This document shows, piece after piece, positions 1 through 64,000 of a DNA stretch of 64,000 nucleotides. This DNA is from Paratinospora sagittata (Eukaryota > Streptophyta > Magnoliopsida > Ranunculales > Menispermaceae). Position 1 is the first letter of the stretch. The number at the start of each line of letters is the position of its first letter. Below the pieces are notes generated by a model. That model saw nothing but the letters and a program-made list of their open reading frames with translations, ran no database searches and was not told the origin of the DNA. The position numbers and the translations under genes are program-made. The stretch spans positions 15,810,438-15,874,437 of the forward strand of contig CM069598.1 in assembly GCA_035771175.1 (NCBI GenBank), written 5' to 3'.

Positions 1-371
1 GAAATCCTCAAAACAAACATGTATAGCTAGATCCACTATGAAATCTGAATTTATAACTTTAGATAACGCAGGAGAAGAAGCATAATGACTTCGTAACTTT
101 TTAGAGGATATTTTGTGTCTGTCTAAACTTGTCTCAGCAATATGCATTCATTGTGATAGTATGTTTGCTATAGCTAGAACACATAATAAGATGTATAATG
201 GTACATATAAATTGAAGACACAACACCATTAAACAGTTACTTGAAAATGGAGTAATATCCATAGATTATATCAAATCAAAGGATAACCTTGCAGATCCAT
301 TAACTAAAGGTTTGCCTAGAGATCAAGTACATTGTTCATCGTGGGGAATGGGGTTAATGCCTATTAAATAG
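1..371 (+). pseudogene. Ty1/copia pol C-terminal remnant (RNase H end)
   Basis: The stretch translates, with several stops and frame breaks, into the last part of a Ty1/copia polyprotein. The clearest part is 220-371, which contains the residues DYIKSKDNLADPLTKGL and ends at TAG (369-371). This KSKDNxADPLTKG block is the conserved end of copia RNase H. The upstream part (about 1-215) is recognisable but has stops, for example just before RHNTIKQLL. Gag, integrase and reverse transcriptase are outside the window or lost. It is followed by a non-coding 3' region, two polypurine-like tracts and a probable 3' LTR. A dead copia copy is the only reading I find plausible. Confidence 0.85.
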
Positions 372-994
372 AGTTTCATAGTGAAAACCCAACCTAGATG
401 ACTGAATATCCCAAGAACTAGGTTCAAAAGGGACAACTAAATTATGAAATATGGTATAGCACTAAGAAAAACCACACTCCTACCCATTCCTATGGTACAA
501 TAGTGTTGCCTGCAAAATGAGTAAGGATAAACATTGCTTTTAATGATTCCTATGACATATTAATTATTTGGGGTATAGTAGGGATGCTGTTAATAGGAAA
601 TCACCTATGTGAGTATGAATTGGGCCAATTTTATGAGAATTTTAAGGCTTGAATTCTCTAAAGCACTCATGAATCCAGGAGTTGTTCAGGGCCAAAATGA
701 ACACAACCTTGAGGACCAAAATTAATCGGAATTGAGTTGTGTGTACATTATTGTCTTGGTTTGCATCAACAGCTGAACAATTCAAGATATCGTGTTCACT
801 GATTAGCTAGCAAATCTAATAGTGTTTCACTAGGGAAGGTTCAAAGCCACAAGCTACCTATCCCGATGCAACTCGTTCTACTTGTACTCTCTCTAGTGTC
901 TACATTAAATTTTTTTCAAAATTGCATCAAAAATCCATTTATGTGGGGGATGATAGAAAGTGCAATTAGTTCAATTTTCATTCATGTGGGGGAT

Positions 995-2300
995 TGTTGG
1001 AAAATGGGTAATTAAACATGGTTTTTCACCATTTTCAGATAAATATTAAAGTGGGACCCACAAATGATTTTGGGTGGGACCAAGTTGATTATTAATATTT
1101 AATATGTGAAGATTAAGAATATATAAGTATTTAGCTATACCCATTTATATATGAATGAGAAATTGAGTCTGAAGTATCCTACTTGATATATGTAAAGTGG
1201 TGAAATTTGGAAATAATTTTTTAGTCTCACATGAGATAGATAGAATTCTAATTATTTAGTAGTTAGAGTACTACACTTGAATTTCAACTAATACACACAC
1301 ACAAGGAAGGCTCAAGGGTGATGCAAAAACATCACCCCAAGCATGCGCAAGCTTCGTGCTCGTGTGCGAGGGCGAAAGGGCGATTGGGCGACTTAGGGCA
1401 CGTTGGGCGCACAACACTTTGCTTTTCGCACGTACGCAGCGTCACAAGGAGCTAGGGAGCTTTTCATTTTCGGAGATCAAGGCGGATCGGACGGATGAGA
1501 TGCGTCCGTGAAAGATCGAATCTGGGATGTCCAAATACGATGAATGTAGTTATCTATCTAGGTGAGATGTACGAAGATCCGACAGTGTGGGATCAAATGC
1601 GCTGATCGGGACCGTCAGATCATGACCTATTAGATCGACCACGATCTAACGGTGCAGGATCAGTTGCGACGAGTGGAGCCGTTAGATTGCGTCTAAATCG
1701 ATCGGATACGTTCCAACGATGTACTATCGGGTGCGCCAATCAAATCTGTCAGATCATGTCTAGAGGCAATCATACTCGATCCAACGGTGCAGAAACAGAC
1801 ACCATGTATAAGCATAATTTTCCTATAAATAGAGTCTTCCATAACTCAGGAATTCATCCTAGAAAATTCCAAAATCTCTGAATTTTCTTCTATTCTCTCT
1901 TCTCTGCTTTTAGCATTCTTTTGTGAGTGAGTACAACCAATTTGGTTCGATTATTCTTGTGAGTTGAAGTGCTGCTGTCACAAGAATGAGATTGTTGTAT
2001 CCTGAGAGACAAGTGTCGTACACCGTGAGCACCTAAGCGGGACATAATTGTCTTAAGGACATAGAGTTACACTCTAGCCTCAATTATGTCGTTACTCTGC
2101 TGGAATAGTAATTGACGTAGTTTAACTAGAAATAATCTTGTCTTTAATACATTTAAATAGTGAATGAGAGGCAGCTTGCTGCTCTAGAAGAGTGTTATTT
2201 AAGCGAGACCATTGTGACTTTACCACTCAGACTGGAGATTAATCTAGTTGATTATTTTTAAAACCATTTTTCAGTAAAGATTGTTACCATACAGTCAACA
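995..2300 (+). repeat. Probable 3' LTR of the copia remnant
   Basis: A polypurine-like tract (tgtggggga, 985-993) is directly followed by tgttgg, the usual start of a copia LTR. A similar tract lies at about 942-952. The right end is set tentatively at the ...caaca at 2296-2300, giving about 1.3 kb. The other LTR is not in the window, so neither the end nor a target duplication can be confirmed. Positions 2101-2255 resemble 59215-59370 inside the solo LTR of the LINE region. The span 372-994 between pol and LTR has no convincing gene. Confidence 0.55.
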
Positions 2301-3517
2301 AAAACATCTTGATATTTTATGGTTAATTTGAAATGGTTGTCAAATTTATATATTGATATGATTGTATTTGAAATTAAAATATTATAATGTCTATTAGTGT
2401 AAAATTTGTATGTGAAATTTAGAAGTATAATTTGTAACGTAGCACACCTTGCAGTTTTTTTAACGCCTTGAATATTTTTTAAATACGTATTATAGACTCA
2501 TATCTTGTTGTTTTTTAACAGACCATTAGGTTATCTTTCCTGCAGCCTAATAGTAAAAGAAGCTTGGCGGCTCAGTGAACTAAAGAAATTAAACTCTCTC
2601 AACATTCCTGGCTATGGAAACAATTGTTTCCCTCAGAAGTATTGTAATTGCCATATACTTCTAGTATTTTCATTCATTAATAAAGCATGCTAGGTATTAA
2701 TCCTGATTTCTTTATTTTTACTTTCCTTTTCACGGTACGATTTGATTATTTATCATCACCAATGAGTTCTTTTTTTTATTTGATGTCAATCATGCATATT
2801 CTAAGTGAGGATTTGGAGTAAAAAAAATGTCAAATCAGTGTCCATTTTAACGCCTCATCTTCTTTCATCTTAACAGGATGAAGAACTCGAGGTTTTAACA
2901 TTCATCAGTCTAATTTCGCATTCCTAGTGCGAAATTAGACTCCTTAAGGGAGGTCTCGAGTTCGATTCCTAGGGAGGCCCTGCACTATTCATGAATAGTG
3001 GCAGACAAATAATCGTTTCGATGTAGACCAGCTGCGGTTGGGTTGCTATATGACGATATGACAATATTATGGATCCATAATGGCTAGGCGTTCGCCCCGA
3101 GGGGGTGCGCCCACACCTGGGTAGGGGGCACGCTGTGCAACCCAGGGTGTGACACCATAGTCACAAAAAGAATCAAAAGGTATCTATACCCAAAAAGAGA
3201 AGTCAAATTGCCACGCGCTACTCCCCAGGTGGTAGATCGACATAGTCGGCAACGGCAACTGACTCCTCCTCACCCTGACAATCGTAGTAAATGTCGCCCA
3301 ATGCCTCCGTCTCAAGTGGCTGACCCTCAACCTCCTAAGTCTCCGTCACCACGTCTGAAAAATGATAATATAAAAAGAAAGGTGAGCCTAACTCCACGCG
3401 GGTCGCAAGTAACTACCACTTCCAAAATCCACTCACTGGGGGAAAGGGAAAATTATAGATTTGGTGAAGTCCTCCTTGTTAAATTGTATTTCTGCCTTTA
3501 ATTCATGAAAGATGATT
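2301..3517. other. Non-coding; palindrome and SINE-like B box
   Basis: No gene is supported. Positions 2907-2920 and 2928-2941 form a perfect 14-bp inverted repeat with a 7-nt spacer. Just after it (about 2953-2975) lies a tRNA-like B box (tctcgagttcgattcct), so this may be a SINE or other RNA polymerase III relic. Positions 3060-3500 are more GC-rich and resemble LTR or leader sequence, but I cannot classify them. Confidence 0.4.
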
Positions 3518-3522
3518 CTATG

Positions 3523-5865
3523 TGTGACGCCCCGAAAATTATTTCATCTAGCCCATAACTCAATTGCACTTTGCCCAAACTCTATGCGTTGCCTTGATAT
3601 GTTTGGTGTTTGTTTGATGGTTGTTTAATGTTTGTATAGTTGATGCTTGATAATGTATATAAATATGTGTATCATAAATTGTATATGGGTCATGTTAAAT
3701 TAAATTAAAATGCATATGTTATTATTTATGCATGGGTCCATTAAACCATGAATTGATATGAGTTAGGATTGATTGAATAAAAGGATAAATGAGAATGAAA
3801 ATTTGGTGTATTAAATGAATTGGACATTTAAAATACATGGAAGCATGAAATTGATTAAAGTACATGTGGTTGGTATGGGTAGTATGGGACCAACACATGT
3901 GAAGGTTGGTGTATGAAAGTGGACAAGTGTCTCATGCCCTCAAGGAAGTGTTAGAATAAGTGGAGGGAATCAAGGAGAGAATCAAGGAGGGAATCAAGGA
4001 AGTGCTAGAAAGAGGTGAGTGGAGAGAAAGGAAAGAAGAAGAGAAAGAAAAGAAGAGAAAGGAAAGAAGAAGAGAAAGAAGGAGAGAGGGAATCAAGGAA
4101 GTCTGGATTTCTCGCGCCGTTTTGCTCAAACTTCTGGATCTCCTAAATATACCGTTGGATGGATATAAAATTTGGGTATGTCGTGTACAACTGATAGTTC
4201 TGAATTCTGAACGGTGACGATCTTGATTTAGGTTTTCTTCTGAGAGATCTAACCTCTGAAACAAAGCTGGTCGGAGATTCTGGATTTCTCGTGGTGTTTC
4301 GCTCAAACTTTTAGATCTCCTAAATCTACCGTTGGATGGATATCAAATTTGGGTATGTAGTGTATAACTGATATTTCTGTATTATGAACGGTGGAGATGT
4401 GTATTACTTAATTATTTTAAGTGATATAGTCATCTGAGTTTGAGTATTTGCAGCAGGAAAGGAGAAATTGTCTGATTAGAGACTTGTTCATCAAATATAC
4501 TTATCTTTTCGGTCCACCGTTGGATTGGGCTGATATTTGGACAGAAGGTTTGTATCTTCAAATACTTCAATCTGTACGGTTGATTTTGTGATTACATATT
4601 TCTGTTGGTATATTGATACATCTGAACAGAATAGTAAATGAAGAATTGGTAGGGTTGCTTGTATTATACCTAAATTTAGAATATGAACTTAGACCTTTCC
4701 AAATAGCTTGCATGTCAACTATGTTGACCTAGTTGCCATTGTTGATGAACCCATGATGCAAAATCAGTGATATACATGGCTGAACATGGTGACCTAGTGT
4801 AAATCGACAATATGGCCTAAGTATGGAAAATTTCATATTTTAGGGCTTTTGATGCTTTTGGCCTAGAATCGTTGAATTGATGCAACTTATGTTTAATTAA
4901 GCATGATTAGAGTTGATTATGCTACTGATTTGGTGGTTGTGACCATATCATGGGTTAGGCCTACTTGTGATCAAGTGACCAAATTTGGGCATGTTTATGC
5001 CTAAGGAATTGAAAATCAATATTTTTGATTAATAGAATGGTTTATGTATGAGAACTATGCATTAGAGGCCTAAGTCATGTGATTTGAGTTGAATGATGGG
5101 ATTAGATGGGATTTAGGCCTATTGTTTATATGTGGGCTGATTTAGGGTTGATGTGTAATGTCTATGTGATTGAGCATAGAAATTGATGTATGTTTCAGGA
5201 TCTTAATTGGGTTGATTCGGTTTGGTGGTCGTGTGTGGTTAAATACTCTCGCGAGGCTCGGTTGTGAGTAGACTTCAATTATGATTATATCTTTTATGTC
5301 ATCATATCACTTATATATTGTATGTTGAAAGCATGAATGTGTTCTAATGTTTTGAATGATGCATTGATTTGAGAAAACCTTATGACTTTGGTTGGGCCCA
5401 TCTATCTGGCTAATAGGGGGACTTAACCTTGTCATAGGAGGGTTTTAGGAAAGGAAGAGATTGGGGTCAACGGTACGGTGAAATAGACGTGCACTAGTAA
5501 CCCAATGCATGTGGAATGTGGATCCAAATTGATAAGCTTTTACTTGCATCGAACTTATTATAAATGCTTGATATCTATATGTTATGAGCTTTTAATCATG
5601 TTACACATTGACATGCATACATGATATTTATTGATGAGCATTGATAGCATATTTGAATTCTATTCACTGGGCACCGTTGGCTCACCCTCATTTTCCTCTT
5701 TCAGGTCCTTCTGTCCCGAATAAGGGCAAAGGAGTAGTTATATCTTGAGGGCCTTGCCTGCGAGAGAATCCAAAGCCTCGATGTGAGTTGAGAGGCATTT
5801 TGATTGAATTGTGTTTTAAATTATGAAGTATTATATTTTGTATTATGTAATTATAATACTTACCA
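3523..5865 (+). repeat. 5' LTR, internally deleted and 3'-truncated
   Basis: It starts tgtgacgccccgaaaa and matches the 3' LTR closely until tacca at 5861-5865, where homology stops abruptly. The last 358 bp of the 3' LTR (13276-13633) have no counterpart here. A second gap is internal: about 186 bp of the 3' LTR (11270-11455) is replaced by about 13 bp near 4090. A GA-rich stretch (3955-4095) is also shorter than in the 3' copy. The bases 5866-5946 before gag contain no match to the usual initiator-Met tRNA primer site. Confidence 0.9.
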
Positions 5866-5946
5866 TATGGGTAGTTATGGGGCTTTGTTAATGTTTTAAA
5901 TTCTTTAATGTGTGATGGTTGCTCGTATTTCTACTTCTCGATTGTA

Positions 5947-8900
5947 ATGAGGAGGAACGAGAGATTAGGACAGCCACACACAGGGCCATCCGATGATGAC
6001 CGGATGGGGAGGATGAAGGAGATCATTCAGGCATAGGGCCGCTTGATGGCAGCCCAAAATTCACAGATACAGGCGTTAGTGCAGGAGGTTGAGGCTATTG
6101 CTCGACAGTCACCTCAAACAATACCTCAGGAGGCGGGCACTAGTGGGGCCGAGGCTAGTGGAGCTGCAGGGGCAGCAAGACCTCAAATGGTTGTACCTCA
6201 GCCTATGCCTACACCTGCTCCTATTGTTGTGGAGAACCCCACAGATCGGCGGATCAAACTGCTAGAAAAGTTCATGAAGCTAAAGCCTAAGGAATTCACT
6301 GGTGGGGTTGACTTGAAGAAGGCCGAAGATTGGCTGAAGAATGTCGAGAAGATCAGTCGCTCCTTAGAGCTTGATGAGGAGTCTCAGGTCCTATGTGCTG
6401 CTCACACACTGGAGAGTGATGCAGAGGACTGGTGGCTTTCAGTGTTGGATACACAGGGGGCAGTGAAGAGTTGGGACACCTTCAAACGGTTGTTTTTACA
6501 GGCTTACGTTCCAGAGACTAAGAGACAGGCTAAGCAACTCGAGTTTTTGAATCTCGCACAGGGCACCATGTCAGTCAGGGAGTACGAGCTCAGATTTAGG
6601 CAGCTCGCAGTTTATGCCCCTGGGTTAGTTCAAACGCCGAGTGACAAGATTATGAGGTTTTCTTTGAACCTAAGGCCTGCGATCCGACAGGCTTTGTCTG
6701 TGACGAAGATGACTGATTTTACCACAGTGGTCCAGAGGGCCAAACAGTATGAGTTGGCTGAGCGGGTTGATGGTATGTCTACACGGGCAGCTCCAGGTGA
6801 ACAGACTTCCCAAGCAGAGTCTGGGGGACAGCTTCAGACTCCGTGGAAGAAGGGAAGATGGGACAGAAAGAGAAAGTTTTATGGAAGAGCACAGTCTGAT
6901 GGTGCTCAGAGTAAGGCATCCCAGGTTCAGACTGGTATGATGGCTTCACCAGTGGTTTCCTCTCCTATCCTGATTCCTATTCAGGCACTGAGTGCACCGA
7001 GACCCTCATTCCCACAGACTGCTGGCCGAGGCAGAGGTAGAGGCCGAGGAAGTTATGTGACGACATCTCAGACTGGGTCATTTGCGCCCAGGGCTCCGTT
7101 TTTATGTTTTCGATGTGGGCAGACTGGGCATAGGAAGTTCGAGTGTCCAAATTTTCAGAGAGCTCAGGGATTTGTGCAGCAGTCCAGTGCCAGAGAGACA
7201 ACGAAGGCAGGTACTGAGCCAGACCCGACAGCATCTAGGACTTTGGTGGAAGGTACTCTTATTATTTGTGGTACTTCTATACATGTATTATTTGATGCTG
7301 GGTCTACATTATCATTCATATCTGGACGTATGGTAGATAGTTTGCATTTGACTCCCATTAGGGCTAGTACATGGTTAGTGGTGAGTATTGTAGCTGGGGA
7401 GAGGATCTACCCGAACATGATCTGTAGCCAGTGTGTGGTTCAGATTGGTGATGTTGAGATGCCTATTGACTTTCGAGTCTTAGAGTTTTTAGAGTTTGAT
7501 GCAATTTTAGGGATGGATTGGCTCGCGACTTATCATGCAGTTGTCGACTGTTTCGCGAAGAGAATCATTTTTCAGATCCCCGGACACCCAGTGTTTACAC
7601 TACAGGGTAGAGCTTCAGACCAGACAGTCACAAGGGGTAGATTTGTGACTGATGGAGATAGGGAGATTTTGGCTGGGTTAGTGCCCGATGAGGAAGAGAC
7701 TAGTGAGGTGATACTGGAGGATATTGCCATTGTTAGGGACTTTCCAGATGTGTTCCCTACGGATCTTCCAGGATTACCACCGAAGCGAGAGATCGATTTC
7801 ATTGTTGAACTAGTCCCTGGCACGAAGCCTATCTCCATGGCACCATATAGAATGGCGCCAGCCGAGTTGAGAGAGTTGCAGAAACAGCTCGAGGAGTTAT
7901 TGGCTAAGGGCTTTATTTGCCCGAGCGTGTCACCCTGGGGAGCTCCAGTTCTTTTTGTGAAAAAGAAAGATGGGAGCTTGCGGTTGTGCATCGACTATCG
8001 CCAATTGAACAGGGTGACCATCAAGAACAAATATCCTCTCCCAAGGATTGATGACTTGTTTGATCAGTTGAGGGGAGCGAGGTATTTTTCGAAGATTGAT
8101 TTGCGCTCCGGGTATCATCAGCTGAGGATCAGGGAGGAGGATGTGCCTAAGACAGCATTCAGAACCCGCTATGGACATTATGAGTTCCTTGTGATGCCAT
8201 TTGGTGTGACTAATGCACCGGCGATGTTCATGGACCTGATGCAGAGGGTCTTTAGGCAGTATCTGGATAAGTTTGTCATCGTCTTCATTGATGACATATT
8301 GATTTATTCCAAGACTCAGGCTGAGCATGAAGAACACCTTAGAGTGACCTTGCAAACTCTGAGAGAGCATAGGCTATATGCAAAGCTGAGCAAGTGCGAG
8401 TTTTGGATCACCGAAGTGAAGTTCTTAGGTCATGTGGTGAGTTCTGAGGGGATTTCAGTTGATCCGTCTAAGGTTAAAGCCATTATCAGTTGGCCTAGGC
8501 CTACCACAGTGACCGAGATCAGAAGCTTTCTTGGGTTAGCTGGTTACTATAGGAGATTCGTTCAGGGATTCTCCAAGATAGCTACGCCTATGACTAGGCT
8601 CACCCAGAAAGATGTGTCCTTTGTATGGACCGAGGAGTGTGAGAATGCCTTTTTAGAGCTGAAGAAAAGATTGACATCTACGCCAGTGTTGATTTTGCCA
8701 TAGCCTGATCAGGAGTTGGTTATCTATACTGATGCCTCTCGTATCGGCTTGGGTTGTGTGTTGATGCAGAAGGATAGGGTCATTGCTTATGCATCGAGGC
8801 AGTTGAAGGTGCATGAAAAGAACTACCCTGTTCATGACTTAGAATTGGCCGCAGTGGTTTTTGCTTTGAAGATTTGGAGGCATTATCTCTATGGTGAGAG

Positions 8901-10638
8901 ATTCACTTTGTATTCTGACCATAAGAGCCTCAAGTACTTGTTCTCTCAAAAGGAATTGAACATGAGGCAGAGAAGGTGGTTAGAGCTCCTCAAAGACTAT
9001 GATTTTACATTGGAATACCACCCAGGTAAAGCCAATGTAGTGGCTGATGCGTTGAGCAGGAAGCGGGTAGAGACAGTTATGGTAGCACACCAGATGTCTC
9101 ATGAGTGGAGACTACTTGAGGCGGCTACGGTTATGAGTATATGTGCTACCCCTTCAGATCAGATTGTGATATGTGCTCAAATGAGAGCTCAGCCTACACA
9201 AGTCCAGGAGGTAATTGACCAACAGAGACTTGACGTTGATTATGGGATATACAAGTCTTGGGCTGAGAGCAATGATTTTACTGATTGGCACTTGTCATCT
9301 GATGGTGCCTTGAGATTTAGGGGACGTTTATGGGTTCCCGCAGATCCACGACTCAGACAGAGTGTTCTCTAAGAGGCTCACAGATCTCATTATGCTATTC
9401 ATCCTGGCGGAACCAAGATGTATCATGATATGAAAAGACTGTATTGGTGGCCCGACATGAAGAGAGAGATAGCGCAGTTCATTCAGAGGTGTGAGATCTG
9501 TCAAAGAGTCAAAGCTGAGCATCAGAGGCCTGGAGGGCAGATGCAACCGCTTGCCATTCCTGAGTGGAAATGGGAGCACATCACTATGGACTTTGTTGTG
9601 GGATTACGCAACACCCCGAGGAGACATAATGCTGTTTGGGTTATTATTGATCGTTTGACAAAGTCCGCTCACTTTCTACCGGTGAACACTAGGGATTCTA
9701 TGGACAAGCTGAGCAGGCTCTATATGCGGGAGATAGTCAGATTACAAGGAGTGCCAGTTTCGATTGTGTCAGATAGGGATCCGAGGTTTACATCGGTATT
9801 CTGGCAGGGGTTGCAGAGGCAGCTCGGCACTAGACTAGATCTCAGTACCGCTTTTCACCCCCAGACGGATGGCCAGTCTGAGAGGTTGATATCGATTTTA
9901 GAGGATATGCTCCGAGCTTGTGTCCTTGAGTCCAGTGGTAACTAGGAGGAGTACATACATCTGTGTGAGTTCGCGTACAACAACAGCTATCAGTCCAGTA
10001 TTGGCATGGCTCCTTTTGAGGCATTGTATGGTCGACCATGTAGATCTCTGATCTGTTGGACGGAGGTAGGGGATGTTGCGGTGATGGGACCAGAGTTTGT
10101 ACAAGAACACACAGAGAAGATTAAGAGGATCAAGCATAATATGAAAGTAGCCCAAGACAAGCAGAAGAGTTACACTGATGCCAAGCGGAAGACCGTAGAG
10201 TTCGAGGTGGGTGACCAAGTTTTATTGAAGGTCTCACCTCAGAAGGGCCAAACTAGATTTGGGATAAAAGGCAAGCTCGCTCCGAGATTTATTGGGCCGT
10301 TTGAGGTTTTAGAACGAATTGGCCCCGTTGCTTACCGATTAGCCTTGCCACCTTAGTTAGCAGCAGTCTACAATGTCTTTCATGTGTCAATGTTGAGAGT
10401 GTACAAGAGTGATTTTGATCACGTCTTGGACTGGAGGAACATTGAACTGAGGCAGGATGGGACTTATGATCAGGAACCTATTCAGATACTTGACCGGAAG
10501 GTCCAGAGGTTACGTAACCGCGAGATTCCGATGGTTAAGGTGAGATGGCAGTTCCATGGTGAGGAGCAGGTTACTTGGGAGCGTGAGGACTACATGATGG
10601 AGCACTTTGCCGAGTTCATGGGCTTAGGTATTTCTTAA
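5947..10638 (+). pseudogene. Gypsy gag-pol polyprotein, one frame with five stops
   Basis: A single reading frame runs from ATG 5947 to TAA 10638 (1564 codons) without a frameshift but with stops at 6034 (TAG), 8701 (TAG), 9370 (TAA), 9943 (TAG) and 10354 (TAG). Gag (retrotransposon gag domain around 6280-6770) is followed by a CCHC knuckle, [14 protein letters not shown], at about 7105. The protease active-site loop reads [11 protein letters not shown], with Ala where D-S/T-G is usual. Reverse transcriptase has FIDDIL at about 8284. RNase H carries TDAS, LELAAV, SDHKSL and VADALSR. Integrase has an HHCC finger (9370-9510) and a DDE set (TMDFV, SDRDPRF, GQSERL). The C-terminal segment 10471-10620 (IQILDRK, VKVRW, TWERED) is a chromodomain, the module that steers chromoviruses to methylated-histone chromatin. 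Confidence 0.95.
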
Positions 10639-10681
10639 CCTTAAAACTTCGAGGACGAAGTTCATTCTAAGGTGGGTGTGA

Positions 10682-13633
10682 TGTGACGCCCCGAAAATTA
10701 TTTCATCTAGCCCATAACCCAATTGCACTTTGCCCAAACTCTATGTGTTGCCTTGATATGTTTGGTGTTTGTTTGATGGTTGTTTAATGTTTGTATAGTT
10801 GATGCTTGATAATGTATATAAATATGTGTATCATAAATTGTATATGGGTCATGTTAAATTAAATTAAAATGCATATGTTATTATTTATGCATGGGTCCAT
10901 TAAACCATGAATTGATATGAGTTAGGATTGATTGAATAAAAGGATAAATGAGAATGAAAATTTGGTGTATTAAATGAATTGGACATTTAAAATACATGGA
11001 AGCATGAAATTGATTAAAGTACATGTGGTTGGTATGGGTAGTATGGGACCAACACATGTGAAGGTTGGTGCATGAAAGTGGACAAGTGTCTCATGCCCTC
11101 AAGGAAGTGTTAGAATGAGTGGAGGGAATCAAGGAGATAATCAAGGAGGGAATCAAGGAGAGAATCAAGGAGGAAATCAAGGAAGTGCTAGAAAGAGGTG
11201 AGTGGAGAGAAAGGAAAGAAGAAGAGAAAGAAAAGAAGAGAAAGGAAAGAAGAAGAGAAAGAAGGAGAGAGTTGCAGGAGGAAGATCCCTGCGACATTTT
11301 CATCAAAGAGGTGGATCTTTGGAATATATGGTCAGATTGAGCTCAAAAGTTTTCAGCAAGTTCGTAGCTTATGGTTATTCATTCTGGTCGGTGGAGATCT
11401 TGATCAGAGGTTTCTTCTAAGAGATCTAACCTCTCAAACAAAGCTGGTCGGAAAGTCTGGATATCTCGCGCCGTTTTGCTCAAACTTCTGGATCTCCATA
11501 ATCTACCGTTGGATGGATATAAAATTTGGGTATGTCGTATACAACTGATAGTTCTGCATTCTGAATAGTGGAGATCTTGATTTAGGGTCTCTTCTGAGAG
11601 ATCTAACCTCTGAAACAAATATGGTCGGAGATTCTGGATTTCTCATGGTGTTTCGCTCAAACTTGTAGATCTCCTAAATCTACCGTTGGATGGATATAAA
11701 ATTTGGGTATGTAGTGTATAACTGATATTTCTGTATTATGAACGGTGAAGATGTGTATTAATTTAGTATTTTGAGTGATATAGTCATCTGAGTTTGAGTA
11801 TTTGCAGTAGGAAAGGAGAAATTGTCTGATTAGAGACTTGTTCATCAAATATACTTATCTTTTCGGTCCACCGTTGGATTGGGCTGATATTTGGACAGAA
11901 GGTTTGTATCTTCAAATACTTCAATCTGTACGGTTGATTTTGTGATTACATATTTCTGTTGGTATATTGATACATCTGAACAGAATAGTAAATGAAGAAT
12001 TGGTAGGGTTGCTTGTATTATACCTAAATTTAGAATATGAACTTAGACCTTTCCAAATAGCTTGCATGTCAACTATGTTGACCTAGTTGCCATTGTTGAT
12101 GAACCCATGATGCAAAATCAGTGATATACATGGCTGAACATGGTGACCTAGTGTAAATCGACAATATGGCCTAAGTATGGAAAATTTCATATTTTAGGGC
12201 TTTTGATGCTTTTGGCCTAGAATCGTTGAATTGATGCAACTTATGTTTAATTAAGCATGATTAGAGTTGATTATGCTACTGATTTGGTGGTTGTGACCAT
12301 ATCATGGGTTAGGCCTACTTGTGATCAAGTGACCAAATTTGGGCATGTTTATGCCTAAGGAATTGAAAATCAATATTTTTGATTAATAGAATGGTTTATG
12401 TATGAGAACTATGCATTAGAGGCCTAAGTCATGTGATTTGAGTTGAATGATGGGATTAGATGGGATTTAGGCCTATTGTTTATATGTGGGCTGATTTAGG
12501 GTTGATGTGTAATGTCTATGTGATTGAGCATAGAAATTGATGTATGTTTCAGGATCTTAATTGGGTTGATTCGGTTTGGTGGTCGTGTGTGGTTAAATAC
12601 TCTCGCGAGGCTCGGTTGTGAGTAGACTTCAATTATGATTATATCTTTTATGTCATCATATCACTTATATATTGTATGTTGAAAGCATGAATGTGTTCTA
12701 ATGTTTTGAATGATGCATTGATTTGAGAAAACCTTATGACTTTGGTTGGGCCCATCTATCTGGCTAATAGGGGGACTTAACCTTGTCATAGGAGGGTTTT
12801 AGGAAAGGAAGAGATTGGGGTCAACGGTACGGTGAAATAGACGTGCACTAGTAACCTAAAATAAACATGATTGGGATCAACGGTACGGTGAAATAGACGT
12901 GCACTAGTAACCCAATGCATGTGGAATGTGGATCCAAATTGATAAGCTTTTACTTGCATCGAACTTATTATAAATGCTTGATATCTATATGTTATGAGCT
13001 TTTAATCATGCTACACATTGACATGCATACATGATATTTATTGATGAGTATTGATAGCATATTTGAATTTTATTCACTGGGCACCGTTGGCTCACCCTCA
13101 TTTTCCTCTTTCAGGTCCTTCTGTCCCGAATAAGGGCAAAGGAGTAGTTATATCTTGAGGGCCTTGCCTGCGAGAGAATCCAAAGCCTCGATGTGAGTTG
13201 AGAGGCATTTTGATTGAATTGTGTTTTAAATTATGAAGTATTATATTTTGGATTATGTAATTATAATACTTACCACATTGTAGTATGGGTGAGTTGGGAC
13301 TTTTTGGATAGACCATGTGGGCATATGACGTTTTTATTTGTACCCACAATTTTGGACTTTATGTGTATGTCAATTTTAATGGACTGTAGGGATTATGATT
13401 TTATTTATGGATCATTTTTATGGACTATCTCTTATCTTGGATGATTAATACGGTGGGTAATTTTATTTAGTACCTTTTGATATTATGTCGTTGTTTGAGA
13501 TAAGGCTCGTAGGGTCTCAACCACCTCACGGGAGTTGAGGAGTGGTCTAAGATGCCTACGCCGGGCGTCCCGTCCCGGCATTCCGCACGCCATTCCCTGA
13601 GGGGTTGGTGGTTCGGGGTGCGGGGTCGCCACA
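10682..13633 (+). repeat. 3' LTR of the gypsy element
   Basis: This complete 2952-bp LTR starts tgtgacgccccg and ends cgccaca, immediately before the target duplication. It is preceded by a purine-rich tract (aaggtgggtgtga, 10669-10681). A GA-rich region (11105-11270) with tandem ggaatcaagga units gives spurious ORFs on both strands. A 56-bp tandem duplication at about 12813-12912 is absent from the 5' LTR, so it arose after insertion or was present only in one template. Confidence 0.95.
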
Positions 13634-13638
13634 CTATG

Positions 13639-16600
13639 TATTATTTTTTTTTCTACTAGTATGTCAATTTTTGAATTCTATATCCATATTTTTATTATTA
13701 TATATTTTTTCTTTTTTCAATCTATGGTTGGTATTGTCCTAAATTCTCTAAGTCTTCGGATTTATGCCAATAAGCAGGTTAATTTCTCAATATCTTAAAG
13801 AGAAAATCATCATTTACCATTTACCAATTATGAGAATTAAATAAGCAAATAAAATACATAAAAGAATCATAATTATGTATGATGTTGAAACAATAATCAG
13901 AATAACTCAGCAATGCATGCCCAGTATGCCAATTTAACATCAACATAATAAAAATTGCAGTGATAATACAAAGGAGACAAGTCAGAACATCTGCGCCCAT
14001 ACACAGTGTGCCTCACGAATCCTCTTAATATCAAGCACACTAATCAATAACATGCCTTGGGTTTTATCCTTTAGCATTTATTTAAGTTTTAACTTTAGCC
14101 ACGATGAGAACCCCGTCCCATCAATTACTTTCTTTGGACCACTAGTTATACGACTGGTTTTACAACACCCCAGTCAGGGTATCATGTTCCTCGTATTAAC
14201 TGAGCGAGGAGGTTCTCGTTAGAACTCTGAATTATTTACCTCTGGACAAAGTTGTCATTACTCCTAGCTTCAACTTTTCCGCATGACGCCCTCGTAGCCC
14301 ACTCCGCTGGCCAAACACACTCAACAATCATCACCTTACTATCACTCAACCTCCAAGTAGCACAACCCCTACTGGATCTACCCGCGGGAGGGAACGGGAA
14401 CTGATTAATCCGTTGATCAAACGGTTGACCGCCTAATCCGTAGATTAGGTGGTTGACCCACTAATCTGCTGGTCAGACGGTAATACAACATCTGCAGATA
14501 CTCTAGAGATCCAGGGTTGACGTGATTTTTGTGTTTATGCCTATCAGGCAAACATGTATCCTAATGTTTGATCACTTTATTCTTTTAATCATTAATCACA
14601 TTTTATCATTTAGAAGTTTGATTAATGCAGCAATATGTGAGTGATTGATAAATTGCGGAAAACTATGCATAAATGCATGTAAATGCATATAAAGTATAAG
14701 TAGGATATTCTACAAAAAATTATCTTTCTTGAAATATAATTTCCTATATGATGCCAAAATAAAATCTCGATAGTCGGTTAATTAACGACTTAATAGCTAA
14801 TCATATATTGTTTATTATCTTTAGAAAAAGTGTAAATTTGTAAATCTATCAATCATGTTCTCTTAAATGAGCCAATGTGTCATAACAGAGTCGCATAGGT
14901 GATTTAGATAAATATTATCGACTACTAATCCATTTTTAAAGGGCGGGGATTAGCCGCCTTTGTTAATTAATCAATAGCCTAGGAAAACTCTCCCTAATAA
15001 TCACGATAAACCATCGAATTTGAATACTATTTAAAATATCGACAAAATCGTGATAACTAGGGTATAATTTATTTGATATGATAGTTTATTATTTCATAAA
15101 AACTTATCTCAATATATAAGGTGAGACATGTTACTTGGGTTACACCCGTAACATTTTCGAACCTTAGAGTGATATAGGAAAATTGTCATTTTTATTCCTT
15201 AATTTAGTTATTATCTTTGAATTTTTAAAGTGGAAATCTTTACTAAGATTTTAGTCTTATTTATTTATATTTTATCAATTATTTGATACCAAAGGCATTA
15301 TAGTAATTTTTTATCATCTTCGGGATATATATATCTTGATTGTGTTGGCACCTAAAATTAGGTATGAAGCCTAATTAAGCTTGGTTGGATAAATTTGGCT
15401 CATGTTTATTGAATTTGCATTAAGTTGGCTAATTGGACTCATAAGGTTTTGATTAATTTAAATGGGTCAAGTCAATGCAGCTTGATTGTGTTGATTATGC
15501 ATATGGGTTAATTGTTGTTGAAGCCAATTTTGACCCGCCCCACAAGTCGCAAGATACTGTCCCTCCTACGGGCCCCCAAGTTTGACAGGCCTCTAAGTTG
15601 GGCCATCGGGCCTATGGGCGCCCACGTAGAGCATGCCATAAAGGCAGGTCTCGGGGGGTTTTGTTTTTCTTCTTAGAAAAAAAACCTCTTATTAGTGTGA
15701 GAGGGTGAGACTTCTGATGCGTCTTAGCTAAGAAGAACACATAGTCGATGTAAGACTAATATCTGGAGTTGAGCACATAGTTGGTGCAAGGTCTGACCAA
15801 CACCAAGTAGATGAACATGTGGAGGAGATGATTTGATCTGGAAGTGCGAACTTTTCGACTTATTTGTTAGCTAGATCTGAGAAGAAGAGAGAAAGAAATA
15901 GGGCTATCGTAAGGAACACCGATGTGGTGCCGGCCAAGGACCCTCTGATGCTTAAGTTAGAGCTTGTTCAAGACTATAACACTAATTCTTGTAGAAAATT
16001 GCACGTACCTTATGAGGAGGGTTGTAGGTCTATTTATAGAAGAGGTCCTCTGGCCGGGGTGGCTAGCTGCCCAGTAGGCATGTGCCACATGTCATCTCGC
16101 AGTTGGTCGAGGTGAGCTAGATGATCTCATTTATTCCAAAAAGGTCGAATCAGATAAACACCATCTTCCTAGTTCATCTCTATTTCGTTTCTGTGTCGAA
16201 GTCTGCATCCAATACATATATCTACACCTGATTTCTCGAGATGCAGCGTGTTGGGAAAGATTTTTTTCTCCTCTGCAGTCTTATCTAGAATGGTCAGCTC
16301 GGTTCTCTGCCGAGCTGATCCAAACTGAGTTGAGTTGTCGTCAATAACTTGTTTCTGGGATTTCCATAAAACATAATCTCGCCTACTTGGCTCGGCTAAG
16401 TGCAAAAGGTTGCGGCGACCCTTAGGTTTGCCGAGCTAATCTGTTTGTGAGCCGATATGTCTTTGAGCTATAAAACCCGTAACTCGAGTACTAGTTCTTT
16501 TACCATCACATCGGCTCGACAACTCTTCAGTGTAATATTATTTGGCTTTTAAATGCTAGGTCAGCTCTTACAGAGCTGATGGTCCAACATTTACCCCTCA

Positions 16601-17379
16601 AGCCTTTCAGCTCTAGCAGAGGTGAGAGACTTATTTTCATTATAGATTTTCTTCGAGATTTGTGACATGAGATATATCCTACGAACGATACGTAATTGTT
16701 CATTTGATCGGCCCGAAGCTGTTGAATCTTCCTCAGTATTTGTGGATCGTGCACCTTTAGATCCATACATCGTGACAGTTCGACTGCTTGGCTCGGAACC
16801 ATAAGATGGTCCTTGAGATCCACAACTTTTAGAAGCTTTCGTGCCAAAAGTCGTGTCGGTTCAGTGCTCGGCTTAAGGTTGTTGGATATTCCTCGAGATT
16901 TTAGTCATACCACATCTAATGGGTCTGTATCGAGCAGCAGGTCCTTCTTTATATAATGGTCTCTAATCATTTGATGATACCCTTTCAAAGCATCTGTCGT
17001 AGCTCAAAATTTTACCAGCTTGGCTTTTCTTCTGCTCGATATTTTTCCTGCTCTTCTTTGTCTTTCCTTTAAGTTATTTGTATTTATGTCTTTCCTTAGA
17101 GGTTTCATGGACGAGCACATTAGGTCATCGAGTTGACGAGATTTCCTCAGACAATGAAGTGACTGAGTCTGAGCCTGGGTTTGATGATGCCGAACCCGTG
17201 CTCGGTGTCGATTACACAATAAACCTTATTCTTTCTTTTGTAAAAAATGGCCAACTCTCTTATCTTCGAGTTCTGCTCGACATCCCTTCATCTGCTTGAA
17301 TGCGAGTTTCCTGTCACAACGACAAACCTAGCAGACCTAAGGAAGGCGAGGTGGCCTTTCACACTCATTTCTTCTAGTA
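13639..17379. other. Non-coding, probably old retroelement debris
   Basis: No supported gene. Positions 14405-14482 hold three imperfect units of about 27 bp, two of which fold into hairpins (cctaatc-cgta-gattagg; ccgtt-gatca-aacgg). The part 15500-17200 is richer in GC, with recurrent ctcggc/gccgag words and a TATA-like ctataaaa at about 16468. That is typical of LTR sequence but not assignable. Confidence 0.4.
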
Positions 17380-17730
17380 CGGGGTTACCTTACCATTGCC
17401 CAAAGTCTTTTTTCATTTGTTGGTCGACCTGAGGGTCGCCCTAGGTTAGCTCAACTCAAATTTCTGGCGAGCTTTTTTGGGCTTGATGGTGCTGTGGAAA
17501 GAAAAATAGTGGCCAAAATTCAACTCGACGTTTAGGCTGGGCTACCAGCTCAACCTTCACCCAGGCTGCTCGGGTTGGTACTATGTTAGCTCGTGGGTGA
17601 CCAAAGACAAGCGTCATCCCTTAGTGACTGAGAATCCCACGGCCAATAAGGGTTGAAAGGACACCTGGTTCTTTGTTTCAGGGAACTGGGCTGAGAAGGT
17701 CGGCGTGCCCACCAAGTTTCAACACTTAGG
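17380..17730 (+). pseudogene. Gypsy-type gag-like relic (PF04195-like)
   Basis: Two frames carry conserved blocks of the plant family called 'putative gypsy type transposon'. The first is FVGRPEGRPRLAQLKFL with LASFFGLDGAV (17412-17520), ending in a TAG. The second is YYVSSWVTKDKRHPLV, then NPTANKG-stop-KDTWFFVSGNW (17580-17700), where the stop is TGA at a position usually occupied by Trp. It is interrupted by stops and a frame change and has no start codon. It is cut off at 17730 by the copia LTR that follows. The assignment rests on remembered family motifs. Confidence 0.55.
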
Positions 17731-19387
17731 TGTTAGCTTAATGACCCTCACCCTTTGCACTTTTGATGATTCCAAACAATATTTTATGTTATCTAACTTG
17801 TGTGTTAAGTATGTTTCAGTTTAATGTGTTATAAGTCTTAAAGTCAGAAACATAAACAATACCCTCATCAAGCGTAGAAGTTCCAAAAGCAAGACCTGAA
17901 GCACAAATACCAAGGAATTCTAATGTGTAAACAAAGCAAGTTATCTAAAGTCAAGACAAAGCTAAACTGAAGTCAACCGAAGATCAAAATACAAGAACGG
18001 AACGTCTCAAAACGTTGTAACTGCTTTAGATCTTTTTGGTTGTAAGTTTCTTTCAGTAATTGATCAACTACTTCTCTTTATTGTGTGTTTAACCAAATCA
18101 AATTCTATTTCACAAAGGTTTTTAACCCTTCGATCTTACTTGAAGATTTAACAGTGGTTTAACTCGGTTTCTATTGTTTTATCGCCCATAGAACTTAAGC
18201 GGTATTATGGATATGTGCACGATTCCCAAGAACCCGTGGAATGCACTCCTACTCTGTGGAACGCACTCTTGTGGCAAAAACACGTCTCATTTGCCTCGGA
18301 TAAGCTGAAACGCACTCCAGCAAGGAGAAACACGTTTCAGGTACAAGGTAAAGAGTGTGCATAACTCTCGGGTCTAGTGAAATGCGTTCCAACTGTACAA
18401 AACCCGTTTTAGTGTGTTTTTGCCCCGCGCTCTCTGAAACGAGTTCCAGTTGGGTTGACAAAAATTACTCATTTTTGTCTCGGGTCTCGTGAAACGCATT
18501 TCAGCTAGTGTGTGAAAGTTTGTTGTTTTCTCTCCAACTACATGAAATGCACTCTACTTTCCTTAAATGCACTCCGATCTATTTTTTCCATTTTTTTTCT
18601 CATTTTTGAGTTTTAAACTTGAGCAACCATTGTGGGCCATTGATTTCACTAAGCATGATTAAATCTTTTAATCCTAGCCATTCATAATAGGTTTAAGGTT
18701 TTGAACCATAGTTTTCTATTTAAACAATCATTAAACCCTATTCAAAACACTTAGAACTTTTAATATCATTTCTGAAACTGTTTTTCTCTGCAATTAAAGG
18801 CAACCACCATTGATGATTTGAATACACATGCTAATGCACTGAGATTCTGGTATTTTCACTTTAACAAAAGTTGTTCATCATCTTGAGCTATATTACATAT
18901 CTCGTTTCTGATTTGTTTTGAGGTAATATCTTTTTTATTATTCGACTTTCTACCATGCATGCTTTTAGTATTAAAGTGGCTGAGAAATTCTGTAAGAGAT
19001 AATCTAAAGCTGTACTTTGTTTCTTTCTTGGAGTTTGTTCCCTTGTTGAACAATTTTTTTATTGATTAATTATTGTATCACTGAAATCTAGCAAGTGTTC
19101 TAGTTGGGAAGATTCTCCTGCGGAGAATCAAAGTTTGTATTCGGTTGAATTCTCACCCGTGAAGTAGGATCAGTTTAGTGAGAGGTTTTAGAAATCCTAG
19201 TCGAGGAGACTAGGTAGTAGAGGTAGGCTTATTGGAAAGCCGAACCACTATAAATCGATGCGCATTGTCTACTTCACTGCACTTTTTACATTCCTGTGTT
19301 ATTGTTTGTTCACGAATATTAATTGTTTGAGAAAGATCTTGAAAAATTCGTCAACACCCAATTCACCCCCCTCTTGGGTGTCTATCA
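17731..19387 (+). repeat. 5' LTR of a second copia element
   Basis: The LTR begins tgttagcttaatg and ends ...gtctatca at 19387, two bases before a tRNA primer-binding site. The inner sequence (ttttgatgattccaaac near the start; repeated aaacgcactcc words at 18240-18580) resembles SIRE/Maximus-type copia LTRs. About 1.66 kb. The matching 3' LTR is not seen, so the left boundary is inferred from the TG start. Confidence 0.6.
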
Positions 19388-19389
19388 AG

Positions 19390-19401
19390 TGGTATTAGAG
19401 C
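19390..19401 (+). other. Primer-binding site (initiator tRNA-Met)
   Basis: tggtattagagc differs from the standard plant copia primer site tggtatcagagc at one base (C to T). It sits 2 bp after the LTR end, where reverse transcription is primed. Confidence 0.75.
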
Positions 19402-19445
19402 AAGTTTTTCCTGCAAAAGTATCTAACATTAATTCTTTTGAGATT

Positions 19446-19745
19446 ATGGCAGGAAGTGACATTGTTAGGGGCGTCTTCAATGAAGGATTATCATCCCATC
19501 GACCACCACTATTTGAAAGAGATAACTATTTCTGTTGGAAAACTCGGATGCGTTTTTACATTAGAGCTCAAGGTGTAGAAATGTGGGACATAGTGATAAA
19601 TGGGTTCCTGCCACCCACAAAGATTGAGGATGGTGAAATTGTGATGAAAGCAAGGCATGATTGGTCGCCTAGCGAAAAGAAACTGGAGCAACTAAATAAC
19701 CAAGCCATTAATATATGGTTCAAAGATCAAGGTGATAAAAACTAA
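19446..19745 (+). pseudogene. Copia gag N-terminus, truncated
   Basis: ATG 19446 opens about 99 codons ending TAA 19743-19745. The start (MAGSDIVRG) leads to RPPLFERDNYFCWKTRM and EMWDIVINGFLPPT, the DUF4219/UBN2 signature at the N-terminus of copia gag. The rest of gag and all of pol are missing. The open frame continues upstream through the primer site, so the ATG was chosen by family pattern. The element was probably cut at this point by a deletion. Confidence 0.8.
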
Positions 19746-20326
19746 TTCATACTATATTTGGTTCTACGTTTCATTGTTTGGATTGCAATTCTACCAAAAG
19801 AAAAACGAAACGGAAAAACAGAGTAAGAAAGAAAAGAAACAAAGAGTAGCATTGCAAGAAGCTTTATAAAAAATGTTCTCCAAAAGTTACAGATTAGAAT
19901 ATGTAACTTATATTTATACCACACAAATAACAGCCTACTGTACACATGGCCTAGTACTCCTGTTGATCTATCGGACTACCATCTAACAATCTCTTAAACT
20001 TTCGTGTTGTTCTTGAGATGATGCTGAGGTGGCTGTTGAGGTACCAGCTAAAGTGTCAAGATTGTCATCTCTAACAATCATGATAAACTCAAGAGGTATG
20101 ATAGCCAATGGACGTCTCCAATGATAGTGCACGATCATATGCTATAAATAAGGATGGCAATGCTGTTTGATCTCCACAAGAGGTAGCTAAGAGTGTCATA
20201 TCATATATTGTATGAATAAGCATAGTGGTTTGTATAAATAAGATAAAAATGTGGTATTGTATGAATTATATGTATGAAGTTATAAAAAACAAAAAATGCT
20301 TGTAAAATATAGACATATATGTATGA
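19746..20326. other. Non-coding, unassigned
   Basis: No gene supported. On the minus strand the part 20100-19860 looks like the tail of another retroelement, but no domain is clear enough to name. Confidence 0.3.
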
Positions 20327-22757
20327 AGTTGTGTTTGGTATACATTTTAAAAATAGTTTTCAAAAAATGAAATATGATCTCATTTTTTAATTAATTTGTA
20401 ATTTTTGAAAATGTGTTTGGTATCATATCAAAAAATGTTTCTTCTTTTTCAAAAATTTGAAAACAAAGAAAATTACTTGTTTGTTTTATTCTAGGATTCC
20501 ACACAAATTAAGTAAAAAAAAAAAAGCGCTTCCATAGGTCCCATTAAATACAAACCAACTAATGAAAAACTAAGGACCCGTTTGACAACTCTATTTAAAT
20601 AGAGCTTTGTAAAAATATTGTGTTTGGTAAGAATTTTAAAACCTCTAAAAAAATAGATGTTTACCAAAAGTAGAGGTTAAACTTCTATTTAAAAAAGTGA
20701 AAAAATTTTGCTTTGTTTTTTAAAGGCTAAACCTCTATTGCCAATAGAAAAAGAGCCTAAAAAAAAACATAAATTTTTTTTAAAAAGTCCCAAATTGCCC
20801 TCTTCTAAACTCTTCCCCTTCTCCACAACGACTCTCTCTTCTCTGCGCCTCCTTCTCTCTTCTCTATGATTTCTCTTTTCTCTACCCCTCTCTTCTCTGC
20901 ACTTGCGATATCTTCTTGTTTTTCTTTTTACTTGTGGCTACAATTTCTTCTTGTCTCTGTTCTCTACAATTTGTTTTTTTGGTGTGTGTATGGTGGATAT
21001 TAGGTTTTAACTTCTTTAGGTCAAGATTGTAAAAGGAGAGAGACGTAACAATTAGGGTTTCGACCTTGGACGAAGAAGAGGGAAAGAATATATGTTTTCC
21101 TAAGATCAGAATGTTTTGATTTTTGGATGTGAATGAATGTTCTTTTGTTTTTAAGGATAAAAAATCATAGTGTTGCGTTTTGATTTTTTAGTTTTTCTGC
21201 TTCTTCTATGTATCCAAGCTTTGCTCATTTCGAATGATCGTTAATCTTTTTTTTTTAAATTATTATTGAGCTTGTTGATTTTGGTTTCTTCATTTGTTTA
21301 ACTAATCATATTGCCACTGCTGCAACAACAGATGTAGTGATGTTGTACCCAAAAAAAAGAAAGAAGAAGATATAGTGATGTTGGTGATATTTGTCTATTC
21401 ATTTCAATTTTACAACTTATCTTATCCACAAGGAAACATTTTTCCCTTTTTTGTTTTGGGTTTTTTCCTCTTTTGATATTCAATTAACATAATCTGGTTC
21501 TATATACATTGTAATATTTAATTTATAATATTCGTTACTGATTAATATACATATTATTGAGTTTGTTTCCTTCTATTGTCTTCTTTCCCACCTTCGTTCA
21601 CTGAACTCAAGTTGAGATTTCTCGTAGCTTTCTCAACTTATTTATAAAAAAAAAAATGGAACTCTCTCTGTCTCTACACCAGGACACCAGAGAAGGGCTC
21701 CCTCTTTGCAGAGTGGAGAGAGGGTTTTCTCTCTGGCACGCGGCAAAGAGGAAAGTTTGGCTTCCTCTCTACAACGTAACAAAGAGGTCTCTGGAGTGCG
21801 GCTAAGAGGTTCCTTCTCAGCTGTTGTTTTTTTTTTAATTTTTTTTTATGATTTACACTTTTGATGCATTTTTTACAATTTAATTTTTTGTTTATTATGG
21901 TGCTTTTAAAAAAAAAAAATCTTCTATTTTTTTTTGTTTGTTTGCTTTTATCATATGCTATTATTTGTTTATATATATACTTTTGGCATGATTTGTTTCA
22001 ATTTAATTTTTTGTTTATTCTTGTGCATAATTTTTTTTAGTAAATGGTTGATGAGTTCAAAATTTAAAAATAAAAATGAAAAATGAAATTATAATTATAA
22101 TTTAATTAATAACAAAGATAATTTTTATTATTTAAAATATAACTTGTTTATTCAAAAAATAATAATTGTCAATTACTTATCTCAATAACGAAGATAATAT
22201 TATAATCTTTAAAAAATAACTTATTTATTTTATCTACTTTTGTATTGTCACGTGGATCATAAATAAATTATTAAATTATTAAATTATTTATATAATTATA
22301 ATAATATAATATTTGAGAAATATTTAATTTAACTTTTTGATATTTTTATTGTAGATAATATAATAGTAAAAAAATATTTTGATAAAAGACATCAAATAAC
22401 CCTCTAATAAGAGAATTAAGTGTTGGTTACCGAACGCTCTAAATCTAATTCAAAACTAAAATTAAATGTTAAAACATTGGTTACCAAACAATACATTTCA
22501 AATAAACTCTACTAAATAAGTTTTTTATTAAAGTAAAGCTAAAAAAAATAAAGCTTATTTTTTAAGATTAGAATTGTCAAACGCTATATAAAAAAAATAA
22601 CTTTTGCTAATTTTCTAAAAACAAACCTTTTCTTTCTTTTTTTTCTAAAAACAGTTTTTGAATCATATTAAACCAAACAAGTTTTATGCAACTTTTTTGG
22701 TTTTTTGTCTTTAAATCCAAAAAATTAATTAAATTTAAATTATATACCAAACGACAT
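20327..22757. mobile_element. Two nested hAT-like non-autonomous elements
   Basis: Two pairs of inverted ends are visible. The inner pair is cgtttgacaactcta (about 20579) against the reverse complement of tagaattgtcaaacg (about 22568-22583). The outer pair is gtttggtata (about 20333) against tataccaaac (about 22742-22751). The gtttggyaa word near the tip is typical of plant hAT MITEs. There is no transposase, only AT-rich sequence, pyrimidine-rich blocks (20800-20950) and poly-A/T runs. Target duplications were not found, so boundaries are approximate. Confidence 0.35.
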
Positions 22758-22937
22758 TTCCGTAGCTACAAGATGTAAATATATGCATGCAACACCAGCA
22801 ATTAAACTTAGACTTGCTTGGTTTGCTCAAAGTTCAAATCATCTCTTAAAGCCCATGGATAATGGTAGTTTTATGATATTGGGTATATACCCTTACATCT
22901 ATGCATGTATCCTGAAGAAATTATCTCAGGCGTAGGC

Positions 22938-22939
<2 letters not shown>

Positions 22940-22998
<59 letters not shown>
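22940..22998. repeat. (AT)n microsatellite
   Basis: An uninterrupted AT dinucleotide run of about 59 bp, about 290 bp upstream of the PP2-like start codon. Likely length-polymorphic. Confidence 0.97.
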
Positions 22999-23000
<2 letters not shown>

Positions 23001-23288
23001 ATGTGTGATTCTAATGTATGCTAAAGGTAGGTGCCTAAAACTGTATGGTACATATCCAAGAGGCTTGAGGTCCGCGTTCTATTTTCAAATTCCCGGCGTT
23101 GACATGTCATAATTGAGCATAAAAGAGGAGGAAAATGATTTGAACGATAATAGGGCCCCATTGTCATTTAATAGCTAGTAATGTATGCCACACGTTCTGC
23201 TGTGTACAGACAACCGCGTGGACTTGGATCTTGACTTTGTTAAGAAGAAGAAGATCAAGAAGAAGAAGGGGATGATGATCAGGAACAA

Positions 23289-23508
23289 ATGCTTGAGATG
23301 ATGAATGATCTCCGAAAACGTTTTTGTGGGATGAGAGAGCAAACCTCATCGTCTTCCGCAGATCATAATCTTCCACACAACTATGCAAACATCATAAAAG
23401 GAGAAGACGCAGCCACCAAGGACGGTGGTGGCGGCTCCTCATCAACACACAAAGAAGAAACCTTATTGGATCGACTTCACTCTGGGATCTTCTTAAACCA
23501 AAAGAAGA
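23289..23508 (+). pseudogene. PP2-like lectin gene, exon 1 (5' part)
   Basis: ATG 23289 opens 73 codons plus one base. The C-terminal half (PHNYANIIKG; LLDRLHSGIFLNQKK) matches the start of phloem protein 2 family proteins (PF14299), whose next residues are normally KYW. That continuation is exactly what begins at 51532 (YWIETK). PP2 proteins are phloem-sap lectins that bind chitin-type sugars and take part in defence. For the frame to join, exon 1 must end after 23508 (phase 1), but the bases there are gggc, not gt. The nearest donor-like site is GCAAGT at 23511, in the wrong phase. Most likely the first exon of the same gene as 51532-52313, now disconnected. Confidence 0.65.
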
Positions 23509-23785
23509 GGGCAAGTTTAATTTCTCTCCTTACTACCATTAATTTCATGATTCCTTTCCTTGCAAATCCAGCTTTATAATTATTATATGTACAACAAACC
23601 TAATTATAATTGTTAATAATCGGTAGCTCATTCGCATCTAACCCTCGTATAAGGTAAGGCGATTTTAAATCTTAGAGGGCCCGGTATAAGGTGAGAAGTT
23701 AGTGTGCTCTGAGTAAGGCTTGGTCTGGCCTTGTTGGTGTCGTCGTCGGCATTTGCTCTTATAAATTGACAAATATTAATTATTA

Positions 23786-24602
23786 CAAGTTTGTAGGCCC
23801 GCCCGATGGGCGGCGTTAATAAAATAATACTACTATAGACTCAATTTAGATTTACTAAAAATGCTACCCTTCTGTGTAAATAATATTAATGTTAAGAATA
23901 ATATTAACTAATTGATTAAAATATAATTATATAGCATTCATCATTTGTTGTCTATACGAATTAAAAAAAAAAATTCATCTACAATTTTTCACTATTATAG
24001 GTTGGTATAAATATTTGATAATATATATATCATTGTAACATTTTGATGAAAATTTATGATGCATGAATTTTTGTCAAACAAAAAGAAAAATCATTCTATT
24101 TCTTTTAAAGCTTCTATTAATAAAATACCATAAAATTAGATAATGTAAAATTCGTAGTCATGCATTTATTTACAACCTTTATAAGTACATAAATATGACA
24201 AAATGATGACTAACATTACATATATGATGATGCAACAACGAAATGGTTTTGGAAACTTATCACATATATAAACGAAATGAACAACTGGTCAAAGTCAAAG
24301 TCATTACATATGTTGAAGCAAGAGATAGAGAATGATTGCTGGAGAGATGAAAAGGAGGAGTGGTTGAGAAAGAAAACAAAAGAAGAAAGAGATGAAAGAA
24401 AAGAAAAAAACAAATAGTGAGAGGTATTGACAATGACATATACCAAACCGAAGGAACAATATTTTTGTTGACATTTCTCATGATATATATATATAATGAA
24501 GGTTGGGTCTCATCTATTTAAGAAACATTAACATGAAGGTATGAAGGTGGGGAGTGCGTGATATGCTGAGGATTCTTTTTTGGAGTGAGTTATTAGTTCA
24601 GA
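23786..24602 (-). mobile_element. Small non-autonomous Helitron
   Basis: On the minus strand it begins A|TCTGAACTAATAACTCACTCC at 24602 and ends with the hairpin and CTTG at 23786, giving 817 bp. Its 5' block ttggagtgagttatta (24580-24595, plus strand) is identical over 16 bp to 50946-50961 at the 5' end of the large Helitron. Its 3' subterminal 490 bp (23822-24310) are nearly identical to 35693-36183, beside the RPA gene. It therefore belongs to the same family as the Rep-helicase element. It has no coding capacity. Confidence 0.55.
23799..23813 (-). other. Helitron 3' terminal hairpin
   Basis: ccgccc-gat-gggcgg is a perfect 6-bp stem with a 3-nt loop, the sharpest GC island in its surroundings. 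Helitrons carry such a hairpin about 10-12 nt before their 3' end, where it signals rolling-circle termination. Here 13 nt separate it from the terminal CTTG on the minus strand. Confidence 0.65.
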
Positions 24603-26624
24603 TTTATGTCGGATCTTCGTCTATGTGTAGTCCGAGATATAATGATATTGTTGGGACCTTATATGAAGAAGAACTTGACATAAAGATGACAACTTGACTT
24701 AAGAAAAGAACTCTAAAAGTCTACTCTATGATCAATTTAGTGCAATAATTTGTCATTATACGGTATCACTTCTTTACTTATGTCAAGATGCTGATAGTAC
24801 TACCCTACATACTACTACTACTACCACACCTATAGTAATTTTAATATCAATTCCAATGCAACTAATACCTATATACTCGACCTATACACCAAGTTCTTTC
24901 CTCTTCTCTCAAATAAAACCCAACATACAAAAAATAATCAATGTAATTCACATACGATGCAAGTCAACCCTGTATTTGAAAAGGACATTATCATTATTCA
25001 AGTTTATATATAAGCATATAATATGATATTGATAACAATATAAGTTTTTCCATTATTCGATTGGTAACAGGAATATTTGCAATAATGCAAACTCTAGAAA
25101 TGTAGCAACACTCAAGTTAAAAAAAAAACATAATTCTTCGTTTGAATATTATATAATAGTAAGATGAAGATTAGGAGCAAAGGAAAGTCAAAATAAACGT
25201 GCCTATTATTGAGGTCAAAAAGTTATGTGAACATTATATGTAAAATAATGAATGAAACAAAATGATACAGGAAACAATAGTCTTTGAATGGAAAAATAAT
25301 ATTATTGTTCATCTTCAATATTCGCGTCCAAGATTTACAGGAAACAATTCTTCTCTTCTCTCCACAACCTAAAAAAGTTAGTACAACCCATTAGTTTATT
25401 GACTAAAATAACTTAAAAAAAACTCTAGAAACCAAAGAACAACCCTTAAAGTATTTAAAATATTTAAGAAGAATTAATGTCATCAATAAGCTTGAGGTGT
25501 TTTCATGAAGGAATTCATGTATAAACAATCAAGCAAATCCGAAACTATTTAAGTTCAAACCTAGCCAGATGAAATAAAAAACATGAATTTTCTACCAAGA
25601 TTCTAAATCTACAATTTAATCAAAGAATAAGTAATTCAAATATTCTGAAAGAAAATCCTAAATTGAAAAATCAAAAGCAAAACATTCAAGAGATGCACTA
25701 ACCTTGAATGTCTTCTTTAATGACTGAACTGTACCAAAAAAAAGAAGAAGATATTATGATTCTATAATTCTATGATAAATAACTAAGAAAATTGAGGAAG
25801 AAAGAATAAAAAATGTAGATATTAGTTATCTTCTCTCGTTGTACATGTTCAAAAGCATAGGTGACTTAGATCTCTTGTATGAAAAATACAACTGAATATA
25901 GTTTAATTGACTTAATCTGAATCTGTATTCTAATTATTTTTTTCCGACCCTATCTGCCCAAAAAGAGATTTAGATATAAAAAAAGAAAAGCTTACTTCTT
26001 CTTTTTATAGATTGAAGACTCAATCGACAAACATCCGCAGTCGCATCAATACTGTAATTCGCATTGAAGAGATGAAGAGAAGCAGTAGATGGAGATGAAG
26101 AGAAGGAATGGTTGGAAATGAAGCAAGGGATAGAGAGAGATTGCTGGAGAGATGAAAAGGGGGAGTGGTTGAGAAAGAAAACAAAAGAAGAAAGAGATGA
26201 AAGAAAACAAAAGAAGAAAGAGATGAAAGAAAAAAAAAAACAAATAGTGAGAGGTATTTACAATGACATATACCAAACTGCTCATTGGTGTGTAATTAGA
26301 AAATATAATTAATTATCACGTGACGCTTCTTTATTTAACAAATATTTATATAAATATCTGCTTCTTATTATTATTCAAAGTTTTGCAACAAACAAACACT
26401 ATATAGCTAGGTAAATTCATGCTTGAAATATATAGGTGGTTGTATGTCTTCTTCATTTAATTGTATAATATACAAAAGTAAAGTGTCATATAACATTTAT
26501 CTAATATTACATATTTTTATATTCATAGGTTATATTACATTTATACATCTATTATGAGTTATATACATATATATACATATATATATATATACACATGCAC
26601 GCACATTTAGAGGTATACATTAAT
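24603..26624. other. Non-coding; repeat of small Helitron interior at 26120-26278
   Basis: No gene supported. Positions 26120-26278 repeat 24315-24449 (shared ttgctggagagatgaaaagg and the aagaaagagatgaaag tract), showing a further copy of the Helitron's internal sequence. Minus-strand ORFs here are translations of this purine-rich repeat. The remainder is AT-rich. Confidence 0.5.
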
Positions 26625-26912
26625 TTAATATGCCCACGCATAATAATATGGTACATATGTTGAAATTACTGGCAGACCGGACTCCATAAGGTCGTGCCAA
26701 AAAACATCATACAAATTTTCAGGGTACCTAGTCTCCGCTTCGTCATCTAGAACGACTCTTATAGTAGGTCGACCAATGATGGACCAATAAATCATTAGCG
26801 TGCTTGTTTCTCTTGGAGACCAACAATAATCGAAAGTTTCATCGATTGCTGGATTAAGTAATCTATAAGAAAACTCTCTGGCCAGCATGAAGCAATTTGG
26901 GTTCTCATCCAT
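26625..26912 (-). CDS. Unknown protein, WxPxET family (copy A)
   Basis: A 95-residue ORF with ATG at 26912. I do not recognise the family. Residues about 31-62 (CWSPRETSTLMIYWSIIG, then RPTIRVVLDD) align without gaps to WNWTPQETNSLIMLWNMIG and CPIIKVVIDD in the plus-strand ORF at 33046-33429. The downstream pattern PE..(Y/F)..(F/W).. and LPV is also shared. Conservation of W, P, ET, W, IG and VV.DD across diverged copies suggests a real protein domain rather than chance. It is shorter than copy B at the N-terminus. There is no signal peptide or membrane segment. It may be one exon of a longer gene captured in the Helitron block. Confidence 0.45.
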   Translation of the reverse strand: MDENPNCFMLAREFSYRLLNPAIDETFDYCWSPRETSTLMIYWSIIGRPTIRVVLDDEAETRYPENLYDVFWHDLMESGLPVISTYVPYYYAWAY

Positions 26913-27112
26913 TTATCGAGTATTTCACGGGTGTATTGTCTGCATGTTTATCAAACATACCAAGATTAGAGTGTTTAAATGAATTGTCAGAGAAGAAACA
27001 CAAAGTCAACAAAATAGCAAATTCCTTGTTAACAAAAAGAAACATAATGAAAACAAAGTAGAAGAACAAAGAAACGTATTTGTCGATAATAGGTAGTTGA
27101 CAGGATGATACT

Positions 27113-27456
27113 TTAGTAGTTTCGTGGGTGATATGTGTTGATGATTTTTCCCGTTGTATAGTAATTGTGTAGCGTCTTTATTTGTTGAAAAACTTTCGGC
27201 ATACAAATGGGAAGAACATCCTAAAATATATAGTTTTCAACAACAATTAGTTGAGTTTCAAGAAAAGGATAAACATGCAATAATTATTGCAAATAGTTTA
27301 AGTCAAATAATATCCCGAGAGTTGAGGGATTTTGCGTCAGGTGTCATAATCCAAACTGTATTTGTTGAGTTTATAAATACCATGATAATAAAACGTTTGG
27401 CTGCTAGATTTTCTTGTCTTTTGTCAAATAAGAAATTTAATTCAAATAAAATTTGA
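27113..27456 (+). repeat. Dispersed repeat with short ORF (copy 1)
   Basis: Positions 27099-27270 recur at 48490-48607 with nearly the same bases (gacaggatgatac, ttagtagtttcgt, gtagcgtctttatttg, aaatgggaagaacatcc). The second copy lacks about 45 bp. The 100-codon ORF 27154-27456 covers this repeat and runs beyond it. It resembles no family I know and has no homologous continuation at the second site. Probably part of a transposon or captured gene. Confidence 0.4.
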
Positions 27457-28056
27457 TGTCACAGAGTCTAATGTTGTCAATTTTCTTTTCTTGTCAAATA
27501 AGATTAAATTAAAGAAGTTCTGACAACTGGAGATGACTACAGGGTTTTTATAAGGGAAAATGTTAATTTTCCATCAATATCTAAGAGAGTTGTGACACAT
27601 TGTTTTATTTTATTATAAAAGTTAAGTAATCATGTCAATCAAGTTCATAAAAAAAGTGGAAGGGCGCGTGGATGTGGATTCTGACGCATGACATCAAACA
27701 ATTATTTTTGCCATTCAACAACACGCCCCCACTGCTGGACACTCTTCTTTTTCTTCCACTCCAAACAAAGCGCACCCACTTGAGTACCCCTTTGAACTTC
27801 AAAACTTCATGATGATGAAGAGAAAGAACTTAAGGAATTGGAGGTCTAACCTAGGTTGCATAATAGCTGCAAGAGCATAACTCCTAGATCAACTTAATAG
27901 CCTCCCATGACTTTGCTTTTTTTCATTATCTCCTGCACTGTCTCTTGTTTGGACGTAATGTCATTGCCTCCAACATTTTCTTTTAGAAGAGGAGGACTTA
28001 CAAAAGTTGGAAGAGATATTTGAGCGGAACGGAAACAAATTAAGTGATTGATAAGC

Positions 28057-28956
28057 ATGGAGAAGGAGATAGTGAAGTCAAGGTTTCGAAGTGTTTGTGT
28101 GTTTTGTGGGAGTAGGGCCGGGAAAAGAGATTGTTACAGAAACGCTACTCTTGAGTTAGGTGAAGAGCTGGTAATTTATTAATGATTGTACAAACATTTT
28201 TTTATTTTGTTCCTACGACTTGTTTTCTTTGGCATGGTTTGGTTGGTGGGCTATGTCATTTGTGCCTCATTGTTTAATATTGAAGTGTGTTAATTGTTTG
28301 AAGATTTCAAGGAACTTGAACCTTGTTTATGGTGGTGCGAGTGTGGGTTTGATGGGTTTGGTTTCTCAGGCTGTTTATCAAGGTGGAGGACATGTTCTTG
28401 GGTAAGTAATATTAAGGACCAAGTACATAAAGAATCTATTTTTATCATATATTTTTCAGGAGTTTTGTTTATTTTTTGAGGCTCCTTTTTTAATTTATGT
28501 TTGTTGGTGGATTTTGTGGACAGAATTATTCCCAAAATGTTTTGTGCAAAGAGGTTTGTAATCGCATTATGCTTAAGTAAAGTCCTCATTTTACTTTTTC
28601 CTAAGTATTTTCTCATTATCATTTCATGGGATCAGATAGTTGGAGAGACAGTTGGGGAATTAAGAGTAGTAGCCGACATGCACAAAAGGAAAGCTGAAAT
28701 GGCTTGCCATTCTGATTGCTTTATTGCATTACCAGGTCCTTTGTTTCAGTTGGAATTGTTATCATTTTAATCAAAATATATTATCACATATAAGTTAACC
28801 TTCGAAAAAGGCTATAAAGGATTTCTATTTCAATAACTATACAGGTGGTTATGGGACATTGGAAGAGTTATTGGAGGTCATTAGCTGGGCGCAACTTGGG
28901 ATCCATGACAAACCTGTAAGCAAATCAAAGCCCACTGCATTCATTTATCTATCTAG

Positions 28957-28996
<40 letters not shown>

Positions 28997-29472
28997 AAAA
29001 CTCAAGCTAAGCTGGGTACGGCGCTGAACGGTCCCCCACCATCACGGTTGGATGCGTATATATAATTCATGTTTTTCCAAGCTTTACTAAGCAGTCGTAA
29101 GTAAGCTGCAGGTGGGGTTGCTTAATGTTGATGGGTACTACAATGATCTACTTACCTTCATAGATAAAGCAGTGGATGATGGGTTCATTAAAATGTCTCA
29201 GCGTCACATAGTCGTTTCGGCTCCAAATGCAAAGGAGCTCTTACAGAAACTCGAGGTTTTCTTTTCTTCAATAAATTAGTCCTTCAAGTTCGATTGTTGC
29301 TCATCAATACAAAGCATAGATATATAAAAGTAATTCACTTTGTTAAATTAGTAGACTGAATTTTGGTCTTTTTGTCCCTTTTGGTGGTTAGGACTATGTA
29401 CCCGCTCATGAGGGTGTTGTTGCCAGGGCAAGGTGGGAGGTTGTGCAAGAAGAGTTTAATGTGCCGGTGTAG
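28057..29472 (+). CDS. LOG: LOG-type cytokinin-activating enzyme, exon 3 frame problem
   Basis: Cytokinin riboside 5'-monophosphate phosphoribohydrolase releases active cytokinin bases from their nucleotides. Seven exons by family match and GT-AG sites: 28057-28170, 28304-28401, 28524-28553, 28636-28735, 28845-28915, 29112-29255, 29392-29472 (stop TAG). Conserved blocks: [28 protein letters not shown] and PGGYGTLEE (across exons 4-5), which contain the family's catalytic Arg and Glu. The spliced length is 638 nt, one short of a multiple of three. The missing base lies in exon 3, where IIPKMFCAK replaces the usual IPKTLMPRE. Retaining intron 3 (82 nt, no stop) restores the frame and gives 239 residues. 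It lies inside the Helitron-bounded block on the opposite strand to Rep-helicase, so it may be a captured copy. Intron 5 holds an AT run (28958-28992). Confidence 0.85.
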
Positions 29473-30493
29473 CCTGAAGTGGCTCTTCAATAAGTGGACC
29501 ACAGTTGAATTCTGAATGTAGCGTATATATATATCATATATTTATAGTCATGTGCTCTGTGCAAGATTTGCAATGGTCGATCTCCTCCATTTTGTGGAAA
29601 GAAATGTAAAATCTTGTTTATTTGAATAGAATTGTTGTTTGATTTGGCATGAACTCGACGTTGAATTTTATTGTCAATTACAAACAAAATTGGCTTTAAG
29701 AAAAGAGAAACAAAAACTCGAAAGTCAGTGATGTAGGGAAAGAAGTTTCGAGATTGTTTCTTCACGTATGAGGATAACGACTACTACATTGTCTTTGTGA
29801 GTATAAATATGAGTAGTGTTCAGAAGGAAATTTATCACATTCCAGTGTTCACTAGACTTTGTTCATGGGGAACATGTTTGTAAAAGTTCATCAGCTGAGG
29901 CCAAAGTTAAATTTAGAATGTATGGAGATGGAGATATATATATTTGTATAGCTAAATATGGTTTAAACAATGTAAATAAGAAAAGGGACCAACATTGACA
30001 CATTATGACAATTTATTACTTTTAACAATGAATAACTTCATATCACATGACAATACTAATGTGAGCAATTACGTCACATCATAATATATAGATTTCTCCG
30101 TTTGTACATACAATGTAGTAATCAAGTCAAAAATGTGGAGAAAACGAATTGTGGTATGCTTGAAGGTTCATTATGATTGGTGCATTAATAATTATATTAA
30201 TCTTATATTGGTATAATTGCATAGGGTTTAAAGGTGAAATATAGGTACATTATTAATTGGGTGATGTATTTATTGTTAGTATATCAAAATTATAATTAAT
30301 TTCATAGATATGGATAGATTGTAAATTGAATGCCAAAGGTGTAGATGCATTAATGGGAGAAGTATTAGTTAATAGTATATAGAGTTAGGGTAGAAAGTAT
30401 GAAAGGTCTAGATATTAGTCTTGCCGTAATTTAGTATGACATAAAAGTCATAATTGGTGTATGTTGGTTGCAAGTTGATTTGTTCATGGTGCA
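29473..30493. other. LOG 3' region and non-coding
   Basis: The first 200-300 bp are presumably LOG 3' untranslated sequence. No further gene seen; AT-rich. Confidence 0.4.
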
Positions 30494-31603
30494 GATATGA
30501 GTACCAACAATGGTGTTAACAATGAAGGCAGACTGCAAACCAACAGATGTCAAGAACATTCCATCAACTCGTCTGCAAAAAAAAATGAAAAAGACAATGT
30601 TTGTAGACACTACTGGAGGAAGTGAAACAGGGGTGGGACAAAAATGTGATGGTGGTATTCAAGCAATTTTATCGGACCATATAAACAAAGAAAAGAGAAG
30701 TGAACAATCTTTAGGTAGATCTGATTTTCTTGCATGGGTCTAGTTTAAGGGGGAATAAAGATAAGTTCGTTGACATCCCCAATGCAACGATAGAAAAATA
30801 TTTGTTGATGTCAAGAGAGGAGAAATGGGAAGAAGCTTGCCGCCATTCTTCAGAGGTAAGTGATAGAACAATTTTGGGTTTAATCATATTCACATTAAGC
30901 ATTTTTTTAAGCCAACCTATGATTTTGTTTAAACTTTTGTGTTGCTTATGTTTTTATGAAGGCAACGTTACTCTAACATATGATATTCTCAGAGTTAAAG
31001 CATGTGTTGGAGTATTCAAATCAAAATGTTCAAGTCCAAAAGAAGTTTGAGACTTTGACGAAAAAAATTAATGAAGAGGCTGAGGCCAGAGACTATCGTT
31101 CTGCTTGCATGGAAAGCTCGATAAGAGATCTGACTGAGGAGATGAGGAAAATGAGGCAAGAAAATGATAAATTACGCAAGTTATTAGCACAGGCTTGGAC
31201 AACAAAGACAGAGCTTCGACATGAGAGAGACCATTTCAAGAGTATTGCAGATGATAGTCAAGGTAAAAGCTTTTTGCCAAACATATCTTATAAGGGTTTA
31301 CCAGAGAATTCACATATTTTATCTTTAATGAAAGAAATCTACAATGCAAATCAAAATGTTGCCTTGAATACTGACAGTAACATGAATGAGAGTGCTATGG
31401 TTGGTTCGCAATTTGGTACAGGATCATCAACTACTCCAATTCCTCAGTGGACACAAATGGTAGAAGTTGATTCTCTGGGTGAAGTTTCATTTAACTTAGA
31501 TGTTAACATAGTCTCAAGTAACAATCAAGCCATACAGGTTAATGTGCCACCGCAATCTCTATTAGGTGAAAGGCTAAATGCAGATGGCGAAGCCTTGTTT
31601 TAA
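30494..31603 (+). pseudogene. Unknown coiled-coil protein gene, probably frameshifted
   Basis: Not a family I recognise. A first segment (from an ag|atatg acceptor-like site at 30494) holds short frames. Positions 30730-30855 encode LRGNKDKFVDIPNATIEKYL and REEKWEEACRHSSE, then a GTAAG donor at 30856. A second exon from about 30992 (after ttctcag) to TAA 31603 gives about 203 residues. Its first hundred (about 31010-31260) are charged with heptad-like Leu/Ile spacing (IRDLTEEMRKMRQENDKLRK), a coiled coil; the rest is polar. Near 30729-30736 the frame ending SDFLAWV-stop and the frame LHGSSLRG overlap as if one base were gained or lost. The ATIEKY motif recurs at 32996 (ATIERY), next to the WxPxET ORF. 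Confidence 0.45.
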
Positions 31604-33045
31604 AGAGTAATTGTTTAATTTAAAGAAATTCAGTTTTTTTTGTGAAGGTTGTGGTGTCTTATTTGGGTCTTGTAATAGATTTGTTTATGAATGTAATAAC
31701 TTAAGTCTATTATATTTAGTAGTTGCTTAATCAATGATCCAAAAAACAAAACTTTGTATTATTAGTATTTAATTTGTAAGACGTTGTTATGTTCATATAT
31801 CTTTCATATACATAGTATATATTTTTGTTGCATTTTATATTTATATATTCCCCGTTGTTGTAAATTACATGACAATAAATTGTTTATTGTTGCCAAAATT
31901 GATATGGGACATATAAGGTAAGGATTAAATGAAATTATAATTAGGCAATAAAATCTTTTAAGCTAAATAAGTTTCCTTTGTATCGAATCCAAGATGTAGT
32001 AGGACCCAAAGTTGAACTAAAATGTTTGATATATCATATTTTAAAGGGAAACAAAGGTCGAAAGGATAAAAATCTTTTATTAAAAATAAATGAGTATTTG
32101 AATGAGAAATTTGCTAAAGTACATTGAGAAGGAAATGAACTAAAAAAATGTTAAGGCCAAAAAAGAATGAATGACAACAAAAGTAGAAAAAATGAATAAA
32201 GGATAAATTGAATATTTAAAATGTGTGGTGTGTTTTTCTTTTGCGAAATTGTTGACGTTATATCAGACGTATATTATAATTTATAAGATTGGAGCTCATC
32301 ACAAACGTTAGACGTTTTCCCACACTTTCTTTCACCACTTAATGTGGTGGCTTCTTATAAAAGCCAAGAAGTTTTTTATGTTTTAATATATTTTGTTGGC
32401 TAACATAATCATAGCCCATGCGTAAAAAGTTATTGAAAGATTCTAACATGTTTTGTTGCTCGAGGAGACTATTGACAAAATCGACAAATGTCAGAAGATT
32501 TGTTTTACGTGAAGATCTAGATTTGGCATGCCTTTAACATTATGTCTAGGAAAAAGAGCATGGCTAAGGGTTTGTCAGTAATAAGGATATTTGTATTTGT
32601 AAAGATATAAACAAAAGAAATTGGCTTTCTTTCTATTTCTAGACCGATAGGTTATTTCTTTATCCACTTCATGTGTACCTTCTTATAAAAGCCAACTATT
32701 TGTTTAGGTTGTTTGTATTTTTTTTTTGTCTAACATGATTATAGTCAACACGGAAAAAATTCTTTACAGATTGTCAAAACTTTTGTTGTTTGAGGTGACT
32801 ATGGACAAAATCAAGAAACATCATAAGATTTTTCTGACGCGGACACGTAGATCTAGGGTATCTATAGCATTAGTTCTAGAGAAAAGATAAGGGGTAAAAG
32901 ATGAGAGAGGGTTTGTTAGTAATATAGATAACTGTAGTAGTAAAAATTGAGCGATTATAGAAATTATTTAAATCTTTATTGTGTGCCAATGTGATGCAAC
33001 GATAGAAAGGTATTTTGAAGAGCTAAGAAAGTGTTTGGGAGGTTG
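31604..33045. other. Non-coding, two diverged copies of one segment
   Basis: No gene supported. Parts 32280-32590 and 32640-32905 resemble each other (shared cttataaaagccaa, ttttgttg and gactatggacaaaatc-type words), indicating an old tandem duplication. The end, 32990-33045, carries an ATIERYFEEL-coding remnant in another frame than the ORF that follows. Confidence 0.35.
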
Positions 33046-33429
33046 ATGGCGATGAAGAATGAACAGTTTGTTCGATTTAGGTCTGGAGATGCATTTCTTG
33101 GGAGACTAACGGATCCAAATGTGAGGGATCCTTTAACGGAGCAGCTAGTTGATGATTTATATTATTATGGAATGGAACCTCGAATTATGGATGATGAGGG
33201 AAAACCATTTATGGAGTTCCATGAAGAATACGCATGGAACTGGACTCCGCAAGAAACAAACAGTTTAATAATGTTGTGGAACATGATTGGTTGCCCAATA
33301 ATAAAAGTTGTAATAGATGATGTAGCACAGCGTGGCGTACCAGAGTATGTGTTTGCTGGTTTTAGAGATGGTCTTAAACTATCTAAGTTACCTGTGTTTG
33401 TGATTCGTATATCGAACGGTGATGATTGA
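33046..33429 (+). CDS. Unknown protein, WxPxET family (copy B)
   Basis: The first ATG of the open frame is 33046, giving 127 residues to TGA 33427-33429. The family is unknown to me. It contains an acidic N-terminal half (about 1-70; EQLVDDLYYYGMEP) and then the block WNWTPQETNSLIMLWNMIG plus CPIIKVVIDD, shared with the minus-strand ORF at 26912-26625. The end LSKLPVFVIRI parallels MESGLPVIST in copy A. No signal peptide or membrane span. Both copies lie between the LOG gene and the Helitron RPA gene or just outside it, in opposite orientation. It could be a short captured gene or a domain of a host protein. Confidence 0.5.
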   Translation: MAMKNEQFVRFRSGDAFLGRLTDPNVRDPLTEQLVDDLYYYGMEPRIMDDEGKPFMEFHEEYAWNWTPQETNSLIMLWNMIGCPIIKVVIDDVAQRGVPEYVFAGFRDGLKLSKLPVFVIRISNGDD

Positions 33430-35692
33430 AGTAACTATATATGTGTTGTGTTTGTATATTATGGTTAGATATAAATCATATATTTGCTTATTGAGCAGTA
33501 ATTTAGAATGTAATACAATGAATTGAACTAATTCAATGTTATTCGATTAAACAGAGTGACAACTGCTGAGATGATATTTGTAAGTTGTAGTCAGTAACCA
33601 AGCAAATGCAGTATTGGCTGGTACTTCGAAAGATTATCTCAATTGTTATCAAGCTTAAGTCAATAACTTATTAATACAATATTGTTGCACATATTAAAAA
33701 GGCTCTTGTTTAGTAACTATATTTAATCTTGACGTGATTTGTGACATTCCAAGATTTTTATAACTTTGTTGAATTTGTTAAAAAATATTTTTGGATAATT
33801 AAGTATTTGTTCAATTGGTTATACAATCATAATGTCGGACCACCTTATTTATACAAATTAACCGGAACTATTAAACAGTTTGTCTATTATCAAGTATATG
33901 TGATTTTGTTGTATATTTAATACAAATTCTATATTTATGGCTTTCATGTAATTTTAGTTGTCTATTGATTGTTTATATCAGCAACAGTTTAAGCCAATTA
34001 AAATCACGTCTATATTAGGCAGTTATTGGTATTTGAAGTATGCTTTGATATGTTTGTATAGGATCTATTTAAATCGTATGTGGGATTTATTGACTTTTGT
34101 ATTAATGAATGTTTACCTCGATTAATAATTTGTTCAAAAATATAATTTAAGTCAAGTGATAGTTTCAATTGAAATAAAGTTATGAAAAAATAGTATAAAT
34201 TATACTGTAATTTTGGTCACAGTTTATTTATTTGACAGGTGGTATTTGTTTATTTGCAAAACACATTGTTATACTTAATTATGTTTCTGTGTATTTACAT
34301 CTCAAATGTAATGAGCAACTTGTTTCTACTATTAGAATGTTTTGTTTTCTATGGTGGCGTTTAATGACTGGTGGGCTTTAATTTACAAACATTCAACTTT
34401 CTTTTTCTTCTTTTATTTCCATACTTGCCTTTTTTTCGCTATTTGTTTTTAGTTTTTGCAAAAGTTGTTTTGTTATACATTAAGGAAAAATGCTTTTAGG
34501 AATTCAAAATAGCAAAGGATAAGATACAACTATTTTAGCTCCTAGTTAGATTTACTTAAAATATAATGATATTTATTCTTAAAAACTATAATCATAAATA
34601 TTATTAAATTGTGTGTTGATTCTGTATTAGTTGTTTATGAAAATATTTTTGACATGGTCGTCCATACTCTATTTACGTTCCATGTGACATTTTTTTATAA
34701 TTTACACTCTTTTTCCTACAATTATTCGTGATTTTCTCCATTCTAGAAACATTTAAAGAAGTTGATATAGTCAATAATGTGTCAGTGTAGTGCAGTTGGA
34801 CATGTATGCGTCGGCTTGATCACATGGCATATTGCAAGTTTAGCTTTGACTAACTGTTCTATAAACGGTTCTCCTAAGAACATTTACCGCTTTGTTAGTG
34901 ATAAGTTTATATCCTAACAATATTTGTCAGAAAATATAATTTCAGGCAAGGGGCATCTTGAATTGAAATAAATTAAAGTTCTTTTTTTTGTCTTAGTTTA
35001 TCTTCACCATCCGTATTTGTTTTTAAAAGTGCAAATAGTTGAATAATGACTAATAATTCTATTAAATTTTTCATAAAGCTTTTAATAACATTTTACCTTT
35101 TCAAAGTTAATTTACTTTGCAATTAGAATACATCTTTTCCATGATATTCTATAACTAATATTAGGCAGATGTCATTATCTACAATCAATTTACGTTTCTG
35201 CTACATATAATTGATGCAACTTATAGGGGATAACACAACATGCGAGAATATCATTTATTAATTAAGCTACGACAATTTTGTCTTCAGCTAAAGTGGTGTC
35301 ACGTTTTTCAACAGTTTGTGAAGAAATTTGGTCACATCTATATATCAAAAGTTTGGTGTAATTATGCTAAAGTTGAATATGTAAGGGAGCCTTAAATAAA
35401 TAAGGATAAAATTATCGAAATTAATAAATGATTTTCTAATAATCATAACCTTGACATTCAATTATGTATGGCTTGCTCTTTACTTACCTTTGTTATTTAT
35501 TGTTTGTATTTAAAAGGATAATAGTATTAGATAGTATTTAATTTTGATGGGATAAAATTATTTAAATATAATGTTGCGAATGTTTTTTGGGTTATGTTAA
35601 ACGTTGATCCTCTATTGTAATAGTTGTATTTTTTTTTAGTTGCCTATGTTTTGTAATTAATTTGGTAATATAGTAAGGGGAAAACAATTTAA
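33430..35692. other. AT-rich non-coding
   Basis: No ORF of note, no GC-rich hairpin, and no recognisable transposon domain in 2.3 kb. The lack of a Helitron-type terminator here matters for the read-through interpretation. Confidence 0.5.
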
Positions 35693-36183
35693 GGTAATAC
35701 TACTATAGACTCAATTTAGATTTATTAAAACTGCTAACCTTCTGTGTAAATAATATTCATGTTAAGAATAATATTAACTAATTGATTAAAATATAATTAT
35801 ATAGCGTTCATCATTTGTTGTCTATACGAATTAAAAAAAAATTCATCTATAATTTTTTCACTATTATAGGTGTGTTTAAATATTTGATCATATATATATC
35901 ATCGTAACATTTTGATGGAAATTTATGATGCATGAAATTTTGCGAAACAAAAAGAAAAATCATTCTATTTCTTTTAAAGTTTCTATTAATAAAATACCAT
36001 CAAATTACATAATGTAAAACTCATAGTCATGCATTTATTTACAACCTTTATAAGTCCATACATATGACAAAAAGACTAACATTACATATATGATGATGCA
36101 ACAACGAAATAGTTTGGAAACTTATAACATATATAAACGAAATGAACAACTGGTCAAAGTCAAAGTCATTGCATATGTTGAGT
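35693..36183 (-). repeat. Helitron 3' subterminal repeat lacking the terminal hairpin
   Basis: Nearly identical to 23822-24310 (shared taatactactatagactc, taatattaactaattgatt, tgatgatgcaacaacgaaat). In the 23.8-kb copy the next 36 bp outward hold the hairpin and CTTG end. Here that piece is absent and replaced by unrelated sequence. The repeat lies just 3' of the RPA gene on the same strand, as expected for the 3' side of the Rep-helicase element. Confidence 0.8.
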
Positions 36184-36311
36184 TTATTTGTTTTTCTTCT
36201 GCTTCTTCTTCTTTTCTTCTTCTTCTTCTTTGTTGCAAACAATTCAATTTTTATATAACTGGTAAGAAACAAAATGTCAGATCGGCAAACTATTATAAAA
36301 AATGAATCCAC

Positions 36312-38437
36312 TTACATTTTCAAACAATTTTTTTTTGATCCGCTTTCGTAATTTTCAGTGCTTCGTCTTGGTGAGGTGACGTCCTCTAACTTGTCGTGTA
36401 ACATATTCGAGACGGCATAATTTTCATTGCCATCTATTAGGTTATAGCGGTTAAGTCTTACCTTGAAGATATAACTTTGCCCAATCAATGGTTCACAGGA
36501 TGCAAGCAATTCTTTCTGTATATCATCCTGTTAGTATTGAAAATAATTAAATAAGTAATACTTTGATAGCAGAATTGTAAGGGTCATAGATATATAAAAT
36601 ATTATGTGAACCCTTTATGTACCTGATTGAGATCATTATAATCTTTTGAAAGAGGCTTTTGTAATATATTCTCTGCAACTCTATCGAAAATAACAAATGT
36701 CGTAGACGTAGAACTATCTTCAACTTGAACTTGCAACTTATATCTTGGTTAATGATAGTAAAATAGTTAGGCTTAATTTTTTTTGGGTTATTTTATTATA
36801 TATTGAATGAATTGAAGAAATAGTATTTAGATATTATGTTTACCTCGGTTTTGGAAATTGAACTTCGACATTGCATTTCTCACACCAAAAAGTATGATCT
36901 AAACGGATCAATTTCTTTGAGCATTGATTGCAAGATATATAGTTCCAACCACGGTCGACATTTATAGAAGTGATTATAGCTTTGCATGCAACTGATATGA
37001 CCTGAATGCATAAATGGTTATTTTGACAATATTATTATAATGTAGATACACAAACTATTATTATATATAGAAACAAATACAGCTAAAAAGTGAGATACTT
37101 ACCTCTGTTTCATTTTCTGATCTTATGGTTTTAATTTCTGCTAAAGTTTTGCGATCAGATGAAACAATGTCAATATCCTTTTTCGCTACTGGTGGTAGTT
37201 GTAGCAGACGTATTTTTCCCTTTTCCCTTGCAGTAGTTGTTTTGTAGGTAATTAACACAAATACAATTCAATGCAACTATAAGATATGTCGAACTGTCAG
37301 CATACCTGTTAACAATGAACTCTTTGACTTCTGGAACATTAAGATTAAAGTATATCTTACTTGAACTGGTTATACCAAAAGAGAGCTCATCTACAGTTAA
37401 TAAGAAATATTTTTGGTTAGTTTGGATTTCAAACTGGCTATACCATTTTGTAAGAGCAAGATTAATAATTATGAAAATATAGGTTGTTACCTTTGAAACG
37501 TTTCATTGTTGTTGATGTTAAAATGACAACTAATGGCACATGACTTTGCATCAAAGCTTGGTGATCTATACATTCAGTTTTATCGCCCCAAAAAGTGACG
37601 TTACCTTTTTCACCCCTGTGATACAATGAAATCCAATTGTTATTCTAAAATTGATTTTGAACGTTATATAAAACATCATGCAAGTATAATTTAATTTTGA
37701 TATATAAGTAACTACCATGTAGTAAGAAGCTCCATATTTCTTTTTTTCACCATTCTTCCATCAACATTTTGATCAACAATAGTACTGATTGCAGTAACTT
37801 GTCCTATTATATCTGTTTTTTTTAACAAAATAAAAATGTCACATGGGATTAGTCTGCAACAATGTTTATAAATAATAATAAATATAACATAATGGATTAT
37901 TTTTTACCTGAAAGTTGATTGTTGTTGTTAATGCGAGAGTCGATGTCATCAAGTTGCACATAGTCAAAACGATGACTCCTTATTATACAATCAACACTTG
38001 ATAGTTCTATTATTGAAGTTGATGAGAGAAATTCTATCATGTATTCATGAGGTACAACCCTATATGTGGGCTTGTTGGCAGTTACTTTGAAATTTGAGAT
38101 TTTGTAGACTTTCCCTTCTTCAATTATAGATCTAAATCTTGGAACCAATGTTTTATTAATTGATGCATGGATGTGATCATTCTGGAAAAAAAAAACGTTA
38201 TCGCAATACTTTTTAATATAAACAAATGCAAGCAGTACGTAATAATATTAATAATGATACTTTTATGCTTACTTGTTCGTCGAGTAAGATGATGTCTAAT
38301 GAAATGAGTTCATTATTGCTTCTGATATTTCTTGACTCCCACTGTCTTGTAACTCTTACTCTAATGTGCCAATCAATTTTGTCATTCTTGATGTCTTTGA
38401 GGAATGTATAGATTATTGGCTTCTTATTCATCTGCAT
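36312..38437 (-). CDS. Helitron RPA70-like single-strand DNA-binding protein
   Basis: Nine exons with GT-AG borders, coordinates high to low: 38437-38273, 38181-37908, 37812-37716, 37615-37491, 37390-37306, 37226-37103, 37001-36844, 36743-36623, 36527-36312. Together 1365 nt, an unbroken 454 codons. The N-terminal part (WHIRVRVTRQWES, then SLDIILLDEQ) and exon 2 (LVPRFRSIIEEGKVYKI) are OB folds A and B of RPA large subunits. Exon 4 (GNVTFWGDKTE) continues fold B. Exon 7 carries a zinc site with Cys 314, 317, 330 and 333. Plant Helitrons often carry such RPA genes beside Rep-helicase, presumably to coat the displaced strand. It lies 85 bp downstream of Rep-helicase, same strand. Confidence 0.9.
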
Positions 38438-38522
38438 AAAATGACATGTTTATTACGTAACCATACTCATACGCAACATGTTGATAATGCAAGTTATCAT
38501 ATAGGTGTAGGTTACCTTTAGG

Positions 38523-41500
38523 TCATGACAACAATAGTTCTTCATAGACAATATTTTTTGTGTAGCCGTCAACTTCGGGGTTGTTATTATTTATTAGTAT
38601 TTTTAACCCCCCTCGTGATGTAACTCTTGAGACAGCAACATATAATTGCCCATGACTAAATACAGGCTTTGGTAAATATATGCCCGCATGCTCAAATGTT
38701 TGACCTTGGCTTTTATTGATTGTCATGGAGAATGCAACACGTAGTGGAAACTGGCGACGTTTCAAAATAAAAGGCCATTTTGATTCTGTTGCAGACATCA
38801 TAATTCTTGGGATAAAAACTTTTGCACCGATGTTTGATCCAGTCATTACTTTTGCTTCAATTACCCAGGGTGCTAATTGAGTGATAATTAATCGCGTTCC
38901 ATAGCACAGGCCTACACTCTGGTTAATATTCCTCAACAACATTACAGGAACACCAATTTTTAAATCTAATGAATGATTTGGAAGACCAGGGAATTTCAAA
39001 CTGTTTAAGAACTCAACCGGAAATAATGTATCTTGGTCGTGAATGTGTCTTGAAGACTTGCAAATAGTATCAGAGCTCAAATAAGTTACTTGTTCTCCTG
39101 GAAGAGATTTCATTACAAAACAGTTAATTTCATCAACCATGTCATTTGTTAGGGTTAGTATTCCCCTGGATATTAAATATGTTGGATCTTTGAGATGTCT
39201 CAATAAATCAGGATAAGTACTTGTGACAATAGCTGCAATTGGATCATCTCCACCAGTTATAAGCAGATCTGTAGGTATTTTAATCCAGGTTGGTTCTTGT
39301 TCATTACCTAAGGCAACCTTTGGCAATGTTCCATCTCCGATTGAAAGCACCCACTCTGTAAAGGTTGATTTATCTCTGATTCTCATATTTTCAGTAAGAA
39401 CAATGACATTACATTGGTTCCACAAATGCGATCTTTTAATTGAGGCAGCCATAACATCTTCTTTACTACCATTTTTTATAACTGGTAGTATTTGTCTAAA
39501 GTCGCCTCCTAAGAGAACAGTTTTTCCCCCAAAAGGTTTCTCAGACGAATAACCATCATCAAACCGAAGAATATCTTTTAATGTTCTATCAACAGCTTCA
39601 AAAATATATCGATGGTCCATAGGTGCCTCATCCCAAATAATCAAGCTTGTTTTTTTCATTAAATTTGCCAATTGTGTTCCTTGACGAATTTCACATGTTG
39701 ATGTCTCAGTGATATCAATTGGAATTGCAAACCTTGAATGAGCAGTTCTTCCACCAGGTAGTAATAACGCGGCAATGCCCGAAGATGCAACCGCTAGTAC
39801 AATGTTTCCTTCTGCTCTTATACGTCCAATGATGGTCTTGTATAAATATGTCTTGCCTGTTCCTCCTGCACCTGACACAAAATAGAGCTCACCACGTTTT
39901 TGTTCAACAGAGTGGATAATAGCATCATGCACTTTTTTTTGCTTTTCATTTAATCCTCCATGCATTTGTAGGTATTCCTCTTTCAATTTTGCTCTATCAT
40001 ATGATAGTTCTTCTATGATCAACCTGTTACTCAAGTCGTGAATCAATGTAGTAACTGGTATAGGCAACGGCGGGAACTCTTTAAGAGATCTATTGTTTCT
40101 TTCTAGAATCTTCTCAATCTCATAAAGAGTATAGTTCTTCAATTGTAAGTCTGTTAACTGCAAATCTTCAAACCCTAAAATATTCTTTTGGCGAAACAAA
40201 ATATCTTCGCCTAATAAATTCCAATTTTCGTCCCATAGTTTTAATGGCTCAGAAACATCACAAAATAATAATAGGGTCACGAATAATTCCCTCAACTGAT
40301 TACATGTTGACCACTGTGCTGCTTGAAGAATTGCATCATGCCATTCTTTGTCTCCATCTAATAGGCCAAGTGCATAGCATGTAGCTTTATATGTTGGATA
40401 CGTTACCCCAGCAATTGTTCTTATTTCTTCAAAACTACATGCTCCTTTAATAACATTAAGCAGCATTCTAAGGTAAAATTTCTCACCTGACGTGGGATGG
40501 GCATAAAAGATGCGCCCAACACATTTTCCTTGTTTTCTTCTTCGCCATTCCTTGCATGTTTGATGCCATACCCATTTTGTTGGAAAGTCTCCATAAGTCA
40601 ACTCTCTAGCATCATCATACATTTCATTTGTTTTCATCCACTGAGTAAACATAGTCTTATCTACACCATTTCGATTAACAACATTATCTAGGCAGTCATT
40701 ATCTGTAAAAGTCACGGCATGTTCATCTGGTAGATGGAAAGCCAATCTTTCAATACCAGGGCTTCGATGATGAATGTCAAATTTATATATTCGCCAACAT
40801 GCTTCGAATGCAGAAACATAACGACAATTCATAAATGACTTTATTTCATCGATTTTCTGAATATCGGTTATGTTATCTCCATTATTATGTACATTCTCTT
40901 CTAAGACTACTCTAGCTTGATCAGGCCCTTTGTTTATGTATTTAAATAAATACTTGATTGACCTTGATCTATTACACCATTCAACATTTATATGTGCTTG
41001 GTACTTTACCACCAAATCAATATTGTGTGGTACTACAAATCTATTATCAAGTTTTAAGCGATTCCTCACAACAAATCTTGAATCATCTCTTCTACGGTAT
41101 ATTGGAAAGCCGTTTTCATCCACTGTAGTTTCACTTTGAAACTTCTTAGGAAAGTGTTTAGAACATCCATTTTTTGTCATACACGATGCATTAATGTGTG
41201 CTCGTCCACATGGACCATGCATCATAAATTGTGCAACAGCATTGTATCCTATAAGATCTATTTCATTATTAGGGATTTCAGCCGAGATTATTTTGTCAAT
41301 TTCAATTGGGTTAGGATACTTGTCAGCAGCATTCAGAAAAAGTAGTATATGAGCATGAGGTAGCCCTCTTTTCTGAAACTCTATTGTGTAGATAACTGCA
41401 ATAACAAATCTGTATTAGATTTTTTTTGCAAAAAAACTTACAATTAAGATAAAGCATTTAAAAAATTAAGTTAATATATTTACTTGTAACGTACCTGCTG

Positions 41501-43169
41501 CAACTTTTCCGAAATGACTATCTTGCACCAGATCTTTCAATAATTGGTCAAGTTTGATCTTGAATACTCTTGAAACAATATCTGGCCTTTCTTCAGGCTT
41601 TTGACCTGGTATTAATTCCAAAATACTTTGTATCTCAGCCCATTTTGGATTAGATGTGAATGTAATAAATAAATCTGGATTCACAGCCCATCTACAAATA
41701 GCTATTGCATCTTGAAAATTTTGTGCCATGTACCGTGGCCCGCCTGTAAAACTCGATGGCAGTATAATACGTTTTCCAATAGACGATGGTATGGTGTCTC
41801 CTCGTAATACCGCATCGCATAATCCTTTATACAATTCTACCCTTAATTGTCGTTGGTTATCACGAACCCATTTCAACCTACCATCTTCAATACATGTATA
41901 TGCATCAACTATGTATTGTTGGAACAACCTGCCTGAACATATAATTGTTTGAGCTTGATTAAGTCTTTGTTGTATTCTATAGGCGTAATATTCTCTCATC
42001 GTTATATGTTTTCTCTTCGTTTGGCGTTTCCCATCATTACGACTATACGTAAGTTCCGTATAGAAGCCATCTTCACCATAAGGAAATAACAATGGGTATT
42101 GCATAGCCATAAAAGATGGATGTAGTTCGCTGATCCTTTGTAATCCATTGGATTTATGATCAACAATTATATCTCTTGAACCATTAGTATCATTATGATC
42201 AATGAGAGCGGAAATTTCTGACGCAGATGATAAATTATATTCTCTTTGATCATTTGTCCGATCTGAAATCAATCTTATTCGAACGGACACATAGTCTGAT
42301 TCTCGAAAACGATCGCGAGCCGACCTAAAAACTTTTGCCAATGGATTGTATTCATCAACCATTTTCAACAGTTCCCCAACTATCTGAGCATCTAATCTTG
42401 ATTGACTACTATCTCCACCAAATGTACTCATTCTATTTGATACTTCGTTTTCCGTATCAAAAATATATAACTGCGCGAATTTTGGTTTATCGCCACTCAT
42501 AGGTAGAAATGACCCGATTTTATGATGATTCTGTCCACTTAGTCGGAAAACATATGGACCACTTCCATTATTTATGCGATTGTCAATATTACCACCAATC
42601 GAAGTGAAGGCAAATATAGAATTGTAACTCCTAATATTTTCCTTAAAGTGGGTTGATCTCTTTTCACCATCAAAACGTAATAGATTTTGAAGAAATTTGG
42701 GTGCTTCTTTCAAAAGAGCCAAACGTATTTTTCCTTCTTGACAACAAAGTGAAAATTGTGGATTTCGTGAAGTCTTGTGTTTGTCAACACGTTCTTCATA
42801 CCATAGAACTGCACCACAATATTGACATATATGTGTTGGTTTCCCAAAATCCCAAGGTTCAAAAACTCTTCCTATGAGGAACAAATGCTTGTTAGTTTTT
42901 ATTCTTAATATATTTATAAACTATGAATAGTTAAAAAATAAAAAAATGTTTGTATAACTATTCTTACTTGTAGTAGAGGTATTGTCTGAATCACTTCTAT
43001 TTGTAGAAGGACTTTTTCTTGATGTATGATATGGAGCAAATCTACTCCTAGGTAATTGTCTTCTTCCATCACCCCTATGACAAACTCTTTGATGCAATTG
43101 TATTCTTTTTTCTTTCATAATGGTTCTTCTATGTAATCTTGCAATTCTACATCTTTCAATTTCATCCAT
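38523..43169 (-). CDS. Helitron Rep-helicase transposase, apparently intact
   Basis: Three exons: 43169-42968, 42871-41495, 41395-38523, with introns of 96 and 99 bp and GT-AG borders. The joined frame is 4452 nt (1483 residues, TGA stop) without interruption. Exon 2 holds the Helitron-like N domain (PF14214). The rolling-circle nuclease follows: GLPHAHILLF (His 540 and 542, the HUH pair) and KYLFKYINKG (Tyr 675 and 679, which attack DNA). The C-terminal third is a PIF1-type helicase: Walker A GAGGTGKT from about 1035, Walker B IIWDEAP at about 1112-1118, and a terminal SRVTSRGGLKILI motif. The enzyme nicks and unwinds DNA for rolling-circle transposition. The start is the first ATG of a basic exon (RRTIMKEKR). 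Antisense ORFs within it are shadows. Confidence 0.95.
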
Positions 43170-43702
43170 CTAAAATAGTAAATTAGTAATTATCAGCAAC
43201 ATATAATATATTAAAATATTTTGTTGTATAGCTTATCAAAAATTTGAAATCTCGTTATGGTTCTCAAGTGATTTATTATTAGAACCAAAATTTTATATAA
43301 GTAAAGTATGGTACATATTATTGCTACAAAGGTGCCACTTCTTCAGTACTAATTGAGATCCAAATTCAAATAATAAATGGAAGCAATCTGTTATGGAAAT
43401 TATACGATTAATTGATGATATTTATATAGACACTAAACGGATCAAAATCCAGTTCAATATATTTCTCTTTACTTTCTGCTTTCTACATAGTCTATTGATT
43501 TTTTTTCTTGAACTGTATACAAAGGGGACAACGATTTCTTGACACCACGATTTCTAATAAATGACTAAAAAATGAATGGCAACGATACAAAAAATAGTAA
43601 ACAAATGCAATGCTCAATAGTGATCTTTAAATCTTACAGTTGATTGTTTGGTTTGACGTCGTTGGAAGACTTGCAAGAATCAACCTGAAAATCAAAATTG
43701 CA

Positions 43703-44080
43703 TGGTACTTGTCAATACAAAGACTAAATTAGTTTAGTACTTTGTTCATAAAAATCTAAAATTTTTTGTCAATTCTAATAAGTTTCCAATTACCTGTACA
43801 ATTTTATTTCTTCTCCTTTATCTATTTTTTTAATGGAAATAAATTTTGTAGTTATTTATGACCTTGTCTCTTTGCTTTGAAGTAAACACGGGGATTGTCA
43901 AAACAAAGACGACATTAGTTTAGTACTTTGTCCATTAAAATGTAAACCTTTCGTCAATGTCTAATAAATTTCATATCATCTTGACAATTTTATTTCTTCT
44001 CCTTAATCTTTATTTTTTTTGTCGAAAATAAATTTTGTTGTTATTTATAACCTTGACTCTTTACTTTGAATTAAAACATA
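43703..44080. repeat. Tandem duplication, period about 188 bp
   Basis: Two adjacent copies (about 43703-43890 and 43893-44080) share attagtttagtactttgt, aattttatttcttctcctt and ataaattttgt in the same order. They lie upstream of Rep-helicase within the Helitron. The stretch 43170-43702 between them and the gene has nothing identifiable. Confidence 0.7.
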
Positions 44081-44109
44081 AAAGTAAGTATATAATCTTT
44101 ATAGCTGAA

Positions 44110-44426
44110 TCCATACATGTCCTCACTAATATAATAAGAAGAAAGTGATTAAATTGTATATGTAGAATTCAACAAAATTATGTACATTAACATTTAATTG
44201 ATAAACAATTTTATATGTACATTTCGCAAAATAGCCATTATTTACAATAGTAAGGGTTGCATTCAATAATAATTGGTATGATCTGATATACATCATTAAT
44301 AACTCTTTCATAAAGTTCAATCGACAAAACGTTCAATCTTTGTACCCTTGTTTTCACCATTTTTTCGAGTTCTTTAAAGAGTTTCAATGAGGAGTTTAAG
44401 CATTTAATTATCAATTTAATCATCAA
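44110..44426 (-). pseudogene. Unknown ORF, duplicated (copy 2)
   Basis: The minus-strand frame 44426-44238 encodes 62 residues, including LSIELYERVINDVYQ, then IPIIIECNPYYCK and a stop. It pairs with LSMELYERVINDVCQ and LPIIIECNLYYCK at 45085-44960. DNA similarity extends from about 44110-44360 to 44845-45085, an offset of about 737 bp. I do not recognise the family. The shared reading frame between diverged copies argues for past coding function. Confidence 0.4.
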
Positions 44427-44844
44427 TTATTGTTCTCGATCTCTGGGAGTAATTAATTTCAGTTTCTATTTCTTTCTTTTTGCAGTTTTTATTGAATTCA
44501 TTTATTCAAATAGCCTTCCATTATGTTAGATTTTCTACTCCAAAAGGCCACCATTAACTTGAAATATTTCTTTAATTATTTTCAGTTTTGAGTACCTTTT
44601 CTTTTACGTATATTATTTGTTGAGTCGTCATGTTATTTTGAGTCAATGGCCCATGGGTAGGTAGCTTAAATAATACAATACTTCAAATGCGAGGCAAATT
44701 GGATCAATATAATTGCTAAAGTTGACCAAATTATCAAAATGAATTTGGTAGATGACCATTACCAATTAACTAATAAGAGGTCAATTACTTGAGAAAAAAT
44801 ATTTATAACGTCCAGTAACAACTATATAAATCACAATAAATTAC

Positions 44845-45420
44845 CATACATGTCATCACTATTATAATCGGAAGAAATTGATTAAATTGTATATGAAAAA
44901 TTCAACAAAATTATGTACATTAACATGTAATTGATAGACAATTTTATATGTACATTTCGCCAAACCTCCAGTATTTACAATAGTAAAGGTTGCATTCAAT
45001 AATAATTGGTAAGTTTTGACATACATCATTAATAACTCTTTCATAGAGTTCCATCGACAAAGCGCCCAATCTTTGTATCTTTGTTTTCACTTCTTTTTCG
45101 AGTTTTTTTTATAGTAGCTGTAATTCGTCTTCTTGGACAGTTTTTTTTACATACAGCTGAATCTTGTATAAATAACTTCCTATGCGTAACTTTTTTCTCG
45201 CCGTGAAATTAAATCGCCAACATAAGTTTAGAATCCAACAATTTTGACTAATGTTCTCCAAGTGACCCTCATATCTACAACGTATTGGAATCAACATCCC
45301 GTCCGTAAAAAAACCTGTCCATCTTGGATTGTAGATCCCCGAACACATTTCTTCACGAATTAGTTTTTTTGGTTTATAATTTGTACCTGAAAAGCATTCA
45401 TTAATTATATAATTTTCCAT
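44845..45420 (-). pseudogene. Unknown ORF, duplicated (copy 1, longer)
   Basis: ATG 45420 opens 103 codons (GTNYKPKKLIREEMCSGIYN near the start; WRFNFTARKKLRIGSYLY near the end) to a TAA at about 45109. After that stop the same frame continues with KKLEKEVKTKIQRLGALS, matching copy 2 at 44426-44238 (KELEKMVKTRVQRLNVLS). So the original protein ran through this stop. No family recognised. It is on the same strand as Rep-helicase and upstream of it, so it is either an accessory Helitron ORF or captured host sequence. Confidence 0.4.
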
Positions 45421-45551
45421 TATGACTAACTATCATGTACTAAAGTACATATTGGATTATATAATTATTGACAGAATATACTTTAAAAATAGAGATAAAA
45501 ATCTTAAATACTTATTTACATAATCAAAGTCATTTCCCTCTTGCCCAACTT

Positions 45552-45573
45552 GGGGGGGGGGGGGGGGGGGGGG
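45552..45573. repeat. 22-base poly-G run
   Basis: An uninterrupted run of 22 G in otherwise AT-rich DNA. Capable of G-quadruplex formation; length may be uncertain because such runs are hard to sequence. Confidence 0.9.
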
Positions 45574-47187
45574 AAACAGTGTTATATACCATCTCTATCT
45601 CAGAAAAGGTTTCTCCATATTTGATGACTAACATTTATCATTTAAAAAACTACTTGAGTGAAGAGAGATTATTTACATGATGCCATGTAATTAGCGAAAA
45701 GCTATTTTGAGATGATGAGTTGATAATTTGAATATTAATATGATACATCTTTCACTTGCAGTACAAATAAATATCAAGAATTTATATGTAGTAGGGGAGT
45801 GACTATTCACAACTTACAAAAACATCCACACTATGGTAGCAAAGAAAAATGATTAAGTGATATACTCAAGTAAGACATGCATTTCTTGAAAACCATATGA
45901 TCATCTACGTTATATGTGATTTAAGAAAGTAAAATGTGACACAATGGTCATCAAATTTTTTTATCCTCTTTTTTAACTCTCGATGAGAAAGTAGGAAAAT
46001 ATTTGTTTTTCTTTTGAAAGTAATTTATGAATAATATTATATTAATTAGAGTATTGTACTACAAAATTCTTTACCTTTGAATTACATAATTGTACTGAAT
46101 CATGCATTGACACATGATTAGATGAAATTTAATAGTATTAGAGTGATATAGTGTGTATTACCCTTTTTATCACAATCAACATTACTCATAATCTATATAA
46201 TATATAATCTTTGAGATCAAGGTTTTTTTTTTTAAATGTGATAAAGAAATGTAATTATATATATATGAAAAATTAATAATTTTAAGTAATATATCTTATA
46301 TATGTACATGCGTGGATATCTTTAAGAAAATGAAAAATTAAGATTATTGAAATAGTTTGTTGTCAATTTAAAGTATGTAGTGGTGGTTGGAGGCTGGAGG
46401 GCAGATGAGGAAAGGCTGGCAAGTGACTTTGTCTTCTCTGTGAAGAGCAAGAAGTCGTGTTGAAGCGGGCTCTACTCCTTTCAAGATCAAGACTTCTTCC
46501 TAACCTTATGACACGTGTCCCTTCTCATTTGTCAACACCTTTCTTATCATTAAAACCTGTCCTTATTTCCTCCACCCCCCAAAAAAAAACCTGTTCTTCG
46601 CATATTATTATGATAATTATATGTTTTTACATTTGGTAATTTTATTATGATCATTTATCTTTGACATGTGACACAGGCATAGATCACAATATTAATCATG
46701 TTTATTAATTGTCAATAATCATGATTTAGATGAACTTAATACTTAGCAGGTCATAATGCTGCTAATTAATTGGGAGCTTGCTTTGAAAGAATTATAACAT
46801 AAACAATATAAAAAAAGACACAGAAAATAGTGCCTTACCAACTACAACTTGCTTTACTTTTTATTTTAACATAACTTTAATATAAAGGCAGACAAAATGA
46901 TATTCAGGTCTTCCATGAGATTGACAAAGATAGGCTACACATAAAGAGTAACATAGGATTCCATATACTTCGTTCATGCATTTTCTTGGATCTTCTTGTT
47001 TCTACTCTTCAGATTCTTAGTTCTAATTAATATCAAATCTAAGTTAGATTGTTTTGAGAGTTATTTGACTCTTTATTACTCCGTGGATCCCACCTCCCCG
47101 AACCTAATTATTGAAGCGTAACCTATTACACTAAACCGCGTTAAGTAACATGCCCAACTAAGCTACCGCGTTAAGTAACATACCCAA
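45574..47187. other. Non-coding
   Basis: No gene supported. 47100-47190 carries a short direct repeat (taccgcgttaagtaacat and a close copy about 35 bp earlier). Confidence 0.4.
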
Positions 47188-47277
47188 CTAAGCTCGAAGA
47201 AGCAGAGGCGCCTTCGACGCTACACTTCGCCACACAGACGTTGAAGATCGGAGGCACAGAGGAGGCGCTTTCGGCGA

Positions 47278-47391
47278 AAGTCGGGCGACACGGCCGACCG
47301 GGAACTGCAGACCGGCCTTGATCGACTTGCTGACAGACTTCTTCCGATCACCGTCGCGGCGACCTCCTTTGCCGGACCTTGTGGCTTCCAT
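47278..47391 (-). pseudogene. Histone H2A N-terminal fragment
   Basis: From ATG 47391 the minus strand encodes MEATRSGKGGRRDGDRKKS and then SVSKSIKAGLQFPVGRVAR. This is the N-terminal tail and first helix of a plant H2A. After about 38 residues the similarity ends at once (LSPKAPPL), so the remaining two thirds, including the acidic patch and docking domain, are missing. The open frame to 47188 past this point is unrelated. Its location beside TOL fragments on the other strand fits gene-fragment capture by a transposon. Confidence 0.75.
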
Positions 47392-47429
47392 TCCTGCCTT
47401 AGATCTGTTTTGCTACGCGGTACGAAACG

Positions 47430-47535
47430 CTACGATGCGAAGAGAAGTTTCGGAGAAAGTGAGCGCTTTCGGCGAGCGATTGAAGATCGGAGGCGCGGAG
47501 GTTGAGCGGAAATCATCATGTTCCTGCAATTCCAA
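47430..47535 (+). pseudogene. TOM1-like (TOL) N-terminal exon fragment, copy 1
   Basis: The plus strand reads VSEKVSAFGERLKIGGAEVE followed by RKSS, the N-terminal exon of plant TOM1-like/VHS-domain proteins (ubiquitin-cargo sorting at endosomes). Those proteins continue into a VHS domain, which is absent here. The same segment occurs again at 47642-47733, and a shorter rearranged piece (ttgaagatcggaggc, ctttcggcgaaag) is found at 47240-47280. Assignment rests on remembered family sequence. Confidence 0.55.
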
Positions 47536-47641
47536 GGTAAAAAAAACTTCCCCAAAGTTCTGATTTATTGCTCGAATTTTCGATGTTGGGATTTTGGGCC
47601 TTTTGCTGAGTAGTAGGATTTGGGAATTAGGGTTTTGAAAA

Positions 47642-47733
47642 GATGAGCGACAATCTGATGGAAAAAGTGAGCGCTTTCGGCGAGCGATTGAAGATCAGAG
47701 GCGCAGAGGTTGAGCGAAAATCATCATGTTTCT
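47642..47733 (+). pseudogene. TOM1-like (TOL) N-terminal exon fragment, copy 2
   Basis: ATG 47642 starts MSDNLMEKVSAFGERLKIR, the expected beginning of TOL1/TOL2-type proteins, then GAEVERKSSC. It retains the proper start codon that copy 1 lacks. It ends near aaatcatcatg, the same point as copy 1, and no VHS domain follows. The two copies are about 215 bp apart and differ by a few bases. Confidence 0.6.
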
Positions 47734-48489
47734 TCTTGATTGGTTCTACGGCGTTCTCACATCTCTAGGTCTATGGCAGCAGGAGCTTCAACCTCGAGGC
47801 AGTTGCTACAGTTTGCGAGTTCCAATGGGTAATCTGGAGGTTGTCTAAAGGAACTCTAAATCTTTATTAGGTTTTGCAAGAACTTTCTGGCTTTTCACTG
47901 CTGAGCACCAGTAACTCTAGTGCTCTGCTATGCCATACTTTTTTCTTTTCAAATTTATGCTTAGTGACTCAATTTCTTTGTTACTTGAAGAAGTATAATG
48001 TCAAAAGGCTGAGCTGATGGTAATTCATTGCAGATGCTCAACCGGCAGGTTGTGAAATCTGAATCTGCTTCCATAAAGGTAATTAGTCGCTTTCCAGATT
48101 GAAGCTTGAATTCTGGGGTGACTCCTTTCTCTCCTCTTATTGGCAACATCTCGTGGCATAAAAGGAGTTCCACTTCTGTTCTTCTGATTTGCAACTTTTT
48201 AAAGAAGTTCCTGCCTCTTATTTGGTGTTAACTTATTATATCTCTATGTCTATATCTTATTGTTTTTGTTGTTTGTTTGGTTTTAGTTTCGGATCGGATC
48301 TTGAGACTCCGAAGTTGACGATTTCAGGACAGATCAACCCGAGATAAGAGAGGTTGAGGTATGGATTTTTGTGTCTTTGAGGTATCTACTCTTTATAACA
48401 ATAAATCTTATCCTTCATATGCTTGGCAAGAGAATCAGAAAAAAAAAATTCATAAAGGTTAGCTATGAATGAAAACAGAAAATTTATTA
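47734..48489 (+). other. Patchwork of short gene-like pieces
   Basis: Short open pieces such as MAAGASTSRQLLQFASSNG (47773-47830) and intron-like pyrimidine stretches suggest further captured exons, but none can be assigned. GC content and codon-like structure differ from the surrounding AT-rich DNA. Confidence 0.3.
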
Positions 48490-48607
48490 AGCTGACAGGA
48501 TGATACCTTAGTAGTTTCGTAGCGTCTTTATTTGTTGAAAAACTTTCGTCATACAAATGGGAAGAACATCCTAAACTTTATTTATAGTGAGTTTCAAGAA
48601 AAAGATA
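48490..48607 (+). repeat. Dispersed repeat (copy 2 of 27099-27270)
   Basis: Same orientation as copy 1, shorter by an internal gap after ttagtagtttcgt. Both copies lie within the Helitron-bounded block, about 21 kb apart. Confidence 0.75.
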
Positions 48608-48633
48608 ACACCTGTAACATTACTTCATGGGCA

Positions 48634-48758
48634 ATAGTCAAGCAAGGCTGCTGCATCTCTCAGAGACAAAATTAGGCAGAGAAGGCTGCGGCATCTCTCA
48701 GACTTGGACAAAATTAGGCAGAAGGCATCTCTCAGACTTGACAAAATTAGGCAGAAGG
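48634..48758. repeat. Short tandem repeat, about 36-39 bp units
   Basis: Three units built on ggcatctctcagacttg and acaaaattaggcagaagg, degenerating in length. They lead directly into the larger array. Confidence 0.8.
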
Positions 48759-48759
48759 C

Positions 48760-50855
48760 AATTATTATATTATTAACTGTAGTAATATCCTCATTTTTCA
48801 ATGAATTAAATTCAAATGTTGCGGCTAACTGATATTGAATGATCTCATCTCCTTCTACTGTAATTCTCTTACCCTCTTCTTATTGTCAAAATCTAAATAC
48901 AAATGATGTTGAATAGGTTACATAACTATGGTTGTTTCTAAAAAAATATGTCATTATTAGGGAAATGAGCAAGTTGGTGTGGTCACATAGTATCTTATAT
49001 TATGTTATTTCTAGACTTATGGATGAAGAACATGTGTGCTAATAAACCAATTGGCTAACGGATATTGAATGATCTCATCTCCTTCTACTGTAATTCTCTT
49101 ACCTTCTTCTTATTGTCAAAATTATTATATTGTTAACTGTAGTAATATCCTCATTTTTCAATGAATTAAATTCAAATGTTGCGGCTAACGGATATTGAAT
49201 GATCTCATCACCTTCTACTGTAATTCTCTTACCCTCTTCTTATTGTCAAAATCTAAATACAAATGATGTTGAATAGGTTACATAACTATGGCTGTTTCTA
49301 AAAAAATATGTCATTATCAGGGAAATGAGCAAGTTGGTGTGGTCACATAGTATCTTATATTATGTTATTTCTAGACTTATGGATGAAGAACATGTGTGCT
49401 AATAAACCAATTGGCTAACGGATATTGAATGCTCTCATCTCCTTCTACTGTAATTCTCTTACCCTCTTCTTATTGTCTTATTAACTGTAGTAATATCCTC
49501 ATTTTTCAATGAATTAAATTCAAATGTTGCGGCTAACGGATATTGAATGATCTCATCTCCTTCTACTATAATTCTCTTACCCTCTTCTTATTGTCAAAAT
49601 TTAAATACAAATGATGTTGAATAGGTTACATAACTATGGCTGTTTCTAAAAAAATATGTCATTATCAGGGAAATGAGCAAGTTGGTGTGGTCACATAGTA
49701 TCTTATATTATGTTATTTCTAGACTTATGGATGAAGAACATGTGTGCTAATAAACCAATTGGCTAACGGATATTGAATGATCTCATCTCCTTCTACTGTA
49801 ATTCTCTTACCCTCTTCTTATTGTCTTATTAACTGTAGTAATATCCTCATTTTTCAATGAATTAAATTCAAATGTTGCGGCTAACGGATATTGAATGATC
49901 TCATCTCCTTCTACTGTAATTCTCTTACCCTCTTCTTATTGTCAAAATCTAAATACAAATGATGTTGAATAGGTTACATAACTATGGCTGTTTCTAAAAA
50001 AATATGTCATTATCAGGGAAATGAGCAAGTTGGTTTAAATTCAAATGTTGCAGTTAACGGATATTGAATGATCTCATCTCCTTCTACTGTAATTCTCTTA
50101 CCCTCTTCTTATTGTCAAAATCTAAATACAAATGATGTTGAATAGGTTACATAACTATGGCTGTTTCTAAAAAAATATGTCATTATCAGGGAAATGAGCA
50201 AGTTGGTGTGGTCACATAGTATCTTATATTATGTTATTTCTAGACTTATGGATAAGATCCTCATTTTTCAATGAATTAAATTCAAATGTTGCGGCTAACG
50301 AATATTGAATGATCTCATCTCCTTCTACTGTAATTCTCTTACCCTCTTCTTATTGTCAAAATCTAAATACAAATGATGTTGAATAGGTTACATAACTATG
50401 GCTGTTTCTAAAAAAATATGTCATTATCAGGGAAATGAGCAAGTTGGTGTGGTCTAAATACAAATGATGTTGAATAGGTTACATAACTATGGCTGTTTCT
50501 AAAAAAATGTCATTATCAGGGAAATGAGCAAGTTGGTGTGGTCTAAATACAAATGATGTTGAATAGGTTACATAACTATGGCTGTTTCTAAAAAAATATG
50601 TCATTATCAGGGAAATGAGCAAGTTGGTGTGGTCACATAGTATCTTATATTATGTTATTTCTAGACTTATGGATGAAGAACATGTGTGCTAATAAACCAA
50701 TTGGCTAACGGATATTGAATGATCTCATCTCCTTCTACTGTAATTCTCTTACCCTCTTCTTATTGTCAAAATTATTATATTATGAACCGTAGTAATATCC
50801 TCATTTTTCAATGAATTAAATTCAAATGTTGCGGCTAACGGATATTGAATGATCA
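48760..50855. repeat. 2.1-kb tandem array with shrinking period
   Basis: The marker gatgttgaataggttacata recurs at about 48904, 49264, 49611, 49961, 50134, 50374, 50464 and 50553. The spacing is about 360, 348, 349, 173, 240, 90 and 89 bp. Each full unit holds two copies of taacggatattgaatg followed by ctcatctccttctactgtaa. Units are very similar to each other, so the array is recent. No coding capacity. It abuts the 5' end of the Helitron, a place where many Helitrons carry tandem repeats. Confidence 0.95.
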
Positions 50856-50918
50856 GCCTAGTCTTTTTCTTTGTTTTTTGTGTCAAACATGAAGAATAAA
50901 ATGAGATAAATATTTTCG

Positions 50919-50976
50919 CTGAGGTGGCGCTCTGAGGAGGCTCCTTTGGAGTGAGTTATTAAGTATATATTATAGA
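50919..50976 (-). other. Helitron 5' terminus
   Basis: On the minus strand it reads A|TCTATAATATATAC, then taataactcactccaa, then ggagcctcctcagagcgcc. The TC start after A and the 16-bp block identical to the small Helitron's 5' end (24580-24595) support this boundary. Confidence 0.6.
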
Positions 50977-51531
50977 TATGTGCTAATATCTATGTTTACA
51001 CTTGGTAATTGATATATATAGTTGATCCTCTACTGAGGTCAATCAATTTTTAATATGGTATTAGAGCAAGTTTTATTGTAAAAGTCTAGTGTTGAAACTT
51101 CTTCGTAAGCATATTTGCTTATTCATTAACCTTGTCTTTCCTCCTTATTAAATTTAGTTTACATGCTATCGTATACGTGAAGGGAAGTGTTAATATTTAT
51201 ATTCTTGCTTGATAATTGATATATATATATATATATAGCTGGGACATCTACTTATTACTTATTAGTGATAGCTTTTAGGTCAAGGTATATCTAGCAGTAT
51301 ATAATGATCCAACATAATAAATACTATAAATTGATTACAAAAAAAAAAATGTTGGGGAGACTCAATTCTCAATATATTTTTTAACATTGTATTATGTTGT
51401 TGTGTATCTCTCACCACTTTTAAAAAGTATTTTCTCTTGTTTGATGCAAACAACATCACATCAATATGAGTTGGGATTTGTGTTAAAAAATAGAGTTGCT
51501 CTAACATTACTCGTGGTTTCCTTTTCGGCAG

Positions 51532-52313
51532 AATATTGGATCGAGACGAAGTTAAGCCTGATCAATTGCTTCATGTTGTATGCAAGGGATCTTAAAATTG
51601 CTCATGAAAACAATTTGGAGTACTGGAGTTGGCCTTGCGTAATTGAGAACAAAAGGTAAATAAATTGGTTCAAAATTTCAATGACTAATTATGAGGTACG
51701 TCATTTTCTTTAAAAAAAATTAAAATCATGAGCTACAATATCACAGTGATTTTTTTGTTAAAACATATAAATATGTACATAACTGCACTATAGATATATG
51801 TAACTTATATATCCGATGTATCAATTTAACTACACTAACCACTCTCTTAATTTCCATCTGTACGGTAAGGCACTGGTTGAAGTGGCTGAACTATTAAATG
51901 TGTGTTGGCTAGATGTATCAGGGACGTTTGAAATGTCACACCTCTCTCCTCGAACTACGTATGAGGTGATATTTGTTGTGATGTTCAAAGAAGTGAATTA
52001 CGGGTGGAAAGTTCCTGTGAATCTTCAACTTATGTTTCCCAAGGGAGAACCTGAAACTATCAATAGAACACTGAGACTATCAGAGATGCCCAAAGCAAAA
52101 TGGATAGGCCTTAGAGTGGGAGAGTTCAAGACTTTCTGTAATGACAGTAAAGGAGAAATCGAGTTCTCTCTGTTTGAGACAAAAGCTCTACAATGGAAGA
52201 AAGGACTTGTCATCAAAGGTGTTCTTATTCGCCCAAAGAAGCAACATAATGCCAACATTTTTGCATCTGCTTATCTAAATGTCAAAAATCATTTTAATTT
52301 GTCAAAGTTTTAA
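51532..52313 (+). pseudogene. PP2-like lectin gene, exons 2 and 3
   Basis: Exon 2 (51532-51655) begins YWIETKLSLINCFMLYARDL and ends at a GTAAAT donor. Exon 3 (51870-52313) reads VEVAELLNVCWLDVSGTFEM, TTYEVIFVVM, YGWKVPVNL, KWIGLRVGEF and WKKGLVIKGVLIRPKK. This is the full PF14299 lectin domain up to its usual C-terminal end, then a short tail. No first exon is found nearby; the expected one is 23289-23508. The splice phases do not match: exon 2 ends in phase 2, but the only acceptor before exon 3 (ggtaag|gcactgg) requires phase 0. Either a base has been lost or splicing differs. Domain residues themselves look well preserved, so inactivation would be fairly recent. Confidence 0.8.
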
Positions 52314-52744
52314 AATTGTTCCTCCAAAAGTTTATGATGTATAATGTATTTTAGCAAGTCTTTTTTTCATGTATTTTTTTTTATTTAAGTTTTGTTTTTT
52401 TAGAGAAGATTTTATTTTGGGAATTATTTAAGTCTTTTTTTCATGTATTCTATATACATCAGTTTAAAGATCTTTTATCAAATAAGTTAGTTTTAGTGTT
52501 TTCTTCCACAAGAAAATTATTAAAAACTTCTGAAAAAATAAAAATGTTCATGTGTTTGATTATCAATGATTTTTAGAAAAAAATTTCTCGATCCCTATTC
52601 TCTCACCCAAATTTTTTTACCCATGGATGGGAGGAAATATGTTTTTTCATGAGAAAATCTTTAGATATTTTATATTTCAATGAAACTTCTTATTTCTCCC
52701 TCAATAATCATTCTAGTTTTTTTTTTATTACCAGTTTTCGGGCA
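52314..52744. other. PP2 3' flank, non-coding
   Basis: AT-rich; presumably the PP2 3' untranslated region followed by spacer. Nothing else identified. Confidence 0.4.
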
Positions 52745-52928
52745 CCAAGGAGGTGGCATCCTTTTCTTTGGACGAGACTAATCCTTTCAGATTCAAACAT
52801 ATCAGAGACATTTGGGCTAGCCCTTACATTAAGGGTGAATAAATGGGGGCACGTTCAGACTTAAACTCGAGACCTAGACTTCAACCCTATTTATATTCAG
52901 TTCCTCAATCAACTGAGCTACCACCCAG
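52745..52928 (-). repeat. tRNA-derived SINE
   Basis: On the minus strand the head contains an A-box-like gtggtagctcagttg and, about 55 bp on, a B-box-like ggtctcgagttt. The body ends with attagtctcgtccaaag. This layout of RNA polymerase III boxes is that of a tRNA-derived SINE. A related body lies at 54173-54192. Confidence 0.5.
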
Positions 52929-54049
52929 GGGCGGAGCTTGTTTACCGTTACCTTGGGCTCCAGCCCAAGATAGCGGCAATGAAAGCTCCCCCTATATATA
53001 TCCCTATATATCTATAAAGGAATACAAAATTATTAAATATAAAGTATAATTAGTATTTTATTAAATATAAATATATTAAGTATTAAGTATTAATTTATTA
53101 TTTTTTTAGAAGAAATAATGTTTGTATCCATGTTAGTTTTAGTAATACATCCATACTCCTAAGTAAATAGTGGTGAGATCGATTAAGCATTAATTTATCA
53201 AATTCTATAAGAAATTAAAATAATCTAATTAAATAAAAAAAATTATTAAAAATATTAATTTATAAAAGACTAATATTCAACAAATTATAATCACAATCAA
53301 ATAAAAATTTACACATAAATACTTGAAAACACACTTCTTTAAATTTTTCACTCAAGTGTCAATTTACAGCGTTAGAGATAAGGCTGTCAAATAGTTTTTA
53401 AAAAGTTTAGCTAGACTTTTTTTTATTATCATGTTTAGATAGATTCAAAATAACTACACATATCTATTCTTGAGATATTAGCGATTAACATATCTTAAAG
53501 TGTGCAATAAATGATCCAATTGATACACATGCATAGTTGTACATGTAGTTATAATTTTTTACAGTTAAATTAATATATTTTTTACTGAAAGAGAAATAAT
53601 AATTTAACTATAAAAGTTGTAACTACATGTGTGATTATATATGTTTATCATTTAAATATTTATGATTTACATATTTTAATCAATAATTTTTTTTTCTACT
53701 GTCAAGATTTGTCTAAAAATTTTATTTAGCTCATCCTAAATAAAATTTCTACCTAGCCTTCTACCGCCTCTTCTCTCGTATGTATCTTTTGTTTCATTTT
53801 TTTTTAAACAATCACAACTTTTTTTGATAAAGGATCTGCTATTAGAAATTCAATGTGTAATCTCAACAGTTGCCCTTTCCTTTTAGTCTTCGTCATCACC
53901 TTAGGAAGCTTTATCTTTTTGTTTCTATTCTTTCTTCCGTTACCTAGGGAAACAATATTGAATAAATGACTGGGTTGATAGGGAGGACCGGTCTGAAATC
54001 AAAGAGAAGTGAGTTGGATTTCTTTTGTCATCATTTATATTAGTGTGAA
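52929..54049. other. Non-coding AT-rich
   Basis: It opens with aggggcggagc, a word common at ends of some plant repeats; otherwise featureless AT-rich DNA. Confidence 0.35.
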
Positions 54050-54234
54050 ACAAATATAAGTATAAGTAGGATTAAAGTTCAAGTCTCGAATTCGAGCTTT
54101 AGCATATTCTCATTTATCCGCCTTTGTTGAAAGAATCAGCTCAAACACCTCTGCAATGCCCAAGTCCAAGAGAATTAGTCTCGTCTAAAGGAAGTGAGAA
54201 TGCTAAAAAACTAATATTAAAAAAAAAAAAAAAA
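54050..54234 (+). repeat. Probable second SINE copy with poly-A tail
   Basis: A B-box-like agtctcgaattcgag at about 54083, the shared body attagtctcgtctaaag (54176-54192), and a 16-A tail at 54219-54234. The A box is not clear. Positions 54235-54790 beyond it hold nothing identifiable. Confidence 0.35.
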
Positions 54235-54807
54235 TTCTCATCACAATCAAACAAATCATAAAAAAAAAAGTTATATTTCCCTAAAAAAAAACTATATAAT
54301 AAAATTTACTTGAGAAATTATATTTCAAGTTTCCTTACCTATTAAACAAGCCATTAATGGTTTTTTTCAGAAGATAAAAGTGTAATTTTATAAACAATAA
54401 AAGGCAAAAAATTCTAACATCTTTGCCTCTGCTTAATAATACGTCAAACATTTGGCCTTCAGATTTTGGATGCAGTGAACATTACAACTTTTACACTTCT
54501 TACCAAATACATGACTTTGAGCTGATTCAAGGGACTCGAGTGCTTGACTATACTTAACGAGTTCATTGCATGTCCTTTTTTTGGCCAAAGTTTTAAAATT
54601 TTTAATTGTCTTTTATTTTAAAATTTATTGAAAATTAAAATTAATATGTATAATATCAATAAAAACATTAGATATAAATAATTTATACTTTTAGCTATAC
54701 CAATATTTAAAACCATATGCAACCACGGGCACCACCTACACAAATTAATTTTTATCTTTTATATTTTAGCAACCTAGCTACTAGCAAGGATACTTTCAAT
54801 TGGTCTT

Positions 54808-55830
54808 CAATGGCTAGCTCGAAGGAAGGGCTGGATGTGGGAGTTTGTCGAGGGGACAATTATTCTTGTTTCTAGAATCAATGCATCTAAAAAAAAAAAG
54901 TCAAAAGAAAGTCTCTCCGGGGTGAGAGTTATAGTTCTCGGTTCTGAGACTAAGTCTTCTCGTTGTAGAAGTTGTTACAAAGGAAGAAATCAAAAATATG
55001 TGAAAAATAAGGTGGTAGAAATAGAAAGGGGAAAACTTGGGGACCAAGGTAAAAATCTCAAATCATGTCTCGTTGCAAAAGTCTTGGCAGCCAAACAGGT
55101 AAGTAAAGAGGTTTTTAAGCTCACGATGAATCAAGTGTTGAAGACATCCAAGCAAATAATATATACAGAGGTGGGTTTTAACAGGTTCCTTCTCCAATTT
55201 GGTAATCTGGTTGATAAAAAAAGAGTTATTGAAGGTGAGTTGTGGCATTTTGACAAAGCGCTCGTGGTCCTCACTGAGATAGATGGTATCAAGACGCCAA
55301 TGGAAACCCAAATGAAATGGTCAAATTTCTGGATACATGCTTACAACCTACCAATAGCGTGTATGACAAAAGAAGTGGGCATTGTTATTGGGAACTCTTT
55401 AGGTCACTTTGTGGAAATCACAGAGGATCAAAGATAGTGGTGCTAGGGCAAGTCACTGAGGATAAGAGTTCGGATGGATGTGGAGAAGCCTATAAGAAGA
55501 GGCATAAAGATGAAGTTGCCTTCGCAAATTGATCCGTTATGGGTGGACTTAAAGTACGTGCGCCTTCCAGACTTGTGCTATTTTTGTGGGATGATGATCC
55601 ACACTATCAAGAACTGTGAAAATTTCTTCTTAAAAGAAGACGAAAACCGGAGGAAGATGCTCCAATATGGTGCATGGCTGAGGTTTTCAGAGACATCAAA
55701 GCCGAAATCCATGCCAAAAAGCTCGGGGGAAGATATCAACAAAAGAGATGACAGAAAAACCAACGAGGATGCTTCGGTAGGTCTCCGACTGACGGTGGAG
55801 CTGAAAGACAGAGAGTTGGTGGCTGACTAA
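54808..55830 (+). pseudogene. LINE ORF1 (RNA-binding, CCHC knuckle)
   Basis: From about 54835 the frame reads through a DUF4283-like domain (VLKTSKQIIYTEVGFNRFLL to WIHAYNLPIACM) to TAG 55437. After a second stop at 55444 it continues in the same frame to 55830. The continuation has VRMDVEKPIRRGIKMKL and the knuckle CYFCGMMIHTIKNC (CX2CX4HX4C). This is the usual ORF1 of plant L1 elements, an RNA-binding chaperone. ATG 54808 (MASSKEGLDVGV) probably was the start, with a frame change near the A-run at 54890. Confidence 0.75.
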
Positions 55831-56447
55831 AACAATGGTAATGATAGTATTCCAGCAGAAAATTCGGGATCCTTTGGCTCGCTCAGTAGATATTGCAGAA
55901 CATCTGATATTGGCGGGAGCATTAATTGCACATGGCGACAAAGAAGAAAAGAATGGGTCGGTTGAGAAAGCTCAGAATGAATCTTGATGATGTGGAGATG
56001 TTGGAGGGCTTTGAAGCCCATCCCATCATGACAGAGCAGAGTGAGTCTAAAAAGCCTGCAAGCGTGGAGAAGTTGGAGGCCCGCAGAGTTGAAGCCCAGG
56101 TTAAATTTTTAAAGAATATGATCCTACCTGCAGTTTCTGAACATAAAGCCCAAATGGCTATGAATATAGATCCAGCCCGTTCTCATTTAGAAATCCTAGC
56201 TCCCTCTGATGCACTTTATAAAGCACAAGCCTACCAAACCCAATAATTCAAGCACCAACAACCTGTTAACAAACATCAGCACAGAAGAAACAGTATCTGG
56301 AGCCGCAGAAGAATCACAAGGGAAGAGAAAACTCTGGGAGGTGAGCAATGTCGAGGAACTTGATTACAAGAAACCAAAAACTTTTTCTTCGGAGTCTCAA
56401 TTTGATGATCAAAAGGTAAGGTGTGCTCAACAGCCCTGCCTACAAAA

Positions 56448-58260
56448 ATGAGGCTCCTAAGTTGGAACACTCGGGGGCTTGGGAACCCCCATTCGTTCCG
56501 TGAGTTACGTGATTTAGTTCGCATTCAAGGTCCCAATATTTTGTTTCTTATGGGATCAAGATTATCTTATGCTAAAGCATCTAAGGTGAAAGCAATTCTG
56601 GGTTTTGATGGCCATGTTGTCAGTGATAGGAAAGGTACACGGGGAAGACTTATTTTTCTGTGGAGGAACCCAGTTTCCTTATTACTTAAATCGTTCTCTT
56701 CTGGTCATTTTGATGTCCTGGTTGACAGTGGTGAAGGGGACTCCTGGAGACTGACTTGCATCTATGGGGCAACAGGAAGTTCACATAAGAGCTAATTAGG
56801 AAATTAAAAGACAACACTGATATGCCTTGGCTTTTGCTTGGGGACTTTAATGAGATCCTAACGAATGAGAAGAAAAAGGGGGGCAATCCAAAACCAGTGA
56901 AAAAATTGGAGGATTTCAGGAAGGTAATTGAGGATTGCAAGCCCTTTGATTTGAGATTTAAAGGACCCGGGTTTACGTGGTGCAACAAAAGGTGCGGCAA
57001 TCAAAATGTGAAGGAAATATTAGACAGAGCCCTGTGTAATGAGTCCTGGATAAGCAAATTCAGGTATGCTACTTGTCACCATCTGGGGTTTTATTCCTTT
57101 GACCACAGAGCTATTCTCATCAACCTAATGGGGGCTAGTGATCAATCTGGTTCGAAGAATATCAAGAGAAGACCGTTATTTGAAGCTATGTGGGCAGAAG
57201 AAGAGGAAGCTGAAGCTATTATCAAGAAGGTGTGGGATGAAACTAAACTAGAAAGTATTGGGGAGAAGGTGTCTAGAGCAAACTCAAAGAGCCTTATTGC
57301 TTTACGCAGGTGGAGTTTCAGTAAATTTGGGGTCCTTCCTAAAACTATCAATCTAATCCGAAGCCATCTTGAGGAGTTTTATGAAGATCAACATTTAGAG
57401 TCCAAAGGGCAGACCATCAAGAATTTGAAAGCTCAATTAGAGGAGTTTTGCATCAAAGAAGAGATATTTTGGAAGCAGAGAGCTGAAGAAGAGTTGCTAA
57501 AAGAAGGTGATCGGAACACCAAATATTTCCACTCTAAAGTAAGTGAGAGGAAAAGACGCAACTATATTCTTGGTATTCTTGATGATCATGGCAGGTGGCT
57601 GGAGAATGAAATAGATGTAGGGGAAGTGTTTGAAAGCTACTTCAAGAAATTATATAGTTCAAGCACTCCTTCCTGCCAGGACATTAGCCAGGTGCTTGAA
57701 GGTATGCCTTGTAAAGTTTCAGCTTCCATGAATTCTAATTTACTAATGCCTTTTTCTACGAATGAAATCCTCTGTGCTCTTTCCCAAATGTCCCCTCTTA
57801 AAAGCCTGGGACTTGATGGTCTCCCAACATTATACTATCAAAAGTATTGGAATATAATTGGAGAAGAGGTTAGCAAAGCCTGTTTCTATTATCTCAATTC
57901 CGAGGAGCCTTTGGAAGACATAAACAAGACCCTTCTTGTTCTGATCCCAAAATCAAATAAACCAATGAAGGTGGTGGATTTTAGACCCGTAAGTTTATGT
58001 AATGTCTTTTATAAGCTTATGTCAAAAGTCTTCGTTAATAGAATGAAACCATTGATGGGCCAAATTATTTCAAAAAATCAGTGTGCTTTCATTGGTGGAG
58101 ATTGATCACAGTTAACATTCTTCTCTCGCACGAAGTAATGCACTTCATGTTAAACAAAAAGAGAGGGAAGAATGGTGTGACTTCGATTAAGCTAGACATA
58201 ATCAAAGCTTATAATAAGGTTGAATGGGCTTTCTTAGAGGCTATTATGAGGAAGATGGGG
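56448..58260 (+). pseudogene. LINE ORF2 5' part: endonuclease and N-terminal RT
   Basis: ATG 56448 begins MRLLSWNTRGLGNP, the standard start of the plant LINE ORF2 endonuclease. The catalytic Glu expected in LMETK is replaced (LMGSRL). The frame ends at TAA about 56795 and resumes in another frame from about 56770 to 58105 with LLGDFNEIL, FDHRAI and reverse transcriptase motifs SLGLDGLPTLYYQKYW and DFRPVSLCNVFYKLMSKV. A further frame change near 58100 leads to KLDIIKAYNKVEWAFL, and the gene is interrupted at 58260. Confidence 0.85.
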
Positions 58261-60549
58261 TGTATAATACTCCAAAATTTTCATAAACCTATAAAATAGA
58301 TAACCAATAAATAAATAAGTAAAAATCAATATTTTCATCACCATTACTATCTACATGTCACAAAATAAGAAAATTAGTATAGTATAAATTTATTTTGAGC
58401 CCATGTCCATGGTCAAGTCTAAAGGTCAAACCCAACATAAAGTCAAGATCAATATTAAGATCAAGCCCAAGTTCAAGCCCAACACCTAAAATGTTATAAA
58501 GTCCAAAGCCCAAGTCCAATACTATGGGAATTATTGGTGAGCAAGTGGTCAAAAGTGGGTTACAAGTATAAGGCCATGATTTTTTTGAGAGTTTGTGAGG
58601 ATTAAATAAACCTAGCATGAACCAACTATAAATACCCCCTCAAATGAGAGGTTTTAGCATCAAGTAGCAAGTTCTCTCTTGAGTGCTCTTAAGTATTCTC
58701 CTCTCCTTAGCTCTCTTGAAATTCCTAGTATGCTTTGTGGTTGCTATATTAATTGATCTTCCATAACGGAAAAGATTTTCTTGAGTGTTCTCCTCCCTTC
58801 TTCCAACAACAACTCCATCACTTATATAGATCTCATTCCCTTAACTACACTCATCATCCTCTCACTTCTAGCATACAAGCAACTAGGTGAAGGTCAAGAG
58901 CTTGGTGTACGGTTAGGTGGAGATCAACACGTACCGAGGAACACGAATTACGCACATACATGTGGGTGTGATTCTTGACTTTTTCTTTTATTCTTATTCA
59001 TTTCTAGCATGTTATATCCTATCTAGTTAGATGAGTGTGTGTGAATTACTTTCTTAAATTATTTACGTGTTAGTCATTATTGTGATACATGTATTATGTC
59101 TTTTCATAAAGTTATCATGCATTTTTCATTATATTTGATATTTACTTACACCATGCCATTTATGCTTACACCTTGGTATAAGAAATTCATGCATCTAACC
59201 ATTACTCTACTGAATTAGTAATTGATTTAATTAACCAGACACAGTCTTGTCCCAAGTACTTTTAAATAGTGAACGTGAGACAGCTTACCGCTCAAGAAGA
59301 GTGGTATTTAAGCGACATCATTATGACTCCACCACTCAACCTGGAAACTAGTTTGGTTGATTTTATTGAGAACTATTCTTTTGGAGTAGCCTTGTGATAT
59401 GGTACTATTCACGTATACAGTACTATTCACACATATGAAATGATTATTGTTAAATTATGACATGATATGAGTTATTAAATGTTGTTCAGTAATAGTTTTA
59501 TAATGACATGATATGTTAATACATTACATTAATAATGTTGGTATGTTAGTCATATGATTTGTCTTACTAAAAACACACTAAAAAGATAACAATACATTGA
59601 AAGGTGTCTTGGCCCAACTTGGAGTGTTCCGAAAGGCCAAGGTTATGTGTTACGATGGCCAGTGAATTTCGGACTCCATTCGAGAGGAGTTCCGAGGGAG
59701 AGGTGATTCTGCCTGGGTGGTCTATGACCCAAATAGATAGTTAGCGACGACACTTAATACAAGTTAATGTTGCAACGTAATGTATGCACTTGTTTGAATA
59801 TCTAATTGGATTTGATGTATTATGCTATTAATAAATAAGAGTTTAGGAATATTATTTAAGGTGATTCACTGGGCATTAACTCACCCCCTTTCTTTTAGAG
59901 GAATGAATAATGCAGCATGAGCAATCAATGGGTTGAAGAGCAGTAGTAGTTAGTATTATTGGTGTTTTAAATTTGGCTGTGTGTAATGGTCATTTATACT
60001 TACTAGTAAGAATAATAGTTTCAATAGGAACAATATTGGTATTTTAGTTTGATTTTAGTATGTCAAGTGTTATGCTAAAGGTATGACAATTAGTTTCAAT
60101 ATTATTTATGTCAGAACATGGTGGACATATGTATAATTTTAATTAATCCAATGTCATGTGAATTATTAAATGTTTATTAATAAATTTGTCTCTATTGATG
60201 AATTATGTCAACATTAAAAATGGATTTAGTCTTTTAATGTTTGCAGGGTTAAGAATGTCAAAGCAATAGACATTTCTTAGTTGAATTAATGTATTAAGGT
60301 CTACGGTGAGACCAAGGTAATTATAGAAACATTCAGTTTCAGATGAATTGAATTTGCACGTACAATAAGATTAGGGTTAGACAATGTCCTTAAAAAAAAT
60401 GTGTTCTCGCTAATTTTAAAATATATATATATTTTATTATAACGACATTGACCTGATATGATGGACACTCACATCTCAGTTAGGTGATCTAGGAGAGTTG
60501 CACTCCATTATAGTGTACATGATTAGGTCCGAAAAATTGGGGTGTGACA
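58261..60549 (+). mobile_element. Solo LTR (gypsy-type) inserted in the LINE
   Basis: A 2289-bp sequence starting tgtataatactcc and ending ggggtgtgaca, flanked by perfect tgggg duplications (58256-58260 and 60550-60554). Removing it and one duplication restores the LINE reading frame across the junction. The ends resemble Tekay/Del-type LTRs. No internal region or second LTR, so it arose by LTR-LTR recombination. Strand is inferred from the ...gtgtgaca end. Small ORFs inside are not genes. Confidence 0.85.
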
Positions 60550-62747
60550 TGGGGTTTGCAAACCGTTGGGTGAATATGATTATGAAATGTGTTTCCTTTG
60601 TCAAATACATTGTCATGCTAAATGAAGTTCCCCAAGGCGAGGTCATTCCTAGTAGAAGTCTCTGTCAAGGGACCCTTTCTCCCCCCACGTGTTTATTCTT
60701 TGTGCTGAAGGTTTATCTCACATAATTTCCTATTATGAAAGCAAAAAACTCCTAAATGGTGTTAAAATTGCAAAACAAGGCCCACCTATATCACACTTGT
60801 TTTTTGCGGATGACAGCTTGCTCTTTTGTAGGGCGAATGATCAAAATGGGAGAGCTATTTTGACATCCTTTCTTTATATGAAAAAGCCTCAAGACAACTC
60901 ATTAATTTGGACAAATCAGTGGCTTTCTTCAGCCCCAATACCAAGGAAGATCAAGTAGAAAATTTCTTCGCAAATCAAAAGGTGTAATGGGCATTCAAGA
61001 TACCTTGGCCTACCAATGAGGAGCAACAGGAAGAAGACAAAACAGTTTGAATTCATAAAAGACAAGCTTTGGAAATGCCTTCAAAGATGGAAACAAAAAC
61101 TATTCTCTAGCAGTGGGCAAGAAATCTTGCTGAAAACAGTTTGAATTCACCCAGCATATACAATAAGTTGTTTTGGAACTCCCAACTAAGTTATGTGAAG
61201 AGATTAACTCTTTAATGGCTAAGTTTTGGTGGGGTTTCTCCAATTCAAGAGCTAAAATTCATTGGAAAAAATGGGTTAATATGTTAAGTCAAAGGCTCTT
61301 GGTGGCATGGGTTTTAGAGTTTTGGAAGATTTCAACAAAGCCTTGTTCCCTAAACAGGGCTGGAGGCTCATCCAAAGGCCAAACTCTCTTTTAGCTGTAA
61401 ATTTGAAAGCTAAATACTTTCTTGAGACTGATTTCATAAATGCCAAGGTAAACAAGAGTCCTCTCAGGCATGGAAAGGTATAATCTGGGTTAAAGATCTG
61501 CTGATTCAAGGTCTCAGATGGAGAGTTGGGAAGGGGGATAAAACTCATACTAAAAGGGACCCTTGGATCCCAAGACCAACAACATTCAAAATCATCACAC
61601 CAAGCTCAGTTGCTAATGACTGTGAAGTGGCCACTTTCATAACAAGTGACAGAGTGTGGGATGTTGGCAAATTGAAAGAAGCAGTTTGGGAAGAAGCATT
61701 GGAACATATCCTTAAAATCCCGATCAGCTTTAGAGAAGCATATGATAAGCTAATTTGGCATTACACAAAAGATGGAAACTACTCGGTGAAGAGCGGATAT
61801 TGGCTGCAGCAAGAAAGGAAAGGTGGGGTTGGGCAATCCTCACATGGACCAGATGGAAGATGGAAGTTGTTGTGGCATCTTAACCTTCCCTCCAAGGTGA
61901 AGATTTTCTATTGGAAAGTTTTACATGATATTTACCCCACTAGCGCAAATCTCTTCAAAAAAAAAAAAAAAAAAGATTTTGAATTCCCCAACGTGTTCAG
62001 TCTGTGGGAAGTAGCCGGAGTCAGTTGTGATGCATCAATGCCACCAAGTTATGGAAGTCTCAACGTTTGTTGGGTACCCCTGATCTTGAATCTATTCCAG
62101 CTGATGATGGGAATTTTTTTATTGTGTTAGATATTCAAGAAAAAGAATTGATAGAAATCATCATTATGTTCTTTTGGAGCATATGGCATTCTAGAAATCT
62201 GTTGATTAATGGCAAAATGAGAGAAGTTGATGAAGACAAACCAAGCAGGGCGCTGTCCATGCTTCAGAGGTATAAGCAACTGCAACCTTCAAAGAGGTGC
62301 TGCCACTCGAGACCTTCAGTTAGATGGATTCCCCCTCAAAATAATGAAATTAAGATGAATGTTGATGCGGGATGGAAAAATAATACAAGCTATGTAGGAG
62401 TAGGGGTGATTATAAGAGATAGCTCAGGCTTTGTATTGGCGGCCATGGCCATGAAAGTTCAAGGTGCACTCTCAACTGCAGTTGCCGAAGCATTAGCTGT
62501 CAGAGAAGGGCTTCGATTTGCTGTAGAGACTGGAGTGCCAATTTCAATTTTGGAAGGTGATTCAGCTCATGTGATGGAAGGCTTAGTTGCTGATCATTCT
62601 AGTAGCAGTGAATTCTCCTTAGTTCTTAGGATTGTAAATGTCTATTGCGTCAATTTCCAAATATTGTTTTTAATTCAATATATAGAGAAGGTAATACTGC
62701 TGCTCACAGGTTGGCTCATTATGCCTTTTGTATCTTTGGTGTTCTGA
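60550..62747 (+). pseudogene. LINE ORF2 3' part: RT, zinc region, RNase H
   Basis: It resumes with GFANRWVNMIMKCVSFVKY, then after frame changes shows CAEGLSHIISYYES and the catalytic FADDSLLF (about 60805-60830). A region with many stops (60960-61620) follows, then WHYTKDGNYSVKSGYW and WKLLWHLNLPSKVKIFYWK, the zf-RVT region. An 18-A run at 61957-61974 coincides with another frame break. The end (62330-62620) is a plant-type RNase H: MNVDAGWKN, VGVIIRDSSG, VAEALAVREGL and LEGDSAHVMEGL. Confidence 0.8.
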
Positions 62748-62844
62748 TATGGTTGGAGGAAATTCCTCCCCATTATCTTAGACATTGTACAGATTGATTC
62801 TGTTAATGAGTAAAAATTTTTGGGGAGCTGTTTCAAAAAAAAAA

Positions 62845-64000
62845 TGCACATATTTCTAATAATCCAATTTTATTTTATTTTTAAGAACATTGTCGTACAT
62901 ATATAGCATGTGTTATAACCTCAATTAACTGTTAATTACACGAATCTCACCTGCTATAATTAATAATCACATATTTTATATGAATGTATATGTTATATGA
63001 TGAGTCAAAATATACCTCATGCGTCTCATCTTTCAACCAAGTTTAGTTTTACTTTTTTTACTTCTAAGATTCCTCTTAAAGATTTACAAATTTTAAATAG
63101 TTAAAATTCAGATAGAAATATTTTTAATGTATGGATAATTATTAGAACATCAACAAATGTTTAGAATTCAAGTCACAAAAGGTTATATGGGCGATTATTG
63201 CAAAGTGTTTTTAATGTATTGATTTAAACTTGAGAAAAATATTTAAACATGGGCAATTATTGATTTTAACCTTGAGAAAAATATTTAAACATGGGCAATT
63301 ATTATTGAAAGTGCTGCAGGCGAGGTTAGTAATCTTCTTCAAACTACAAGAGGAGTTATGGATAATTAGTAGAACATCAAGAAATGTAAATGTTTTGTCA
63401 TGAAATTATCTCTATATATTTCTTATTCTGTGGCCGGCTCGGTTGGACCGAGTGTCACGGTCATGTCAAGACATGCACCGTCACTCAAGGAAAGGGTCCT
63501 CAAAGTTTCGTCTCAATCGGGGATGGTATTCTCGTAAATATGGCCTAACATGACTAACCTCACATTTTGTTGTTTTCATTTGGGAACATGGTGAAAGCTT
63601 AACATCTCCCTTGGAGAAGAGTAGTTATTTGACTCTCCCTCTTAGCCATTACTTGGTCATGCATAGGACATCCTCTTGGTTCAACTCAATGGGCCGATTA
63701 CCATGATCCTGAAGGGGTAAATGGTAGTACTCATAGCATTGGATAGGTTATGGGACATTGTTAGTAGATTAGCAGTGTGAGGTTCACTTATAGTGAGGGT
63801 TGGGTATATAACACTATTAGGCCATCCGCTATCAAGTTGAACGCATTGAGCTAAAGATAGTTTACATGCTAGAGTGTGCTTGAAAGATACTCATGAGAGA
63901 GTCATCCATGTTAACTAATAGGAATTGTATGGTTCGGGGCGACACTGTGCAAGGTATGCTATTGAAGGTATTCGAGTGTTCCGTTCAAGTGATTATCAAG
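62845..64000. other. Non-coding; short tandem repeat
   Basis: Positions 63220-63305 contain a 47-bp tandem duplication (ttgagaaaaatatttaaaca, then tgggcaattatt). The last 600 bp look like LTR or repeat sequence with no open frame. Nothing else is supported. Confidence 0.4.

What the first reader, a model, noticed from the sequence alone, without database searches (positions are those of the whole stretch)
23289..52313. A 27-kb Helitron-bounded block sits between exon 1 and exons 2-3 of one PP2-like gene
Seen: a PP2 N-terminal exon at 23289-23508 ending in LNQKK, and at 51532 an exon starting YWIETK, the expected continuation, on the same strand and in the order of one gene. The DNA between is bounded by Helitron-like ends (A|TC at 50976; hairpin then CTTG|T at 23786, minus strand) and contains Rep-helicase and RPA genes. 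Removing it would leave an ordinary PP2 intron of about 0.8 kb. Inference: a giant Helitron transposed into intron 1.
Basis: partly seen in the sequence, partly recalled or inferred. Interest (0 to 1): 0.92.

Follow-up and report, generated by a model that had tools for sequence, protein, structure and literature searches.

The report
Giant Helitron inside a PP2 intron
A 27-kilobase jumping gene of the Helitron type landed inside one intron of a plant phloem-protein gene; the same genome still holds the uninterrupted version of that site and many other copies of the giant element, which seems to have grown by running past its own lost end and picking up neighbouring DNA.

Summary
Window 23786-50976 (27,191 bp, minus strand) is one Helitron in intron 1 of a PP2-like gene. 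Two loci on contig C22 of the same genome (a recent duplicate pair) carry the empty site: the flanks run together there with one base substituted at the join. Removing the insert leaves an 830-bp intron. Both ends recur at many other places. A fetched C9 copy is collinear over nearly all 27 kb at 98-99%, so the block moves as one unit.

New here: (1) it belongs to a giant, multi-copy family; junction, LOG and RepHel probes were each full length at 40 of 40 scored places, the window's own included. (2) The RepHel frame is open (1,483 aa) with HUH, two-Tyr and Walker A motifs. (3) An internal 490-bp copy of the element's own 3' region lacks the hairpin/CTTG terminator. This fits terminator loss, read-through into downstream DNA and use of a second same-family 3' end; that origin is inferred. 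(4) The PP2 gene is probably broken: a lost splice acceptor here, a frameshift on C22.

The parts
23289..23510 (+). PP2-like exon 1 (coding part), ending ...LNQKKR before a GC donor
   Evidence: the flank holding it is 97% identical on C22
23766..23785 (+). left host flank ending TTATTA (insertion border, A)
23786..50976 (-). giant Helitron, 27,191 bp, 5' end at 50976 (TC), 3' end at 23786 (CTTG)
   Evidence: empty site; collinear copy on C9; ends
23786..23824 (-). 3' terminator: 6-bp stem hairpin, 13-nt spacer ending CTTG
   Evidence: 22 of 24 rows read CAAACTTG|T; 18 of 24 rows keep all six stem pairs, 6 of 24 have a mismatch; both-sided change of one pair in L034/L039 (same site) and in L048
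23825..24316 (-). 3' subterminal region, distal copy
24314..24448 (+). direct repeat partner of 26119-26278; the C2 copy passes from 24448 to 26199
27159..27246 (+). stretch matching 48509-48603 of the element's 5' region: possible scrap of a second Helitron
28480..29065 (+). LOG (cytokinin riboside phosphoribohydrolase-like) gene fragment, two exons with the stretch between them
   Evidence: Pfam PF03641 profile 24-61 and 60-86 of 131, (the name LOG is recalled, Pfam calls it possible lysine decarboxylase); 40 of 40 scored places
30977..31603 (+). coiled-coil-like ORF in the captured segment, function not identified
   Evidence: one match far below cutoff; no homologue at E<=0.001
33019..33429 (+). 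ORF in the captured segment, function not identified
   Evidence: no match
35695..36181 (-). internal relic of the element's own 3' subterminal region, 93% identical to 23825-24316, without hairpin or CTTG
37897..38247 (-). RPA-like gene part (DUF223); the gene's exons were not modelled
   Evidence: PF02721 E 2.8e-10
38523..43169 (-). RepHel gene, exons 43169-42968, 42871-41495, 41395-38523 (my splice model), 1,483 aa open frame with HAH, YLFKY and GGTGKT motifs
   Evidence: a 701-bp piece at 40 of 40 scored places at 99-100%
48762..50634 (.). minisatellite arrays (348-, 173- and 91-bp units) near the 5' end, inside the element
   Evidence: repeat units also in the C9 copy
50900..50976 (-). 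Helitron 5' terminus
   Evidence: 20 other places at 98-100% with matches ending at query 78-87 (window 50977-50986)
50977..50996 (+). right host flank beginning TATGTG (insertion border, T)
51532..51655 (+). PP2 exon 2; one base shorter at its start than C22
51866..52313 (+). PP2 exon 3; the acceptor AG that C22 has before it reads GG here

Best explanation
A 27,191-bp Helitron with a complete-looking RepHel gene and an RPA-like gene part inserted on the minus strand between A and T in intron 1 of a PP2-like gene. SHOWN: the borders, the empty site on C22, and recurrence of the whole block as one unit at another place (C9). INFERRED from Helitron biology: a RepHel-driven rolling-circle step, starting at the 5' TC and stopping at the 3' hairpin/CTTG. 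INFERRED origin of the giant form (about 0.6 likely, lower than the insertion itself): an ancestral element of about 15 kb lost its terminal hairpin, replication ran on through about 11.9 kb of downstream DNA (including a LOG gene fragment) up to the terminator of another same-family element, and the enlarged unit then multiplied.
For: Empty site: C22 flanks contiguous with one substituted base. Aligned flank segments differ from C22 by 2.6-7.1%, while ten segments of this element differ from the C9 copy by 0.4-1.15%, as expected if the insertion came after the two PP2 loci split. C9:6041900-6069000 is collinear over window 23776-50974, apart from a variable stretch at 46.2-47.5 kb and the minisatellites. 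Complete 3'-LOG-junction-RepHel-5' chains at three places (C10 window, C8, C9), plus C19 and C20 with one marker missing from the capped lists. CTTG followed by T in 22 of 24 rows, with differing flanks apart from paired contigs. The internal relic lacks the hairpin; the relic/captured-DNA junction was full length at 40 of 40 scored places. Five of 40 hits to a terminator-plus-relic probe keep 7 more bases of the 3' end, and two of these five that I read have the same 24-base-longer junction (one base different between them), as one shared origin event would give.
Against: No short predecessor with a terminator directly on the relic was found: 0 of 40 hits covered the terminator, and three candidates proved to be ordinary distal ends. 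The junction remnant's resemblance to a decayed terminator is not convincing (421 of 7,420 null windows and 115 of 5,000 shuffles score as high). The 3' tetranucleotide is CTTG, not CTRR, and 6 of 24 rows have a mismatch in the hairpin stem. The source locus of the captured DNA was not found. Only one other copy was read from end to end, and its RepHel carries a stop. The hit lists are capped at 40 scored places and some places are the same insertion on paired contigs.
Confidence: 0.93

Rival explanations
1. Nested or tandem insertion: a second, non-autonomous Helitron of the same family (23786 to about 35694) inserted into the 3' end of a first one (from 50976), and the pair later moved together from the outer 5' end to the inner 3' end.
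For: Helitron-into-Helitron insertions occur in this genome: L044 and L051 have 3' ends whose host flank resembles another copy's 5' end. A scrap of 5'-region sequence lies at 27159-27246.
Against: No second copy of the 5' terminus in the window at E<=1e-6 by self-comparison. The sequence next to the relic reads CC, not TC, on the element strand and does not resemble the family's 5' end (by eye). In the longer junction type, too, no such 5' end stands at the join.
Confidence: 0.25
2. The block is several independent insertions piled up in one intron rather than one element.
For: The self-comparison shows repeats, and the 3' arm varies between copies.
Against: The same order and near-complete collinearity recur on C9 with other host flanks, and the marker order recurs on C8 and C20.
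Confidence: 0.02
3. Two neighbouring PP2 genes, each truncated, happen to flank a transposon-rich stretch; C22 joins them by a later deletion.
For: PP2 genes form clusters on C10 and C22.
Against: The C22 join falls at the Helitron termini and at an A|T site, and the left flank exists nowhere else but the window and C22. The Helitron copies are much more alike than the C10/C22 flanks.
Confidence: 0.02
4. Assembly artefact joining an unrelated 27-kb stretch.
For: Reads are not available here.
Against: Borders coincide with Helitron ends seen at many other places, and the host sequence continues collinearly with C22 on both sides.
Confidence: 0.02

Closest known systems
Plant RepHel-RPA Helitrons (canonical Helitron order)
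   Same: 5' TC, 3' hairpin, A|T target without duplication, RepHel with HUH and two Tyr, RPA-like gene. Sources: PMC13286980 and PMC4683698, passages seen.
   Different: 27 kb with RepHel retained and many copies; 3' CTTG in place of CTRR; internal terminator-less 3' relic.
Helraiser/Helibat read-through products
   Same: Hairpin as terminator; loss of the hairpin promotes bypass and capture of downstream DNA; some new 3' ends read CTTG (PMC4778049, passages seen).
   Different: Here the enlarged product keeps the old 3' subterminal sequence inside, uses a second same-family end, and has itself multiplied in a plant. This is inference from sequence, not an experiment.
Large gene-capturing maize Helitrons
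   Same: Large size and captured gene fragments; up to 39 kb and nine fragments are reported (PMC6431247 passage citing Du et al. 2009).
   Different: Other captured genes; an open RepHel frame in the copy studied here. No sequence comparison with maize elements was made.
HELPO2 of Pleurotus
   Same: A Helitron family whose 3' end reads CTTG (PMC4289320 passage).
   Different: A fungal family; no sequence relationship was tested.

Membership tests
Helitron (order) | 5' TC terminus next to host A | tested here: met
   matches from many places end at or within about 10 bases of 50976/50977
Helitron (order) | 3' CTRR terminus next to host T | tested here: not met
   reads CTTG|T in 22 of 24 rows. 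Host T is met; the third base is T, not R. CTTG ends are reported for Helitrons in print (HELPO2; maize and Helraiser products), so I treat this as a documented variant of the feature and still call the element a Helitron
Helitron (order) | hairpin about 10-15 nt from the 3' end | tested here: met
   6-bp stem, 13 nt from the end, -7.4 kcal/mol; all six pairs kept in 18 of 24 rows, a mismatch in 6 of 24. At 15 nt it is just short of the quoted 16-20
Helitron (order) | insertion between A and T without target duplication | tested here: met
   no duplicated host bases; A|T in the window, A|G in the C22 site
Helitron (order) | RepHel with HUH, two Tyr and PIF1-like helicase | tested here: met
   Pfam Helitron_like_N 158.8 bits, PIF1 292.1 bits; motifs. 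Activity not tested
Helitron (order) | rolling-circle transposition | not testable with these tools
   needs an activity or circular-DNA assay
plant RPA-bearing Helitrons | RPA-like gene | tested here: met
   DUF223 E 2.8e-10 at 37897-38247, a domain I read as RPA-like from recall; full gene not modelled
read-through (transduction) Helitron | old 3' end kept inside, followed by other DNA and a new 3' end | tested here: met
   the old end lacks its last 32-39 bases
read-through (transduction) Helitron | short predecessor and donor locus of the captured DNA | tested here: inconclusive
   predecessor not found, lists capped at 40 scored places; donor locus not searched for separately, it would be hidden below the 40 places

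The most novel reading that the evidence does not exclude
A Helitron lineage lost its own terminator, was rescued by capturing about 11.9 kb of DNA up to a second same-family terminator, and the resulting 27-kb element, with its own RepHel and a LOG fragment as fixed cargo, then became a successful multi-copy family: a natural counterpart of the hairpin-deletion experiment.
Probability: 0.5. Interest if true: 0.62.

Novelty: new member of a known kind. Interest (0 to 1): 0.5.

Why it matters
Giant Helitrons are hard to prove because they leave no target duplication. Here one is fixed to the base by an empty site and a collinear second copy. The family also preserves its capture junction in two forms (with and without 24 extra bases) at dozens of places, so the read-through model of Helitron gene capture can be tested in a natural plant family, and a 27-kb Helitron with its own RepHel is shown to have spread as one unit.

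Tried and rejected
Candidate short predecessors: a 61-base pattern joining terminator bases to relic-type bases gave 57 places. Of the four with 0 or 1 mismatch I read three (C1, C4, C17); all three continue into the distal 3' arm (to 25.3-25.9 kb), so they are distal ends and not predecessors. The other 54 places were not read for this.

Decayed-terminator idea for the longer junction: not convincing; it folds only weakly (-1.3 kcal/mol).

Homologues of the coiled-coil ORF and of the 33-kb ORF: none. The PP2 exon 3 search gave six distant plant PP2 proteins and did not name the species.

Homeolog or haplotype: substitutions between loci on paired contigs range from about 0.15% (L026/L027) through 0.7-1.7% (L004/L005, L006/L007, most of L019/L020) to about 6.6% in one piece of L019/L020, against 2.6-7.1% at the PP2 flanks. 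I leave open whether C22 is allelic, homeologous or paralogous.

Papers: searches (9 of 10). In one search all 10 listed papers (of 66) had zero Helitron occurrences, so I saw no paper on LOG capture by a Helitron. The 'giant/longest/largest Helitron' search returned two papers. Of papers I saw listings, abstract starts and passages only, no whole text.
Full report
WHAT WAS CHECKED. The window is C10:15810438-15874437 of a 1.29-Gb genome. The insert is 23786-50976, 27,191 bp, minus strand. Intron 1 is 28,021 bp with it and 830 bp without it.

EMPTY SITE. The left flank (23000-23785) has four matches in the genome: the window, two on C22 at 97%, and one 44-bp scrap on C21. On C22 the left flank ends at 7697978 and 7674512 and the right flank starts at 7697980 and 7674514, so one base lies between them: TTATTA-G-ATGTG, against TTATTA|T-ATGTG in the window. 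The two C22 loci are 99.9% identical to each other over 8 kb, so they are one ancestral empty site plus a later duplication, not two independent ones. Substitutions between window and C22 are 2.6-7.1% in the five flank segments compared, counting only strong aligned pieces.

ENDS AND COPIES. The 5' terminus matches 20 other places at 98-100%, with matches ending at query 78-87, window 50977-50986; a longer 5' query gave the same picture. The 3' query matches at 96-99% in 39 other places, 40 scored of 708 first-look candidates; matches begin at query 61-91, and 15 of 39 begin exactly at 86, the last host base of the window. The earlier starts are short runs into AT-rich host DNA. Of 30 loci scanned, 24 held the anchor motif with enough flank; 22 of 24 read CAAACTTG|T and two did not (L035, L048). 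In 18 of these 24 rows all six hairpin pairs are kept; 6 of 24 have one or two mismatches; both-sided changes of one pair occur in L034/L039 (the same insertion) and L048. Several rows are pairs on two contigs with the same host flank (L034/L039, L043/L047, L046/L054, L075/L076), so they are not all independent insertions.

ONE UNIT. C9:6041900-6069000 aligns in order with 23776-26847, 26844-30726, 30718-46160 and 47476-50974 at 98-99%; 46.2-47.5 kb is variable and the minisatellite arrangement differs. Chaining five capped hit lists (82 3' ends, 40 LOG, 40 junction, 40 RepHel, 21 5' ends) gave three complete chains including the window, two with one marker missing (C19, C20; C19 is longer, about 38 kb), six 3'-LOG-junction-RepHel chains, and many partial ones, among them 52 lone 3' ends. 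Partial chains may reflect list caps, truncation, nesting or non-autonomous relatives; I cannot separate these. LOG lies about 4.7, 2.35 or 1.3 kb from the 3' end in many of the chains, with a few other spacings. The C2 and C13 copies that I read in part lack stretches of the window's 3' arm.

GENES. RepHel: three exons by my splice model, 1,483 aa, no stop, HAH at residues 540-542, YLFKY at 675-679, GGTGKT from 1037. In the C9 copy one RepHel codon is a stop; between the two copies 19 amino-acid-changing differences (the stop included) and 8 silent ones were counted, which looks like drift in copies no longer under selection. RPA-like: DUF223 at 37897-38247. LOG: two exons covering profile positions 24-86 of 131 only, so a fragment. 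Two other ORFs have no identified relatives.

SECOND 3' END. Window 35695-36181 repeats 23825-24316 at 93%, but stops where the terminal 39 bases begin: no hairpin, no CTTG. This relic joined to captured DNA was present full length at 40 of 40 scored places, of 415 first-look candidates. A probe with the terminator placed on the relic found no place that has both, among 40 scored of 460 candidates; 35 start at the window-type junction and 5 keep 7 more terminal bases. The probe's relic is the window's own, so the list favours window-like copies. Two of those five were read and have the same longer join, 24 bases more than the window, one base different between the two. The simplest order is longer junction first, window type derived by a 24-base deletion.

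MECHANISM. Shown: insertion, borders, recurrence as a unit, relic. Inferred: rolling-circle transposition, hairpin loss, read-through to a downstream same-family terminator. In Helraiser, capture of flanking DNA was about 11.7% of events with the intact element and at least 36% without the hairpin, and some new ends read CTTG (PMC4778049, passages). A review passage describes use of a downstream Helitron's signal as the prevailing explanation and reports maize Helitrons up to 39 kb (PMC6431247). Against: no predecessor or donor locus found, and nested insertion is not excluded.

PP2 GENE. Relative to C22, the window lacks one base at the start of exon 2 and has GG in place of the acceptor AG before exon 3; the next AG puts exon 3 out of frame. 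A GT four bases past the GC donor could keep exon 2 in frame. The C22 copy has its own frameshift in exon 3. Both are probably pseudogenes; whether decay came before or after the insertion is not known.

VERDICT. Observation and main inference confirmed. Kind: Helitron, with CTTG as a documented departure from CTRR. The added interest lies in the preserved capture junction and the giant family, not in the PP2 gene.

Noticed in passing
window 3523-13289: Direct long repeats (pieces of 3523-5881 against 10682-13289, the longer ones mostly 98%) around ORFs at 6037-9945: looks like an LTR retrotransposon.
   Followed up: no
window 54778-58105: DUF4283 and weak reverse-transcriptase-like ORFs right of the PP2 gene: probably LINE-like remains.
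   Followed up: no
C22:7670000-7701500 (L009, L010): Two copies of the PP2 locus about 23.5 kb apart, 99.9% identical over 8 kb: a recent duplication.
   Followed up: partly
L044, L051: Helitron 3' ends whose host flank resembles the 5' end of another Helitron copy: insertion into or beside a relative.
   Followed up: partly
C20/C8 (L034/L039), C16/C3 (L043/L047), C2/C15 (L046/L054), C4/C17 (L075/L076): Same Helitron insertion with the same host flank on two contigs: the assembly seems to hold chromosome pairs (haplotypes or close homeologs).
   Followed up: partly
C23:25658583-25660804: 3' and 5' ends of the family only about 2.2 kb apart: a probable non-autonomous relative.
   Followed up: no
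window 46160-47563: Variable stretch between the window and C9 copies, with ORFs around 47192-47563: possible further captured DNA near the 5' end.
   Followed up: no
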